A DNA stretch of 64,000 nucleotides, taken from the NCBI GenBank assembly GCA_024280115.1, contig JAJRQT010000044.1, positions 1 to 64,000 on the forward strand, given 5' to 3'. A program made the translations under genes and the position numbers. This stretch comes from Bacteroidota bacterium. GTDB lineage: Bacteria; Bacteroidota; Bacteroidia; Cytophagales; Cyclobacteriaceae. Below are positions 1-64,000 of the stretch, one piece after another. Under the pieces are notes generated by a model. That model was not told the origin of the DNA, did not search any database, and saw only the letters and a program-made list of their open reading frames with translations. Each line of letters begins with the position of its first letter. The stretch's first letter is position 1.

Positions 1-180
1 ATTATTTTTGGTTCAGAAATGGAAAAGCTAAAAGTTAGTTCGAAATCCATCAGAAATCAGAAAATTAAGAGTGCAATAAAATATTAAAATAATTATATTG
101 CAAAAACGAGAGATGCGTTTTCTTAGTGACACTAATTACAAAGCAAAAGGAAGTCATAATATTAATTTAATTGAATAATA

Positions 181-798
181 ATGATCAAGGAACTATTAGA
201 ATTTATCTGGAAATATAATCTGAAGGAAGATTTCCTAAAAGGCAAACTTATTTATGAACGTCAATTACAGGCGCTTCTATATTATTATCTAAGAGCGAAT
301 TTGGATGCAATTTACAACGCCTGGATTGAACCAACAATATATTTTACAGGAGGAAGTCATTCGGATAACACAAAGTTACTCGAGAAAACTAAGCCGGATA
401 TTATTATTACTGAGGATGAAACCAGGACAGTTCAGGCAATAATTGAGTTAAAGTTCAAACCATGGGAAGAGGCCAGTTGGAAAGAGGATATTTCGAAGTT
501 GTTTAGTTTTCAAGAAGAGAGCGAAAATAAAAGTAGATTATTACTTGGATGGAAACCCATCGATTCTAATTGGCAAAAGCAAAAGAATCAAGAGGAACTT
601 GTATATTCACTAAATCCAGATGCTGTATTTGGTTTTTTTGTTGGCGCGCGCCCAGATGCTGAAGCAGTTAAGGTTATAGATAGTCAAGGCCAAAAAATTC
701 CAAAAGACCTTTTACATCTTGTGAGTTTTATTGAGCCCCATAAAGGTGGCGTATATTTTGGAGAGGCCAAGGAAAAGTATGTTCAGAAAAATACTTGA
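181..798 (+). CDS. PD-(D/E)XK nuclease-like protein
   Basis: This 205-residue cytoplasmic protein has the layout of the PD-(D/E)XK nuclease fold. An N-terminal helix carries Glu26 (YERQLQALLYYYL), a beta strand carries Pro72-Asp73 (KPDIII), and the next strand carries Glu89-Leu90-Lys91 (IIELKF). That spacing is the usual metal-binding triad of restriction-like nucleases and Holliday-junction resolvases. No signal peptide, membrane segment or DNA-recognition domain is visible, and no methyltransferase or partner gene lies nearby. The role is therefore open: an orphan restriction-type or defence nuclease, or a family that keeps the fold for another purpose. The fold call rests on motifs alone; the function is unassigned. 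Confidence 0.6.
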   Translation: MIKELLEFIWKYNLKEDFLKGKLIYERQLQALLYYYLRANLDAIYNAWIEPTIYFTGGSHSDNTKLLEKTKPDIIITEDETRTVQAIIELKFKPWEEASWKEDISKLFSFQEESENKSRLLLGWKPIDSNWQKQKNQEELVYSLNPDAVFGFFVGARPDAEAVKVIDSQGQKIPKDLLHLVSFIEPHKGGVYFGEAKEKYVQKNT

Positions 799-1024
799 AA
801 AGTAACAAGTCAATGGCTTTCGGAATGATCTAATAACGGATTGATTGCAAGTTTGTTCCTGCTTTTTCATTGCCATAGAATATAGTACTCATCATCGCCT
901 AACCAACATCTCCCGCCAAATTGTCTGTTGGGATTTTATTGCATATGCTTAGAATTTTATGTAAATAGTAAGTTAATATTCAAATATTGACAAGAACCAA
1001 GTATATACCAAAACGCGATAATTT

Positions 1025-1663
1025 ATGGCAACTGAATTAAATGTAGTTGCACCCTACACAAAAGGCTGGGACTCGCAGAACCAATACGACCAGGAAGAGG
1101 CTCGAATTGTTCGCAATGCACCAAATACATGGGAAGTTATTCTGGGATACAATGGCCTTGCTGATCTTATAAATAAAATCAATCAACTACTTACGATCGA
1201 TCCGGATCACCCTTGCTTGAAGACTTTGGAGATTGATGCTCACGGCAGTCCTATTTCGATCAATGATATGACCCGAATTGATGTCAATACATGGTCAGCA
1301 CAATTGAAGACACTGAATTGGTGTGATGAAGCTAGTATTTACCTTTCCGGATGCAATACCGGTCTCGCGCGGACGACACGAATCACTGATCCAGCGCGTG
1401 TTGGCCCAATTGCGCAACAATTAGCCAACGCGTTGCAATTTAATGCTGCCAGCTTTGCTCATAAAATCCGGGTCTATGGGTCTAATGGGTATTTGAGTGG
1501 AACTCATGTTGAAGGGAACGAAAATACAGTTGACACATTCACTGAACGTGAGTGGAGCTGGTCTTTCCCTCCATGGACAACAACAGTTTGGAAAAAATAC
1601 CCTGGCGGTTCAAATTCGTCAGGCAACGCTTGCTGGATCGGATTTAAAAATGGAAATTGGTAA
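1025..1663 (+). CDS. Caspase-like (clan CD) peptidase-domain protein
   Basis: This 212-residue protein lacks a signal peptide. It has two features of caspase/gingipain-type cysteine peptidases: a strand ending in His-Gly (LEIDAHGSP, His73) and, about 37 residues later, a strand ending in Gly-Cys (IYLSGCNTG, Cys110), the expected catalytic dyad. The DUF4347 and caspase-like families use the same arrangement. No death-domain-like adaptor, transmembrane segment or second effector domain is visible. The gene and its partner at 1663 look richer in GC than the AT-rich neighbours, which suggests transfer. The stop codon overlaps the ATG of the next gene by one base, so the two are very probably translated together. 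Substrate and trigger are unknown. Confidence 0.55.
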   Translation: MATELNVVAPYTKGWDSQNQYDQEEARIVRNAPNTWEVILGYNGLADLINKINQLLTIDPDHPCLKTLEIDAHGSPISINDMTRIDVNTWSAQLKTLNWCDEASIYLSGCNTGLARTTRITDPARVGPIAQQLANALQFNAASFAHKIRVYGSNGYLSGTHVEGNENTVDTFTEREWSWSFPPWTTTVWKKYPGGSNSSGNACWIGFKNGNW

Positions 1664-1989
1664 TGGCGATGATAGTAACAGTTAAAGAATATGGTACACA
1701 AAACGAAATTACGTTGGATTCGTATCAACGTAATTTATTTCTGAACGAAATCAAGCGCGTCCGTGGATCATGGTTGACCAGATTATTCAGGGATATTTTT
1801 GCACTGATTTCAAAGCGTGTACGCCCAACACTCGTCCGCCCTGACTGTCAAATTATTGTTGAAAATAATGGGCGCGTAACCGAGTATCTACTACACGGAG
1901 AGTTTGTATTGTACAAGAAAGGTAGTCGGGTCAACCATCAGTTCTACATGGGAGTGCTATTGCAATATTGGCTTGGAATGCTGCCTTAA
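1663..1989 (+). CDS. Small partner of the caspase-like protein
   Basis: A 108-residue basic protein of unknown family. An in-frame TTG lies at 1657, but the ATG at 1663 is preferred because it shares its A with the TAA of the upstream gene, a classic stop-start overlap. The middle is rich in arginine and hydrophobic residues (roughly residues 30-55) and the C-terminus ends in an aromatic hydrophobic stretch, so it may associate with a membrane or with its neighbour. Coupling to the caspase-like gene suggests a regulator, inhibitor or substrate of that peptidase. This is inference from position only. Confidence 0.5.
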   Translation: MAMIVTVKEYGTQNEITLDSYQRNLFLNEIKRVRGSWLTRLFRDIFALISKRVRPTLVRPDCQIIVENNGRVTEYLLHGEFVLYKKGSRVNHQFYMGVLLQYWLGMLP

Positions 1990-2387
1990 TTTGTTCTGAC
2001 GCAATATCAACGAAAAGTTCAATCTGCATAGGTTCATGTAGATATTTGGAGCATATGGCATTCAAAATTCCTTGATGACAAATGAATGCTAAACCGCTCC
2101 TTTAACTTAAAAAGACAAGGAAGTACTATTGTATCCTTTGGATTGCTGCGCAAGTCTGACATGCTATTTGCAGCATCTTTAAAATTCCTCAAGATAGCTC
2201 CTTGGCCTGAAAGAAGCTTCGATTCACTCCACTATCGCCCGAAAGAGTTCAACCTCGTCCATTTGTTTATGAAACTTCCACTCCCACAACTGTGCCGTGG
2301 TATGGTTTCTCTGTGGGTTGCAGGTAGTACAAGTTGACATAGTTTTTAAAAATCATGGAAATATAAACGTATGTCAACGTACTCGAT
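1990..2387. other. Gap without a convincing gene
   Basis: About 400 bases between the small partner gene and the ImmA/IrrE-like gene. An 83-codon open frame exists at 2086-2337, but its translation has no domain-like pattern and I do not accept it. No terminator or repeat is evident. Confidence 0.4.
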
Positions 2388-3041
2388 ATGTATAATATTT
2401 TAACATGGAAGCAAAAGGCAATTATTTTTTCTAAAAAATTGAAAGTTGTTGACTACAATCACAAAGGATTAAATGACTTAGTAAACCAAATACATATTTA
2501 TTCATATATTAAAAATGGTGTATCTAAATTATTAGCTGATTTATTAGATGTAGGTGTTAAATTTATTTATGTCTCTCATCTATCAAAAACATATTTGGAT
2601 GGTGCTGCATTCCATTATGAAAACAATCCAATTATTGCTTTAACAGGTCGCTACAACAGATTAGATAATTTCTTTTTTACTCTTGCTCATGAGATTTTTC
2701 ACGTCTTGAATGACTTAAATAATGACAGTTCTAATTCTATTTTTGTAGATGACACTGTAAAAGGAGGAGGAATTAAAATTTCTATAAAGGAAAAAAAGGC
2801 TAATAAAAATGCTGGAAGAGTCTTACTAAAGGACAAAATATATGAGTATTTTTCCGGTAGTATACATTACTTGCCTTATGATAAAGTAATGGAGTTTTCT
2901 AGGGAAAATAAATTACATCCATCAATAATGATGGGAATTTTAGCTTTTAATAAACCAAATATGCCTTTTTCAGCAGTTCAAAGATATGCGGACACTATTA
3001 GAGATAAGATTCCTTCTAAATACAAAGCCGATCTGATTTAA
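2388..3041 (+). CDS. ImmA/IrrE-type metallo-endopeptidase, no HTH domain
   Basis: A 217-residue protein with a zinc-binding HExxH helix at residues 101-105 (LAHEIFHVL) and a downstream EKKANKNAGRVLL segment starting at Glu135. That pattern is the third-ligand helix of the ImmA/IrrE (COG2856) family. Such proteases usually cleave a phage or stress repressor and are often fused to an N-terminal XRE helix-turn-helix; here residues 1-90 show no such domain, and no repressor gene is adjacent. The sequence is very AT-rich and Lys/Asn-rich compared with the genes just upstream. It could be an antitoxin-like or phage-derived protease fragment with its partner lost. The family call is good; the biological role is unknown. 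Confidence 0.7.
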   Translation: MYNILTWKQKAIIFSKKLKVVDYNHKGLNDLVNQIHIYSYIKNGVSKLLADLLDVGVKFIYVSHLSKTYLDGAAFHYENNPIIALTGRYNRLDNFFFTLAHEIFHVLNDLNNDSSNSIFVDDTVKGGGIKISIKEKKANKNAGRVLLKDKIYEYFSGSIHYLPYDKVMEFSRENKLHPSIMMGILAFNKPNMPFSAVQRYADTIRDKIPSKYKADLI

Positions 3042-3719
3042 TATATAGGCACCCCACTTATTTCTCCTACGCGATAGTCTGTTGGCTTGGTATGCAATTA
3101 GATGCTTGGTCCTGGACACAAGTTTCTTAGAAAATATAACAACAAGACTTTTCCATTTTCTTTCATCTTACACCATGAGGAAAGTTTATTAGTTGTGTAA
3201 TCAGTTTCCTCTTAATCAAAAGAAGATAAACAAAGGATTGAAGGCAACTAAAAAATTACTATTGAGAGCGGTTAATTGCACATTTTGAGAATTTATTTGA
3301 AAAAAGCCAATAGGATTCAAGACAATTCTACATCGACACGCCAGTACCCAATACAAATGAATGATAAACGCTTGAGCAGCTGTGATAAAGACGGACAGGT
3401 CCAACTCAATCACAGCTCCGCATTTTACAACCTATTAGAAAAGGTCTATCCCGATTGGAGAATAACAAAAGATCAGCTGGAGAAGTTGATGGTGTGAGGC
3501 AAATTTGATATCAAAAAGTAATACACTTGATTTTAGAATCTATCTGGCAATCATTACCCACTATCAAAATAATACGTGATTTTGTTGCTATTTTCATGAA
3601 TATTTATTAAACTTTATACGCAATTTGTCAATACTCCATATTAAATGGAGGTAATAATGTTTCTATTTATAATAGGAAAAAACAGTTAGTTAATTACCAA
3701 ACACCAACCTTCTCGAAAA
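3042..3719. other. Gap with one weak small ORF
   Basis: This 680-base stretch has no clear gene. A weak plus-strand frame at 3276-3497 (TTG start, 73 codons; 46 codons from an internal ATG) ends in a protein-like segment (FYNLLEKVYPDWRITKDQL) that could be the end of a lost gene. A short motif shared with position 909-931 lies at 3063-3085. No terminator is recognisable. Confidence 0.35.
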
Positions 3720-4445
3720 ATGAATTCCTTAAGATTTATTAATTATGCTTCACTAACTTTTTGCTTTATTTTCTTGGAATGTAAATCCAAGAGGACAGAC
3801 CAATTCGCTAATACGCAATCTGGTCAACAGATCATGCAGGTCCAAAATTCGTCTTCATGTAATATTGAATCTGCTGTATTAATCGGTGCATTGTATGTGG
3901 CATCATCTCCAATGAAAGATCAATCTATTATTCAGAACGTTGTAAATGAGTATGATTATTTGCTTGGAGAAAATAGTAGTACAATAAGATGCATGCGCAA
4001 TCTTGGAAATAGACTTGTCCAATATGGTTATCAAAATTTCAATTTTAATGCCAATGATGAGAATAGAATAAGGGGGAGAGTAAATAATATGACAGCTGGT
4101 GCAGATATTGATGGAGGACGTGTAGCAGATAATGTGGTTAACAGCATGAGGCAAGCATCTCTCCAACCAATAGTTATTGGACAAGAATTACAATGGCTCG
4201 CACAAGTAATTCCTGATGCAGCAGGAGATGATTGGTACAATTATAACAATACAGGCACAGCACTGAGGCAATTAGCCATGCAAGAAGCGGCGCAGTATAA
4301 GGCAATTATCGAATTATATGGTGCATTTGATCCCGAACTACAATCTGTTTTAGGAGCAGTAACGCCACAAATGAATCAATTTATTGATAATTATGGTATA
4401 TGGTATATCATCGCTTGTGGAGTTCATTTGGGTATATTTCAATAA
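3720..4445 (+). CDS. Hypothetical lipoprotein (241 aa)
   Basis: The protein begins with a hydrophobic signal and a lipobox-like FLEC ending at Cys21, so it is probably lipid-anchored in the envelope. The mature part is largely helical and rich in Gln and Asn, and I do not recognise its family. It is the first of four same-strand genes (3720-6980) that all look exported or membrane-bound and end with a secreted metallopeptidase. The spacing to the next gene is 80 bases, so co-transcription is possible but not proven. Confidence 0.6.
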   Translation: MNSLRFINYASLTFCFIFLECKSKRTDQFANTQSGQQIMQVQNSSSCNIESAVLIGALYVASSPMKDQSIIQNVVNEYDYLLGENSSTIRCMRNLGNRLVQYGYQNFNFNANDENRIRGRVNNMTAGADIDGGRVADNVVNSMRQASLQPIVIGQELQWLAQVIPDAAGDDWYNYNNTGTALRQLAMQEAAQYKAIIELYGAFDPELQSVLGAVTPQMNQFIDNYGIWYIIACGVHLGIFQ

Positions 4446-4525
4446 TATGAAAGCCATATCTACTTGAATATTTTTCATTTGTATTAGTCAATTAATTTCT
4501 GTTATAAAATCAAACTACAATCACC

Positions 4526-5056
4526 ATGAGCTGTAAATACTTAAAATCCCATATTCTATTACTTTACTTGTGTTTCAATGTCTTATTTTCATGTAAAGAA
4601 AAATGTAGTGAAATTTCTGTTCCTGAAATTAAGCAAGTGCTTTTTGCTGCTTATGAGAATCCCGAAACTTTTGATGATTTTGTTAGTGCCAATCGGGATT
4701 TATTTAATTCGGATTTTATGGAGTGCTTCAATAACAATCTTGACATGATGAGAGCGATTGAAGAAGATGAACGAGAAATATGTGATGATGCGCATGTCTT
4801 TGGCAGTGATTTCTGGCATCAATGTCATAATGAAGTAGATCAAAACTATGGCAATGCTGTAGCTTTTAATACAGCAATACTCAATGCAATTAATGGTGTA
4901 AGGTCATTTGGGAATAGTGATGCTGGTAAAACACTAATTGCCATGAAACTATTATTCCCTCAAGATTACAGCTTTATGATTAATTTTCTTAAATCCTATA
5001 CTAATGAGATTGCAGTAAAATGTGAATCATGCGAAAAGGTATTCTTTTTATCTTAA
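4526..5056 (+). CDS. Hypothetical lipoprotein (176 aa)
   Basis: A signal peptide ending in LFSC gives a lipidated Cys23. The mature region is acidic and contains several further cysteines, including a C-terminal CESCEK motif, which suggests disulfides in the periplasm or at the surface. The family is not recognised. The gene lies 9 bases upstream of the membrane-protein gene at 5066, so the two are almost certainly one transcript. It resembles its upstream neighbour in size and layout (short lipoprotein, helical mature part) but no clear sequence similarity is seen. Confidence 0.6.
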   Translation: MSCKYLKSHILLLYLCFNVLFSCKEKCSEISVPEIKQVLFAAYENPETFDDFVSANRDLFNSDFMECFNNNLDMMRAIEEDEREICDDAHVFGSDFWHQCHNEVDQNYGNAVAFNTAILNAINGVRSFGNSDAGKTLIAMKLLFPQDYSFMINFLKSYTNEIAVKCESCEKVFFLS

Positions 5057-5065
5057 TAAAAAACA

Positions 5066-5674
5066 ATGGAAAACGAAGCAATATTATTTATTTTCCGAGG
5101 CCTGGAAAGATTAGCCATAGTAACAATAGCAGGAATACTCATTTATTTAGGCTACAAACTTTTTATTCTTTTGCCAAATAAAACGAATAGTGAGGGTAAA
5201 ATAGAATTACCTGGTGGTATATCAATTTATCTAAGTAGGATTGGCCCTGGAGCATTTTTAGCTCTTTTTGGAGCAATAATTTTGGTCTATTCCGTCAAAA
5301 CTCAGCTTAATACGAATTTGGATAATGGCAAAAATGATTCAATACCAGAAGTAATATATATGGCGAATACAGAAAAGTTAGCAAGCATTATTCAGTGGGA
5401 AGAAATTTATTTAGAAATAGATATCGAAAGCCTAAACAAACTCAATAACACAATAGAAAACATGATTGAAAGTGGGGAAGAAAAACCAATTGATTTTCAA
5501 CTTGCGGCTAAATTAAGTCCGAGCATTACAAGAATCAAAGGAATGATGATGCTTCGTCATTGGAAAAAAGAATGGGGAGATTCAATTATTTTCTACAACT
5601 GGATAAAAGAAGGTGTAAGTGATAAAGCACCACCAGAAATTGAAAAAGCTGTTGAATTCTTTAATAGAAACTAA
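5066..5674 (+). CDS. Two-helix membrane protein (202 aa)
   Basis: Two transmembrane helices are visible, about residues 16-36 and 64-82, separated by a short polar loop. A soluble, mostly helical C-terminal domain of about 120 residues follows. No enzyme motif is seen. It sits between a lipoprotein gene (9 bases upstream) and a secreted metallopeptidase gene (7 bases downstream), which suggests one envelope complex or a substrate/regulator relation. Function is not assigned. Confidence 0.6.
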   Translation: MENEAILFIFRGLERLAIVTIAGILIYLGYKLFILLPNKTNSEGKIELPGGISIYLSRIGPGAFLALFGAIILVYSVKTQLNTNLDNGKNDSIPEVIYMANTEKLASIIQWEEIYLEIDIESLNKLNNTIENMIESGEEKPIDFQLAAKLSPSITRIKGMMMLRHWKKEWGDSIIFYNWIKEGVSDKAPPEIEKAVEFFNRN

Positions 5675-5681
5675 TATTATC

Positions 5682-6980
5682 ATGAAATCCATCTACTTAT
5701 ATTTACTAATACTTCTCATCACAATTCCAGGTTTAGCTCAAGATTTTCACAATTTCTATGATAATTCCACACTGGAATATTGGAAAGGCAGATATGGCCC
5801 AAATGTTAAAGCTAATTATCAAGAGCAAATGGCGAGTTTTGTTCCCAATTCGTGTAGAATTAATCTTATTGTTCCTAAGCTACCGGATTCTAAAGTTGAT
5901 GCATTTAATTTCTATGCAGATGGAAATGATGTGGTAATTCCTGCCTCTGCCATACTATTTTTAGACCAAATTATCACATCTTATGTATGGCTTGAACAAA
6001 ATGGATTTTCTATTGAAACAGTAAATGATTATTTGGGTATGCTAAAGCACCAGTCATTTAGCAAATATCCTTTACCTTGGCCTACATTAGGTATTCCTGA
6101 TAATCCGTATTCAAATTCCCGGATTGATCAACTCACTCAAGAATATCTTAAAACTTCTCTTTTATGGATCATGGCACATGAAGTAGGCCATGTTTGTTTA
6201 GGCCATCAAAGGTCAAATATTAAAAATGAAATTGAAGCTGATAGTTATGCAACTGAGATGTTCCGTAAAATGGGATATCCTCCAAAGGGAATGATTTACT
6301 ATTTTTTGGCTATGATGAATTTCCTGCCTCATGAAGGTGACTTTATAGATATAAATTCTTGGAATTCGTTTAATTCAAAGCATGGCACACATCCAATGTC
6401 AATAGATAGGCTTGCAAGATTATCGCAGGATCTTCAAAGGAATCCTGAAGATTTCGTAAGAAATCTTATTGCACCATCTTCAAATGAAGCACGAAAATTA
6501 ATACGTGCTACGAGAATGATTGATGAATTGGTTATCGAACTAAGAGATCAAGCGACTAAAGATGCGCTAACCGTACGCGCCTTAGCAGCAAGTCCAAATA
6601 ATCTAACTCCAAGGACGAAAGACGAACCTAATTGGACACCCAAACCAAAGAGGATTACTCATGCTGAGTTTGAAGGAAGTTATGAAGGCCTTTTTAATCA
6701 TTATCTTCAGAATGGAAGACTTGAACCACTCTATATGGAAATGAGTCTGTCTCGAAATGGAAATAAAGTTGAAGGTAATTTCAATTTTGGTTTGAGTACG
6801 GGTAGCGTGACAGGAGTAGTCAGTCCGGATAACGAATTATTGTATGAATGGAGATGGGGGAACGCAAATGGAAATGGGCAACTTAGAAAGTCTGTGAGTC
6901 ATAAATTTGATCTTGAAGCAAATTGGGGGTATCAAACAAGTAATAGTAATGGAGGGACATGGAAATTATTTAAAAAATAA
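5682..6980 (+). CDS. Secreted M48-like zinc metallopeptidase
   Basis: The open frame extends upstream to 5619, but the ATG at 5682 is chosen because it gives a textbook signal peptide (hydrophobic core, then GLAQ) and avoids a long overlap with the previous gene. The resulting 432-residue protein has HEVGH at residues 166-170 and an E-I-E-A-D helix with Glu185, the usual third zinc ligand of M48-type peptidases. Residues from about 310 onward form a separate beta-rich domain with many Gly, Asn and Trp residues, which may bind substrate. It is the last gene of the 3720-6980 cluster. The protease class is well supported; the target is unknown. Confidence 0.75.
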   Translation: MKSIYLYLLILLITIPGLAQDFHNFYDNSTLEYWKGRYGPNVKANYQEQMASFVPNSCRINLIVPKLPDSKVDAFNFYADGNDVVIPASAILFLDQIITSYVWLEQNGFSIETVNDYLGMLKHQSFSKYPLPWPTLGIPDNPYSNSRIDQLTQEYLKTSLLWIMAHEVGHVCLGHQRSNIKNEIEADSYATEMFRKMGYPPKGMIYYFLAMMNFLPHEGDFIDINSWNSFNSKHGTHPMSIDRLARLSQDLQRNPEDFVRNLIAPSSNEARKLIRATRMIDELVIELRDQATKDALTVRALAASPNNLTPRTKDEPNWTPKPKRITHAEFEGSYEGLFNHYLQNGRLEPLYMEMSLSRNGNKVEGNFNFGLSTGSVTGVVSPDNELLYEWRWGNANGNGQLRKSVSHKFDLEANWGYQTSNSNGGTWKLFKK

Positions 6981-7292
6981 AGCCCTTGTATAATAAATTT
7001 TAAATAATCAACTCTACAATGATTTGTAATTAATTTCCTCCCTTAAGGTTGTCAACTAGCTTGTTAACCAAATAGTAACTTAGTCAGATTTTGCGGTGCT
7101 CCAATTTCAGAGAAGTTGTATTCCATTAAATTTATTTTTACCAGCATTCATTTAGTAAGCATACTGCTTTTTCTCCCAAAATCTATCTATCCATCGCTGC
7201 AACAAACCTGGATTGATTAGGATTGTCATAATATATACATATAAAATAATTAAATATTTTATTATTATAATAATATACGTATATTGTATATT
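6981..7292. other. Intergenic boundary of the mobile module
   Basis: About 310 bases without a gene separate the envelope cluster from the mobile-element genes. The right half becomes extremely AT-rich. I see no terminator with a T-run. Confidence 0.4.
7272..7285. promoter_or_regulatory. Possible operator palindrome
   Basis: A perfect 14-base palindrome, AATATACGTATATT, lies 7 bases before the ATG at 7293. It is placed where a repressor dimer could block translation or transcription of the mobile module. AT-rich surroundings make chance palindromes more likely, so this is tentative. Confidence 0.3.
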
Positions 7293-7925
7293 ATGAATTA
7301 CGAAGCTAAAGATTTACCCTACAACCAATTTGAGAAGATTGGCATGAGCAAGCGGGAAGTGCTTGGGATGCCACCGGAAGATTTGAAAGCCCTGCTGACA
7401 GGTAGAACAACCAATTTGCAAGCCATCAGGATTAAAGATCAGGATGTGGAGCAAAGCATGAAGGTAAAGTTGAGTGTACAGCGATTTGCTGATGGTTCTT
7501 TAAATTTAATGGTCCATCCAATTCGGAAGGAGATTAAAAATGATGACAAACTCAATGATGCTCAGCTGGAAACCTTAAAGAAAGGAGAGACGCTTATTGC
7601 TCCAAAAATCTCCATGAATGGTGAAAAGGAATTGTATTTATTCCAACTGGACCATGAAACCAATGAGATCGTAAAAACCAGGTTGAATAGTATTTCCGTC
7701 CCAAGGTACCTGATGGATGTTGAGCTTACTCCACAAAACAGATCCGATTTGCTTCAAGGCAAGACCATCAAGCTGGAAGACAAATTCGGCAAAACCCATA
7801 TAGTCGCTATTGATCTCATCAATCCAAATGGATACTCCATAAAAAGCCAGGATCAAAAACAACAATTATCAGTTGATCGGGGTGCCAAGGAAGAACCCAC
7901 AATCCAAACTGGAAGAAAGCTGTAA
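7293..7925 (+). CDS. DUF4099/DUF3945 mobile-element protein
   Basis: The ATG at 7293 is chosen over an in-frame TTG at 7284. The 210-residue protein starts with the typical DUF4099 pattern (NYEAKDLPYNQFEKIG, then MPPEDLKALLTGR). It continues with DUF3945-type repeats in which a strand, a 'GKT/GET' turn and a short helix recur at about residues 105-165. Proteins of this kind are widespread in Bacteroidota conjugative and integrative elements, usually beside Toprim and SSB genes as here. The biochemical role is not known. The stop codon overlaps the start of the Toprim gene by one base, so the two are coupled. Confidence 0.8.
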   Translation: MNYEAKDLPYNQFEKIGMSKREVLGMPPEDLKALLTGRTTNLQAIRIKDQDVEQSMKVKLSVQRFADGSLNLMVHPIRKEIKNDDKLNDAQLETLKKGETLIAPKISMNGEKELYLFQLDHETNEIVKTRLNSISVPRYLMDVELTPQNRSDLLQGKTIKLEDKFGKTHIVAIDLINPNGYSIKSQDQKQQLSVDRGAKEEPTIQTGRKL

Positions 7926-9058
7926 TGGGTAAACAATTACAGTATTTCAAGGAAAACGTATCTATTATCCAGGTAGTGGAGGCGTTGGGATATCAATACA
8001 ATCGCCGGAAGGGAAGGAATCCATTGCAATATGAGCACCCCAATGGCGATAAGGTCATCATCAGTAATAAGGTGAATCCATCGATGGAGGTATATTTTAC
8101 CAGGAACAATTATGATGACAAAGGGACGGTTGTAGATTTTGTCAAGAACCGGCTTTCGATGTTCAATGTCTATTATAATTCAGAATGGGAAGGTGTACTG
8201 AAGGTGTTGTCAGAATTTGCCGGTAAACCATTTGATGATAGAAGGCCAGCTACTCAAACAATTGATAAACTCGAAAAGAAACAGCAACCTTTCCGTCCTG
8301 ACGACTTTGAAATAAGCACTCCATCCATAAGAGATTTGAGCTATTTATATCATGACCGTCACCTGAATAAAGAAGCATTAAAAATTTTCCTCCCATTTAT
8401 CAGGTTGGTTCGTGATAAGGAAAGTAGTTTTAGGAATATAGGATTTACCTATACCATTCCCCGCCAGGGCGGACAGGCGGGAGAAGATAAGATCTCCGGT
8501 TTTGAGTTGGTAAACCATTTGTTTAAAGGACATGCCAAGGGAAGTCAGCGGAGAGATGCTGTCTGGTTAGCTAACCTGGCCCCGTCAAGCCAGTTGGTTA
8601 CGGACATGTATATAGGAGAATCCGCCATTGATGCCATGAGCTTTTACCAGCAATATATAGGGAAATACAACTTCGATAATTCGCTGTTTATTTCAACTGG
8701 TGGCAATGTATTGAAAAACCAGGTTGTCAATGTTCTTAAGGCATTTCCAAGAGCGAAAGTGCACACCATATTTGATAATGACTTTAGTGGACATATGTAT
8801 GATATTTATCTGGCGGGTTTAAAATCCAATAAGGAAATTGCCATTAAAAAGAATCGGAACTCTGTCCGATTTGAATTGAAAAAAGGAATCTTTGAAATTC
8901 CTATGGATCAAATCTCCCTGGCCAGGTTTGAGCGCATTACCGGAATCAGGTCTGGCATCAGATCACATAAATCCAAAGGGAAGGATTTTAATGAAATGCT
9001 GCAAAAGAGGTTTGGCGAAAAGGAGTCATTGAAATCAACAAAAACATTCAAAAGATGA
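7925..9058 (+). CDS. Toprim/DUF3991-type primase-like protein
   Basis: A 377-residue protein resembling the mobile-element primases of Bacteroidota. The N-terminal region (about residues 10-85) looks like the CHC2-like entry domain but lacks zinc-binding cysteines. The C-terminal half is a Toprim domain with Glu232 in IGESAIDAMS and Asp284-x-Asp286 in IFDNDFSG, the metal-binding residues expected for nucleotidyl transfer. It probably helps replicate transferred single-stranded DNA together with the SSB encoded downstream. An in-frame GC-rich palindromic repeat (8459-8482) inserts Arg-Gln-Gly-Gly-Gln-Ala-Gly between the two halves. The gene overlaps both neighbours by 1 and 4 bases. Confidence 0.8.
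   Translation: MGKQLQYFKENVSIIQVVEALGYQYNRRKGRNPLQYEHPNGDKVIISNKVNPSMEVYFTRNNYDDKGTVVDFVKNRLSMFNVYYNSEWEGVLKVLSEFAGKPFDDRRPATQTIDKLEKKQQPFRPDDFEISTPSIRDLSYLYHDRHLNKEALKIFLPFIRLVRDKESSFRNIGFTYTIPRQGGQAGEDKISGFELVNHLFKGHAKGSQRRDAVWLANLAPSSQLVTDMYIGESAIDAMSFYQQYIGKYNFDNSLFISTGGNVLKNQVVNVLKAFPRAKVHTIFDNDFSGHMYDIYLAGLKSNKEIAIKKNRNSVRFELKKGIFEIPMDQISLARFERITGIRSGIRSHKSKGKDFNEMLQKRFGEKESLKSTKTFKR
8459..8482. repeat. In-frame REP-like palindromic repeat
   Basis: CCCGCC (8460-8465) and GGCGGG (8476-8481) form a GC-rich inverted repeat inside the Toprim gene. It strongly resembles the element at 9913-9935 and stands out from the AT-rich gene around it. It keeps the reading frame open. Confidence 0.6.
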
Positions 9059-9513
9059 TGGACCAGGTCATAATATTAAAACCTACATTTTCATATGCTA
9101 TCCTGAGGAGTTTTGATTTAATGGTGTTTTCCTGTCTAATAATTTCAGCATCTATTTATTTTGATTTGCCTTTAGTATTGGTTGGAATCAGTATTCCGGC
9201 CTTGATAATGCTTTACCGGATCATATTTTGGCGTATGGTAAAATACGAGATAGCAACAGATCAGATAAAGTATAGTCGCGGCATATTTCAACGGCGTGTT
9301 GATTTCCTGGAGATGTTTCGTATAAAGGATTTTGATCAGCAACAATCACTGACGATGCGGATATTGGGGATCATGCATATCAGACTTATGACATCTGATA
9401 TTTCTCATCCAATGCTGGAACTGAAAGGAATTCCGGTATCAAATATTACAGATGTGATCAGGGGATTGGTAGAAAAAGCAAGAAAGGAAAACAGCGTTTA
9501 TGCCATAGATTAG
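9055..9513 (+). CDS. PH-domain membrane protein
   Basis: A 152-residue protein with two closely spaced hydrophobic helices (about residues 17-36 and 38-60). They are followed by a bacterial PH (bPH2/DUF304-like) domain with the usual pattern of a basic strand, 'YSRGIF', a helix-turn and 'ILGIMHIRLM'. Such proteins sit in the inner membrane and have no known enzymatic activity. The start overlaps the end of the Toprim gene (ATGATG over TGA), placing it in the mobile-module operon, which is an unusual neighbour for this family. Confidence 0.7.
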   Translation: MMDQVIILKPTFSYAILRSFDLMVFSCLIISASIYFDLPLVLVGISIPALIMLYRIIFWRMVKYEIATDQIKYSRGIFQRRVDFLEMFRIKDFDQQQSLTMRILGIMHIRLMTSDISHPMLELKGIPVSNITDVIRGLVEKARKENSVYAID

Positions 9514-9569
9514 AATTAATTTTGGCATGATATTGGAGGATTAAAGTATTACCAACAAATTTCAAAACC

Positions 9570-9848
9570 ATGAAAATTATCAAAGGATTCTTTGTCTTAC
9601 TAATTGTTTGGGCCATTTGTCTATTTCTTTTATTTGGCCCAGCCACCATACATCATATTGGAGTGGCATCCAGAGAGATCACTGATCTAAAAGAACTCAA
9701 TAAGTTTGAAGGGTATGTCGTGAAAAAGCTCCAGACAGATATATTTGGAAATTGGGTGATCGCCAGGAAAGGAAGAGAAACAGCAGTATTCAGGTGTGAT
9801 GATTTGATTTTTAAGAGCCTTTCGATCTCAGATCCACTCGGCAAATAA
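9570..9848 (+). CDS. Small single-pass membrane protein
   Basis: This 92-residue protein has one N-terminal transmembrane helix (about residues 5-27) and a short mixed soluble tail. The family is not recognised. It lies 56 bases after the PH-domain gene and just before a large palindromic repeat, so it probably ends the transcript. Confidence 0.5.
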   Translation: MKIIKGFFVLLIVWAICLFLLFGPATIHHIGVASREITDLKELNKFEGYVVKKLQTDIFGNWVIARKGRETAVFRCDDLIFKSLSISDPLGK

Positions 9849-9863
9849 GTACTGATTATGTAT

Positions 9864-9964
9864 CAATGTCGTTTAGTTAAACACCTATTATCCTCTCTGG
9901 AGAGGGTGAAGGCCTGCCCGCCGGATCAGGCGGGGAGAGGTAAATTCTTAACTAAACGATATTG
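9864..9964. repeat. 101-bp composite palindromic element
   Basis: Outer arms of 17 bases (9864-9880 and 9948-9964, 16 of 17 complementary; core TCGTTTAGTTAA with TTAACTAAACGA) enclose an inner GC-rich hairpin (CCCGCC 9917-9922, GGCGGG 9929-9934) and CTCTCT/AGAGAGG-like stretches. The layout resembles a small MITE or REP-type unit. No transposase is nearby. Confidence 0.6.
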
Positions 9965-10236
9965 TATCCTGTATTCACATACAATTCAATGAATTCAACC
10001 ATTTCATAACAAACATATTGAAGCCATTTATTTTCAGATGGATGTGATCTTCCATTGGAATAGAAGAGTCCCAATGGAGAGGTCAATTGTATTTACTGAT
10101 ATTGAATTTTGTCATGGAAAGATTTCAGCAGTGAATACCCTTCCACTTTTTTCGTTTTCCAGAAAACCAAATTTCTATCCAAAGGAAGATTCTTTGCTAA
10201 TAACGTCAGGTTCATTTAAAAAATCTCCATCCCCGA

Positions 10237-10254
10237 CCCCCGACAAATCGGGGG
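10237..10254. repeat. GC-rich hairpin repeat
   Basis: CCCCCGA (10237-10243) and TCGGGGG (10248-10254) form a perfect 7-bp stem with a CAAA loop. It has the look of the dispersed GC-rich palindromes seen in Bacteroidota genomes and lies in the leader region before ssb. A weak open frame over it (10038-10259) is not accepted as a gene. Confidence 0.5.
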
Positions 10255-10364
10255 GATAGTATTTTTCATCGGTGCGAGCACCGCCATTTCCACCTTCCTT
10301 AAATGATCTTCGAACCTATTTCCGGGGACATAAATTTTATTTTCAACTTAAAAACGTAAAAATC

Positions 10365-10697
10365 ATGGAAGCTAAAGTATTCACAAGCGGAAATCTCGGA
10401 AACGATGCCAAAGTAATCAACTTCGAAAATGGAAATGCAGTAATCACCTTCTCCATTGCCACTAACAACTATTTTACCAATAGAGATGGTGAACAAATCC
10501 AGCTTACTACCTGGCATGATTGTAAGAAGTTTGTAAAGAATGTCAATGAGAAATTCATCGAGAAGCTTACTAAAGGAGCAACCGTCACCATCCTGGGCAC
10601 GCTCAGCTATGATGAATTTGAAAAAGAGGTCACCAAGACCAAATCTGTCAAAATCAGAAAGGCTTACATAGATGTAAAAGTCATTGAGATCTTGTAA
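10365..10697 (+). CDS. ssb: Single-stranded DNA-binding protein (short form)
   Basis: The ATG at 10365 starts the OB-fold SSB at MEAKVFTSGNLGNDAKV; upstream codons in the open frame are intergenic. The 110-residue protein shows the SSB order: an N-terminal strand, 'AVITFSIATNN', a 'TTWHDCKKF' strand and 'LTKGATVTILGTLSYDEF'. It has no acidic C-terminal tail of the DnaB/partner-binding type, as is common for SSBs of Bacteroidota mobile elements. It probably protects transferred ssDNA together with the Toprim protein. A strong terminator follows. A frameshifted relic of a related ssb 3' end lies at about 30015-30117. Confidence 0.85.
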   Translation: MEAKVFTSGNLGNDAKVINFENGNAVITFSIATNNYFTNRDGEQIQLTTWHDCKKFVKNVNEKFIEKLTKGATVTILGTLSYDEFEKEVTKTKSVKIRKAYIDVKVIEIL

Positions 10698-10718
10698 GTA
10701 ATTACAAACCTCATTCTA

Positions 10719-10747
10719 AAAAGGAGACTTCGGTTTCCTTTTTTTAT
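10719..10747 (+). terminator. Intrinsic terminator after ssb
   Basis: AAGGAGAC (10721-10728), a TTCG tetraloop and GTTTCCTT (10733-10740) form an 8-bp stem with one G-U pair, followed directly by a run of T. It lies 24 bases after the ssb stop codon. Confidence 0.85.
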
Positions 10748-11385
10748 CTTTTCTTTTGGGGGAGTTTTAAAAGAAAAAACCAGACACAATATCTGGCTTT
10801 CAAATTATTATCTAAGAGTTGTTAGGTAATCTAACGAGATAAAGGTAACAATTCATTCGTTGGAAGACAATCAAAATCTTTTTCTATCGAATTAATACCT
10901 GTCTTTTCATTGCTCAGATTAAGTTATTCGTTTAAGTGAAACCAATACGATTTTTCCATTCGGTTCCTCACTCCAAAATCATATCCGTTTCACTTAAAGG
11001 TCTTGAAAACTTTGAATAAAAACCCTTTGCGCTGGCTGTGCTGTTTTTATCCAAAGATTTCGCTTTGAGATGACACCTTGGAAATCCATGTACTTTTACA
11101 ATCAACTATTAACCCGATTTATTCACCGGAATTTAGAACATTGATAAAAAACAATCTGTATATGATTGGAACCCAGGCAAATAAACATCGGGTTAACCCC
11201 GATCATTGCTTTTATTTACTCCCCAAATTTGAGGAAGGTTGATTAGCTGTTTTTTTATTAAAATTCAGTGTTGTGGAGAATAAAAGCAATTATCGGCTCG
11301 TAGAGCGAAAAATTATGAATTTTTCGGGTTAATACCATTCATGAATAGTAACGAGAACAAAAGAACTTTTATAGAATAGTTCTTG
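10748..11385. other. Non-coding border of the RHS cluster
   Basis: No gene is visible. The stretch holds the first copy of the 66-bp direct repeat, a GTGAAAC/GTTTCAC inverted pair just before it, and a hairpin ATCGGG/CCCGAT at 11187-11203 flanked by AATAAA and TTTATT. Confidence 0.5.
11001..11066. repeat. 66-bp direct repeat, left copy
   Basis: Identical over 66 bases to 28938-29003. The bases just upstream of both copies also share pieces (AAGTGAAACCAA and ATCCGTTTCAC) with divergent filler between them. Together the copies bracket the minus-strand RHS/fibre cluster. Confidence 0.8.
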
Positions 11386-11578
11386 CTAAAAATGTATATC
11401 CTTCAACTTAAACTCCCCCAGCTGAAAACCGAACTTAATATTCCACGCTTTGGGGTTGGGGCTTGATGCGGTGTGTAAAAAATCGTAGGTGAAGATGATC
11501 TGGCCTTTCAAGGCTTTGGAGAAGTTCATTTGCTTTCCGATGCCCATAGGCAATCCGTTGTTCCATAATTGGGATATT
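11386..11578 (-). pseudogene. 3' remnant of a coiled-coil/beta-barrel gene
   Basis: The reverse strand encodes about 60 residues ending GEFKLKDIHF and a TAG stop at 11386-11388. By eye it is roughly 90% identical in DNA to the last ~150 bases of the gene at 13812-15311 (which ends GEFKLKDVRF). The similarity fades upstream of about 11540, and nothing of the N-terminal part is present. This is the severed end of a second copy, left just downstream of two LamG genes. Confidence 0.8.
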
Positions 11579-11586
11579 GATTTATA

Positions 11587-12678
11587 TCATTCAGTTTTGA
11601 CTCCCTCTAATACTTCAACCCTATTCTTTAAAAATTCGATATCCTTGCTTTGTTCTATCAGATACAAAGTCAACTCCTCTACCTTTTGAAGTAATTTGAG
11701 GTTCAATTCTTTAAGATTAATACCATTTGCTTCCATTTCATTTGCTGATGGAATTTCTGGGAGATGCTTATTGGCTTCAATATACTTTTCTGTTTCTTCC
11801 AAAGCAGATAAATTATAGTCTTCATCAAAAACAAAATCCGGTGCAGGAAAACCATTGAGATCGACTTTTACTTCTTTAGTGTGGATGGTACCGTTTACTG
11901 TAAGTTTTGAGTCTGGTGTATCGGTGCCTATACCTACGTTTTCTCCAACACAATAAATGCTTTCGCATAATAGGGAGGACGAAGGAAAGAAGTTGCCTAA
12001 ATATAATGCCTGGATTTCTTCTTCATTTAAAACTCTATCAAACATGGCAATATCATCCATTTCGCCTTTGAAAAATCTTTGCAAATAATTTGATGCATCC
12101 ACTCCTATCCCTATTTCATTTACACCATTTAATAAACCATTTCCGCCATTCTGAATCTGCATCTCCGATCCATTAACAAAGGTTTTTAATGTATCTCCAT
12201 TGTAGGTCATAACAATGTGTTGCCATTCTCCACTAATTGCACTATTATCATCAACCGAGGTTGCGATGAGATTAGTTTCAGAATCTCCAATAACAGCCCT
12301 CCACGACTTCCCTCCATTACCAACATCCATATAAAGAATAAACTCACGGGTATTGCCCCATTTTCCAACTAATGTATAATCTACATTTAAGTCTTCAAGT
12401 TTTGCCCAAACGGATATAGAAATTTGATTGCTAAAGAGTAAATCTCCAATTCCAATATAATCATCTTCTCCATCGAATTTATAGGCGCTATTAGGATTTC
12501 CAAATCGGTCGATTGTAAGTATTGCACCGTTTACAACCCCATCATTCCCATTCCCACTCTCATCATTGGCATTACCATTGAATGGCCAGTAACCAACTAA
12601 GCCATCGGTAGAAATTTGAGCGAAGAGTCCAGTGGATAGATAAAAAATGAAAGTTATTAATAATAAAAATGTTTTCAT
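11587..12678 (-). CDS. LamG-domain fibre-like secreted protein (copy 2)
   Basis: The start at 12678 (MKTFLLLITF, signal peptide ending LFAQ) is preferred over an upstream TTG. The 363-residue protein has a LamG/concanavalin-like domain (about residues 30-225: 'GLVGYWPFNGNANDESG' through 'DDIAMFDRVLNEEEIQALY'), then 'VGIGTDTPDSKLTVNGTI'. It ends in the C-terminal module shared by five proteins here (FVF, NKHLPEIPSA, LLQKVEELTLYLIEQ) and a short coiled coil. LamG domains usually bind glycans or proteins, so a cell-surface adhesin is likely. It is a tandem duplicate of the next gene upstream, one base apart. No T9SS sorting domain is seen. Confidence 0.75.
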   Translation of the reverse strand: MKTFLLLITFIFYLSTGLFAQISTDGLVGYWPFNGNANDESGNGNDGVVNGAILTIDRFGNPNSAYKFDGEDDYIGIGDLLFSNQISISVWAKLEDLNVDYTLVGKWGNTREFILYMDVGNGGKSWRAVIGDSETNLIATSVDDNSAISGEWQHIVMTYNGDTLKTFVNGSEMQIQNGGNGLLNGVNEIGIGVDASNYLQRFFKGEMDDIAMFDRVLNEEEIQALYLGNFFPSSSLLCESIYCVGENVGIGTDTPDSKLTVNGTIHTKEVKVDLNGFPAPDFVFDEDYNLSALEETEKYIEANKHLPEIPSANEMEANGINLKELNLKLLQKVEELTLYLIEQSKDIEFLKNRVEVLEGVKTE

Positions 12679-12679
12679 G

Positions 12680-13768
12680 TTATTCAATATTTGCTGTTTC
12701 TATTTCATTTATAGTATTTTTTAATTTCTCAATTTCCTCATTCTGGTTTCTTGATATCAGGAATAATTGTTGAAGGCTTTTGTTCTGTTCTATCATGTAT
12801 AAGGTCATCTCCTCTATTTTTTGAAGAAGTTTCAGGTTCATTTCTTTTACATTTATTCCATTTGCCGCCATTTCCTTTGCTGTGGGTATATCAGGTAGGT
12901 GTTTGTTCACTTGAATATAGCCTTCAATTTCCTTTAGTGTTGGTAGTTTATAGTTCTCTTCAAAAACAAAATCTGGTGCAGGAAAACCATTAAGATCTAC
13001 TTTCACTTCTTTAGTATGGATAGTACCATTAACTGTAAGTTTTGAGTCTGGAGTATTGGTGCCAATTCCTACGTTTTCACCGACGCAATACAAAGTTTCA
13101 CAAAGCTGAGATACAGGTATATTTTCAGAATAAATGGCTTGAATTTCAGCTTCCGATAATGCTCTATTGAATACCATTAAATCATCAATTTTACCATTGA
13201 AAAAGTGTGACAATCCGAGATTCCTATCTCCAATTCGTCGGGTTATGTTACTATTGAATGGATTAGTTATTTCTATTGTATTTGTTGTAATAAAATCTAT
13301 GTAACCAGTTAAATTGCTTCCATCATATACAAAAACTATATGATGCCAGGCTACATTTTCACTAAAATTATATGTTGAAATGGCGGTGGTATAAACTACT
13401 AACTCATTATTTCTTATCCCTAACAATTCCGAGCCTGAATCCCCCTGTAAAACTGTCATAATATTGTAGTATGGTGATTCGGAAGGGATTGGAACATTTG
13501 GATTTATCCAGACAGATATTGTCCATTGATTAAAGCCAATATTATTTGAGATTTGTATATAGTCATTTCCATCAAAACTATATGCACTATTTGGATTCCC
13601 CATTCGATCTTTGACCAAAGTTACACCATAAATAGCCCCATCATTCCCACTCCCACTCTCATCATTGGCATTGCCGTTGAAGGGCCAGTAACCTACTAAT
13701 CCATCTGTTATTGGTTGTGCAAAACTTAATGTTGGCAGTAATAATATAAGAGTAATTATTTTTTTCAT
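12680..13768 (-). CDS. LamG-domain fibre-like secreted protein (copy 1)
   Basis: The start at 13768 gives a clean signal peptide (MKKIITLILLLPTLSFAQ); the longer frame begins upstream without one. The 362-residue protein repeats the plan of its downstream neighbour: LamG domain with the same 'GLVGYWPFNGNANDESG' entry, VGIGTNTPDSKLTVNGTI, then the shared C-terminal module (NKHLPDIPTA, LLQKIEEMTLYMIEQ) and a longer coiled coil. The two C-terminal halves are close to identical while the LamG halves differ strongly, as expected if the domain facing the environment diversifies and the stalk is conserved. Confidence 0.75.
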   Translation of the reverse strand: MKKIITLILLLPTLSFAQPITDGLVGYWPFNGNANDESGSGNDGAIYGVTLVKDRMGNPNSAYSFDGNDYIQISNNIGFNQWTISVWINPNVPIPSESPYYNIMTVLQGDSGSELLGIRNNELVVYTTAISTYNFSENVAWHHIVFVYDGSNLTGYIDFITTNTIEITNPFNSNITRRIGDRNLGLSHFFNGKIDDLMVFNRALSEAEIQAIYSENIPVSQLCETLYCVGENVGIGTNTPDSKLTVNGTIHTKEVKVDLNGFPAPDFVFEENYKLPTLKEIEGYIQVNKHLPDIPTAKEMAANGINVKEMNLKLLQKIEEMTLYMIEQNKSLQQLFLISRNQNEEIEKLKNTINEIETANIE

Positions 13769-13811
13769 GATGTCCAAAATTTGATTATTACCTGATTCAA
13801 TAAATGTGTTC

Positions 13812-15311
13812 TTAAAACCGCACATCCTTCAACTTAAACTCCCCCAACTGAAAACCAAACTTAATATTCCATGCTTTGGGGTTGGGGCTTGCGGCGGTGT
13901 GTAGAAAATCGTAAGTGAAAATGATCTGGCCTTTCAGTGCTTTGGAGAAACTCATTTGCTTGCCGATGCCCAGTAGGAGGCCTTCGTCCCAGGAACGGGC
14001 GGGTAGGTCGGTGGCAGGGTTGGGGTTGGTGATTGGCGTGCTTAGATATTGGAACTCGCTATGGGCGAAAAAGCCTTTCCAGATTTTGTGCTGTACGATG
14101 GCGCTGACGCCATACACATCTGTCGTGGTATTAACCGCTACAGTGGCATTATTCTCAATACCCAGACTCGCACGGTAGGTGCCAGATATGCCGGCGGAGA
14201 ACAATTTATTAAACCTGTACATTAAATTTGGCGACAGGTCCACGCTAATGGGGTTGGTGCGCTGGATTTGAAAACCTAAGCCAAAGACCAGTCTTTTTTT
14301 CAAAGGTTCATCTTTTAGGGAAGTCGCCTTGACTGCCGTGCTGAGGTCTCTGGAGTCGGGCACATAGGAGTATTTCTTTTTGAGCTTGCTCATCATACCC
14401 TGGGCTTGGGAGAGTTTATCCTGATGATTAGCAAAGTAATCGGTGGCTTTTTTTATGGCGACTTCTTTCGCTTCTGCTTTCATAGCCTGTGCATCCTGAT
14501 AACGTTTGAGGTCTGCCAGCATGCTTTCTGGCAACTCCTTCATCGTTGCCAGTTCTTTTGTTTCATTATTGAGGGTTTGGAACTCGGACATCTGCGCAGC
14601 TTTGCTATCTATCGCCTGATCGATGTTGGATGGGTCTTTGATGAGTTCTGTGTATTCCCCAACTTCATCGGGTACTTGATAGTCCGGTAACTCGGACTTG
14701 ATCCAGTCGGTGTTTTTTAGGTTTCCAAGTTGCTCGTCTACCATGGATTTTAGACCATTATTCGGCAAAGATACCTGGTCTATACCCAACTTATCAATTT
14801 TCAGATCCTGCATTCCGGGCAAGGAAAGTTTCTCTAATTCTGGGATTTGCAGCTTCTCTGAAAAATCAGTATCCGGCACGGAAGCACCGTACTTGCTGAG
14901 CTTATCCAACTGAAATTTATTAGACAATACATTTTGCAAGGAATCAATTCTCCTTGTGATCCTTTCTGTCTTCTCCGTGACATTGGATAGTTGTTGATTT
15001 CCTTTGGTTTGGATTTCATTCAGCCTTTGCTGCAAGGAGTCTATTTTGCTTTGGACTTTTCCTTCGATTACTGAGGACAGATTGTTTAGGCTGTCTGTGG
15101 TGGTTTGTAGTAGATTTGCCGATTTGTTGGATAAAGAATCAATCCTGGTAAAAACATTATTCTGTAGCTGTTCTCCTTTTTCTTTGACATATTGGATATC
15201 TGTTGCTACTCCGCTTTGGGCAGGCTCGGTAGTTTCTGCCTGCTGGGCGTGTACCTGACAGAAACCCACAACCAATATGAAAACCAATACATACTTCACC
15301 TTACTATACAT
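13812..15311 (-). CDS. Coiled-coil outer-membrane beta-barrel-like protein
   Basis: This 499-residue protein has a signal peptide ending VHAQ. A long heptad-rich segment follows (about residues 30-130, many Leu, Gln and Ser), then a helical middle. From about residue 335 a stretch of alternating hydrophobic strands (LVFGLGFQIQ, LSPNLMYRF, AGISGTYR) ends in a C-terminal aromatic (DVRF), as outer-membrane barrels do. A periplasm-spanning or surface coiled coil anchored by a small barrel fits this plan. It is encoded between the RHS gene block and the LamG fibre genes, so it may anchor or export them; that is inference. A second, truncated copy of its 3' end lies at 11386-11578. Confidence 0.6.
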   Translation of the reverse strand: MYSKVKYVLVFILVVGFCQVHAQQAETTEPAQSGVATDIQYVKEKGEQLQNNVFTRIDSLSNKSANLLQTTTDSLNNLSSVIEGKVQSKIDSLQQRLNEIQTKGNQQLSNVTEKTERITRRIDSLQNVLSNKFQLDKLSKYGASVPDTDFSEKLQIPELEKLSLPGMQDLKIDKLGIDQVSLPNNGLKSMVDEQLGNLKNTDWIKSELPDYQVPDEVGEYTELIKDPSNIDQAIDSKAAQMSEFQTLNNETKELATMKELPESMLADLKRYQDAQAMKAEAKEVAIKKATDYFANHQDKLSQAQGMMSKLKKKYSYVPDSRDLSTAVKATSLKDEPLKKRLVFGLGFQIQRTNPISVDLSPNLMYRFNKLFSAGISGTYRASLGIENNATVAVNTTTDVYGVSAIVQHKIWKGFFAHSEFQYLSTPITNPNPATDLPARSWDEGLLLGIGKQMSFSKALKGQIIFTYDFLHTAASPNPKAWNIKFGFQLGEFKLKDVRF

Positions 15312-15423
15312 CCTTTCTTCTAAAAAAAATCATGTTAATCCCATAACCATAAAAATCATAGTGCAGACAATTATTTCAAAAAAAATCTTTTCCGTTTGTA
15401 GTCGCTGACTTCTTTTGCTTCAT

Positions 15424-15975
15424 TTATAATGTGAGTTCTTGGATTTTATTAACCCAATCTATGTCTTCTGATGCAATAGAGGGTACAACGAAAATAATAA
15501 CCACATCATTAAATAATATCTTTGATTGAAATTGATAATCATCGTTCTCTGATGCAGCACTTTTATCCTTTTTAGGGAAGGAAAATAAAAATTCATTTTC
15601 ATCCGAACCCTGCTTGAAATAATCTGATGCTAATAATTTTGATCTGACAGCATCAGGGAATTTGGATCCTTTATCAAAGTGGTAGTGTGAAACGCTCACT
15701 CCTTTGTTAAAGTGAATCATAATTTTTAAAACCTCCCTTTGATTGTCATCAAGATATTTGAAGAAAAAAGGATCATTTTTATTATTAGAAGCATTATTTG
15801 CCTCAAATCCCCTTAGTTGTAAATAATTCTTTATCTCTTGCAACTCATCTTTTTTTAATAAATGGGACAAAGTCAAGCCATCCTTTATTAGCTTATTTGC
15901 ATCTGGATAGGCCGCATTAACAAAGAATGAAATATGTAAAAACATCAATAATAAAACTCTCTTGATAAACATCAT
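15424..15975 (-). CDS. Secreted protein of unknown family (183 aa)
   Basis: A signal peptide (hydrophobic to about residue 20, ending VNAA) precedes a 160-residue mature domain with helices first and beta strands last. I recognise no family. It is the second small gene after the RHS gene on the same strand, the place where immunity or accessory genes of RHS toxins are often found, but a secreted immunity protein would imply a periplasmic or surface target. Low GC, like the RHS 3' end. Function unassigned. Confidence 0.5.
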   Translation of the reverse strand: MMFIKRVLLLMFLHISFFVNAAYPDANKLIKDGLTLSHLLKKDELQEIKNYLQLRGFEANNASNNKNDPFFFKYLDDNQREVLKIMIHFNKGVSVSHYHFDKGSKFPDAVRSKLLASDYFKQGSDENEFLFSFPKKDKSAASENDDYQFQSKILFNDVVIIFVVPSIASEDIDWVNKIQELTL

Positions 15976-16002
15976 TCTCCTATTTAGTACATTATTAATT
16001 TA

Positions 16003-16449
16003 TCAATCACCATAATATATATCACCTTTAAAGTATTTAAGAATATACTGTGGTTTCACTATCCCGATAACCAAAATAATCGTAAATATTATTCCAAAAC
16101 CAGCACCTATTAGCACTTTTTTTAACAAGCCATCTATCGTCAACTCAAAGACTTCCGGATTATATTTATTAACAATAACCTCTAATGAGTCATTTATATC
16201 GTAACCTTCTCCTTGGAAGATATTTATCATAGTGTCATTATTTATCACATAAAGTATACTAAAATCATATAAATTATGCGATATAGGATCTTTATTTTTA
16301 TCAATAATCACCCCTTTTATTAAAATGCCATCATTTTTAATATTTATATACTTCACCAATAAATAAAGTGTTGATACTAAAATGGAAGCAGATAAAAGTA
16401 CTGTTACAAAATAAAAGCCAACGATTCTTGTTTTATCACTTACTTTCAT
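16003..16449 (-). CDS. DUF3592-like membrane protein, possible RHS partner
   Basis: 148 residues with a transmembrane helix at each end (about 10-33 and 110-131). The middle extracytoplasmic domain follows the DUF3592 plan: 'ILIKGVIIDKN', a strand pair, 'DINDSLEVIVNKYNPEVFEL'. Its ATG directly follows the stop codon of the RHS gene with no spacing, so the two are translationally linked. In RHS loci the gene immediately 3' of the RHS gene is often the immunity protein, and small membrane proteins of this type are plausible for toxins acting at the membrane. This is inference; DUF3592 proteins also occur without toxins. Confidence 0.55.
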   Translation of the reverse strand: MKVSDKTRIVGFYFVTVLLSASILVSTLYLLVKYINIKNDGILIKGVIIDKNKDPISHNLYDFSILYVINNDTMINIFQGEGYDINDSLEVIVNKYNPEVFELTIDGLLKKVLIGAGFGIIFTIILVIGIVKPQYILKYFKGDIYYGD

Positions 16450-19400
16450 TTATCTGCTAATCTGGATTTCCTTACTTTTTAAATTCCAAATATCAGTGCC
16501 TTTTGAGAAACCAACATTTGCACTATACCCAGGTTTTCTAAATCCAACCCCTATATTAATTTTTCCATCTGAAGAAGCCGAACCACTTACTATACCTAAT
16601 TTAACACTGCCTCTAAAAGGACTGTTTTCAACACCTCCAGTTGTTTGTAGAGACAAATAACCCTGTCCACTGTAATCAAAAGATGCGAAATCTTGAATGG
16701 AACTACTATTAACATCTAATTTCCCGGAAATATTTAAAAATACGCCAGCTGTATTTTCTCCCGTACTATAAAATCCAATCTTACCACTAATATAAGCTGA
16801 CTTAATTCCAATCTTACCACTAATCCCTAATTCCATTGATTTTATTGAACTACCAAAATTTGTAAGCGCAAGATCAGCTTGATGCATTTTTTCGGGAACC
16901 TCGTTAACAGACTCTACAAATTCATCAAATTTCTGCCCCGCTTGATGAGCCATCAACTGAGTATGTTGTGAAAATCCAAATGCCCCATCCCCTTGTAAAA
17001 AGTTGTATTTATCTCGGATATCATCTATTGAGGCGTCCGCCCCTCCCAAATAATCATATCCCTTTTGATATTTATATGACTCATCTGTCTCATCCTCTCC
17101 AGGTGTAACATCGATCCATTCCAAATCACCGCTTTCCTGGTTACTATACCAGTCCATACCATCAGGATCAATCATAAGTATAGGATTATTTCCAGTCCAG
17201 GAATATGGCGACCAATCGTAATAGTTTTCTAAGTGTGGGTCTAACTGCCATGTTCTTCCTAAGGCAGGATCATATCCTCTGGATTCGAAGTCATAGATAT
17301 CTAATCCTAAATCTTTCTCCAACTCTTTACCCTGATATAGAAAGTTGTTTTTCTGTTCCTCTGGATTCTGCCATGAGTTAAAAGTCAAGCCAAAGGGATA
17401 GTAGTCATTGGCTTGCACTACCATACTTGGGGAGCTGTGGGTGATTTTCAGGTCATCAAAAAAGACATCCACATTCAGGGTGCTTTCATTGCTTACGTAT
17501 ATATACAGGTAGCCCTCAGAGCCGATGGTCTTGCTCAGCGATAGTTTCTGATGGGCCGATGATGCTGCACTGCTTACCTGCACAAAGCCAAATTCGGGAT
17601 TTTCATAGTTATTATCAAAGAATATATAGTTTAAAAATGACTTTGGTACATCCCCCGATGATTGGTTGATCAATGTAGTTGCTCCGATAAAGCTGTTGAA
17701 CGCAGAGTAAACCTGCGGGTTTTCAAGGGCCGTCACCCCAAACGAGGCCGTCATCGCAGCAAACAAAAAGGTACTTACCGATGTTTCCGAAGTATTCACC
17801 TGATTGTACCTCGCCCATACTTCCATGTCGATTACATCTCCCTGATAAACTTTCAGCCCTTTGGCCGGGCCTATCATTCTTCGTGTTCCGTCAGAATTTA
17901 TTAGTGTGGCATTGAGCATCGCCGATTTATTTGGCGAAGTTACCGTACCATCGGCAGCCGTATGGTTATAGGTCGTACTTGTATAGCGTGTTTTGTCCAG
18001 GTTTTTAAATTCTGCCTCTTCCGTAGTCTCATAGGCAGTTTCCATGGTTACTGTATATACAATCTCATCAGACTTAAACACCACCCTGTTGTTGCCCAGG
18101 TGGTCTTTCAGGTTGTACTGATAGTCCCAGGCATAATCGTTGGCCACCAGGTCGGCCACAATCCTTCCTTCGGCGGTCTGAATGATTTTTAGCGTGTCGT
18201 TGTCAAAGATCATTCCCCCCACGTATTTGGTATCTTTTGTGAGCGTGGCATTTTCATATACTTTCTTCGCCAGCTTGGTTCCTGCCGCATCATAGATATA
18301 CTCCAGGTAGTCCCCTGTTTCGAAAGTGATCTTTTCCGGCAGGTTCAGCAGGTTGTAATCTATAGTTTGGATCTCCTTGTTTTTGTCGGTGATCATATTT
18401 CCATTGGCATCGTAGAGGTATTCTTCTGCCGACTCCTCACCATCCTTGAATCCGCTGGTGTGGTTTTGTTGATCATTTACAGCTAACAGCCTGTTCCCGT
18501 CATAGCTATACATAAGCTCATCAATAAGGGTATTGGCCTCTTTGCGGTCCAGCTCCTTAATATTTCCGTTTTGGTCGTATTCGATTCCACTTACGTTAAA
18601 GTGACCTGTATTCACATTCCATAAAGTCCCGGTTTTTTCCTTGTAGCTTGCGGCTGTCAGGCGGTTGAGTTTGTCGTAGCCAAAGTTGTAGGCGTGCTGG
18701 CTTCCGTTATAGCTGGCGTTGCTCCATGCCATGGCCGATATGTTGCCGTTGTATTGTGCAGTTGCCCCGATGCTTAGTGGATCAGTATTGTAGGCCAGGT
18801 TCATGCCAAACAGGTCGTTGCTGTCGTCGTTGACGTTTGTCTCGACTGTTCTCGTGGCATTGTTAATGTTGCTTAGCCAGCCACGGATGTTGTAGCGATA
18901 ATCGACAGACTGAGTATAATCACTTGATTCTTCATTATAATGCAATTTTTTATAGATCAGCTCGCCCAGTTCGTTGTATTGGTTTTCCGTCATCAGCACT
19001 TCGGTCTGATCATCCATCTGGTGCCAGGCTTTCATCAGCCGGCCTGCATGATCGTATTCAAAACGCTCGGTGATGGCTATGGATGTAGAGGCGTCAATGT
19101 GATGAACCAATTTTGATTTTGTTACCTGACCTATAAAGTCATACGCCATAAAGCTTTCCTGCATGTCGTCCATATAGTGCTCGCCCCTGCTTTGGATCAC
19201 CCGGTATTTCTTGTCGTAATAGACGACTGACCGGAGAAAAACATTGTCGCCCAACACTTTCACTTTGCCTCCCGTGGCTTGCCCTTTGGGGATGGAGAGC
19301 AAATCAGTGCCGTTATTTATGCCGTTGCCATTATCAAACGCAAAAGAACTATTTCCTCCTGTAAAACTATACTTGTCGTAATAGCTTACTGAGAGGTAAT

Positions 19401-20799
19401 TATATTCGCCGATACCCACAGGATATGATTGATCTGTATATCCATGATCTCCGCCGGTCCAGGTGCCGCTTAGATTTTCGTACATGTAGGGATTATTTGG
19501 ATCACTATAAAAGGCATTAACCGCTGTCTGAACACTCGCCTGATCACCACTTTTGACGTATGTACCAGTCAACACCGGCCGGTTGAGTTGGTCGTATTTT
19601 GTAAATGTCCATTGGTTTGACAGCCTTTGGTTTCCATCCTGGGTGAGTACCAGGCGGTCCCTTTTGTCATAGACCATATAAACAGGATCGACCCCCGGTA
19701 CTTTCTTTTCAATCATGCGCTGGCGGTCATCGTATTTGTAGGTAAAGAGGAACTTTTCTACCAATTCCGCATCGACAGGGTAAGGCTTTAACTCAAATCC
19801 GGTCTGTCCGGTAAACGTTGGAGAAAGGGTTACTGTAACTCCCGGACAATAATAATACGCCTGGGTTTTAGTTCCGGTCAATGAACCATCAGCCGTGAAC
19901 ACATTGCTTTCGTTGATATTCTCCAGTGATGTCCCAAGCTGGTTCATGGCTTCGGGTGGCAGTACTACCCGCAGGTTGCCAAAGTCGTCATACACATAGT
20001 AGGTGTCGTGAGCGGCATTGCTTTCGTAGCTGCGTTTCAGCACCACCCGGCCTTGTTTGTCTTTATACTCCTTTACTGTGCCGTCATTTATGTTTGTTTG
20101 TCCCGAATCCCAGTTTTCATCTTTGGTCACGGTCACATACAATTCGTTGGCTGCGTAATAAGTACTTGCGCTTAGTTTGCGATCGCCCAGGGTTGTGATT
20201 TCCCATGCATACACTTCGCCCGTACCATTGGTAGCATAGTCAAATTTTACGGCGTGGTCATTGTTTGCAATCACCTGGTCAGGTTGCCAGGCAGCGCCGG
20301 GGGCGCCTTGTTTCAGCACCCGGTTGAGTGGCGAAGGTTCAAAAATGGTCTGCGAGAAGGGGTCGGTATCTTTTGCTACATTGGCCGAAAGTGACGGAGG
20401 TGTATTTGGGTCGTAAAAATCATCCTGGTCGGCAGCGGCAGTCCCGACAAAGGCACCACTCGATGCTGCGGCCACATAGGGCAGGTATTTATACGGCTGC
20501 CTGCCATAGGCGTCATAGGCCATGTGCTGTACGATATCTTTGCCTCCCGGCGAAGCGGAAAACATAATGGCCTGGTTCGCCCTGCCCAATCCATCTACAT
20601 ATTGGATCGACCGGTTTACCTCGCTTACGGTTTTGCTCCCAATTTGGCTTTTGTCCGTGATGCCCTGCACCTTTACGGTGTGCTCCATTACATAGTTTTT
20701 GTCGGAGTTGGGGTTAGGGCTTTGTGCCTGAATGTTAGCAAAGATTAAAAAAGGTAATCCATTGAGTATGATAATTTTATATAGAGAAAAAGTATTCAT
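16450..20799 (-). CDS. Large RHS-repeat protein with beta-rich C-terminal tail
   Basis: This 1449-residue secreted protein has a signal peptide ending NIQAQ. Dozens of YD/RHS repeats follow (for example 'YDYDAAGT'-like and 'YDQNGNIKELDRKEA'). The RHS-associated core lies at about residues 1170-1213, with 'RGYDPALGRTWQLDP', 'WTGNNPILMIDPDG'. RHS shells encapsulate a C-terminal domain that starts just after this DPDG motif. Here that tail (about 1214-1449) is not a recognisable nuclease or deaminase: a short helical part is followed by Gly/Ser-rich beta repeats (ELGISGKIGIKSAYISGKIG). The tail DNA is more AT-rich than the core, the usual sign of cassette exchange. The DUF3592-like gene follows without spacing. 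Confidence 0.85.
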   Translation of the reverse strand: MNTFSLYKIIILNGLPFLIFANIQAQSPNPNSDKNYVMEHTVKVQGITDKSQIGSKTVSEVNRSIQYVDGLGRANQAIMFSASPGGKDIVQHMAYDAYGRQPYKYLPYVAAASSGAFVGTAAADQDDFYDPNTPPSLSANVAKDTDPFSQTIFEPSPLNRVLKQGAPGAAWQPDQVIANNDHAVKFDYATNGTGEVYAWEITTLGDRKLSASTYYAANELYVTVTKDENWDSGQTNINDGTVKEYKDKQGRVVLKRSYESNAAHDTYYVYDDFGNLRVVLPPEAMNQLGTSLENINESNVFTADGSLTGTKTQAYYYCPGVTVTLSPTFTGQTGFELKPYPVDAELVEKFLFTYKYDDRQRMIEKKVPGVDPVYMVYDKRDRLVLTQDGNQRLSNQWTFTKYDQLNRPVLTGTYVKSGDQASVQTAVNAFYSDPNNPYMYENLSGTWTGGDHGYTDQSYPVGIGEYNYLSVSYYDKYSFTGGNSSFAFDNGNGINNGTDLLSIPKGQATGGKVKVLGDNVFLRSVVYYDKKYRVIQSRGEHYMDDMQESFMAYDFIGQVTKSKLVHHIDASTSIAITERFEYDHAGRLMKAWHQMDDQTEVLMTENQYNELGELIYKKLHYNEESSDYTQSVDYRYNIRGWLSNINNATRTVETNVNDDSNDLFGMNLAYNTDPLSIGATAQYNGNISAMAWSNASYNGSQHAYNFGYDKLNRLTAASYKEKTGTLWNVNTGHFNVSGIEYDQNGNIKELDRKEANTLIDELMYSYDGNRLLAVNDQQNHTSGFKDGEESAEEYLYDANGNMITDKNKEIQTIDYNLLNLPEKITFETGDYLEYIYDAAGTKLAKKVYENATLTKDTKYVGGMIFDNDTLKIIQTAEGRIVADLVANDYAWDYQYNLKDHLGNNRVVFKSDEIVYTVTMETAYETTEEAEFKNLDKTRYTSTTYNHTAADGTVTSPNKSAMLNATLINSDGTRRMIGPAKGLKVYQGDVIDMEVWARYNQVNTSETSVSTFLFAAMTASFGVTALENPQVYSAFNSFIGATTLINQSSGDVPKSFLNYIFFDNNYENPEFGFVQVSSAASSAHQKLSLSKTIGSEGYLYIYVSNESTLNVDVFFDDLKITHSSPSMVVQANDYYPFGLTFNSWQNPEEQKNNFLYQGKELEKDLGLDIYDFESRGYDPALGRTWQLDPHLENYYDWSPYSWTGNNPILMIDPDGMDWYSNQESGDLEWIDVTPGEDETDESYKYQKGYDYLGGADASIDDIRDKYNFLQGDGAFGFSQHTQLMAHQAGQKFDEFVESVNEVPEKMHQADLALTNFGSSIKSMELGISGKIGIKSAYISGKIGFYSTGENTAGVFLNISGKLDVNSSSIQDFASFDYSGQGYLSLQTTGGVENSPFRGSVKLGIVSGSASSDGKINIGVGFRKPGYSANVGFSKGTDIWNLKSKEIQISR

Positions 20800-20842
20800 T
20801 GCTTATTATTTTATTTTTTCATAATGATGAGCAGGTAGATGT

Positions 20843-21289
20843 CTAAATGGATAGTTTTTTACGCTTTAGGTACACATTATCCCTTGCATCTCTTATCTTA
20901 AAAAAAACATAGTAATCTCCTTTTGGTATAGGGCCCAACTTTAAAGCCATAATCTCTTTATCAATAAAAACATGATTGAAGAATTTGTCTGAGGATGCCA
21001 ACTTTTTTTTTGATTGATCTTTACGCATTGTCTTAGTAATAACACTTTCATTTGTCTTTGAATCTATTATTCTTAAATACAATCTTTCTGCTTTTTTAAT
21101 AATTCTTCTATCGATATAAACATTAAGATCATAAACCTTCCTACCATCCTTAAGCTTTTTTGTACTCACCTCAGACATCATTGAAAAATTAAGTATTTTT
21201 TGCCTTTCAGAGTTTTCTTGAGCCTGAGCAATACTTTTTAATGGAATAGTAAGGCCTACTAATAGAATTAGAGATATTATATATTTCAT
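20843..21289 (-). CDS. Secreted protein between two RHS genes (148 aa)
   Basis: A signal peptide (ending SIAQAQ) is followed by a Lys-rich, beta-strand-rich domain of about 125 residues with no recognised family. It lies between the BACON-RHS gene and the large RHS gene (36- and 43-base gaps), so it is part of the same transcript. The strand pattern and lack of catalytic motifs suggest a periplasmic or surface chaperone, immunity or adhesin component; none can be chosen from sequence. Confidence 0.5.
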   Translation of the reverse strand: MKYIISLILLVGLTIPLKSIAQAQENSERQKILNFSMMSEVSTKKLKDGRKVYDLNVYIDRRIIKKAERLYLRIIDSKTNESVITKTMRKDQSKKKLASSDKFFNHVFIDKEIMALKLGPIPKGDYYVFFKIRDARDNVYLKRKKLSI

Positions 21290-21325
21290 TTTGTTATATT
21301 TTTAAAATATGGTCTATTCAAGTTT

Positions 21326-24300
21326 TTAATAATATTTTGTACAATCGATTATCCGATAAATTCCGCTCCCCGACACCTGGATATCCGCCTCCCAGGGAGG
21401 TTGTCCTCCTGTCGGGCCTGCACTAGTTGAGCTTACTGAAATGGTCGCATTTCCACTTCCCGAAACCGGGCTGACATTAAGCCATCCATTACCATCATAG
21501 TAATACAAAGAAATTGTCCAGCTTATGTCTGATGTAATTGTAAAGGTTTTTGTAGTCACACCGGGAAAAGTCAGTGATGTTGTTGACACTTGCAACGTTG
21601 GAGTGTATCCATCCTGATCGATTGGAATATCTCTATCGAAAAATCCTGAACCATTAGCCTCAACTATGGATACTATACCGGTTCTGGAACTACTGCCACT
21701 ATTTGATTGAACAGTCACCGAGACGGTTCCATTTCCAGTTCCGCTTGTTGGGCTTACACTAATCCATAACTGGTCATCGGAAACATTCCAGGATTTATCT
21801 GTGATAATATTGATGTTGGATGATTGAGTCGAACTGTTAAATGATAGACTTTCTGCCGATGTGGTGAGAATTTTCTGTGGTTTGTATTTGTAATCATAAG
21901 CTGCAACAATATTGCTGTTATAATCCTGCACATAACTTAATCTACCAAAATTGTCATAGCTATAGTATGATTTTATATCGTTTGGATCAGAGGTTGATGT
22001 TAATCCTCTACCCGGATCAAAGATATATGTAGCAATTTGGGCATCTGGCAAGCTTTGTCGCAGTTGACTTATCTGTGTTGAAGAGAGATTCATTCCATTT
22101 TGGTCTAATGTGATACTGCCTCCCAGGGCAACTTCCACTTCTGAATAATCATTTCCTGTTATCTCTGCAACAGGAAATTGACCGTCATATCCCCAGATAA
22201 TTGATTTGGTAATACCGCTTCTTGATGTAAACTCTAATACATTGCCCCGCCCATCGTATTTTGAAAATGATGCTTCTGTGTATTCTGCACCACTACCATA
22301 TTTTCTGGTAATCGCATCTGGTTCATATACATTGGCATAAGGATTAATATAGTTCCTTTTTACCGTACTAATAGTTGTGCCAGATAATTTTGTCTCCTCT
22401 TTTACCGGATAAGCTATCATGTGTTTCTGAACCATCTCCGAATAAACCTGTCCTGAAGGAGTACTCTCATGCGGATACTCCGTAATTGATTCCAGTATTT
22501 GGTTTTTACTTGTTGACGTTATTGTCTTTGTTACTTGTTGGTGTAAATAGTTATCGAAACTATATGTGGTGGATTGCCCTGTATTAAAGGTACCATCGCT
22601 TTCATAGGTTAATACTTGCGTACTTTTCAGTTTCGAGTCACCAGTAATAATCCGATAATAGGTATATTGATACGAATCAACATCTCCTGGGTGACAGGCG
22701 TCGGGCATTCCGGTAAAATAATCATAGGCTGTATTATCTAAATTTATAATATTCTTTTTGACTTTCAGCCCGATAGAACTCTTTGTACTGTCAGAAAAAG
22801 CCCCATATGTATTACTTGTTTCCTGTACTAGAGTTTCCGTACTTCCGTCAATCTTATATACACTTTTTTTAAGTAATTGTCCTCTTTTGAAATGCTTGCT
22901 CTCAATCGCAGGAACCCCAATAGAATATGAGGAACTTAAATTATCCGTATAATCACTATAATTATAAATGGTTTTACCGATATTACTACTTTCATCTCCC
23001 TCATATACTGTAACTTGAGAATAAACAACCGGCGAACCATCGTACGGTTCAATATTTATAGATGGGGTTGCAATAAAAGTCCTTTTGCGTTTTGTAGATT
23101 CCCCACAACTAGGAGCTGGATGTAAATATCTTTCAGTTACTTCACTTTGATATGAATAATTATTTAAAATAAAGTTGGCTCTACCAAAACCGGATTCATT
23201 CTCTCCGTATTTAATTGTTTTCACAAGCGGATTTGTATAACCATCTTCATAGCTTCTGATTTTTGCAATTCTTAATCCTCCGGCATATTTGGAATTTTGA
23301 TTAGCATCCAGATATTTATTGGTTTCATATTCAAATTCAGTCCATCCACCAGTTGGATACATGATCTTTTCAAGTACCCAGGCTTTCATATAAGTGGAAT
23401 CCGGATCACGACCATCTGTAATATTGCTGCCTATTGTAATGGTAGTTTGACTCGTGGTTACCGAACTCTGCCATGCTATGGTTTGTCTTGGAACAAGAGT
23501 ATTGTTATTCTTATTATTAAAGTAGCCCCAATAATCACGCTCTTTGGAATTATAATCTGGCAGACTTTTTTCCATATTATAGGCAAAACGATATCGTTGA
23601 ACAACAATCCCCATCTCGTCTCTTACTTGTAATGAATCCAACCTTAATCGTTTATCATTTGTGCTTTCAAAATAATGTTGATAGAATTGTACAGTTTTTG
23701 AAAGCATATATGAACCAGTTTCAGGGTCAATTCTATAGACCTTTACCGCATCAAGCCTATTTTGTTCTGAATATCCATCTTCACGGCCAGTAGCTAATGT
23801 AAATTCAACCTTACCAAGTGGATAATCAATTTGCGATAAGACCTGCTCCGTAGAATAAATAGATTGTAACGATTGACTTTCAAGCCCAAGATGGGATGAA
23901 AATGTACCAGGAACTTTATTATCTACCAAGTCATCTACTGTTATGATATCACTCACATCAGAATAAGTATTGCCGGATGTTTGGGTGTAAGTGAACTTGA
24001 TTGTATCCTGTTTTGTTCTAGAAATTATCTCAGATATTTTCCAGGCAGATCTTGTAGCAAAATTTTCATTGAAGTTTGAACTGGCTTCGAATATGGTATC
24101 GAACTTGTAGTTGATTCCGTATTGATCAAAGGCATCAAATTTTAAATCCCAGTCATTGACAGTATAGTTAAATTTTACAGGATTATATGGGATCATTACT
24201 TTGGCATAGTTATCCCCTTGATTAAATAAAAACTTACCAGACATACTACCAATTGAATAGGAGTATATATCTGGCTCAGTGTCTTTTATTCCACGGTTAA

Positions 24301-24739
24301 CTTCATTTAAATACAGTAATCCACTTTCTGAATAAGTATCAATGGAGCTAGCAATTGTTGTACTATTCAGATATCCTTCCGGGTTTTCATCGGGTTTGCT
24401 CATCACCTGTCTGGTAATTGTACCACCAGCTTGTAAAGCCCATCCCAATCCTACTAGACCTGCCCTGTCTGTAACTTTGATGCCTGAGGGATGGTATTTT
24501 ATAACTATAGGTACTCGTATATCTTTAACAACCACTTCATGTATTGGTATATCAATATTTACCAATCCTGTAAAATGGCTTATCGGGTAGTTCCCAAATC
24601 TTCCCAACTGAGCCGATTCAGGAGCCGGAGGTGTTACATTCGGGATCAATTGCTCATTGCTACTTTGACTAAAAATAAGTTGGTGTATAAATAGAAGCAA
24701 AATAAAGATGCCTCTGGTTAAAAAATTCCTGTATCTCAT
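21326..24739 (-). CDS. RHS-like secreted protein with two C-terminal BACON domains
   Basis: 1137 residues with a signal peptide ending LIFSQ. The N-terminal part has an SpvB/RHS-entry pattern ('VRVPIVIKYHPSGIKV'-like strand, then 'GLVGLGWALQAGGTITR'). A long beta-rich shell with a few YD repeats follows ('KYDGRGNVLEF', 'YSYDNFGRLSYVQDY'). From about residue 955 the sequence switches to two Ig-like BACON domains, each with a conserved 'W-x-V/I-S' and 'VSP-x-SG-x-GN' pattern (about 955-1045 and 1055-1135). BACON domains are proposed to bind glycans or mucins. No DPDG core and no toxin domain is present, so this protein probably presents a binding module rather than a toxin. It is upstream of, and shares an operon with, the large RHS gene. 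Confidence 0.8.
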   Translation of the reverse strand: MRYRNFLTRGIFILLLFIHQLIFSQSSNEQLIPNVTPPAPESAQLGRFGNYPISHFTGLVNIDIPIHEVVVKDIRVPIVIKYHPSGIKVTDRAGLVGLGWALQAGGTITRQVMSKPDENPEGYLNSTTIASSIDTYSESGLLYLNEVNRGIKDTEPDIYSYSIGSMSGKFLFNQGDNYAKVMIPYNPVKFNYTVNDWDLKFDAFDQYGINYKFDTIFEASSNFNENFATRSAWKISEIISRTKQDTIKFTYTQTSGNTYSDVSDIITVDDLVDNKVPGTFSSHLGLESQSLQSIYSTEQVLSQIDYPLGKVEFTLATGREDGYSEQNRLDAVKVYRIDPETGSYMLSKTVQFYQHYFESTNDKRLRLDSLQVRDEMGIVVQRYRFAYNMEKSLPDYNSKERDYWGYFNNKNNNTLVPRQTIAWQSSVTTSQTTITIGSNITDGRDPDSTYMKAWVLEKIMYPTGGWTEFEYETNKYLDANQNSKYAGGLRIAKIRSYEDGYTNPLVKTIKYGENESGFGRANFILNNYSYQSEVTERYLHPAPSCGESTKRKRTFIATPSINIEPYDGSPVVYSQVTVYEGDESSNIGKTIYNYSDYTDNLSSSYSIGVPAIESKHFKRGQLLKKSVYKIDGSTETLVQETSNTYGAFSDSTKSSIGLKVKKNIINLDNTAYDYFTGMPDACHPGDVDSYQYTYYRIITGDSKLKSTQVLTYESDGTFNTGQSTTYSFDNYLHQQVTKTITSTSKNQILESITEYPHESTPSGQVYSEMVQKHMIAYPVKEETKLSGTTISTVKRNYINPYANVYEPDAITRKYGSGAEYTEASFSKYDGRGNVLEFTSRSGITKSIIWGYDGQFPVAEITGNDYSEVEVALGGSITLDQNGMNLSSTQISQLRQSLPDAQIATYIFDPGRGLTSTSDPNDIKSYYSYDNFGRLSYVQDYNSNIVAAYDYKYKPQKILTTSAESLSFNSSTQSSNINIITDKSWNVSDDQLWISVSPTSGTGNGTVSVTVQSNSGSSSRTGIVSIVEANGSGFFDRDIPIDQDGYTPTLQVSTTSLTFPGVTTKTFTITSDISWTISLYYYDGNGWLNVSPVSGSGNATISVSSTSAGPTGGQPPWEADIQVSGSGIYRIIDCTKYY

Positions 24740-24868
24740 GATAACTTTTCTGTATTATGTGCCTTTTTAATTTCGCTTTATATTCTCAAATCCTTACCTG
24801 CTTTTATATTTAGTTTGCTTTTATATGCGGTTCCATTTTGTTATAAGTAAAATTGTTTCTTCTTTATT

Positions 24869-25888
24869 TCATTTTGATTCCAATTGTTCAATCCTATTCT
24901 CTTGCTGTTTTGCCGTTTCAGCTAATTCTTGATTTTCATCTTTTAACAATTCCAATTCCTTCTGCTGTTTAATGACATAAAGCGTCAACTCCTCTACCTT
25001 CCTGAGCAGCATATCATCCATCTCACCAAGGCCTACTCCATTTTCCTTAAACTGTTCGGTAGAAGGGATATCGGGAAGGTGTTTGTTTTCTTTGATGTAG
25101 GTTTCTACTTCTTCGATAGGTTTGAGCTTATAGTCAGGCTCGAAGACGTAGTCAGATGAAGGGACGATTTGGACTTTGATTTCTTCTGCGAGGATAATAC
25201 CATCGACTACCAATTTTTCAGTGGGGTTTGTGTTTCCGATACCGACATTGCCAAGCGTATCAATAGACATTGCCTCAAGCAATGATGAACCAATCATAAA
25301 TTGTAGCTGATCATTCCCGCTATCCTTCACCCTGATGTTAGCAAATCTTTGGCCATTAACACCAAACATCAAATTTGGATTTAGATTATCATCCGCATCC
25401 AAAAACATGGTTGACCCGTTTCCATTAGAGTCTTCAAATACATGTAAATTTGCATCCGGATTGGGAACACCAATTCCCAACATCGTACTTTCAAAATATG
25501 CGTTTACAAATCCATCACCACCTTCAATTGTAAAATGAAGGTTTTCAGACCCACCTTGAGCTGAACCAGTTTTAATTGCCACTTTTCCATTCGGAGTTCT
25601 ATTTGTTAAATATGGATAAGATAAATTATTGCTTAAATCAGCTCTTAAAAACCACCTACCTCTGTTTATTGCCACACCTCCTTCAACAGGTTGAAATAAT
25701 AAAAGGCCAACATCACCAGATCCTTCACCAAGAACATCAATACCACCATTAACCGTCAATTGCCCAATAGGCAATGTAGTACCAACACCTAATTTTCCTG
25801 TCGTATAATTATCACCACTCTCGCTCCATTGGGCATAAACAAAACAGGGAAGCCCGATAAGCAATGCATTTATTAATAAGAATTTCAT
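24869..25888 (-). CDS. Fibre-like secreted protein (type A)
   Basis: 339 residues with a signal peptide ending VYAQ. The first two thirds are beta-rich with recurrent 'LGVGTTLP' and 'VGIGNTNPTEKLVV' turns, as in trimeric tail-fibre or adhesin shafts. The C-terminal module of about 100 residues matches four other proteins in this cluster: an 'EEIKV' strand, 'YVFEPDYKL', 'ENKHLPDIPS', 'GVGLGEMDDMLLRKVEELTLYVI', then a coiled coil. A trimeric fibre with a conserved C-terminal foldon/stalk is the likely shape. No LamG domain here. Confidence 0.7.
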   Translation of the reverse strand: MKFLLINALLIGLPCFVYAQWSESGDNYTTGKLGVGTTLPIGQLTVNGGIDVLGEGSGDVGLLLFQPVEGGVAINRGRWFLRADLSNNLSYPYLTNRTPNGKVAIKTGSAQGGSENLHFTIEGGDGFVNAYFESTMLGIGVPNPDANLHVFEDSNGNGSTMFLDADDNLNPNLMFGVNGQRFANIRVKDSGNDQLQFMIGSSLLEAMSIDTLGNVGIGNTNPTEKLVVDGIILAEEIKVQIVPSSDYVFEPDYKLKPIEEVETYIKENKHLPDIPSTEQFKENGVGLGEMDDMLLRKVEELTLYVIKQQKELELLKDENQELAETAKQQENRIEQLESK

Positions 25889-25895
25889 CTTCAGA

Positions 25896-27011
25896 TTATT
25901 TATTAGACAGAATAAGTTCTTTTACAATTTCCTCTAGTTGATCAACACGTTTAGATTGCTGCTTCAATTCCTCGTTCTCCTTCTTCAACTCAATCACATA
26001 AAGTGTCAGTTCTTCTACCTTTCTCAGCAACATATTATCCATCTCTCCAAGGCCTATACCATTTTCTTCAAACTCTTTGGCGGAAGGTATATCGGGAAGA
26101 TGTTTGTTTTCATTAATGTAGATTTCGATTTCGTTAATTGAGCGAAGATTATAGTCAGACTCAAAGACATAGTCGGAAGCAGGAACACTTTGTACATTGA
26201 TTTCTTCAGCTAAAATTTTTCCATCAACTGATAGTGCATATCCAGTTGGAACCGAGGTTGAATTCACAGCTAAATTTCCTTTTATGTAACTTTGCCCAGT
26301 TCCGTCAACTTCGAGAAAGTTACTTGTTTTCATTGCCCCATCATGCTCTATTCTTAATCTTTGCGAATAGCCAGAGGATTCAACGACAAATATTGGTTCC
26401 CCAGAAGAAGGATTGGTTTTTGTACGAAGTACAATCCCATAATTTTCACCTGATGCCTGGTCACCAAAGTAATGTTCCGTGCCATTTCCATCAAAAATTA
26501 TTAAATCGCCATTTGAAGATCCCAGGTTGATGTCTAATCCAGAACCATCTCGTGAATTAAGACTATGGGTGAAAATGGCTCCATTAGCATCGGCAATTTT
26601 ATATCCTGTACTGTAAGTCCCTCCGGTGTTGTTATTAGGATTGCCAACTTTAATAGAGTTATCTTCAGCATTTACAATCAGGGAAATTCCGTATATTATA
26701 TTATTCCCGGATGTCCCTTTTTTTGCTGCATTTAGGCTTATATAACCGTCTCGTCCATGAGCGCCCCAAAGCAATTCAGCAGCACCATCGTTTGTAATAA
26801 TATACTTTCCGTCATTGTCAATCCCCAATTTGATGGACATGTTGCCCAATCCATCATTCATGGTCCAATATCCGGTAAAATCCCCTCCACTATCTTGAAG
26901 GGTCATCATTACCTCATTTAACCTGTTGATCGTTATTGTTTGAGAGTTGACTGTAGTTGCCACAGTAAAAGCAATTGCAAAAATAGTCAATGGTAAAAAA
27001 GTAGTTTTCAT
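25896..27011 (-). CDS. Fibre-like secreted protein (type B)
   Basis: 371 residues with a signal peptide (MKTTFLPLTIFAIAF, ending VNSQ). The N-terminal two thirds differ from those of its neighbours and are Gly/Asn-rich beta structure without VGIG turns. The C-terminal 110 residues are nearly the same as in the gene downstream (AEEINV, NENKHLPDIPSAKEF, LLRKVEELTLYVIEL, coiled coil). The gene is 7 bases from its downstream neighbour. Conserved stalk with variable head again suggests diversification of the exposed part. Confidence 0.7.
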   Translation of the reverse strand: MKTTFLPLTIFAIAFTVATTVNSQTITINRLNEVMMTLQDSGGDFTGYWTMNDGLGNMSIKLGIDNDGKYIITNDGAAELLWGAHGRDGYISLNAAKKGTSGNNIIYGISLIVNAEDNSIKVGNPNNNTGGTYSTGYKIADANGAIFTHSLNSRDGSGLDINLGSSNGDLIIFDGNGTEHYFGDQASGENYGIVLRTKTNPSSGEPIFVVESSGYSQRLRIEHDGAMKTSNFLEVDGTGQSYIKGNLAVNSTSVPTGYALSVDGKILAEEINVQSVPASDYVFESDYNLRSINEIEIYINENKHLPDIPSAKEFEENGIGLGEMDNMLLRKVEELTLYVIELKKENEELKQQSKRVDQLEEIVKELILSNK

Positions 27012-27021
27012 AGTTTTAATT

Positions 27022-28050
27022 TTAATTTTTTAAATCATTGATGATTCGATTTTGTGATTCATTTTCAGTTTTTAATTTTTTTATTTCTAACTGTTGTTCA
27101 ATCACATAAAGCGTCAATTCTTCAATTTTTTGTAAGAGTAAGGCATCCATTTTCCCAAGGCTAATCCCATTTTCTGCGATGTCCTTAGCAGATGGGATAT
27201 CCGGTAGATGACCGTTATTGTTTATGAAAACTTTTACCTGATCAAGAGATTTGAGGTTATAATTTGACTCAAAGACAAAATCGGACCAACCTGTGGCTAC
27301 CTTTACTTCGGTCGCACGGATAGTGCCTAAGACATCAAGTTTAAAGTCGGGAGTAATCGTACCGATGCCTACATTGCCATTTCTTCCGGAACCATTGCCA
27401 GTTGTTAAAAGTAAATCGCCATCAGACTGAAATATTATAGGACTCGTATAACTGTTTCCATCGTGAGAGTATAGTACAAAATCACCCGGAGCACTACTCC
27501 AAGAATCAGTTCTAAAACTCCAATTCCAATATTTTGCTCCTCCAACAGAATTATTATCACTCGGTTGAAATTTCAAGTCTCCAACTGCATATACAGATGT
27601 ACTAGGTCCACCAAGTTGAATTCCCGTTCTACCAGTATGTGTTACATGCAATTTACTTGCCGGCGTGTTAGTCCCGATACCAACAAACCCATTGCTGTTT
27701 AAAATTGTCAATCTGGTTGATCCATTTGTTTTCAAAAAAAAATTATTCGTTGAGTATGAGCTAAAACCTCCGGTAAGAGTGTAAACATCTTTATTGAAAA
27801 TGAATTTTGGTCTATCTGTGTATATATGTGCCCAATTGGAATTATTTGGGCCAATATCAATGTATCCTTCGGGTCCAGAAAAGCGTGCCTTCCAGCCTGT
27901 TGAATACACATGTAACTTGTGTGAGGGAGTATTTAATCCAATTCCAACATCACCGCTATTATAATAAATATCACTCCCGATTGTTGACCATTGTGCATTT
28001 ACATACAAGGGCATAATTAGTATGGGTATAAAAAAGAAAATTTTTCTCAT
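27022..28050 (-). CDS. Fibre-like secreted protein (type C)
   Basis: The start at 28050 (MRKIFFFIPIL, signal ending VNAQ) is preferred over an in-frame ATG at 28071. The 342-residue protein carries three VGIG turns (VGIGLNTPSHKLHV, VGIGTNTPASKLHV, VGIGTITPDFKLDV), each like a shaft repeat, then the shared C-terminal module (ATEVKV, FVFESNYNL, NGHLPDIPSA, LLQKIEELTLYVIEQ). It is the first clear gene of the minus-strand cluster. These turns occur widely in Bacteroidota tail-fibre-like proteins annotated near S74-type domains; the autoproteolytic S74 motif itself is not seen. Confidence 0.7.
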   Translation of the reverse strand: MRKIFFFIPILIMPLYVNAQWSTIGSDIYYNSGDVGIGLNTPSHKLHVYSTGWKARFSGPEGYIDIGPNNSNWAHIYTDRPKFIFNKDVYTLTGGFSSYSTNNFFLKTNGSTRLTILNSNGFVGIGTNTPASKLHVTHTGRTGIQLGGPSTSVYAVGDLKFQPSDNNSVGGAKYWNWSFRTDSWSSAPGDFVLYSHDGNSYTSPIIFQSDGDLLLTTGNGSGRNGNVGIGTITPDFKLDVLGTIRATEVKVATGWSDFVFESNYNLKSLDQVKVFINNNGHLPDIPSAKDIAENGISLGKMDALLLQKIEELTLYVIEQQLEIKKLKTENESQNRIINDLKN

Positions 28051-28063
28051 CTGAACTTTAACT

Positions 28064-28408
28064 TTAATCATGGTAATTTATTGACATGCAAATAACTTCT
28101 GCAGGTGAACATATCTTTATTAAATCTTTAGAAATGGAGGAGTTGATATAGTATTTCCATCCATTGATAAAGAACATTATTATTTCGTGCAAAATTGGAG
28201 TGCTATCCGAATGGATATGTGTGTTTGAAATTGGAAGAAGCACATTCTTTATACTGGTGTAAATATGGGATGTTGAGTAGGAAATAACATTTCGTAAGTC
28301 CTCCCTCCAGAATGATTCCAGGCTTTTATTTTTCTCTTGTTTATTGCACAAGTTAAATACTTGGCACTCGATAATTATCAATGTTATTAATGCATATATC
28401 TTTTCCAT
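28064..28408 (-). CDS. Possible small exported protein
   Basis: An open frame that from the ATG at 28408 encodes about 114 residues starting with a hydrophobic segment (MEKIYALITLIIIECQ). No family is recognised and the amino-acid composition is not decisive. It ends 14 bases before the first fibre gene, consistent with being the first gene of the operon, but it could be spurious. Confidence 0.35.
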   Translation of the reverse strand: MEKIYALITLIIIECQVFNLCNKQEKNKSLESFWREDLRNVISYSTSHIYTSIKNVLLPISNTHIHSDSTPILHEIIMFFINGWKYYINSSISKDLIKICSPAEVICMSINYHD

Positions 28409-29211
28409 TTTCTCAAACTTTGAACACACTTATCCTGTCACAACCGAAATTGTGTTTACACAATAATTTCACCTCATGTATCCTCCGAAATTTGAAAACA
28501 GAATAAAAACCTCTTAAAAAATAAACAGGTGCTGTTTTCTTTAATAAAATTGATGTGGTTTAATAGATACCTACAATGGTTTGTCCCTTGTTGTTAAAAA
28601 TTGGTTGTAAATATCTTATACAAACTTAAAACTAAAAATATTTAAAAGTCAAGTTATTTATAAATTATTTTTTCATGAATTTTTTTACTTTTTAGATTAT
28701 CGTGTTAAACATTAATTCAATTTTCGCCAAATTTTATTCTCAAATATGATTAAACTTTCACTATGAGGATGTTGCGCATGGAGTGCCCGGTTATTTCGAA
28801 GTTTCCAACCGTTAATTATTGACATGGAAATGCTTATTTTTTTTGTTACTAGTTTTGCGAAGAAGTGAAACCAAAGGTGTTTTCTTCCAACTCACCTCCC
28901 TTCAATTAAGGAAAATCCCATCCGTTTCACCAAAAAATCTTGAAAACTTTGAATAAAAACCCTTTGCGCTGGCTGTGCTGTTTTTATCCAAAGATTTCGC
29001 TTTAGACTACTCATTTATTCACATATTTTTCATATAAAGATCGGATGTTGGCCTGATACAGGTCAAGTGACAACGGCATAAAACCCGCCCACTTTCCCGT
29101 TGCTTGTTTATTCCGTTTCCTCTTGCCTTTAATCCCACCCTTTTGCTCACCCGCTCATTCAAACATCCGGAGTGGACATTAAAATTAATGTTTCACTTAA
29201 ATCATTTTATC
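28409..29211. other. Non-coding right border of the RHS cluster
   Basis: About 800 bases without a convincing gene. It must contain the promoter of the minus-strand cluster, but no clear Bacteroidota -7/-33 pair could be fixed by eye. The right half holds the second 66-bp direct repeat copy and the leader of the ardC relic. Confidence 0.45.
28938..29003. repeat. 66-bp direct repeat, right copy
   Basis: Identical over 66 bases to 11001-11066, with the same orientation. It lies about 200 bases before the ardC relic, so both copies touch mobile-island sequence (ssb on the left, ardC on the right). Confidence 0.8.
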
Positions 29212-29632
29212 ATGAAAACTTCATCTCATATTGACGTTTGCCGACTGGTCACTGACCTGATTATTGAAAAACTTGAACAAGGAGTTATCCCCTGGAGCAA
29301 ACCCTGGAATGACTATGGCCCTGCAGTCAACTACATCTCCCGAAAGCCTTATCGCGGGATTAATCAGCTTATTTTAAATGGGTTGCATGTGCGACCATTC
29401 TATTTGACTTTTAGACAGGCTAAAGAACTTGGAGGTCGAATTAAAAAGGGTTCCCAGTCTATTCCTGTTGCTTATTGGAATTTTACCTATCGTGATAACG
29501 AAACTCAACGATTCAACAGCTTATATCCAGGGTTGGTTAAACAAGCTTCGAAATGAAAAGAAGTTCATTGTGGAAGCATCTGATAAAGCTCAAAAGGCTG
29601 TTGATTATATATTGAATAAGGAGGCTTCATAG
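29212..29632 (+). pseudogene. ardC-like antirestriction gene with internal deletion
   Basis: Residues 1 to about 100 match the N-terminal ssDNA-binding domain (DUF1738) of ArdC-type antirestriction proteins: 'IIEKLEQGVIPWSKPW', 'YRGINQLIL', 'YLTFRQAKELGGRIKKGSQS'. The next frame then gives the ArdC C-terminus ('AYIQGWLNKLRNEKKFIV', 'KAQKAVDYIL'). The zincin-like metallopeptidase part between them (roughly 150 residues in intact homologues) is missing and the join is out of frame. The gene is therefore a non-functional remnant of a mobile island, unless the N-terminal fragment alone still binds DNA. Confidence 0.8.
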
Positions 29633-29652
29633 TCTCTTTTTCCTTCGCACGG

Positions 29653-29739
29653 GAAAACCATTATGTAATTCCCGCATCCAGCCTGCTTCCAAAAATCACA
29701 TAACCATTTTCCTGGGGCATGGAAGAGTTCATCAGTTCC
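29653..29739. repeat. 87-bp direct duplication, copy 1
   Basis: Matches 30193-30279 at 79 of 87 positions by eye. It follows the ardC relic, while the second copy follows the ssb relic, so the pair marks duplicated 3' flanks of island genes. Confidence 0.7.
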
Positions 29740-30014
29740 TTAAGCTTAGTCATTAAAAGATTTCAGCAGTGAATGTGCTCAATAAAAATGCTCGGGGAAA
29801 AGGAATTCAATATATAAAAATTTGGTCGCACGGACGGGCTGTCGCTACTCGCTTGTCAGCCGTAAAGGAGGGCCTGCTTCACACAAACCTGCTTCGGGCT
29901 CAGACAGACCGCTCCATCTTTTGGATTATCGAAGCCTTGGCGAAGTAATCCCTGGCGCAACATCGACCTACAATCAAACTCGGAATGTCTAACCACACTA
30001 ATTATAAAACAGGC

Positions 30015-30117
30015 AATCCATTGATATATAAAGAGTATGAAAAGCATGTTGCCAAAACAAAATCTGTCAAAATCAAAAAAGCCTTCATCGATGTGAAAGT
30101 TGTTGAAATCTTGTAAG
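30015..30117 (+). pseudogene. Frameshifted 3' relic of ssb
   Basis: The segment ends with codons for KSVKIKKAFIDVKVVEIL and TAA at 30115-30117, nearly matching the end of the ssb at 10365-10697 (KSVKIRKAYIDVKVIEIL). One extra A in the run at 30060-30063 breaks the frame with the upstream part (YKEYEKHVAKTK). A degenerate copy of the ssb terminator follows. The 5' half of ssb is absent. Confidence 0.75.
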
Positions 30118-30192
30118 TAATTAAAAATCTTAATCTAAGAATGGAGCATTGGTTTTTTTTAATGTAATGATTTATCCTTACTCGTGGCAAGA

Positions 30193-30279
30193 GAAAACCA
30201 TTATATAATTCCCGCATCCAGCCCGCTTCCAAAAATCACATAACCGTTTTCCTGAAGCAGGGAAGAGATCATCGGTTCC
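30193..30279. repeat. 87-bp direct duplication, copy 2
   Basis: Second copy of 29653-29739, with eight differences, 540 bases downstream in the same orientation. Confidence 0.7.
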
Positions 30280-30645
30280 CAGGATTTTTACCAAGGCTAA
30301 ATCCATCCCTATTAAAAAATCCTGAAAACTGCTGAACACTTCCAAATTGACGTATTTAATGGTTAACTCAATGGAGAGTATTTCAATAAGAAGAAATGAA
30401 TTTCTACTTTAAAATATGCAATTTCTTATCAAAATGACTCCCAAATTTTGTAGAGAAATTGTAAGAATGGATTTTGATTTAAGTTTATTTCAATAATGTA
30501 TACGGAAGGATAAATACTTAAAATAGTTAAACAATATAATAGGTTATGATACCTTGAACCAAGATTTTTATTTTATAAATATTATTGTATTATTTGGAGT
30601 TATTGGACAGGTTTTAATAACTTTAAATTGATTTTCAATCTATAT

Positions 30646-31290
30646 ATGCCCAAAAGTGATCTATTTATTTCCGAAGAAAGTGGGAAGCAGATTTTTTTAG
30701 ATAAAAACACTGCAAGTAGCAATACTCAGCAAACAGATAGAGAACTCTGGAATGCATTTAAAAAAGGAAGCCTAATTGCTTACAAATTAATTTACGATCA
30801 AAATATTGATTTATTGTTTAAATACGGGAACACCATCATTCCTCATTCAGATCTTGTAACAGACTGTATTCAGGACATGTTCGTTGATTTATGGGACAAA
30901 AGGTTAAAGTTAGGAAAGGTGAATAACATTAAAGGATATTTATTCATTAGTTATAGGAGAAGACTATTGGATCTATTGAAAAGGGAAAAGAATACACTTA
31001 ATATTGAAAATATAGATTGCTTAAAAATTTTTGTCTCGGACCCAATATTTGATATTAATATAAAGGACGAACAAATTGAATCAATAATGTCGGCTTTGAA
31101 TGCACTCACTTGTCAAAAGAGGGAGGCAATTTATTTAAGGTTTTTCAATGATCTTTCATGCTCAGAAATTGGCGAGATTATGAGAATAAAAACACAGTCT
31201 GTATATAATTTAATAAGTTCGGGTCTAAAAATTATTAAAGAGGGAATAATTGTCCTTTTATTTTTTATTATTCTCAATCAGTTAATATAA
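30646..31290 (+). CDS. ECF sigma factor (FecI-like)
   Basis: The ATG at 30646 is chosen over a TTG at 30628. The 214-residue protein has the sigma-70 region 2 helix bundle ('CIQDMFVDLWDKR', 'NIKGYLFISYRRRLLDLLKRE') and the region 4 helix-turn-helix ('LTCQKREAIYLRFFNDLSCSEIGEIMRIKTQSVYNLI'). The last 16 residues are hydrophobic, a common feature of Bacteroidota PUL sigma factors. It is followed by a FecR-type anti-sigma gene and an STN-bearing SusC, so it should drive transcription of this PUL when substrate reaches SusC. Confidence 0.9.
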   Translation: MPKSDLFISEESGKQIFLDKNTASSNTQQTDRELWNAFKKGSLIAYKLIYDQNIDLLFKYGNTIIPHSDLVTDCIQDMFVDLWDKRLKLGKVNNIKGYLFISYRRRLLDLLKREKNTLNIENIDCLKIFVSDPIFDINIKDEQIESIMSALNALTCQKREAIYLRFFNDLSCSEIGEIMRIKTQSVYNLISSGLKIIKEGIIVLLFFIILNQLI

Positions 31291-31416
31291 AACTACATAG
31301 TACTTCTGTTTTAGTTTAATTCTCTATCCTCTCAGATTAAAATGCAAATTTTTTAAAAAGGATAAGTAGGTTTTCACTATTGGGTTGTCTTAATAATAAA
31401 CACAAATCAAATTTAA

Positions 31417-32457
31417 ATGACCAATAGAGATCAGATAGTAAGAGATTTAATAAAAGACGAGTATTTTCATAAATTGATAATAGACCCTGATCAGGAATGT
31501 ATCGACTTTTGGAATAATTGGGAAAATGAACTTTTTGAAAGAAAAGATTGCGTTAACAAAGCCAAGGCGGTTTTATTAGCTTTTAAATTTGAAGCAGACT
31601 CTATATCTCATACGAAAAAAAATAAACTATGGGATAGTATATCTGATCAGATAGAAATAGCATCATTAATTAAAAAAAGACAACAAAAAGATACGTCTCG
31701 ACAATTGTGGTATGGTATTGCTGCTGCTGTAACTTTATTAATGATTGTATTTTTTACCTACAATAGGGTTAGGGTTGGACACAACGAAATAACAGAATCC
31801 AAAATAGTTTTAATGGAGAAAGAAGTACCAAAAGGTAAAATATCATCATTAGAATTTGAAGATGGAACTATTGTTAAACTGTTTTCAGGCAGTATAATCA
31901 AGTATCCAAAGAAATTTAGTCGACATATTAGAGAGGTTTACTTGGAAGGCGAAGGATTTTTTGAAGTCGCTAAAGATACAAACAGACCTTTCATTGTCAA
32001 AACAAATAATCTTCGAACAACAGCATTAGGGACCTCATTTAATGTTAGAACTTTTAAAAACATCAACAAATGCAACGTTTCATTAGTAACTGGGAAAGTT
32101 AAGGTTGAAAGGTTGGACAAATTGAGTGATGTAGTAAATGAAGTGATATTGTTACCGGGTGAAGAAGTGGTTTTTGTGAATGAGGGAGTTGATAAAAAGC
32201 AATTTAATATGGAAGAAGTTGTTTCCTGGAAAGACGGTTATATCTATTTAGAAAATAAAAGTTTTGAGGAGTCTCTTGAAATTCTTGAGCGTTGGTTTGA
32301 GATTGATTTTGAAGTGAAAAATATTAGAAAAGCAAAAGGGAAGATAGGAACTGGAAAATTTAGAAATCAGAGCCTTAAAAATATTCTACAAATAATGGGC
32401 TATAGTTTTGATTTCAGTTTTGAAATCAATGATAAAAAAGTAATTATAAATCTTTAA
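31417..32457 (+). CDS. FecR-type anti-sigma factor
   Basis: 346 residues: a cytoplasmic N-terminal helical part, one transmembrane helix (about 98-115), a periplasmic FecR domain (about 137-230, with 'FEDGTIVKLFSGSIIKYP', 'EGEGFFEVAKD', 'PFIVKTNNLRTTALGTSFNV') and the C-terminal DUF4974 domain (about 272-346). It binds the upstream sigma factor and receives the signal from the STN domain of SusC across the periplasm. Gene order sigma, FecR, SusC, SusD is standard for such PULs. Confidence 0.92.
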   Translation: MTNRDQIVRDLIKDEYFHKLIIDPDQECIDFWNNWENELFERKDCVNKAKAVLLAFKFEADSISHTKKNKLWDSISDQIEIASLIKKRQQKDTSRQLWYGIAAAVTLLMIVFFTYNRVRVGHNEITESKIVLMEKEVPKGKISSLEFEDGTIVKLFSGSIIKYPKKFSRHIREVYLEGEGFFEVAKDTNRPFIVKTNNLRTTALGTSFNVRTFKNINKCNVSLVTGKVKVERLDKLSDVVNEVILLPGEEVVFVNEGVDKKQFNMEEVVSWKDGYIYLENKSFEESLEILERWFEIDFEVKNIRKAKGKIGTGKFRNQSLKNILQIMGYSFDFSFEINDKKVIINL

Positions 32458-32497
32458 ACAAAATAATAATGAGAAATAATACTAGCTAACGAAAAAA

Positions 32498-32569
32498 CCC
32501 CCGAATGTGGCGCATTCGAGGGATATTGTCGTTCCTGAAAAACACGTTCATCAAAACAGTATTTCAGGA
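32498..32569 (+). promoter_or_regulatory. Structured leader of susC
   Basis: Two hairpins lie in the 160 bases before susC. The first (32498-32507 with 32513-32522, 9 of 10 pairs) has A6 on its left side, so read on the minus strand it is a terminator with a T-run. The second (TCCTGAAA 32533-32540 with TTTCAGGA 32562-32569) is a perfect 8-bp stem. They may end antisense transcription, stabilise the mRNA or attenuate susC. Confidence 0.5.
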
Positions 32570-32619
32570 GCACTTAAAAATCTTGTAAAACGAAAAGTTC
32601 CACAAAACTGGACAAAGTT

Positions 32620-35600
32620 ATGAAATTTAAATTATTACAATTAATTATTATGGCCATAAAATTATCTACTTATGGTTTAGTACTACAGATTTTTGTTCTG
32701 GGAGTACTTTATGCAAGTGATTCAAATGGACAATACAAAAGTGCTAGTGAAACTTATGTTGATGTCAGTTTGGAGGAAAAAACGGTTGGTGAAATCTTTA
32801 AAATGATAGAATATAGTACCGATTTTACTTTCTATTTTATTAAGACGGATTTTGATGAAAATCAAAGAATAAGTTTGACGCCAGCAGGTGAAAAATCTGT
32901 AGCAGATATATTACTTGAGATCTCAAAATTATCTAAGCTTAAATTCCGGCAAGTTAATAATAGTATTTCCATTTCTCCGATTTCAAGGTCGGATATTAAT
33001 AATGGAGTAGAAAGGTTAAAAGTAGAAATAGCAGATTTCGTAATTACCGGAAAAGTTACCACGGAAGATGAAAGTGACGGGCTTCCCGGCGTCAACGTTT
33101 TACTGAAAGGAACAAATGTTGGCACAGTAACAGATGTAAATGGCAGTTATACAATTTCAGTTCCCGATGAGAATTCAGTGTTAGTATTTAGTTCTATTGG
33201 CTATGTTAGTGAAGAAGTGGCAGTAGGTAATAGAACGGTTATAGATGTTTTTTTGGTAGCAGATATCACTGCACTTGAAGAAATTGTAGTAATCGGCTAT
33301 GGCACCCAGCAGAAAAAAGAAGTTACCAGCGCCATAGTAAGTGTTCAGGAGGATGAGTTTAACAAAGGAAATGTTAATCGTGCAGCTGAACTATTACAAG
33401 GAAAAGTGGCAGGTCTTGATATTGCAAGACCAGGAGGAAATCCAAATCAACCATATACCATAAGGTTAAGAGGTTTAAATACGATTGGGGCGAATTCAGA
33501 ACCGCTAATTGTCATTGATGGTATTGTAGGTGGGGAGATAGATGCAGTAGACCCTAATGATATTAAATCTATTGAAGTTTTGAAGGATGCATCTGCAGCT
33601 GCAATCTATGGTACAAGAGGTAGTGCCGGTGTGTTAATTATTACTACTAAGTCAGGTAAAGGCGGATCTGGAAAACCGACATTGGATTACAATGGTTACG
33701 TGGCCTTTGAAAAAATTTCAAATACGATAGACATTGCTTCAGTTGATGAATTTTTAGAATTAGGTGGGCAAGATTTTGGAGCCAGAACTGACTGGATGGA
33801 TGAAGTTACCCGAACAGGTTTGTCAAACGTACATAATATTTCTATATCTAATAGCACCGATGGTTTGACTTATAGAGCTGCCATTAATTACAGAAGTATA
33901 GAGGGAGTTATAAAGGACGCGGCAGAGTTTAAACAATTTAATGCAAGATTTAACGTAAGTCAAAAATTTCTGGACGATAAATTAACAATTAGTGCCTTAG
34001 CCGCATTGACATCAAAAGTGAGTAATTTAGGATATCAGCAGACACTTGCCTATGCCCTTACTTTTAACCCAACAGCGCCGGTTCTTGAGAATAGATCGGA
34101 TGTTGATTTGGGTGGACGTGATCCTAATAAATGGGGAGGATATTTTGAAACGCAGGTTCAAAACAGGTTTAATCCGGTAGCAATAAATGCATTGAACACC
34201 AATGAACAGAAATTAAATAGATTGGTTGGTAGTTTGAGCGCTGATTATGAAATAATTGACGGCTTGGTACTTGCTGCTATTTATACACTTCAAAGAGGCA
34301 GTATAATTGGTGGTGAATATTCCAATTCAACTGCCTGGTTCGGTTCCGGTAAAGATGGTTATAATGGCACAGCCACTAGAAATGCCTATGATGACACAAA
34401 TCATCAATTTGATGGCACGATTACCTATTACGGTGAAAAAGGAGGGCTCAACTATAATCTTATAGGTGGGTATTCATATAACTATTTTTCATATGAAAAT
34501 TACTTTGCCAGAAATACTGATTTTATTTCAGATAATTTCTCATACCATAATTTAGGAGCAGGGAAAGGACTGACTACTGATGGTGGGATTAAAGACATGG
34601 GCTCGAGGAAGGAGGAGTCAAAATTGGCAGCCTTCTTCGGAAGAGCTAACTTTAATTTTTCTGATGGTTATTTTCTTTCTGCGAGTTATAGACGAGAGGG
34701 GTCTTCAAAGTTTGGAGCTAACAACCGTTGGGGAGATTTTTGGGCGCTTAGTGGAGGAGTGGATTTCGCTAATATTTTGGATTTATCCTATTTTCAAGCG
34801 CTTAAGCTTAGAGCAGGTTATGGGGTAAATGGAAATCTACCAAATGAGTACACCGCATATCTTGTTACGCTAGGTACTTCCCCTGGAGGTTATGCGAACG
34901 GTGAATTTATTCCATCTGTTGCGCCGAGAACCAATCCAAACCCTAATCTTAAGTGGGAAGAAAAGGCAGAATTAAATATCGGGGTGGATTTCACATTTAT
35001 GCAATCAAGACTCTCAGGGTCCATCGACTATTTCACAAGAGATACAAAAGACTTGATAAATTGGGTTGGAGTTCCAAGTCCTCCAAATCAAGTAAATACA
35101 ACTTTGATGAATGTTGGCCAAATCCAAACCAATGGTGTAGAGGTACAGTTGTTTTTCGAGGCCATTAATAAAGGTGATTTCAGGTGGAATATTGGTGCTA
35201 CCTATGCAACTGCCAAGACCAAACTTATTAAATGGAATGCAAACGAAGAGGTAGTTGATCTATATGGTGGTAATCTCGGCGCACCTGGTCTGAACGGAAC
35301 GCTGGTAGTAAGGACGTCAGAAGGTGAAGAATTAGGACAATTGCTGGCTCAACCATTTGTGCGATATGAAGATGGTGTTGCTGTAATGCTGAATCTTGAT
35401 GATACTGAAACTACATTAATTGACCGTGATGAGTTCAGGGTAGTCGGTAGCGCATTACCAGATTTTACAGCAGGATTGACAAACACATTTGTTTATAAGA
35501 ATTTTGATTTAAATATTTTCTTCAGAGGGGTTTTTGGTCACAGTTTGGCTAATGTTAGTAGAGCCTATTTTGAGCATCAATCAGTGGTCGGCAGAGGAAA

Positions 35601-35958
35601 TATAGTGAGGACGGATGGATTTTCTTTAGATGATACCCAAAGCGAGGCATGGCATTCTAATTATGTAGAAAACGCATCTTTTGTGAAATTAGATAACCTT
35701 TCGCTCGGATATAATTTCAATTTAAGTGAAAGTTCCTCATTCAGAATGATCAGAGTGTATCTGACAGGTCAAAATTTGGTGACATTTACCAATTACATGG
35801 GTGGAGATCCAGAAGTTAGATACTATGATACCGGAGCAATAGCCGAAGGTAACAGAAACCAAAGTTTTTCTGGGAATAACCTATTTCCTGGCGTGGACAG
35901 AAGAGTTACCTATCCACCCACCAGGACGTTTACAATTGGTGTATCAGTCGGTCTTTAA
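32620..35958 (+). CDS. SusC/RagA-type TonB-linked outer membrane transporter
   Basis: 1112 residues. After the signal region come an STN domain (about 48-115) that talks to FecR, a CarboxypepD_reg-like beta domain (about 139-215: 'GLPGVNVLLKGTNVGTVTDVNG'), the SusC signature 'EEIVVIGYGTQQKKEVTSAI' at about 219, and a plug ('IKSIEVLKDASAAAIYG', 'AGVLIITTK', about 314-345). A beta-barrel runs to the C-terminal end (FTIGVSVGL). It imports oligosaccharides captured by the SusD lipoprotein, powered by TonB. The STN domain makes this a sensor-transporter for the FecI/FecR pair. Confidence 0.95.
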   Translation: MKFKLLQLIIMAIKLSTYGLVLQIFVLGVLYASDSNGQYKSASETYVDVSLEEKTVGEIFKMIEYSTDFTFYFIKTDFDENQRISLTPAGEKSVADILLEISKLSKLKFRQVNNSISISPISRSDINNGVERLKVEIADFVITGKVTTEDESDGLPGVNVLLKGTNVGTVTDVNGSYTISVPDENSVLVFSSIGYVSEEVAVGNRTVIDVFLVADITALEEIVVIGYGTQQKKEVTSAIVSVQEDEFNKGNVNRAAELLQGKVAGLDIARPGGNPNQPYTIRLRGLNTIGANSEPLIVIDGIVGGEIDAVDPNDIKSIEVLKDASAAAIYGTRGSAGVLIITTKSGKGGSGKPTLDYNGYVAFEKISNTIDIASVDEFLELGGQDFGARTDWMDEVTRTGLSNVHNISISNSTDGLTYRAAINYRSIEGVIKDAAEFKQFNARFNVSQKFLDDKLTISALAALTSKVSNLGYQQTLAYALTFNPTAPVLENRSDVDLGGRDPNKWGGYFETQVQNRFNPVAINALNTNEQKLNRLVGSLSADYEIIDGLVLAAIYTLQRGSIIGGEYSNSTAWFGSGKDGYNGTATRNAYDDTNHQFDGTITYYGEKGGLNYNLIGGYSYNYFSYENYFARNTDFISDNFSYHNLGAGKGLTTDGGIKDMGSRKEESKLAAFFGRANFNFSDGYFLSASYRREGSSKFGANNRWGDFWALSGGVDFANILDLSYFQALKLRAGYGVNGNLPNEYTAYLVTLGTSPGGYANGEFIPSVAPRTNPNPNLKWEEKAELNIGVDFTFMQSRLSGSIDYFTRDTKDLINWVGVPSPPNQVNTTLMNVGQIQTNGVEVQLFFEAINKGDFRWNIGATYATAKTKLIKWNANEEVVDLYGGNLGAPGLNGTLVVRTSEGEELGQLLAQPFVRYEDGVAVMLNLDDTETTLIDRDEFRVVGSALPDFTAGLTNTFVYKNFDLNIFFRGVFGHSLANVSRAYFEHQSVVGRGNIVRTDGFSLDDTQSEAWHSNYVENASFVKLDNLSLGYNFNLSESSSFRMIRVYLTGQNLVTFTNYMGGDPEVRYYDTGAIAEGNRNQSFSGNNLFPGVDRRVTYPPTRTFTIGVSVGL

Positions 35959-35981
35959 TTCAAGTTGGATTTTAAAATATA

Positions 35982-37631
35982 ATGAATATGAAAAAGATTA
36001 TAAGTATATGGATGATTGTAATGAGCATATCTGTTATGCAATCATGTACTGATTTGGATCCTGAAGTATATAGTCAGATTCTTCCAGAGGAATATTTTGA
36101 GAATGAGCAACAATTATTGGCTTTTACAGCCGCAGCCTATACTTCTTTAGGTGGATATTGGAATAATGAGATTATTCTTGGTGATGCTGTATCTGATGTG
36201 TCAACCGTACCTATCAGATCAAATGGAGGATGGGATGATGGTGGTATTTGGCCAAGATTGATGAGACATGAATTCACATCCCTAAATAATGTAAGCGGTG
36301 CCTGGAATTTGGCCTTTAACGGTGTAGCCACCTGCAATCGGCTTATTGAGTTTTTAGAACTACAAAGTGATATTGACCCCAGTGTGATTGCAGAGCTCAG
36401 AGCTTTGAGAGCGTATTATTTATGGTTTGGACTCGATCATTTCGGAAATATACCTGTCGAATTAAGATTTGCAGAGGCTGATCCTAACCCAGAACAATCG
36501 ACCCCAGCAGAAGCTTTTGCAGCTGTAGAATCTGAATTGTTGGCAGCTATTCCTGATCTTAAAGAGAATAAAGACATCTCGACCTATGCCAAGATGAATA
36601 AATGGGTGGCTTACATGACGCTTGCTAAATTGTATATTAACGCAGAACGATACGAAGCAGGTAAGCATTACACTGAAGCTGCAGATGCTATCGATAAAAT
36701 AATTGAGGCCGATAAGTATAGCCTTGAAGGAGGATATTTTGCCAATTTTAGAACTGAAAATGAAGGTTCCTCGGAAAATATGTTTGTTGTGCCTTACGAT
36801 AGGACTGTATTTGGAGGATTTAATTTGCCACATCAGGCTTTACATCAGTCTGCCGGTGCAACTTTTGGTTATTCTTCAGCGCCATGGGGTGGATACAGTA
36901 TTCAGGAAGATTTTTATAACTCTTTTGATGCTGAAGATAAGCGACGTGGGATGTTTATTGTAGGACAACAATATACACAGGCAGCAGGGCCTACATGGAC
37001 AAATGATGCTGGATTTTTCTATGCTAATCCAAAAGATGAGTTTAAAGTATATAATTGTGATGAGGACTTTAACGGGTTTAGCCCCGGAGAAAGAGAACAG
37101 CTCGGATGGCCGCCAAACAGCGATGGCGATAATTTAGATGCTGCCTGCAATATTTTCATTACACCTGATTATAAATTCACGGTGGGGGAAGAAGGTGTCC
37201 GCCCTAATATTACACCATATCGCCATGGTGCAAGATTTGGTAAATTTGAGCTTGAACTGAATGCGCCTCCTGGTCTGAATAATGATTTTCCTATTTTTCG
37301 TTATGGTGAGGCTTTACTCATAAGAGCTGAGGCACTTTTCAGGGCAAATGGTGATAATGCTGAGTCTCGTATGTTGGTGAATCAGATCCGGGAAAGAGTT
37401 GGATTGGATCCAATGGCATCGTTAACACTGGATGATATATATCAGGAGCTGAAGAAGGAAATGGCCATAGAAGGAAAAGGAAGGGAAATTACCATCAGGT
37501 TTGGTCACTGGGAAGATGAGTGGATGTTAAAAACGGATAGTGATCCTCGTAAGAGATGGTATCCAATCCCTCAGGAGCAAATTGATGCAAATCCCAGATT
37601 AGTTCAAGTTGAATATGTTTCCGGAGGATAA
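35982..37631 (+). CDS. SusD/RagB-type glycan-binding lipoprotein
   Basis: 549 residues with a lipobox ending MQSC (Cys22), followed by the SusD start 'TDLDPEVYSQILPEEYF'. The TPR-like helices and the C-terminal SusD pattern ('FPIFRYGEALLIRAEALFRANG', 'LVNQIRERVGL', 'EGKGREITIRFG', 'RKRWYPIPQEQI') are clear. It lies 23 bases after susC and forms the lid of the SusC pore. A terminator follows, so susCD is probably the most abundant transcript of the PUL. Confidence 0.95.
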   Translation: MNMKKIISIWMIVMSISVMQSCTDLDPEVYSQILPEEYFENEQQLLAFTAAAYTSLGGYWNNEIILGDAVSDVSTVPIRSNGGWDDGGIWPRLMRHEFTSLNNVSGAWNLAFNGVATCNRLIEFLELQSDIDPSVIAELRALRAYYLWFGLDHFGNIPVELRFAEADPNPEQSTPAEAFAAVESELLAAIPDLKENKDISTYAKMNKWVAYMTLAKLYINAERYEAGKHYTEAADAIDKIIEADKYSLEGGYFANFRTENEGSSENMFVVPYDRTVFGGFNLPHQALHQSAGATFGYSSAPWGGYSIQEDFYNSFDAEDKRRGMFIVGQQYTQAAGPTWTNDAGFFYANPKDEFKVYNCDEDFNGFSPGEREQLGWPPNSDGDNLDAACNIFITPDYKFTVGEEGVRPNITPYRHGARFGKFELELNAPPGLNNDFPIFRYGEALLIRAEALFRANGDNAESRMLVNQIRERVGLDPMASLTLDDIYQELKKEMAIEGKGREITIRFGHWEDEWMLKTDSDPRKRWYPIPQEQIDANPRLVQVEYVSGG

Positions 37632-37649
37632 CATTAAATAAATTAGTAT

Positions 37650-37690
37650 AAGGGGTTTTCTCAATTATTGAGGCACCCCTTTTTTTTAGT
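37650..37690 (+). terminator. Terminator after susD
   Basis: AAGGGGT (37650-37656) pairs with ACCCCTT (37675-37681), with an inner CTCAA/TTGAG stem, and a run of T follows. Position directly after susD suggests partial termination before the lipoprotein genes. Confidence 0.85.
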
Positions 37691-37906
37691 TTTTTTTTAA
37701 AATTTTATAAGGTATCGAAAGGCTCTGAATTTTTTATTTTTGATAGATTGCCACAAAGATTAGACCCAATGGATTTAATCTTTGCGTGTTTTGAATTAGA
37801 GTTGATACAATTTGTGATATTCAGTGTTTTAGTATAGCAGCAATCATTTTGTTTATAGTCATTTTATTTAAAAAGGTTGACCATTTGATTTTAACATTTA
37901 AATGCT

Positions 37907-40900
37907 ATGTGTAGAAATGCTCTTTTGGTCTTTGGGCTATGGTTTTGGTTTGTTTCATGCAAGCAACCAGCAGAATTAAATGATCAAACATTATTTTCAT
38001 CATTGGATCCTTCAAGCTTGGGGATTGATTTCAGGAATGATCTGAGCTATGATGAAGAATTCAATGTGTATCTATACAAAAGTTTTTATAATGGAGCAGG
38101 TGTTGGGCTTGGTGATATAAACAACGATGGTCTTTTAGATATTTTTTTCTGTGGCAATCAAGTTGATAATAAAGTCTATTTGAACAAAGGAAATTTTCAT
38201 TTTGAGGATGTCACAAATACTACTGGCCTCGGGAGTCCGGGTGTTTGGTCAAACGGCGTCAGTATGGTCGATATTAATGGAGATGGCTGGCTTGACATCT
38301 ATGTGTGCAAAGGAGGAAAGCCAGAAGGGAAAAATCGACATAATGAGCTTTTCATCAACCAGGGAGTGAGTGAAATCGGTGGCATACCAACTTTTATTGA
38401 GTCCGCTGCTCTATATGGCATCAACGATTTGGGACTGTCCGTACATGCAGCATTTTTTGATATGGATAGGGATGGTGACCTTGATATGTATCTGCTTAAC
38501 AATTCTATTTATCCTTCTGATATTGTGATAGAGCCCAGGGAAGGATTGCGGAACCAAAGAGATCCTGGTGGTGGGAATAAACTTTACCGAAATGATGGTA
38601 ATAACTTTATAGACATTAGCGAGGAGGCGGGAATATATGGTAGCGCTATAGGATTTGGATTAGGAGTTTCTATTGGAGATCTAAATAGAGACGGCTGGCA
38701 GGACATTTATGTGGCGAATGATTTTTTTGAAAGAGATTATTTATACATCAACAATCAAAATGGGACTTTTAATGAATCCCTGGTTGAACTAGTGCCTGAA
38801 TCTAGTCAGGGAGCTATGGGTGTTGATATATCAGATGTAAATAATAATGGACTACCAGAAATATTTGTAACTGAAATGTTGCCAAAAGGTGATGATCGTG
38901 TAAAAACTAAGGTGCTATTTGATAGCTGGAACATGTATAGCTTTAAAAAAAATCAAGGCTATCACCGTCAATTCCCACGTAATTCATTTCTATTGAATAA
39001 TGGAAAATCGGGTAAGGACACAGATATTTCGTTCAGTGAGATTTCCAGGTTATCCGGAGTAGATGCTACAGATTGGAGTTGGGGCGTATTGATGGTTGAT
39101 CTTAATAACAATGGATTTAAAGAAATTTATATAACAAACGGTATTTTCAAAGATCTCATTGACCTTGATTATTTAACATTCCATTCCAATACGCGCGAAC
39201 TTAAAATGACTTTCCGCCAAAAAGGAAAGATCATTACGGACTTGATAGATTTAATGCCCTCAGTCCCAATTGCCAATCATCTCTATACCCGTAAATCAGC
39301 TTTAACCTATGAAGACGTGAGTATAGGGTGGGGAACAAGTGATCCTGGTTTTTCAAATGGTGTCGCCTATGGAGATCTTGATAATGATGGCGACCTTGAT
39401 CTGGTAATTAATAATATCAATATGCCACCATTTATCTATAAAAATAATTCATCGGAGATTTCAAATAATCATTTCCTGAATATTTCATTAGAATCAGACG
39501 GGAAGAATATCGATGGTATTGGAGGGCAGTTAACTTTATTTGCTAAAGGGGTTCAGTTTTTTCAGGAATTGTTGCCGATGAGAGGATCGATGTCAACGGT
39601 ATCAAATAGACTTCATTTTGGTTTGGGAAATGTTGATTATATCGACTCTATAGAAATTATTTGGCCTGAAGGTGAAAAAGATTACCTCTTCAATATTCCT
39701 GCGGATCAATTTGTTGTATTCCGAAAATCTGAACTACAAACTAATTCAGAAAAAAACACAAATACACAAGCGAATGATGAGCAATATTTAGTTGATATTA
39801 GTGGAGACGGCAATCTCAATCATGTACATAAAGAAAGTGAATTTGTGGATTTTGATAGGGATATGCTGCTCTACACTATGATTACAAACGAAGGTCCAAA
39901 ACTAGCTATTGGAGATGTGAATAAAGATGGATTAAATGATGTGTTTATAGGTGGGGCAAAAGGATATCCCGCTGCCTTATTTGTAATGTCTAAATCAGGG
40001 AGGTTTCAAAAAGCAAATACTGGTGTTTTTGAGAGGGATAAATCAGCAGAGGATACAGATGCAGCTTTTGTTGACATAGATGGTGATGGTGATGAAGACT
40101 TGTTAGTAGCAAGTGGAAGTTACGAGTTTTCAGGAAATTCATTTGCATTAGCAAACAGGATCTATAAAAATGATGGAAATGGAAATTTCAACGAGGTTCA
40201 ACAACATATTCTTGGAAGCAAACTTGGTGCTACTTCATGTTTGTCAGTTAGTGATTTTGATGGCGATGGAGACCAGGATGTGTTTATTGGAGGCAGGGTA
40301 GTGCCATCTGCTTATGGTATGCCTGCGGATAGTTATTTACTGGAAAATGATGGGGCAGGTATTTTTAAAGATGTAACCCACACTATTGCCCCAAACTTAC
40401 TAAAAGTTGGGATGGTTACAGATGCAACATGGTATGATTATGATAATGATGGCGATGAAGATCTTTTTATTTGCGGAGATTGGATGCCAATCAGAGTTTT
40501 TAGCAATGAAAATGGTTTTTTTACAGAGCGTACAAAAGAGTTAGGATTTTCACACACAAATGGATTTTGGAATACTTTGAAAAAGCAGGATCTGGATAAT
40601 GATGGAGACCTCGACTTGATTGCTGGTAATTTGGGGCTCAACACACAATTAAAAAGCACAAAGAAAAAGCCGGTAACCATGTATATCAATGACTTTGATC
40701 ATGATGGGAAATTGGACCATATTATTACTGTGTTTGATGGAGAAAAAGCATATCCAATAGCAACAAGGGGAGAGATCACAAGACAGTTGCCATATCTTAA
40801 CAACAAATACCCAACTCATGAGGATTATAAAGAAAAAACTGTTGCGGATATATTTACACCAGAACAGCTTTCGGGATCCTTAAAATTGGAGGTGTTTGAA

Positions 40901-41269
40901 ACAGCATCCATGATTTTCTGGAATGAGCATACACATTTTTCTGCCCAACAACTTCCCCTTCAAGCTCAATTTTCTCCTGTTTATAGCATATTAACCCTTG
41001 ATGTGGATCAAGACGGACAATCGGAAATACTATTAGGTGGAAATCAACATAGAGCCAAACCGCAGACAGGTATTTATGCGGGGTCTTTTGGATCAATGAT
41101 AAAGGTAAATAATAATCACCAATACGAGGTCATTCCATTCTTGAAGTCTGGATTTTTTATTAATGGAGAAATTCGGGACATGGAAAAATTATTGGTTAAT
41201 GGTGAAAAACACATATTGATTGCCAGAAACAATGACTCATTAAAATTATTTAAAGTAAATCAACAATGA
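37907..41269 (+). CDS. FG-GAP/VCBS-repeat lipoprotein with ASPIC/UnbV domain (1)
   Basis: 1120 residues with a lipobox ending FVSC (Cys18). Many FG-GAP/VCBS repeats with the calcium-binding D-x-[DN]-x-D-G-x-x-D loop (for example 'GDINNDGLLDIFF', 'DMDRDGDLDMYL', 'GDVNKDGLNDVFIGG') form two beta-propellers. Between them lies an ASPIC/UnbV domain (about 530-605: 'DGIGGQLTLFAKG', 'SNRLHFGLGN'). This family (CRTAC1-like) is frequent in PULs for complex glycans and is thought to bind glycan at the cell surface; enzymatic activity has not been shown here. First of four similar tandem genes. Its TGA overlaps the ATG of the next gene by 4 bases. Confidence 0.85.
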   Translation: MCRNALLVFGLWFWFVSCKQPAELNDQTLFSSLDPSSLGIDFRNDLSYDEEFNVYLYKSFYNGAGVGLGDINNDGLLDIFFCGNQVDNKVYLNKGNFHFEDVTNTTGLGSPGVWSNGVSMVDINGDGWLDIYVCKGGKPEGKNRHNELFINQGVSEIGGIPTFIESAALYGINDLGLSVHAAFFDMDRDGDLDMYLLNNSIYPSDIVIEPREGLRNQRDPGGGNKLYRNDGNNFIDISEEAGIYGSAIGFGLGVSIGDLNRDGWQDIYVANDFFERDYLYINNQNGTFNESLVELVPESSQGAMGVDISDVNNNGLPEIFVTEMLPKGDDRVKTKVLFDSWNMYSFKKNQGYHRQFPRNSFLLNNGKSGKDTDISFSEISRLSGVDATDWSWGVLMVDLNNNGFKEIYITNGIFKDLIDLDYLTFHSNTRELKMTFRQKGKIITDLIDLMPSVPIANHLYTRKSALTYEDVSIGWGTSDPGFSNGVAYGDLDNDGDLDLVINNINMPPFIYKNNSSEISNNHFLNISLESDGKNIDGIGGQLTLFAKGVQFFQELLPMRGSMSTVSNRLHFGLGNVDYIDSIEIIWPEGEKDYLFNIPADQFVVFRKSELQTNSEKNTNTQANDEQYLVDISGDGNLNHVHKESEFVDFDRDMLLYTMITNEGPKLAIGDVNKDGLNDVFIGGAKGYPAALFVMSKSGRFQKANTGVFERDKSAEDTDAAFVDIDGDGDEDLLVASGSYEFSGNSFALANRIYKNDGNGNFNEVQQHILGSKLGATSCLSVSDFDGDGDQDVFIGGRVVPSAYGMPADSYLLENDGAGIFKDVTHTIAPNLLKVGMVTDATWYDYDNDGDEDLFICGDWMPIRVFSNENGFFTERTKELGFSHTNGFWNTLKKQDLDNDGDLDLIAGNLGLNTQLKSTKKKPVTMYINDFDHDGKLDHIITVFDGEKAYPIATRGEITRQLPYLNNKYPTHEDYKEKTVADIFTPEQLSGSLKLEVFETASMIFWNEHTHFSAQQLPLQAQFSPVYSILTLDVDQDGQSEILLGGNQHRAKPQTGIYAGSFGSMIKVNNNHQYEVIPFLKSGFFINGEIRDMEKLLVNGEKHILIARNNDSLKLFKVNQQ

Positions 41270-41841
41270 AAATGTCAATAGGGATGATTGCGGGTATGAT
41301 AGGAATAGTGTTTTTGCTTTTCATGGGGTGTTCAAAAACTATGACGTATGAGGATGTGCTTGCAGAGGAGTTAGCTAAGGATGTTAGATATGATAGCTTA
41401 TTCTATGGAATTCATTTCAATATGACGACACCCGCATTTTTAGATCACTGTTTTGAAATGAACCAGAAGAAAATTTTCTTTCAATATGGGGCCGGAAGTG
41501 AAGTAATTGTCAAATTTGATGAAGAATTCAAATTTCCTGTTGAATTTAAATTCTCCCCAAACCTTGAGAAACACCTGATCCAAAAACTTCAAGGCAGATT
41601 TTTATATATTGGCAGGAATCCATTCAATAATGAAAGAGGTTCTGACGTATTGATTTTAGATCTCGTAAGACAAATGGAAGTATGGTATGGAGGGCGTAAA
41701 TTTATTAAGATATCTCCTGTTGATAAATGGCTCACAGATAGATATGTCAAGATTGACGGGAACCGGAAAATAACACTCGAACAGAACCTGGTTACGGGAG
41801 AGGTGCAAGTGCTTTTCGAAGATCTGAAAAGAATTTTATGA
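41266..41841 (+). CDS. Small lipoprotein inside the VCBS operon
   Basis: 191 residues with a lipobox ending FMGC (Cys22). The mature protein is compact, mixed alpha/beta, with no recognised family. It is locked into the operon by ATGA overlaps at both ends, so it must be made in step with the VCBS lipoproteins on either side and may be their small partner or chaperone. Nothing similar follows the other VCBS genes. Confidence 0.65.
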   Translation: MKMSIGMIAGMIGIVFLLFMGCSKTMTYEDVLAEELAKDVRYDSLFYGIHFNMTTPAFLDHCFEMNQKKIFFQYGAGSEVIVKFDEEFKFPVEFKFSPNLEKHLIQKLQGRFLYIGRNPFNNERGSDVLILDLVRQMEVWYGGRKFIKISPVDKWLTDRYVKIDGNRKITLEQNLVTGEVQVLFEDLKRIL

Positions 41842-44800
41842 TGCGAATTTTTGTTAGAGCGATTTTAAGATTTAGCGTATTCAGGTCATCAGGATTGTTC
41901 GTTTTTTTTGTCCTTATATTAACTTTTTCATGTAGCCAAAAAGAACAGAAAAGGACTCTTTTTGAACTTTTAGATGCAGACTACACGGGACTTGATTTTG
42001 AAAACACGCTCACTCACACCAACGAATTCAATATATATAAGTATCGTAACTTTTATAATGGAGGTGGGGTTGGTTTGGGTGATGTAAATAATGATGGTTT
42101 ATTGGATATTTACCTAATTGCTAATTTACTACCAAATCGACTATATCTGAATAAAGGAAATTTCCAGTTTGAAGATGTATCAGACAAGGCGGGAATTGAG
42201 GGTGTCAGGGCATGGAGTACTGGTGTTTCTATGGTAGATATTAATGCCGATGATTGGTTGGATATCTATGTATGCAATTCTGGAGATGTCAAGGGAGACA
42301 ATAAGCATAATGAATTATTTATCAATAATGGAGATGGTACTTTTACAGAAAAGGCAAAAGAAATGGGGCTCGCAGATGCTGGGTTCTCAACTCAGGCTAC
42401 TTTTTTTGATTATGACAAAGATGGAGATTTAGATGTGTATCTTTTAAATAACTCATATCGTGCCATTGGGAGCTTCAACATGAGAAATAATGAAAGACAA
42501 ACCCGGGATGAATTGGGTGGAGACAAGTTGCTGAGAAATGATGATGGTCAATTTATTGATGTGAGTGTCGAAGCCGGTCTTTACGGTAGTGTAATTGGTT
42601 TTGGTTTGGGTGTGGCTATGAGCGACTTGGATAAGGATGGTTGGTTGGATTTGTATGTTTCCAATGATTTTTTCGAAAAGGACTATATCTATATGAATAA
42701 TAGAGATGGGACTTTTAGGGAGGAAATGGAGCAACAGATGCGTTCAATCACGTTAGCCTCCATGGGTTCTGATATTGCAGATATGAATAATGATGGCTTT
42801 CCTGATGTTTTTGTGACAGAAATGTTGCCAGAAGGTGAAGAGCGTTTCAAGACAACCATGACTTTTGAAAATTGGGATAAATATCAGTATAATTTGGAGC
42901 ATGGTTATTACCATCAGTTCACCAGAAATATGCTCCATCGGCACAATGGGATCATTCCTGGAGTAGGAGTCACATTCAGTGAGGTTGGAAGGTTAGCCGG
43001 AGTAGAAGCTACGGATTGGAGTTGGAGCCCCCTCATCTTCGACCTTGATAATGACGGTCACAAAGACCTTTTTATAGCCAATGGATTAGCCCAGGACATT
43101 CTTAATCAGGATTATTTGCAATACGTTTCCAATGAAGAAGTGACGAGGATGGTAGTGAAAAAAGGAGGAGTGGATTATAGCCAGCTTATTGACATTATTC
43201 CAGTAAATCGAATTGCCAATTACGCATATGCTGGAGGCTCAGACTTCAATTTTACAAATAAAACTAAGGAATGGGGCTTGGATCAACCCAGCCATTCCAA
43301 TGGAGCTGCTTATGGAGATTTGGATAATGATGGAGATCTGGATTTGATAGTCAATAATGTCAACATGCCATTATTTGTATATAAAAACAACACATCTCTG
43401 CAAAATGGGCAAAATAATTATCTGAAAATTGTTTTTAAAGGTGCGCATGGCAATAAATCGTCGGTTGGTACCAAGGTGACTATAAGGGGAAATGGAGAAA
43501 CTTTTTATCTGGAACAGAACCCGATAAGGGGATTTCAATCCTCAGTAGATAATAGGTTAAACTTTGGCTTGGGAGATGTACAAATCATTGACTCCTTGGT
43601 GGTTGATTGGTACTATGGAAAGCAAACGATTTTAACAAAGGTAAAAGTCAATCAAACTTTGACATTGAGCGAAAGGGAAGCCTCAGAAAAAGGGAAGGAT
43701 AACCAAGCTAAGATATTTGATCCGCTCTTCCGTGAGGTAAAATCACCATTAGTTGATTTTGTACACGAGGAGAATGACTACGTTGATTTTGACCGTGACC
43801 GCCTGCTATACCACATGAAATCTACTGAGGGACCGAAGATTGGAGTTGGAGATGTAAACGGAGATGGCAGGGATGATTTTTATATTGGAGGCGCTAAGGG
43901 TTTTTCAGGTAAATTGTTTGTTCAAACAACTACCGGTAGTTTTAAAAACACCAATATGACCACATTTGAAAAAGATAAAGGAAGCGAAGATATTGGATGC
44001 TTTTTTACAGATATTGATCAGGATGGTGATCAGGATCTTTATGTGACAAGTGGAGGAAATGAAACATCAACTAATTCTTATTCATTGACAGACCGATTAT
44101 ACGTTAATAATGGTAAGGGTAATATGACAAGGTCACAACAGGTATTGCCAGCAGGTACGCCGGAAAGCACATCGACTGTAAAGGCCTGCGATTTTGATCA
44201 AGATGGTGATCTGGATTTATTTATTGGTGTGCGGTTGAGAAGCGGATTGATTGGTGTACCTCAAAACGGATACCTACTCCAAAATGACGGAAAAGGCGAA
44301 TTCAAGAATATTACCCGTGAGGTAGCACCAGAATTACTCAATTCCGGGATGATTACGGATGCTGTATGGAGTGATTATGATCAGGACGGAGATGATGACC
44401 TGATGTTCCTCGGTGAATGGATGCAGATCAGACTTTTTAATAATGATGACGGCAAGTTCTCTGAAGTAACTAAAAAAGCTGGATTAGAAATTACAACCGG
44501 ATGGTGGAATGCTCTTGAAGCAGCTGATCTTGATGGCGATGGCGATATTGATTTCGTTGCAGGCAATCACGGGTTAAACTCAAGATTCAGGGCCTCTGCT
44601 GAAAAGCCTGTTTCCTGCTATATCAATGACTTTGATCAGGATGGGACAGTAGAACAAATTATATGCGCCTATAAAGGAGATACATCTTACTTGCAGGTAC
44701 TACGGCATGATTTTGTCGCGCAAATGCCCAGCCTGAAAAAGAAATATGAAAAATATGAATCTTTTAAAAACTTAACCATACAGGATATCTTTGCATCTGA

Positions 44801-45221
44801 ACTTTTACAGAGATCCGTTGTCCATGAAGTAAACACACTGGAAAGCATAATGTTGATAAACAACGGTGATGGGACTTTTGAAAAGAAGAAATTGCCATAT
44901 GAAGCACAACTTTCTCCTGTATATGCTATTTTGATTGAGGATCTGGATAAAGACGGTCAAAGTGATATTTTGTTGGGGGGTAATTTGTTTGAGGTGAAAC
45001 CTGAAGTAGGTCGCTATGATGCCAGTTACGGGACTTTTTTAAAAGGAATTGGGAACGGAGATTTTAAATCGCTTCCTGCTTCGAAAACAGGTTTGGTTCT
45101 TGAAGGGCAAGTCAGGGATTTCTCATTAATAGATGTAAAAGGAAAGATATTGTTGATGGTTGCAAGAAATAATGCATCCCTGCAATTCTTCAATATTCAA
45201 ATTGAAAATAAAAAATTTTAA
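41838..45221 (+). CDS. FG-GAP/VCBS-repeat lipoprotein with ASPIC/UnbV domain (2)
   Basis: 1127 residues with a longer signal and a lipobox ending TFSC (Cys32); a second ATG follows directly at codon 2. The plan is the same as its paralogues: N-terminal propeller ('GDVNNDGLLDIYLI', 'DYDKDGDLDVYLL', 'DLDKDGWLDLYVSNDFFEKDYIY'), ASPIC/UnbV domain at about 540-605 ('DNRLNFGLGDVQIIDSL') and C-terminal propeller ('GDVNGDGRDDFYIGG'). The conserved 'ATDWSW' segment in the first propeller is shared by all four. The stop codon overlaps the ATG of the next gene by one base. Confidence 0.85.
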   Translation: MMRIFVRAILRFSVFRSSGLFVFFVLILTFSCSQKEQKRTLFELLDADYTGLDFENTLTHTNEFNIYKYRNFYNGGGVGLGDVNNDGLLDIYLIANLLPNRLYLNKGNFQFEDVSDKAGIEGVRAWSTGVSMVDINADDWLDIYVCNSGDVKGDNKHNELFINNGDGTFTEKAKEMGLADAGFSTQATFFDYDKDGDLDVYLLNNSYRAIGSFNMRNNERQTRDELGGDKLLRNDDGQFIDVSVEAGLYGSVIGFGLGVAMSDLDKDGWLDLYVSNDFFEKDYIYMNNRDGTFREEMEQQMRSITLASMGSDIADMNNDGFPDVFVTEMLPEGEERFKTTMTFENWDKYQYNLEHGYYHQFTRNMLHRHNGIIPGVGVTFSEVGRLAGVEATDWSWSPLIFDLDNDGHKDLFIANGLAQDILNQDYLQYVSNEEVTRMVVKKGGVDYSQLIDIIPVNRIANYAYAGGSDFNFTNKTKEWGLDQPSHSNGAAYGDLDNDGDLDLIVNNVNMPLFVYKNNTSLQNGQNNYLKIVFKGAHGNKSSVGTKVTIRGNGETFYLEQNPIRGFQSSVDNRLNFGLGDVQIIDSLVVDWYYGKQTILTKVKVNQTLTLSEREASEKGKDNQAKIFDPLFREVKSPLVDFVHEENDYVDFDRDRLLYHMKSTEGPKIGVGDVNGDGRDDFYIGGAKGFSGKLFVQTTTGSFKNTNMTTFEKDKGSEDIGCFFTDIDQDGDQDLYVTSGGNETSTNSYSLTDRLYVNNGKGNMTRSQQVLPAGTPESTSTVKACDFDQDGDLDLFIGVRLRSGLIGVPQNGYLLQNDGKGEFKNITREVAPELLNSGMITDAVWSDYDQDGDDDLMFLGEWMQIRLFNNDDGKFSEVTKKAGLEITTGWWNALEAADLDGDGDIDFVAGNHGLNSRFRASAEKPVSCYINDFDQDGTVEQIICAYKGDTSYLQVLRHDFVAQMPSLKKKYEKYESFKNLTIQDIFASELLQRSVVHEVNTLESIMLINNGDGTFEKKKLPYEAQLSPVYAILIEDLDKDGQSDILLGGNLFEVKPEVGRYDASYGTFLKGIGNGDFKSLPASKTGLVLEGQVRDFSLIDVKGKILLMVARNNASLQFFNIQIENKKF

Positions 45222-48200
45222 TGAGTTGGCTAACACATAAAATCTGGAAAATATTTTATTTAGGAGTACTCGTGCTCCTTTGTTTTTCTTGCGATGATCA
45301 TCAACTTTTTCGTTCTCTTTCTGTAAGTCGCACGGGAGTGGATTTTATTAATGAAATTGAAGAAACAAAAAAAGTCAATATTGGACAAAGTCTTTTCGTG
45401 TATAATGGAGGTGGTGTAGCTGTTGGGGATGTAAATAATGATGGATTACCGGATATTTATTTTACTGCAAATCAAAATACTAACAAACTATATATCAATC
45501 AGGGAGGATTGAAATTTGAGGATCAAACCGAGATTGCAGGAGTAGGAGGAAGTACTGGGTTATCAAGCTGGACCACAGGTGTCTCTATGGTAGATATCAA
45601 CAGCGATGGATGGTTGGATATTTACGTATGTCAGTTACATGGACTAAATGGCCTAAAGGGAGGCAATAAATTATTTATAAATAAAGGAGATGGGACATTT
45701 TCTGAAAGAGCCAGGGAATATGGTCTTGATGTTTATAGTTATGCACAACAAGCTGCCTTTTTCGATTTTGACCTGGATGGTGATTTGGATATGTACGTAC
45801 TCAACCAGGCCATACATAATCCTAACTCATTCAAACAAGGAGAGCAGAGAGTACTTAGGGACAGTCTTGCAGGTGATCGTCTGTATGAAAATCAGGATAA
45901 TTTATATGTTGATATAAGTAAGGAGGCAGGGATTTACGGAGGGTCAATGGGGTATGGACTTTCAATAGGTATTGGAGACATTAATAATGATAACTACCCT
46001 GACATCTATGTTTCAAATGATTTCCACGAAAATGATTACCTGTATTACAACCAGGGGAATGGTATATTTGAAGAAAAAATTAGAAAATCAATGGGACATT
46101 TGTCATTTTCCTCCAGAGGAAATGATATCGCGGACATCAACAATGATGGGTGGTTGGATCTCATTACGTTGGATATGAAACCTGATGATGAAAAAGTATT
46201 CAAAATGTCACTGTCATCTGAAGAGTATAACACTTACCAATCCAGACTCAACCATGGATATTACCATCAGTACCACCGGAATATGCTGCAAATGAATCGC
46301 GGTGATTTGTTTGGAAATGAAATAAAATTCAGCGAGGTAGGAGAAATAGCGGGAATTGCGGCTACAGATTGGAGTTGGGCGTCTCTTTTCGTTGATTTTG
46401 ATTTGGATGGGAATAAAGACTTGTTTATAAGCAATGGAATTCCTCATAGGATCACAAATTTAGACTACCTCACACAACTGGATTCTGTTAACAATGATCG
46501 ATTGTCAATGATCTCTCGATTACCTGTTGGAGAAACTTCTAATGTAGTTTATAAAAATACAGGAAGAAAATTTGTAGATGTATCAAAAGACTGGGGATTG
46601 GATTTAAATGGTTGCTCAAATGGGGCGACTTATGCTGATCTGGACAACGACGGTGACCTAGACCTTGTTTTAAATAATTTAGATGCACCTGCATCTATTT
46701 ATGAAAATATGGTTTCCAAACAACCAAATCGAAACTTTATTAAGGTGAGATTAGAAGGTAAACAAGGAAATACGTTTGGTATTGGCACCAGAGTTTCAGT
46801 TTATGCATCAGGTGTTACCCAGATTCAGGAATTGTTTAATACCAGAGGTTGGCTTTCTTCTGTAGATTATTGCTTGGTTTTGGTGTAGGAAGCGCTGATT
46901 TAATCGAAAAATTGGAAATCAACTGGAAAGATGGCAAAGGTCAAGTTTTTAAAAATATCAAGTCGAATCAAACGATTTCTGTGAAATATACTGATGCTTT
47001 TAAAATGGATTCAAAAGCCAGAATAACTAGGTCTATAAAAACATTTGAACCCATATGCAAGACGAGTGGGATTGATTTTCAGCACAAGGAGAATGATTTT
47101 ATTGATTTTAATTATGAGAAGTTAATCCCGAAAATGATATCACGGGAAGGACCAAAAATGGAAGTTGGGGATGTGAACAATGATGGACTGGACGATTTTT
47201 ATATAGGAGGCGCCAAAAATCAACCAGGGAAATTGTATGTCCAAAAGAAGGGAAGTAAAAATATTTTTACGGAAGTAGAAAATAATATATTCTACAAAGA
47301 CAGAGTCTATGAGGATATAGAATCCGTATTTTTAGACGTTGATCAGGATGATGATTTAGACCTGTATGTGGTAAGTGGAGGAGGTGAGCCATTTAAGGAT
47401 TATACACTGTCCGACAGACTTTATATTAATGATGGGAAAGGGAAATTTAATAAATCTGATCAACATCCTCAGCTTGCTTTTAATGGTTCTTGCGCTGTGG
47501 TTGCTGACATTAATCAAGATGGTGCAAAAGATATTTTTGTAGGAGCCAGATCGGTCCCCGGCTCGTATGGGAAGTATCCAAGAAGTAGGATATTATTGGG
47601 CGATGGAAGTGGTAAATTATATGACGCTTCTGCCAGAGCCTTTGGTGATAGGATTCATCTCGGAATGGTGACTGACGCCGTATGGTTGGAAGAAAGTAAG
47701 GAATTGATTGTGGTAGGAGAATGGTTGCCAATTACTATACTAAGTTTTAGGGAAGGGAAAATAGAAGAAAAAAAACTAAAGAATACATCAGGTTGGTGGA
47801 ATACGATCCATGCTGCTGATATGGATGGGGATGGAGATGAGGATCTGTTAGTAGGAAACTTGGGACTAAATTCTAATTTAAAATCCTCAATTGAATATCC
47901 GGTAAATCTATATGTCAAAGATTTTGATAATAATGGAAGCATTGATCCTATCCTAAGCTATTATCGCTATGGAGTAGAATACCCATATTATGGGAGGGAT
48001 GAGCTGGCAAGACAATTGCTTGCTATAAAAAAAGAATACCCCACATATAATAGTTATGCGAATAGTACTTTTTCTGATATTTTTCCAATCGAAGAATTAA
48101 GAGGAGCAGGAAGGTGGCAAGCCAATATGTTTGAATCTGTCTATCTTGAAAATCAAGGTAAAGGAAATTTTACAGTAACCAAATTAGTGGATGAACTTCA

Positions 48201-48510
48201 AATAGCACCTATTTATGGTTTTGCAACAGATGATTTTGATGGAAATGGGAAGCAGGATATTCTTGCCGTAGGCAATTTTTATGGCAACCAGATAAACATG
48301 GGTAGATACGATGCATCTTATGGACATTTTGTGACAAAGAGTAAATCAGGAGAATGGGAGTATATAGAACCAGGTGATTCTGGGTTTGCAATTGATGGAG
48401 AAGCACGAGATATAAAAGTGTTGAATTATAGAGATGGTGATAGATTAATATTGGTAAGCAGAAATAATGCTGATATTCAAGTATTTAAAGTAAAAAAGGA
48501 TTTCCATTGA
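45221..48510 (+). pseudogene. FG-GAP/VCBS lipoprotein (3), split by a one-base frameshift
   Basis: The lipobox ends CFSC (Cys24). The first frame ends at 46888 (SSVDYCLVLV, TAG) and the second runs on to 48510 (LLGFGVGSADLIEKLEIN). Aligning the ASPIC/UnbV segment with its paralogues (SSVDNRLNFGLGDVQI) shows that a single missing T in the T-run at 46878-46881 would restore VDYCLVFGVGSADL. The restored protein would have about 1097 residues, exactly the size of the next paralogue. Both halves are otherwise intact, so the break is recent, a sequencing error in a homopolymer, or a rare slippage site. If the frameshift is real, the first half could still be a stable surface propeller. Confidence 0.85.
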
Positions 48511-48572
48511 TTTTGTTAGTTTTAATTTTATAAAAAGACTGTAACAATATATGAAGGATAGGTGCGGTTTTT

Positions 48573-51500
48573 ATGAATAGACTAAAACAAGTATTATTTC
48601 TCTCATGTGGCATGTATTGGGCTTTCACTTTCATCTCATGCAAGAGTGATACCAGAGAAACGTTGTTTTCGAAATTACCCGAAAGTAAAACACAAATTAA
48701 TTTTGAGAATATCATTGAAGAGAATGATAGCATCAATATCCTTGAATTTTTATCAGCATATAATGGCGCAGGAATTGGTGGAGGTGATTTTAATAACGAT
48801 GGCTTAATCGACCTGTATTTTGTGTCTAATCAGCAGGCTAACAAGCTCTATATGAATCGAGGCGACTTCAAGTTTGAAGATGTCACTAATAGAGCCAATG
48901 TTGAGGGTTTGAATGGGATAAATACTTGGTCAAATGGAGTGACGCTTATAGACATCAATGGCGATGGTTGGCTGGATATTTATGTATGCATGATGCATGG
49001 ATATTTAGGGTTGGAAGGGGTGAATCAATTGTTTATTAATGAAGGTGATGGGACCTTTCGTGAAAGTGCTGGTGAATACGGCCTGGACTTTTCATCGTAC
49101 GCACAACATGCTGCATTTTTTGATTATGACAAAGATGGAGATCCGGACATGTATTTACTCAACCAGGCTGTACATACCAAAGAATCTTTTAAGCCTGCTG
49201 ATACAAGGCATTTTAGGGATTCATTGGCTGGAGACAGGCTACTTGAAAATGTAAATGGAAAATTCGTAGATGTCAGTGAGCAAGCTGGAATTTTTGGGGG
49301 CGCTATGGGATATGGGCTGGCAGTAAGTACGGCAGATATAAATAATGATGGCTGGTTGGATATCTATGTTTCAAATGATTTTCATGAAAATGATTATTTG
49401 TATTACAATCAGCATGATGGAACGTTTAAAGAAAATATTAAGGGGTCCATAGGCCATTTAAGCAAGTCGTCGATGGGAAATGATCTTGGGGATTACGATA
49501 ACGATGGAGATATTGATATTATAACACTGGATATGAAGCCATCTGAAGAGGTGATTGCCAAACAGACAACTGGCATTGACCCCTATCCGGTTTATAAATA
49601 CAAGTTAAAAGTTGGATATCATTTTCAGCATTCACGGAATATGCTCCAACAAAATTTGGGGCCATTATTTTTAGATAAGGAAGTTCAGTTTAGCGAAATT
49701 GGCCAGCTAATTGGTGTTTCAGAAACAGACTGGAGTTGGAGTGTGTTAATGGTTGATTTAGACAATGATGGCTTAAAGGATTTGTTTGTCACTAATGGCA
49801 TTCCCAATAGGCCGAATAGTCTGGATTACAGGAAGTTTGTAAATAGTAATACAGAAAGAGCAGAGGCGACCCCTTCGCTGGAACTCATTTCATTGATGCC
49901 GGAAGGTAAGGCGGCAAATATAGTGTATAGAAATATTGGTGATAGGTATAAATGTGTTTCATCAGCATGGGGGCTTGATTGGAATGGTTTTTCAAATGGT
50001 GCAATATGTGTAGATCTCGATAATGATGGTGATCAGGATATTATTTTAAATAACCTCAACTCGAGGGCACATATTTATAGAAATCAGACATCTGAAGAAA
50101 CCGGGAAACAATATCTAAAAGTATCCTTGCTTAAAAATGGTAATCGACATATCGGATCGGGAGCAAGGGTAATGGTTTCTAGCAAAGATATGGACCAAAT
50201 TCAGGAATTAAAATCGACATCGGGGTGGCTTTCTTCATATGTTGGGGGATTAGTTTTTGGGTTTGATGCAGCAATTGAACAGGTAGAAGTAAAAGTGACC
50301 TGGTCAGATGATAAAGTACAGATTATTAATGTCGGACAATTAAATACAGACTTGGAAATAAAATATGAAGATGCCCAATTTTCAAATCTGGATGAGACCA
50401 GTAAATTTGAAACCACATTCAAAAATATATCAGATCTATCCGGGATTGAATTCACACATCGGGAAAACAAGTATATCGATTTTTCTATCGAGCCATTAAT
50501 ACCTCATTTTTTGTCAACTCAAGGGCCAAAACTTGCAATTGGAGATATAAATGGTGATGACATAGATGATTTCTTTATCGGAGGCAGTAAGCAACAACCA
50601 GGTAAAATTTTTCTGGGGAGACAGTCAAACCAATCCTTTTTCCGGGAAGGTAACAGTTCCGTTTTTGAGGGGCACAAGCACGGAGAAGATGTTGGCGCTG
50701 AGTTTGCTGATATAGACAATGATGGTGATTTGGATCTGTACGTTGTCAGTGGAAGTGGTGAGCCGGAAAAATCGTATGGAATTCAGGACAGACTTTATAT
50801 CAATGATGGTACCGGTAATTTTACATATAAATCAGATGCCCTGCCGGATATAAGGTATAATGGATCATGTGTCGTTGCTATTGATGTAAATTCTGATGGA
50901 TTTCAAGACTTATTTGTTGGAGGAAGATCTACACCAACTGAATATGGATTAGGTGGGTTTAGTAAGCTACTGGTAAATGATGGCAGGGGACATTTTAAAG
51001 ATGAAACTGAAAAGTACCTGGGTAATAATGGAAGAATAGGAATGGTTACAGATGCTGCGTGGATATCACAGACCAGTGAACTTGTTGTAGTGGGTGAATG
51101 GATGTCTATTGGAATTTTTAAGTTTAGTTCTGAGAAATCAGAGTACACTGAAATACCAAATTCTTCCGGCTGGTGGAATTCATTGCTTCTCAATGATCTC
51201 GATAACGATGGAGATATGGATTTCCTTGTTGGAAATGCTGGTCTTAATACTGAATTGTTAGCTTCTCCGGAACATCCAATTGACTTATATGTAAAGGATT
51301 TCGATGGTAACTTAAGCTTAGATCCAATAATAGCTTACTATAAAAATGGGAAAAAGTGGGTGTATCCTGGACTTGATGAATTGACGAATCAGATGCCGGC
51401 AATTAGTCAAATTTTTCGCGTATATCGCAATTTTGCTTATAAATCGTTTGATGAAATTTTTCCTGCGGAACAGATTGAGAAAAGTATCCATGCTCAAGTG

Positions 51501-51866
51501 CAAATATTAGCCAGCGTAGTAGTGGAAAAAACTAGCGATGGATACAAAATGAACGAATTACCACTGATGAGCCAGGCGGCTCCAATTTTTGGCTTTACCG
51601 TTGATGATTTTAATGATGATGGGCTCAAAGATATTCTGGCTATTGGTAATTTATATGATAATCAGCCAAGCATCGGTAAATTGGATGCTTCATATGGAAT
51701 ATACTTAAAAGGTAAGGGAGATTTTAAATTTGAATATATAGAACCTTTGATTAGTGGTTTTATTGTTGGCGGCGAAGCCCGGGATATAAAAATATTGACA
51801 GCTTCCGACAAAAGTAAATTGATTTTGATAAGTAGAAATAATAGTTCTGTCTGTCTTTACAAGTGA
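48573..51866 (+). CDS. FG-GAP/VCBS-repeat lipoprotein with ASPIC/UnbV domain (4)
   Basis: 1097 residues with a lipobox ending FISC (Cys23). It is most like the split paralogue just upstream: same 'FSAYNGAGIGGGDFNNDGLIDLYF'-type entry, 'DFHENDYLYYNQ', 'GNDLGDYDNDGDIDIITLDMKP', an ASPIC/UnbV domain at about 527-592 and a second propeller. The two probably come from one tandem duplication. A 62-base gap separates it from gene 3, larger than the overlaps between the first three genes. Confidence 0.85.
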   Translation: MNRLKQVLFLSCGMYWAFTFISCKSDTRETLFSKLPESKTQINFENIIEENDSINILEFLSAYNGAGIGGGDFNNDGLIDLYFVSNQQANKLYMNRGDFKFEDVTNRANVEGLNGINTWSNGVTLIDINGDGWLDIYVCMMHGYLGLEGVNQLFINEGDGTFRESAGEYGLDFSSYAQHAAFFDYDKDGDPDMYLLNQAVHTKESFKPADTRHFRDSLAGDRLLENVNGKFVDVSEQAGIFGGAMGYGLAVSTADINNDGWLDIYVSNDFHENDYLYYNQHDGTFKENIKGSIGHLSKSSMGNDLGDYDNDGDIDIITLDMKPSEEVIAKQTTGIDPYPVYKYKLKVGYHFQHSRNMLQQNLGPLFLDKEVQFSEIGQLIGVSETDWSWSVLMVDLDNDGLKDLFVTNGIPNRPNSLDYRKFVNSNTERAEATPSLELISLMPEGKAANIVYRNIGDRYKCVSSAWGLDWNGFSNGAICVDLDNDGDQDIILNNLNSRAHIYRNQTSEETGKQYLKVSLLKNGNRHIGSGARVMVSSKDMDQIQELKSTSGWLSSYVGGLVFGFDAAIEQVEVKVTWSDDKVQIINVGQLNTDLEIKYEDAQFSNLDETSKFETTFKNISDLSGIEFTHRENKYIDFSIEPLIPHFLSTQGPKLAIGDINGDDIDDFFIGGSKQQPGKIFLGRQSNQSFFREGNSSVFEGHKHGEDVGAEFADIDNDGDLDLYVVSGSGEPEKSYGIQDRLYINDGTGNFTYKSDALPDIRYNGSCVVAIDVNSDGFQDLFVGGRSTPTEYGLGGFSKLLVNDGRGHFKDETEKYLGNNGRIGMVTDAAWISQTSELVVVGEWMSIGIFKFSSEKSEYTEIPNSSGWWNSLLLNDLDNDGDMDFLVGNAGLNTELLASPEHPIDLYVKDFDGNLSLDPIIAYYKNGKKWVYPGLDELTNQMPAISQIFRVYRNFAYKSFDEIFPAEQIEKSIHAQVQILASVVVEKTSDGYKMNELPLMSQAAPIFGFTVDDFNDDGLKDILAIGNLYDNQPSIGKLDASYGIYLKGKGDFKFEYIEPLISGFIVGGEARDIKILTASDKSKLILISRNNSSVCLYK

Positions 51867-51948
51867 AGATTAATGGATTTTTGTCTATAAACAATTAATG
51901 TGTTTAATAGACACATTTCTTTCATATTAAGGATCTAAACTTAAAAAA

Positions 51949-53916
51949 ATGAGCCGATATTCTATTATTTCAAATCAAAAAATTTGGATTTCACTTTTTG
52001 TATTCAGTACAGGTTATTACCAAACCCTTTCTCAGGCACCAACAGCTGATTATCCCATCACTCCGGTCCCATTTACTGAAGTAAAGATTATAGATAACTT
52101 CTGGCAACCTCGGATAGAAACCAACAGAGAGGTAACTGTTCCATATACGTTTCAGAAAAGTGAAGAAACTGGACGTATTAGCAATTTTTCTAAAGCAGCC
52201 GGCCTAGAAGAAGGAGTTTTTGAAGGTATTTTCTTTAACGATTCAGATGTATTCAAGATTATCGAAGGTGCAAGCTATTCGCTTCAAGTAAATTATGACC
52301 CTGAATTAAAGAATTATCTTGATGAAATAATTGCCAAAATAGCTGCTGCTCAAGAGGATGATGGTTATTTGTACACTAATAGGACAATCAATCCTTCCAA
52401 AGCTGCAGATAAAGGAGGAGAGAAACGGTGGACAAATTTACGTATTTACCATGAACTGTATAATGTTGGTCATTTGTATGAAGCAGCTGTCGCGCATTAT
52501 CAGGCCACGGGTGAGCGCACCTTATTAGATGTAGCCATTAAAAATGCAGATCTTATCGAAAACGTTTTTGGCCCCGGTAAAAATATGGGTGTTCCTGGTC
52601 ACCAGGAAATAGAAATAGGGCTGGTTAAGCTATACAGGATTACTAATGACGAAAAATATTTAAACTTAGCAAAGTTCTTTATTGATCAACGAGGTAACGC
52701 GTCAGGGCACAATCTTTACAATGAAGATGCTCAAGACCACAAACCTTTTATTGAGCAGGAAGAGGCTGTAGGTCATGCAGTAAGAGCCGGTTATTTCTAT
52801 TCAGGGGCCACTGATGTGGCTGCCCTTACTGGCACCAAAGACTATGATAAACCATTAAAGAAAATTTGGGAAGACATAGTGTATAAAAAGATATACCTTA
52901 CTGGAGGTATAGGTGCTGAACCTCGTTTTGAAGGATTTGGCCCAGAATACGAACTCCCTAATGCTACGGCATATACCGAAACTTGCGCAGCTATTGCTCT
53001 TATGCTATGGAATCACCGGATGTTTCTTCTACGGGGTGATGTCAAATACATGGATGTATTTGAAAGAACCTTGTACAATGGATTTTTGGCAGGTGTATCA
53101 TTTGAAGGCAATACCTTCTTTTACCCAAATCCACTGGAAGCTGATGGTGTAACAAAGTTCAATCAGGGAGTATGTGGCCGTTCCCCGTGGTTTGACTGTT
53201 CCTGCTGTCCGGTGAATGTGGTAAGGGTGCTGCCATCACTTCCCGGATATATTTACGCTATAAAAGGTGAGAATGTCTTTGTGAACCTTTTTATTGGCAA
53301 CCAGGCTGAATTAGAGGTAAACGGCAAAAGGCTGGATCTTAGTCAAAAGACTAATTATCCGTGGGACGGAGAAGTGGAATTTACCATTAATAATACAGAG
53401 AACGTTCCGGCACAATTTAATATACGCGTACCCGGGTGGTTGCGCAATGAAGTAATGCCCGGAGATCTTTACAGCTATGTAGAAGATAAGGACTTGCAAG
53501 TAAAAATGTATGTCAATGATACCGAACAGAAGGCAGCTGTTAAAGACGGATATATTGTACTGGAGAAACAACAATGGAAAAAAGGGGATAAAATAAAGGT
53601 CGTGTTTGATATGGCTGTACGTAAAGTAGTCACGAACGAAAAAGTGAAGGCCAACGAAGGAAAAATTGCATTCGAAAGAGGCCCGATAGTTTACTGTGCA
53701 GAAGAAATAGACAATGTGGGCGGAGTGCTAAATCTTAAAATATTAAAAAACGGCATCTATGATTACACATTTGATGCGGCATTATTTGATGGTATTGGGA
53801 AAATCGTAGGGCAGGCAGATAGAAAAGCAAAACCGACAACCATAACAGCAATCCCTTATTACGCATGGGCGCACAGGCAAATTGGGGAAATGGCGGTTTG
53901 GCTGCAGACGAAGTAG
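51949..53916 (+). CDS. GH127 beta-L-arabinofuranosidase
   Basis: 655 residues of the DUF1680/GH127 family, exported. The catalytic zinc site of HypBA1-type enzymes is complete: Glu344-Thr-Cys346 (TETCAA) and Cys419-Cys420 (FDCSCCPVN), with the second cysteine pair carrying the nucleophilic Cys. Glu328 (FEGFGPEYELPN), 16 residues before Glu344, matches the acid/base Glu322 position of HypBA1. The barrel is the usual (alpha/alpha)6 toroid followed by beta domains ('FNIRVPGWLRNEV', 'FERGPIVYCAEE'). It removes terminal beta-L-arabinofuranose; substrate range is inferred from family and PUL context. Confidence 0.88.
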   Translation: MSRYSIISNQKIWISLFVFSTGYYQTLSQAPTADYPITPVPFTEVKIIDNFWQPRIETNREVTVPYTFQKSEETGRISNFSKAAGLEEGVFEGIFFNDSDVFKIIEGASYSLQVNYDPELKNYLDEIIAKIAAAQEDDGYLYTNRTINPSKAADKGGEKRWTNLRIYHELYNVGHLYEAAVAHYQATGERTLLDVAIKNADLIENVFGPGKNMGVPGHQEIEIGLVKLYRITNDEKYLNLAKFFIDQRGNASGHNLYNEDAQDHKPFIEQEEAVGHAVRAGYFYSGATDVAALTGTKDYDKPLKKIWEDIVYKKIYLTGGIGAEPRFEGFGPEYELPNATAYTETCAAIALMLWNHRMFLLRGDVKYMDVFERTLYNGFLAGVSFEGNTFFYPNPLEADGVTKFNQGVCGRSPWFDCSCCPVNVVRVLPSLPGYIYAIKGENVFVNLFIGNQAELEVNGKRLDLSQKTNYPWDGEVEFTINNTENVPAQFNIRVPGWLRNEVMPGDLYSYVEDKDLQVKMYVNDTEQKAAVKDGYIVLEKQQWKKGDKIKVVFDMAVRKVVTNEKVKANEGKIAFERGPIVYCAEEIDNVGGVLNLKILKNGIYDYTFDAALFDGIGKIVGQADRKAKPTTITAIPYYAWAHRQIGEMAVWLQTK

Positions 53917-53923
53917 TCTTAGA

Positions 53924-54058
53924 ATGATAGCTATACAAGACTTTCCTGACAAACAATGAGAACCCGTTTGTCAAAGGATATCGATTATGGTGATTATCCT
54001 ATTAGGAATGGTAAAATAAAAGTATCAGACAAACCAGGGTTTGGGGCGAAACTGTAGA
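53924..54058 (+). pseudogene. Relic of an enolase-superfamily gene 3' end
   Basis: A short frame encodes about 44 residues ending 'GDYPIRNGKIKVSDKPGFGAKL' in two parts: YPIRNGKIKV and DKPGFGAKL. This matches the last strand and PGLG-type end of MR-MLE enolase-superfamily dehydratases/racemases. No catalytic domain precedes it because the GH127 stop codon is at 53914-53916. A 7-bp inverted repeat (GACAAAC 53948, GTTTGTC 53966) lies within it. The gene was probably deleted when this part of the PUL was rearranged. Confidence 0.55.
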
Positions 54059-54080
54059 AATAACTTTATTATTAATAATC

Positions 54081-56126
54081 ATGAAAAAATGCATAACACT
54101 TTTAGCTGTAACATTTTTATTGGGAGCCTTCGGGCCAGGTAGAAGTGGTAACGACAAAACTGAAACAACAGATAATACACTCTACCTCCAGAACCGTGCT
54201 CCACTTAAGGTTAAACCTTATCTGGAATTGCCTTTAGGGGCTATAAAACCAACAGGCTGGTTGTTGGAGCAACTGAAAAGACAAAAATCAGGATTGACAG
54301 GTAATCTTGACGAAGTGTATCCATCTGTTGTGGGAGATCGAAACGGCTGGCTTGGTGGTGACGGAGATGGTTGGGAGCGGGGGCCCTATTGGATTGATGG
54401 CTTGTTACCATTAGCATATATTCTGGATGATGAAAAGTTGAAAGCGAAAGCTAATCGTTGGGTTAATTGGACAATTAATAACCAACGGGAAGACGGATAT
54501 CTGGGGCCTCTCCCTTTCGATACTCCTCCAGAACCAGAAAAAGGCCTGCAAAAAGGTCGAAGGGAAGACTGGTGGCCAAAAATGGTAATGCTTAAAATAT
54601 TGCAACAGCATTATTTTGCGACAGGTGATGAACGGGTTATTCAAACCCTTGACAAATATTTCAAATATCAGCTAAAGCATCTTCCGGAAAAACCATTGGG
54701 CCATTGGTCATTTTGGGGCAATCGTAGGGGAGGAGATAATATGGCCGTAGTCTATTGGTTGTATAATATCACGGGAGAAGAATACCTCCTGGAATTAGCA
54801 GAAATACTTTACGAACAAACCTATCACTGGGCATCAATCTTAGGAGAAGGGGAATTTAGGAAAATTAGCCCGGTCCCTCATGCCCATTGTGTTAATATAG
54901 GTCAGGGACTCAAGCAACCGGCAATTTACTATCAGCAGCATCCTGATGAAAAATATCTTAATTCCATTAAAGAAGGACTTACCGACCTGAGAGATTATTT
55001 TGGTTATGTCAATGGGATGTTTGGTGCAGATGAAAACCTGCACAGCAATGACCCGGTTCAGGGATCAGAGTTGTGTACGGCTGTTGAAATGATGTATTCC
55101 TTCGAAAATATTTTGCCCATATCCGGCGACATATACTATGCGGATTACCTGGAAAAAATTGCTTATAATGTACTCCCCACACAAATAGACGATAGCTTTC
55201 AGCACAAGCAGTATTTTCAACAAGCCAATCAAGTGCAGGTGACAAACGAGATTCGTAATTTTTTCAATGATGGTAATGCCCGAGTTTGTTATGGTGTACT
55301 CAGCGGATATCCTTGCTGTACGACCAATATGCATCAGGGATGGCCCAAGTTTGTCCAAAACCTTTGGTATGCTACTGAAGACAATGGACTGGCTGCTTTG
55401 ATTTATGGGGCTAGTGAAGTAACAGCTAAAGTAGCAAATGGAACGGAAGTGAAAATTATAGAACAGACGGATTACCCATTCAGAGATGTAATCAAATTTA
55501 TAGTTAAAACAGCAAAAAGTGTACAATTCCCACTACACTTTAGAATACCTGATTGGTGTAAAGCTGCAAATGTTAAGGTAAATGGGATGGTGTTAGAGGA
55601 TAATGCTACAGGAATTGTAGTAGTGGATCGAAAGTGGAAAGATGGCGATGTAGTGGAATTACTGCTTCCAATGGAACTCAAGTTCAGTCGATGGTTTGAA
55701 GTTTCACTCGGTATAGAAAGAGGACCGTTGATTTATGCTCTAAGGGTGGAAGAGGAGTGGAAGCAAAAACGAGCTGAGCCCAAAAACTGGCAAGTGCCAA
55801 ATGCTTTTTTTGAGGTATTTCCTACATCTGCCTGGAATTATGGAATTATGGGCAACGCTCTAAATAGTAAAGACTTCGAAGTTGATATTTCAGATAAAAT
55901 AGCAGACTATCCATGGAATTTAAAAAATGCCCCCATAACCATCAAAACAAAAGGTAAAAAGATTGATTCCTGGGGAATTTGCAACGGATCAGCAGGTACA
56001 GTTCCAAGAAGCCCTGTATGGTTTCTGGAGGATGTATTAGAAGAGGAAATCACCTTAATTCCATATGGATGTACAACACTTAGGATATCTCAATTTCCTG
56101 TTATTGGTGGTGGTTGGGATTGGTAA
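54081..56126 (+). CDS. DUF1680-clan glycoside hydrolase, divergent paralogue (a)
   Basis: 681 residues with an export signal. It has the DUF1680 N-terminal pattern (LYLQNRAPLKVKPYLELPLG, GWLGGDGDGWERGPYWIDG) and zinc-site residues in place: Glu330-Leu-Cys332 (GSELCTAVEMM) and Cys412-Cys413 (YPCCTTNMHQ). The acid/base position seems shifted to Glu318 (GADENLH, 12 residues before Glu330 rather than 16). It is a tandem paralogue of the next gene but lacks its insertion of about 30 residues before 'CVN-x-GLKQP'. Likely a beta-L-arabinofuranosidase or related enzyme acting on a different linkage from the GH127 pair; the linkage cannot be read from sequence. Confidence 0.75.
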   Translation: MKKCITLLAVTFLLGAFGPGRSGNDKTETTDNTLYLQNRAPLKVKPYLELPLGAIKPTGWLLEQLKRQKSGLTGNLDEVYPSVVGDRNGWLGGDGDGWERGPYWIDGLLPLAYILDDEKLKAKANRWVNWTINNQREDGYLGPLPFDTPPEPEKGLQKGRREDWWPKMVMLKILQQHYFATGDERVIQTLDKYFKYQLKHLPEKPLGHWSFWGNRRGGDNMAVVYWLYNITGEEYLLELAEILYEQTYHWASILGEGEFRKISPVPHAHCVNIGQGLKQPAIYYQQHPDEKYLNSIKEGLTDLRDYFGYVNGMFGADENLHSNDPVQGSELCTAVEMMYSFENILPISGDIYYADYLEKIAYNVLPTQIDDSFQHKQYFQQANQVQVTNEIRNFFNDGNARVCYGVLSGYPCCTTNMHQGWPKFVQNLWYATEDNGLAALIYGASEVTAKVANGTEVKIIEQTDYPFRDVIKFIVKTAKSVQFPLHFRIPDWCKAANVKVNGMVLEDNATGIVVVDRKWKDGDVVELLLPMELKFSRWFEVSLGIERGPLIYALRVEEEWKQKRAEPKNWQVPNAFFEVFPTSAWNYGIMGNALNSKDFEVDISDKIADYPWNLKNAPITIKTKGKKIDSWGICNGSAGTVPRSPVWFLEDVLEEEITLIPYGCTTLRISQFPVIGGGWDW

Positions 56127-56174
56127 TAAATGAAGCGTGATCTTAATAATTCGAAAAATTAAAACCTATTGACA

Positions 56175-58367
56175 ATGAATAATTTTATTAAAATATTATT
56201 GATTTTACCTGCATTATTAGTAATAGTTGCTTGTAATGAAGACGCTCAACAAACGGAACAAGAACACAAATCCAATGCATATTATCTCCAAAATCGTGCT
56301 CCGCTTAAGGTCAAGCCATATTTGGAATTGCCTCTAGGTGCAATCAAACCGCAGGGCTGGTTGTTAGAACAACTTCAAAGAATGAGTTCGGGCCTGACTG
56401 GCCATTTGGATGAAATTTATCCTGAGGTAATTGGAGAACGAAATGGGTGGCTTGGTGGTGATGGTGATGGCTGGGAAAGGGGACCATATTGGATAGACGG
56501 TCTTTTGCCATTAGCATATATTCTGGATGATGCCACTCTAAAAGAGAAGGTCAAACCCTGGATAGAGTGGACACTTAATAATCAACAGGAAAATGGCTAT
56601 CTCGGCCCCATTCCATTTGATGAAGCACCTGATAGGGAAGAAGGTCTTCAAAGAGGTCAACGAAGAGACTGGTGGCCTAAGATGGTAATGTTAAAAATAT
56701 TGCAACAATACTACAACGCCACTGAAGATGAAAGGGTCATTACCGCCCTGACAAAATACTTTAAATTTCAATTAGAAGAGCTGCCAAACAGACCTTTGGA
56801 CCACGATACATTCTGGGCCAATCGAAGAGGCGGTGATAATCTGCAGGTAGTTTATTGGTTGTATAATATCACTGGAGATGAATACCTCATGAAACTAGGA
56901 GAGATTATAACGGAACAAACCTTCCCCTGGACGGATGTTTTCCTGAATAAGGAAAATTATAACAATGCTTATTCACCTTGGCACTATTTTAAAATGAAAA
57001 CCTATCCTTTCGATCAAAAAGAAATCGATGCACTTACGGTTTCGCAATTAGGAGGGATGCACTGTGTCAATTTTTCTCAGGGGCTTAAGCAGCCATTAGT
57101 CTATTATCAACAAAGCAAGGATGAAAAACATGTGGTAGCCACAAAAAAAGCACTGAAGGATATTCAACATTACCACGGGCAGCCACAAGGTATGTTCGGA
57201 GGTGATGAAGGGCTCCATGGTAAAGATCCAGTCCAGGGTGTAGAGTTTTGTTCTATTTCAGAATCTATGTTTTCGCTGGAATCCATGTTATCCATCACCG
57301 GAGATATGGAATATGCCGACCTGTTGGAAAAGATTACTTATAATGCTTTACCAACACAGGCCTCAGATGATTTTACATCCCGCCAATATTTTCAGGCAGC
57401 CAATCAGGTTGAGTTATCTGATCGTCTCGAAGTGTCTTACCAAACTGTAGGCCATAAGGGTACGGACTATGTATTTGGTGTACTTTCCGGTTATCCGTGC
57501 TGTACAACAAACATGCATCAAGCATGGCCAAAATATGTGCAAAATCTATGGTATGCTACCGCTGATGGCGGGGTAGCGGCGCTACTTTATGCACCAAGTA
57601 TAGTGGAATTAAAAGTAGATAATGGAATTATGGCTAAAATAACCGAAACAACTGGGTTCCCTTTCCGGGATGAAGTGAATTTCGCCATCAACCTGGACAA
57701 ATCAGGGGACTTTCCTTTCCATCTTCGTTTGCCTGCTTGGACAGAAGATGCAATAATTACAATTAATGGTGAAATCTGGAATGGAACAGTGGAAGGCCGG
57801 GTAGCCAAAATCAATAGGACCTGGCAGGATGGCGATAAGGTGATGCTTAAAATGCCAATGAAGTTAAAATCATCGCAGTGGTATGACTTTTCTGTAAGTG
57901 TTGAGCGAGGACCGCTGGTATATTCATTAAAAATCAATGAAGAAATAAGGACAAAAGATCGAGGGGACAAATACGGTGCTTTTCAGGAAGTGTATCCTAA
58001 GGATAAGTGGAATTACTCATTGTATTTTGAAGATTTGGAAGAATTGGCGGCAAGTTTTGTCGTTGAGGAGTTGGACTGGAAGGGAACATATCCCTGGAAT
58101 TTGGAGAATGTACCAATCCAATTGAAAGGTCGTGGTATTGAACTCCCTAACTGGAAACTAGTCAATGGCTTGCCTACATTTCCAGGATGGTGGGGAGGTA
58201 GAAAGATAGACAAAGCAGATATTCGATTTGAAGATATCACGCTGGTGCCTTATGGTGCCACCACTTTGCGAATAACCGAATTCCCTGTGTATGACATGCG
58301 TTTTATTAGCTGGTCAGAAGGTAAGCGTTTGGGAGGTCGGAAAGAATATGAAAAGAAATACAATTAG
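56175..58367 (+). CDS. DUF1680-clan glycoside hydrolase lipoprotein, paralogue (b)
   Basis: The ATG at 56175 replaces an upstream TTG. The 730-residue protein has a lipobox ending VIVAC (Cys20). It shares long identical stretches with paralogue (a) (LQNRAPLKVKPYLELPLG, WLGGDGDGWERGPYWIDG). Zinc-site residues are Glu357-Phe-Cys359 (GVEFCSISESM) and Cys442-Cys443 (YPCCTTNMHQ); Glu345 (GGDEGLH) is the likely acid/base. An insertion near residues 250-290 and a longer C-terminus distinguish it. Lipidation suggests it works at the outer membrane, in contrast to its soluble twin. Confidence 0.78.
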   Translation: MNNFIKILLILPALLVIVACNEDAQQTEQEHKSNAYYLQNRAPLKVKPYLELPLGAIKPQGWLLEQLQRMSSGLTGHLDEIYPEVIGERNGWLGGDGDGWERGPYWIDGLLPLAYILDDATLKEKVKPWIEWTLNNQQENGYLGPIPFDEAPDREEGLQRGQRRDWWPKMVMLKILQQYYNATEDERVITALTKYFKFQLEELPNRPLDHDTFWANRRGGDNLQVVYWLYNITGDEYLMKLGEIITEQTFPWTDVFLNKENYNNAYSPWHYFKMKTYPFDQKEIDALTVSQLGGMHCVNFSQGLKQPLVYYQQSKDEKHVVATKKALKDIQHYHGQPQGMFGGDEGLHGKDPVQGVEFCSISESMFSLESMLSITGDMEYADLLEKITYNALPTQASDDFTSRQYFQAANQVELSDRLEVSYQTVGHKGTDYVFGVLSGYPCCTTNMHQAWPKYVQNLWYATADGGVAALLYAPSIVELKVDNGIMAKITETTGFPFRDEVNFAINLDKSGDFPFHLRLPAWTEDAIITINGEIWNGTVEGRVAKINRTWQDGDKVMLKMPMKLKSSQWYDFSVSVERGPLVYSLKINEEIRTKDRGDKYGAFQEVYPKDKWNYSLYFEDLEELAASFVVEELDWKGTYPWNLENVPIQLKGRGIELPNWKLVNGLPTFPGWWGGRKIDKADIRFEDITLVPYGATTLRITEFPVYDMRFISWSEGKRLGGRKEYEKKYN

Positions 58368-58429
58368 ATTTTTTTAGCACATACTATTTTATTGAATATA
58401 ATGTAATCATCAATAATGATTTCAAAAGC

Positions 58430-60952
58430 ATGAATAGATTGACAATTTTTACATTGCTACCCCTGGTAATCTTTTTGTTTACCAAATGCAATTCTACCGA
58501 AAGCACAGATAATAATTTATCTTCAACAGGATGCCAGTTAGTGCCTGTACCATTTAATGAAGTAAGCCTTGAAGATAATTTCTGGAAACCACGATTGAAA
58601 ACACAGGCAGAAACATTGGTGCCGTTTGCTCTCAATAAGACTATTCCTGCCGTTGAAAACCTCCGGAAAGCGGCTAAATTTTTAAAAGGGGACACCTCGG
58701 ATCTTCCATTTGCTCACCGCTATATTTCATCAGATTTATATAAAGTTATGGAAGGAGCCGCACTTATTCTTATGGAAAATCCTGATCCTGAATTAGAAAA
58801 ACAAATGGATGCCATTATTGATATCATTGCTGATGCACAAAGAGAAGACGGCTATTTGTATGTTGCCCATATCACCGGAGTGTCCAAAGACCATGACTCT
58901 TGGGGAGGTGGAGGAATGGGTGATAAACCCTATTCATTCGTATTGCATAGCCATGAACTGTACAATATGGGGCACATGTATGAAGCAGCGGTGGCCTACT
59001 ATCAGGCAACCGGTAAGGACAAGTGGATGAAAGTGGCGGAGAAAAATGCCCAGCACATCAATAGGGTGTTTTTTAAGGGAGACTCCAACTATAACAACGG
59101 AGAGCCTGTCAACCAGGCGCCTGGCCATGAGGAACTGGAGTTGGCATTGGTAAAACTTTACCGGGTTACGGCCAATAAACTTTACCTGGACATGGCTAAG
59201 AAATTTTTGGATATACGTGGAAAAACTTATAATCCTGAAGGTGAAGGAGTAATGTCACCCACATATTCGCAGCAGCATAAACCAGTGGCAGAACAGGAAA
59301 AAGCTGTTGGCCATGCCGTGCGTGCAGCTTACTTGTATTCTGCTATGGCTGATGTTAGCGCACTAACAGGAACCGATGAATATAGTCAGGCACTTGATAA
59401 TATATGGCACAATATTGTGGACACTAAAATGCACATTACAGGTGGACTTGGTGCTGTGCATGGTATTGAGGGATTTGGTCCTGAGTATGTATTGCCCAAC
59501 AAAGAAGCGTACAATGAGACTTGTGCAGCTGTGGGTAATGTGTTTTTCAATTACAGGATGTTCCTACTCAACAAAGATGCGCAGTTTATAGATGTGGCTG
59601 AAGTATCCTTGTTCAATAATTCATTAGCAGGTGTAAATATAGAGGGCAATAAATTTTTCTATGTTAATCCCCTTGAGGCCGACGGATATACTCCGTTTAA
59701 TCATGGCAAGACCGGCCGTTCCCCATGGTTTGGCACGGCCTGCTGCCCCTCTAATATTGCAAGGTTAATACCACAAGTTTCAGGTATGATGTATGCTCAT
59801 ACGGAAGACGAAATTTATGTTACATTTTATGCCAGCAATTCAACAAATATTCCGCTAAAAGAGGGAAGAGTGTCCATCAGGCAGAGATCTGATTATCCAT
59901 TCGATGAGAAGATAAATTTGTCATTAACACCTGAGAAGAAACAGAAATTCACACTAAAATTAAGGATACCTACCTGGGCCAGAGGACAGTTTGTCCCTGG
60001 TGAATTGTATAACTATCTTGGAAATGTTGTAGAAGAATGGCAGGTAAAGGTGAATGATAAAAAGATAAAGGTTTCATTAGAAAAGGGATTTGCCGTTATC
60101 AACAGAACGTGGCAACCTGGAGATCAGGTTGAGCTTGTACTGCCAATGCGAGTAAGGCTAAACAAGTCAATTGATTCGGTAAAAGCTAATACTAACAGGA
60201 TTGCCATCACTAGAGGCCCATTGGTATATTGTGCTGAAGAGGTAGATAATAGTGGAGCTGTTCAGCGATTTTATCTCGATGACCTGAATCAGTCTGAAGT
60301 TAAGACACAAGATATCCCAGTGGGTATCCTGAAGGATGTAGTAAGCATTTCACTGCCAGGCAAGTCAAATGGAGTTAATGGGATTAAAAATGAAAAATTA
60401 AAGCTTATTCCATATTATGCATGGGATAACCGTGGTGATGGTTCCATGATCGTCTGGTTTCCAACCAAATCAGATATGATCCAATTTGCAGATGGAAATA
60501 GTATGAAAGGAGGAAGATACAAAAATGTCCGGGCTTCATCTACTTCGAAATATGGCAGTCTGGGAGCTATATCTGATGGCCGTAGGCCAATGAACTCAAG
60601 CGATAGGACTATTCCGGCATGGACAAGCAATGCTGATGAAAATAGCCATTGGGTAAAAATTGGATTAGATCCTAACAAACAAATTCGGAGTATAAATGTG
60701 TATTGGTATGACAATAATAAATCAGTAATAATTCCAGCAAAGTGGTCAATGGAATATATGAAAGATAATACATGGAAAAAGTTCAAAATCTACGTAACGG
60801 ATTCTTTTGCTAAACAAAAGGACCAGTACAATGTAGTTCACCCTGGTGAAGAATTAAAATGTGATGCTATCAGGATAAATATAACATCCAATAATGGAGC
60901 TGCAGTTGGTATACTTGATGTGGATGTACAATACGAAACTATTCAATTATAA
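58430..60952 (+). CDS. GH127 enzyme with C-terminal F5/8-like domain, lipoprotein
   Basis: 840 residues with a lipobox ending FTKC (Cys20). The GH127 catalytic part carries Glu363-Thr-Cys365 (NETCAAVG), Cys438-Cys439 (GTACCPSN) and Glu347 (IEGFGPEYVLPN), the same zinc-site geometry as the gene at 51949. The last 150 residues form an extra beta-sandwich ('RASSTSKYG', 'WVKIGLDPNKQIRSINVYW', 'AIRINITSNNGAAVGILDV') like F5/8 type C carbohydrate-binding domains. A surface-anchored beta-L-arabinofuranosidase with its own binding module is the best reading. Confidence 0.85.
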   Translation: MNRLTIFTLLPLVIFLFTKCNSTESTDNNLSSTGCQLVPVPFNEVSLEDNFWKPRLKTQAETLVPFALNKTIPAVENLRKAAKFLKGDTSDLPFAHRYISSDLYKVMEGAALILMENPDPELEKQMDAIIDIIADAQREDGYLYVAHITGVSKDHDSWGGGGMGDKPYSFVLHSHELYNMGHMYEAAVAYYQATGKDKWMKVAEKNAQHINRVFFKGDSNYNNGEPVNQAPGHEELELALVKLYRVTANKLYLDMAKKFLDIRGKTYNPEGEGVMSPTYSQQHKPVAEQEKAVGHAVRAAYLYSAMADVSALTGTDEYSQALDNIWHNIVDTKMHITGGLGAVHGIEGFGPEYVLPNKEAYNETCAAVGNVFFNYRMFLLNKDAQFIDVAEVSLFNNSLAGVNIEGNKFFYVNPLEADGYTPFNHGKTGRSPWFGTACCPSNIARLIPQVSGMMYAHTEDEIYVTFYASNSTNIPLKEGRVSIRQRSDYPFDEKINLSLTPEKKQKFTLKLRIPTWARGQFVPGELYNYLGNVVEEWQVKVNDKKIKVSLEKGFAVINRTWQPGDQVELVLPMRVRLNKSIDSVKANTNRIAITRGPLVYCAEEVDNSGAVQRFYLDDLNQSEVKTQDIPVGILKDVVSISLPGKSNGVNGIKNEKLKLIPYYAWDNRGDGSMIVWFPTKSDMIQFADGNSMKGGRYKNVRASSTSKYGSLGAISDGRRPMNSSDRTIPAWTSNADENSHWVKIGLDPNKQIRSINVYWYDNNKSVIIPAKWSMEYMKDNTWKKFKIYVTDSFAKQKDQYNVVHPGEELKCDAIRINITSNNGAAVGILDVDVQYETIQL

Positions 60953-61044
60953 TACTAGATAAGCATTGCAATTATTTAAAATCTCAGATATATAGAAAGT
61001 TTCTTTAACAAATGATATTACAGTATTAGACACATCATAATCTT

Positions 61045-62694
61045 ATGAAAACTTTCAAAGACTTACCCGTTTTTTTCATAGTGTTCACAATATTACTAAT
61101 AGAAGGGTGTATTAAAAAACCACTCAAAAAATTTAATTTGCTTGAATATAATGACTTCAAACATTATATAGAAACATTCAATCTCAATGACAATGAGCTG
61201 TACATCCAGCATATTTCTAATGATTCAGTATGGGAGTTTCTGAAGGCAAACATTCCACTAGTAGATTTACCAGATAAGGATATTGAAGAAACATATTATT
61301 TTCGTTGGTGGACTTTTAGAAAGCATATTAAAAATACACCTGATGGTTTTATAATCACCGAATTTTTGCCCGATGTTTCTTGGTCCGGGAAATATAATGC
61401 AATAAACTGTCCGGCAGGTCATCAAATTTATGAAGGAAGGTGGCTACATAATCCTGTTTATATCAATGACTATATCAACTTTTGGCTTAGTCATTCAGAA
61501 GGAGATATTCGTCGTTATAGTTTTTGGGCTGCAAATTCCACTTTTGAATTTCAAAAAATACACCCTGATTTTGAAGCACTCAAAGAGCAATTCCCGCTAT
61601 TGATAGAAAACTATAATGCCTGGAAAAACACGCATCGTGATAATGGAAAAACGTTATTTTGGACAATTGATGATCGCGATGGAATGGAAGTGTCTGTAAG
61701 CGGCCGTATTCTTAACAATGGTAAATATGCCCAGGCAATGGAGGGTGTTCGACCTACGCTCAATAGTTATATGTATGGAGATGCAATGGCACTGGCTGAG
61801 ATAGCAACTCTTTTAAATGAGGATCAAGAAGCTACCATTTTTGCCAACAAAGCTGATAAAATTAAGGTCGAAGTGCAAAACCGACTTTGGAATAGTAAAC
61901 TCAACTTCTTTTCCACATTGCCCAGAAATTATTCCGAAGAAACAGGCCCGGTTGATGTCAGAGAAATATTAGGCTATATCCCATGGTATTTTAATATGCC
62001 CGACGATCGTCCTCTGTTTAGTAATTCATGGAAACATGTACTTGATACAGCTGGTTTTGCCGCACCTTTTGGGCTTACGGTCTGCGAAAGACGACATCCG
62101 TATTTCGTTATAAGTTATAAGGGGCATGAGTGTCAGTGGAATGGCCCATCCTGGCCTTTCGCTACCACACAAACGCTCAAAGGATTTTCAAACTTACTAA
62201 ACAATTATGAGAATAAAGGAGGCCTTGACAAAAGCCATTATTACAAGCTTTTAAAACAGTATGCTTTGAGTCATTATATCACTAATGTAGAAGGGGAAAG
62301 ACAAAACTGGATTGATGAAAACCAAAATCCTTTTACTGGTGATTGGATATCTCGTACACGCTTGAAATCCTGGGAAAATGGGAGTTGGTCAGAAGAAAAA
62401 GGAGGAGTAGAAAGAGGAAAAGATTACAATCATTCTGGTTTCTGCGATCTGGTAATTTCAGATCTTATTGGAATAAAGCCTAGAGTAGATAATATGTTGG
62501 AAATAAGGCCACTTATTCCAGAAGGTTGGGATTGGTTTGCCCTTGATAAGGTTAAATACCATAACAGAATAATATCGGTGATATGGGATAGAACCGGGGA
62601 GAAATATAGACGGGGGAAAGGATTCCTGATTTTTGTTGATGGACAAAAGAAACATCAGTCTTCTGATATAGTAAATGTGATAACCAAACTTTGA
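61045..62694 (+). CDS. MGH1-like (alpha/alpha)6 glycoside hydrolase lipoprotein
   Basis: 549 residues with a lipobox ending IEGC (Cys22). The MGH1/trehalase-like toroid pattern is seen: 'YRWWTFRKHI', 'AINCPAGHQIYEGRWL', 'TIDDRDGMEVSVSG', 'RPTLNSYMYGDAMALAEIA', 'QWNGPSWPFATTQ', 'WSEEKGGVERGKDYNHSGFCDLVI'. The Asp and Glu of these motifs are candidate catalytic residues. GH families with this fold are diverse (for example GH37, GH63, GH142), so the sugar is uncertain; in a beta-L-arabinose PUL another arabinosidase or a backbone-trimming enzyme is possible. Confidence 0.65.
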   Translation: MKTFKDLPVFFIVFTILLIEGCIKKPLKKFNLLEYNDFKHYIETFNLNDNELYIQHISNDSVWEFLKANIPLVDLPDKDIEETYYFRWWTFRKHIKNTPDGFIITEFLPDVSWSGKYNAINCPAGHQIYEGRWLHNPVYINDYINFWLSHSEGDIRRYSFWAANSTFEFQKIHPDFEALKEQFPLLIENYNAWKNTHRDNGKTLFWTIDDRDGMEVSVSGRILNNGKYAQAMEGVRPTLNSYMYGDAMALAEIATLLNEDQEATIFANKADKIKVEVQNRLWNSKLNFFSTLPRNYSEETGPVDVREILGYIPWYFNMPDDRPLFSNSWKHVLDTAGFAAPFGLTVCERRHPYFVISYKGHECQWNGPSWPFATTQTLKGFSNLLNNYENKGGLDKSHYYKLLKQYALSHYITNVEGERQNWIDENQNPFTGDWISRTRLKSWENGSWSEEKGGVERGKDYNHSGFCDLVISDLIGIKPRVDNMLEIRPLIPEGWDWFALDKVKYHNRIISVIWDRTGEKYRRGKGFLIFVDGQKKHQSSDIVNVITKL

Positions 62695-62727
62695 GTTGAA
62701 TTTATAACGTAATAAACTTTATCTATA

Positions 62728-63891
62728 ATGAAATTTATACCTGTAATTATCTTATCTCAAAAAATGAGTTTAAAGCTTTTTATAATTTTCATCATGGCCG
62801 GTTTAAATACCGACTGCATTAGCCAAGAGAATATAAAAATAGTTTACAAGGAAGCTTTTGAAAAGATTGTAGATGGTAAACAAGTAAGTTTATTCACGCT
62901 TAAAAATAGGATAGGTACTGTTACACAAATAACCAATTATGGTGGAAAAGTAGTCTCTTTATGGGTTCAGGATAAAAATGGAAATTATGAAGATATCGTA
63001 TTGGGGTATCCTGATATTGATGGTTTTCTCACAGCCAAGGAAAAGTATTTCGGGGCGCTGATTGGCCGGTATGGTAACAGGATCGGTAATGGTAGATTTA
63101 CCCTAAATGGCAAGGAATATACCTTGGCGACAAACAATGGTGCGAACCACCTGCATGGAGGTATTAAGGGATATGATGCCGTAGTATGGGACGCTAAACA
63201 AATTGACGATCAGACGTTAGAATTAACCTACTTTTCCAAACACATGGAAGAGGGTTATCCTGGCAACCTGAATATAAAAGTACTTTATCAACTTACTGAT
63301 ACAAATGAATTGAAAATAGTGTATTGGGCAACTACTGATAAAACGACTGTTGTCAATTTAACGCATCATTCATTTTTCAATCTCAAGGGAGCGGGTAATG
63401 GAACAATCAATGACCACCTACTGCTTATAAATGCTCCATATTATACCCCCGTTGATAAAGGTTTGATTCCGACCGGTGACATTGCAACTGTGGAAGATAC
63501 ACCTATGGATTTTCGTGAAATTACAACAATTGGGAAAAGAGTAAACAAAGATTTTGAGCAATTACAATTTGGATTGGGATATGACCACAATTGGGTGCTC
63601 AATCAAAACCTTGAAGGGTATAATTACGCAGCTAAAGTTATAGAACCCATTTCAGGCCGCACAATGGAAGTATTTACCAATGAGCCAGGGCTTCAGTTTT
63701 ATGGTGGTAATTTTCTTGATGGTTCCATCATCGGGAAAGAAGATAAACCATATAATCACAGAACTGCTTTTTGTCTGGAGACGCAACATTTTCCCGATAG
63801 TCCAAACAAAGAACACTTTCCGAGCACAGTATTAAAACCTGGAGAAGAATATCATTCAATATGTATTTATAAATTTTCAATCACAAAGTAG
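62728..63891 (+). CDS. Secreted aldose 1-epimerase (GalM-like)
   Basis: 387 residues, of which an ATG at 62764 would give a shorter form with a better lipobox-like start (NTDC). Catalytic GalM residues are all present: His143 (NHLHGG), His214 (THHSFF), Asp286 (YDHNW) and Glu351 (CLETQHFPDSPN). It interconverts the alpha and beta anomers of released aldoses, here probably L-arabinose or galactose freed by the neighbouring glycosidases. Exported mutarotases are common in Bacteroidota PULs. Start codon uncertain. Confidence 0.85.
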   Translation: MKFIPVIILSQKMSLKLFIIFIMAGLNTDCISQENIKIVYKEAFEKIVDGKQVSLFTLKNRIGTVTQITNYGGKVVSLWVQDKNGNYEDIVLGYPDIDGFLTAKEKYFGALIGRYGNRIGNGRFTLNGKEYTLATNNGANHLHGGIKGYDAVVWDAKQIDDQTLELTYFSKHMEEGYPGNLNIKVLYQLTDTNELKIVYWATTDKTTVVNLTHHSFFNLKGAGNGTINDHLLLINAPYYTPVDKGLIPTGDIATVEDTPMDFREITTIGKRVNKDFEQLQFGLGYDHNWVLNQNLEGYNYAAKVIEPISGRTMEVFTNEPGLQFYGGNFLDGSIIGKEDKPYNHRTAFCLETQHFPDSPNKEHFPSTVLKPGEEYHSICIYKFSITK

Positions 63892-63899
63892 AAATTAGT

Positions 63900-64000
63900 A
63901 TGAAAAAGAATAGCATTAGTATTGGACTGGTCATAATATGTATGATCGTATATCAGAGTATTTATGGACAGGATATTTTGAAAGGTAAATGGTCGGTGGA
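63900..64000 (+). CDS. Start of another exported protein, cut by the window edge
   Basis: An ATG at 63900, 9 bases after the epimerase stop codon, begins a signal peptide (hydrophobic core ending YGQD). Only about 33 codons are in the window, so no family can be given. It continues the PUL operon. Confidence 0.6.
   Translation, partial: MKKNSISIGLVIICMIVYQSIYGQDILKGKWSV

Follow-up and report, generated by a model that had tools for sequence, protein, structure and literature searches.

The attL and attR ends of integrative elements carry an identical direct-repeat core with differing arms. A related layout occurs in the leading region of the F plasmid, where passages of PMC9849209 describe the single-stranded promoters Frpo1 and Frpo2. 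These are two nearly identical non-coding elements that form hairpins and share their leading region with ssb, and recombination between them could delete the intervening DNA. Anti-defence genes of leading regions are the topic of PMC11541004; the string 'bacteroid' does not occur in the part of its text at hand. RHS/polymorphic-toxin clusters of Bacteroidota (PMC3482391) are like the locus presented here, which combines a Rhs core and DUF6443 with fibre-like and lectin-like neighbours. DUF6443 is not mentioned in the papers searched.

We analysed a window of 64,000 nucleotides (the whole stretch of DNA studied) from a member of the Cyclobacteriaceae, in which two copies of a 66-base repeat bracket an RHS/fibre cluster. 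As with Frpo1 and Frpo2, the pair is non-coding, can form hairpins, stands in a leading region that has ssb and is placed to recombine. Unlike in Frpo, the 66-base core is at most a putative promoter, copy 1 lies ahead of no gene that it could drive and the copies are 17.9 kb apart. The likeness to attL/attR lies in the identical core that borders a foreign-looking segment on either side, with differing arms; unlike attL/attR, the locus has no integrase in the scanned ORFs, no empty attB was found and the core is longer than usual. In the portions of the literature at hand we recognised neither a report of an RHS cluster bracketed by direct repeats nor one of a conserved stem-loop before ardC in Bacteroidota.

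The 66-base core and its arms

The sequence-only reading had proposed perfect 66-bp direct repeats, and pairwise alignment bears this out: the copies at 11001-11066 and 28938-29003 (both on the plus strand) are identical at 66/66 positions and in direct orientation, with a start-to-start distance of 17,937 bases. Between positions 1 and 32000 of the window they are the sole exact direct repeat of at least 24 bases whose copies lie at least 5 kb apart. The chance expectation of exact 66-base pairs is approximately 2.5e-29 for 64 kb of the window's base composition. The repeat is in fact longer than had been described, since homology runs 5' past the core (92 bases at 93% identity, ungapped). 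Gapped alignment extends it to approximately 10922 in copy 1 and 28844 in copy 2, giving diverged 5' arms at 10922-11000 and 28844-28937 (plus strand). The score of this arm homology was reached by 0/2000 Markov-sampled shuffles and by 0/5000 other 100-base pieces of the window. The 3' flanks show no relatedness, as 150/2000 shuffles and 363/5000 other window pieces score equally high. The 66-base copies are the terminal part of a longer module with related but diverged 5' sequence.

An inverted repeat, GTGAAAC...GTTTCAC, is kept in both 5' arms, whereas its spacer varies in length and sequence. In copy 1 it has 12-base arms (TTTAAGTGAAAC ... GTTTCACTTAAA, 10931-10998, plus strand); in copy 2 GTGAAAC stands at 28865 and GTTTCAC at 28924. 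The core itself is predicted to fold as a hairpin, CTTTG-A-ATAAAAAC ... GTTTTTAT-C-CAAAG, with 8-base inner arms 19 bases apart. With DNA parameters, the plus strand of the core reaches -9.4 kcal/mol (z -3.06, 2/200 shuffles as stable) and the minus strand a z of -3.31 (1/200). Together with its 5' arm, copy 1 gives z -4.08 (0/200) and copy 2 z -2.09 (5/200). Three of the six frames are open across the 66 bases, which is no evidence for or against coding. Had arms and core diverged equally (20/26 adjacent bases are identical), the chance of 66 unchanged bases would be approximately 3e-8, so core and arms differ in history or constraint.

Within the genomes and collections searched, the repeat is private to this locus. 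Its own genome (7.2 Mb in 236 contigs) holds two copies, both in the window, and none of 389 other genomes of the order gives a match at E 1e-4. It is likewise without match in 72,556 plasmid and 50,697 phage records, and pieces of the core have no exact match in the viral_contigs or genome_contigs collections. These counts are not those of a dispersed repeat such as a REP or MITE, and they speak against the possibility, raised with the original proposal, that the copies belong to a widely dispersed repeat.

Three partial core matches of 28-31 bases were found among 97 other relatives searched, and a second search of 294 other genomes gave further short ones, of which six were retrieved and aligned. 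The coding check covered four of them (G145, G136, G054 and G248, not G016 and G102); these lie inside long open frames and were taken as chance. A weak core match on contig C86 (E 0.047) was dropped, its place looking ordinary by eye.

A junction of ssb, repeat and ardC that lacks the cluster had been suggested as a check. Neither such an empty site nor a second 66-base occurrence was found in the genomes, plasmids and phages searched. With the site having no counterpart anywhere in that search, the missing empty site says little. For the same reason the other refuting condition set with the original proposal, that relatives always carry the cluster and never an empty site, cannot be brought to bear: no searched relative has the site.

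The RHS/fibre cluster and its surroundings

The cluster, including a 5' leader to approximately 28540, occupies 11387-28540 on the minus strand. Pfam and NCBIfam identify an RHS protein with DUF6443 and Rhs core (16450-20799) and an RHS/BACON protein (21326-24739), both on the minus strand. Further members are two Laminin_G_3 proteins, an outer-membrane-like protein and three fibre-like proteins, the latter four without a Pfam match. The claim that everything between the copies is on the minus strand holds for ORFs of at least 100 aa, save a 111-aa plus-strand ORF inside 21326-24739. Positions 11387-11565 are an 85% copy of 13813-13991, and 11645-11944 and 12780-13079 are likewise duplicated inside the cluster (79%); both point to tandem duplication among the lectin-like genes. 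The G+C content of the cluster (38.4%) shows no contrast to that of the flanks (36.0 to 39.4%).

Clusters of this type are common in the family. Of 147 other genomes of the family that were searched, 86 have a match to the RHS protein at E 1e-30. Among 14 loci from 11 other genomes, all 14 match the RHS protein and 12 have at least one fibre-like protein. The 66 bases are absent from these 14 loci (blastn, E 1e-8), whose flanks are incomplete, many loci being truncated at 20 kb or by the end of a contig. Thirteen of the 14 were examined for exact direct repeats of at least 24 bases and at least 5 kb apart, and 11 lack them; the other two, L121 and L127, have them where RHS clusters stand in tandem. 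The 5' leader recurs at six loci of the same-genus genome G002, and the neighbours of two G002 clusters tested are ordinary (patatin, oxidase, CAAX protease and methyltransferase; SusD, FecR and sigma factor). Apart from its location, nothing in the cluster is unusual. A scan of genome_contigs with the RHS protein confirmed no relative, the query being too variable for that method. Sigma factor, FecR and SusCD genes were also considered as ancestral neighbours of the cluster, given that the G002 cluster L117 also has sigma, FecR and SusD genes beside it. The L117 proteins share just 23-29% identity with those at 30628-35958, and we make no claim of common synteny.

Two smaller repeats lie within this region. 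Between copy 1 and the cluster stands a MITE-like dispersed element (11105-11333, no strand assigned) with ends TATTAACCCGA and TCGGGTTAAT set by eye; it has 42 matches in G002 and partial ones in its own genome and in G005. A 74-base piece from the beginning of the outer-membrane-like gene (15299-15372) is repeated beside RHS/ssb fragments on three other contigs (L042 at 14773-14932, 16617-16690 and 16894-16967; L043; L044; contigs including C80 and C230).

Both flanks hold island genes, in agreement with the earlier placement of one copy beside an ssb and the other beside an ardC relic. The left flank encodes DUF4099/DUF3945, Toprim_2 and PH-domain proteins and an island ssb (10365-10697, plus strand; Pfam SSB, E 6.1e-18), and six of its ORFs match no Pfam or NCBIfam family. 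Contig C144 of this genome carries a truncated ssb that shares 88% identity with it over 82 aa. The sequence after the island ssb departs from its paralogues near 10745, approximately 180 bases before the module, so that the true left edge of an insertion may lie outside the repeat. The right flank consists of a stem-loop (29062-29139), a truncated N-terminal fragment of ArdC (29212-29556, plus strand; Pfam ArdcN, E 2e-24), a relic of an ssb 3' end (30018-30113, plus strand), which shares 72% identity with residues 79-110 of the island protein, and short repeats also present on contigs C51 and C235 and farther along C90. One such repeat, of 93 bases, lies near ssb relics at 29647-29739 and 30187-30279 and recurs on C51, on C235 and at C90:67510. 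Sigma, FecR, TonB receptor and SusD genes stand farther to the right. The cluster sits inside the remains of a decayed conjugative island.

On contig C144, ssb fragments convergent to an RHS 3' end are joined to copies of the 74-base piece, and no 66-base copy is found at this contact. In the same place (L042, 14930-17214) the RHS 3' end is decayed; read by eye, its open frame continues into a peptidase-like tail, and two ssb fragments are convergent with it. The debris of ssb and pieces of RHS have therefore met more than once in this genome, and without the repeat.

As to mobility genes, Pfam recognised no recombinase among 12 left-flank and 12 minus-strand cluster ORFs of at least 100 aa, several of which match no family. 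A transposon, composite or with a target-site duplication, is not indicated: no transposase family occurs in the scanned ORFs and the 66-base repeat is too short for an IS. An integrative element would be in keeping with the identical direct repeats at both ends (66/66), but no integrase or recombinase was found in the cluster ORFs of at least 100 aa. An integron cassette is not indicated either: the scanned ORFs include no integrase, and attC core boxes of the usual form were not seen by eye in the 66 bases.

A conserved stem-loop upstream of ardC

The stem-loop between copy 2 and ardC, here called R1 (29062-29139, plus strand), scores 83.6 bits against the R1 covariance model, which was built partly from it, and shows covariation. 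The piece 29036-29136 matches relatives: by row count, 34 of 294 other genomes have a match in query positions 190-301. Alignment A1 was made of 16 elements found by pattern in fetched loci of 15 genomes and of the window's own. Its named pairs are standard in 96.5% of cells and five pairs change on both sides (0/500 shuffles), whereas further pair types are about as many as in shuffled alignments (64/500). The R1 model also finds a second copy in L080.

A search of 28 of the 29 IMG/VR loci fetched by pattern gave 21 R1 matches; three were taken as reverse-strand palindrome shadows, leaving 18 elements in 14 loci. Across the 21 rows, whose alignment was fitted to the R1 model, 29 cells change on both sides (0/500). 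In the same model-fitted alignment five pairs have two-sided changes (12/500), and further pair types are not unusual (487/500). DNA folds of single sequences are mixed (z -1.49, -3.78, -1.29 and -0.67), one of the four folding otherwise. Matches to R1 number 0/17 in other sources, none came from the plasmid search, and Rfam gives nothing at gathering score in the window or at the R1 elements of four loci. A match to the Rfam Flavo-1 RNA (44.9 bits) lies at 2439-2520 on the minus strand of L184, approximately 60 bases from an R1 element. The 66-base core was considered as a member of R1, given its similar layout (ATAAA inner stem, 1x1 mismatch); its copies reach 8.6 and 8.3 bits (E 7.9 and 9.5), which is chance level.

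ArdC follows R1 in seven relative loci (by tblastn, and by Pfam for L077), starting 51-53 bases after it in five of the seven. In L071 the next protein is RadC-like by Pfam, and L072, L074 and L082 have similar N-termini at this place; no ArdC or RadC-like gene comes close after R1 in L073, L081, L084 and L085. Ten post-R1 proteins tested in the IMG/VR loci comprise five RadC, two DUF6943 and one each of ArdC, DNA_methylase and DUF4942 (Pfam), and the following genes there start 33-75 bases after R1. In L077 and L080, MobC, relaxase and coupling protein are encoded just upstream. R1 is a candidate Frpo-like element or RNA leader. As for the repeat, its core is predicted to form a hairpin, and approximately 210 bases separate copy 2 from the ardC downstream of it, whereas copy 1 precedes no plus-strand gene; judged against the passages of PMC9849209, the placement of R1 fits Frpo better than that of the 66-base core.

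Origin of the arrangement

We tentatively read the repeats, at somewhat below an even chance, as a recombination scar left when DNA bearing the cluster joined a leading region made up of ssb, stem-loop and ardC. A segment with the RHS/fibre cluster would have joined the leading region of the now-decayed conjugative island by a single crossover inside the 66-base hairpin core common to both, in the manner of an integrating circle. The product would be a hybrid module on each side; the two would have the core in common, with 5' arms that are related without being the same and 3' flanks that are unrelated. The crossover agent may have been RecA or a site-specific recombinase, and only the RecA type has visible means today. 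The structure agrees with this reading: the core is identical, the 5' arms are homologous and diverged, and the 3' flanks are unrelated. The bracketing is tight, with modules within approximately 0.3 kb of the cluster. On the right, the leader homology to G002 stops near 28540 and the module begins at 28844; on the left, copy 1 is followed by 38 bases, the MITE-like element and then a cluster remnant at 11387. Debris lies on both flanks (ssb to the left; stem-loop, ardC fragment and ssb relic to the right), and removing 11067-29003 on paper would give the order ssb, core, stem-loop, ardC. Two relatives have the same stem-loop between a relaxase/coupling-protein operon and ardC. The structure, the tight bracketing and the island debris on both sides, like the private distribution of the repeat, are observed; the insertion event, its direction and its mechanism are inferred. 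Against it, no recombinase was recognised in the scanned ORFs and neither an empty site nor a donor copy was found in the collections searched; the G+C content of the cluster does not stand out from the flanks; and in relatives a coupling-protein gene rather than ssb lies upstream of the stem-loop and ardC, so the implied ancestral order differs from the relatives seen.

The main competitor to a scar supposes that two hairpin modules stood first in the leading region, comparable to Frpo1 and Frpo2, that the genes between them gave way to the cluster in unrelated events, and that selection or gene conversion kept the core identical. Two inverted repeats per module, kept in both copies despite the differing spacer of the first, are consistent with this, as is the orientation of the copies along ssb and ardC. 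We hold it to be less likely than the scar: no plus-strand gene lies between copy 1 and the cluster, the core scores at chance level against the R1 model, and it has no homologue in relatives (389 other genomes of the order) while the leading-region stem-loop is widespread. It is improbable that the copies are attL and attR of an element still excised by a site-specific recombinase acting in trans. The identical core, its imperfect palindrome and the unlike arms would suit such ends, but the scanned ORFs hold no recombinase, the genome holds no other attachment-like copy, and a core of 66 bases is long. Its palindrome spacing, with 8-base inner arms set 19 bases apart, is also unlike the usual core sites of tyrosine recombinases.

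Unrelated pieces might have been joined at a shared repeat during assembly, given that the draft has 236 contigs and that assemblers working with short words can make a join at a 66-base identity. The assembly has just two copies, with unique sequence on both sides of each, and ssb debris flanks the cluster left and right, which makes an artefact very unlikely. Finally, the core hairpin is stable for its composition and might serve both cluster ends as a shared regulatory element. Copy 1 lies between convergent genes whereas copy 2 lies between divergent ones. A terminator would therefore suit only one of the copies, as would a promoter, and we give this idea hardly any credence.

The recombination scar remains our preferred reading. 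Whether the cluster can also excise, amplify or swap, as the sequence-only reading had it, receives a divided answer: the tight bracketing, the island debris and the non-dispersed repeat are in its favour, but no recombinase was recognised in the scanned ORFs, no empty site was found in the collections searched, and the clusters examined in relatives lack the repeat. RecA recombination between the copies is possible in principle, and the data give no sign of the cluster excising, amplifying or swapping. A bolder proposal, which we regard as a long shot, would be that paired leading-region hairpin modules double as recombination sites for cargo (here the RHS/fibre cluster between ssb and stem-loop/ardC), with R1 as a Frpo-like early-expression element of Bacteroidota-type conjugative elements.

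Summarizing, the repeat pair is likely a trace of accessory surface-gene clusters recombining with conjugative islands, which is useful but ordinary. The stem-loop R1, a side finding, is perhaps more interesting. Should it work as a single-strand promoter or leader, these elements would have in it a recognisable early-expression switch for anti-restriction genes, as Frpo is in F.
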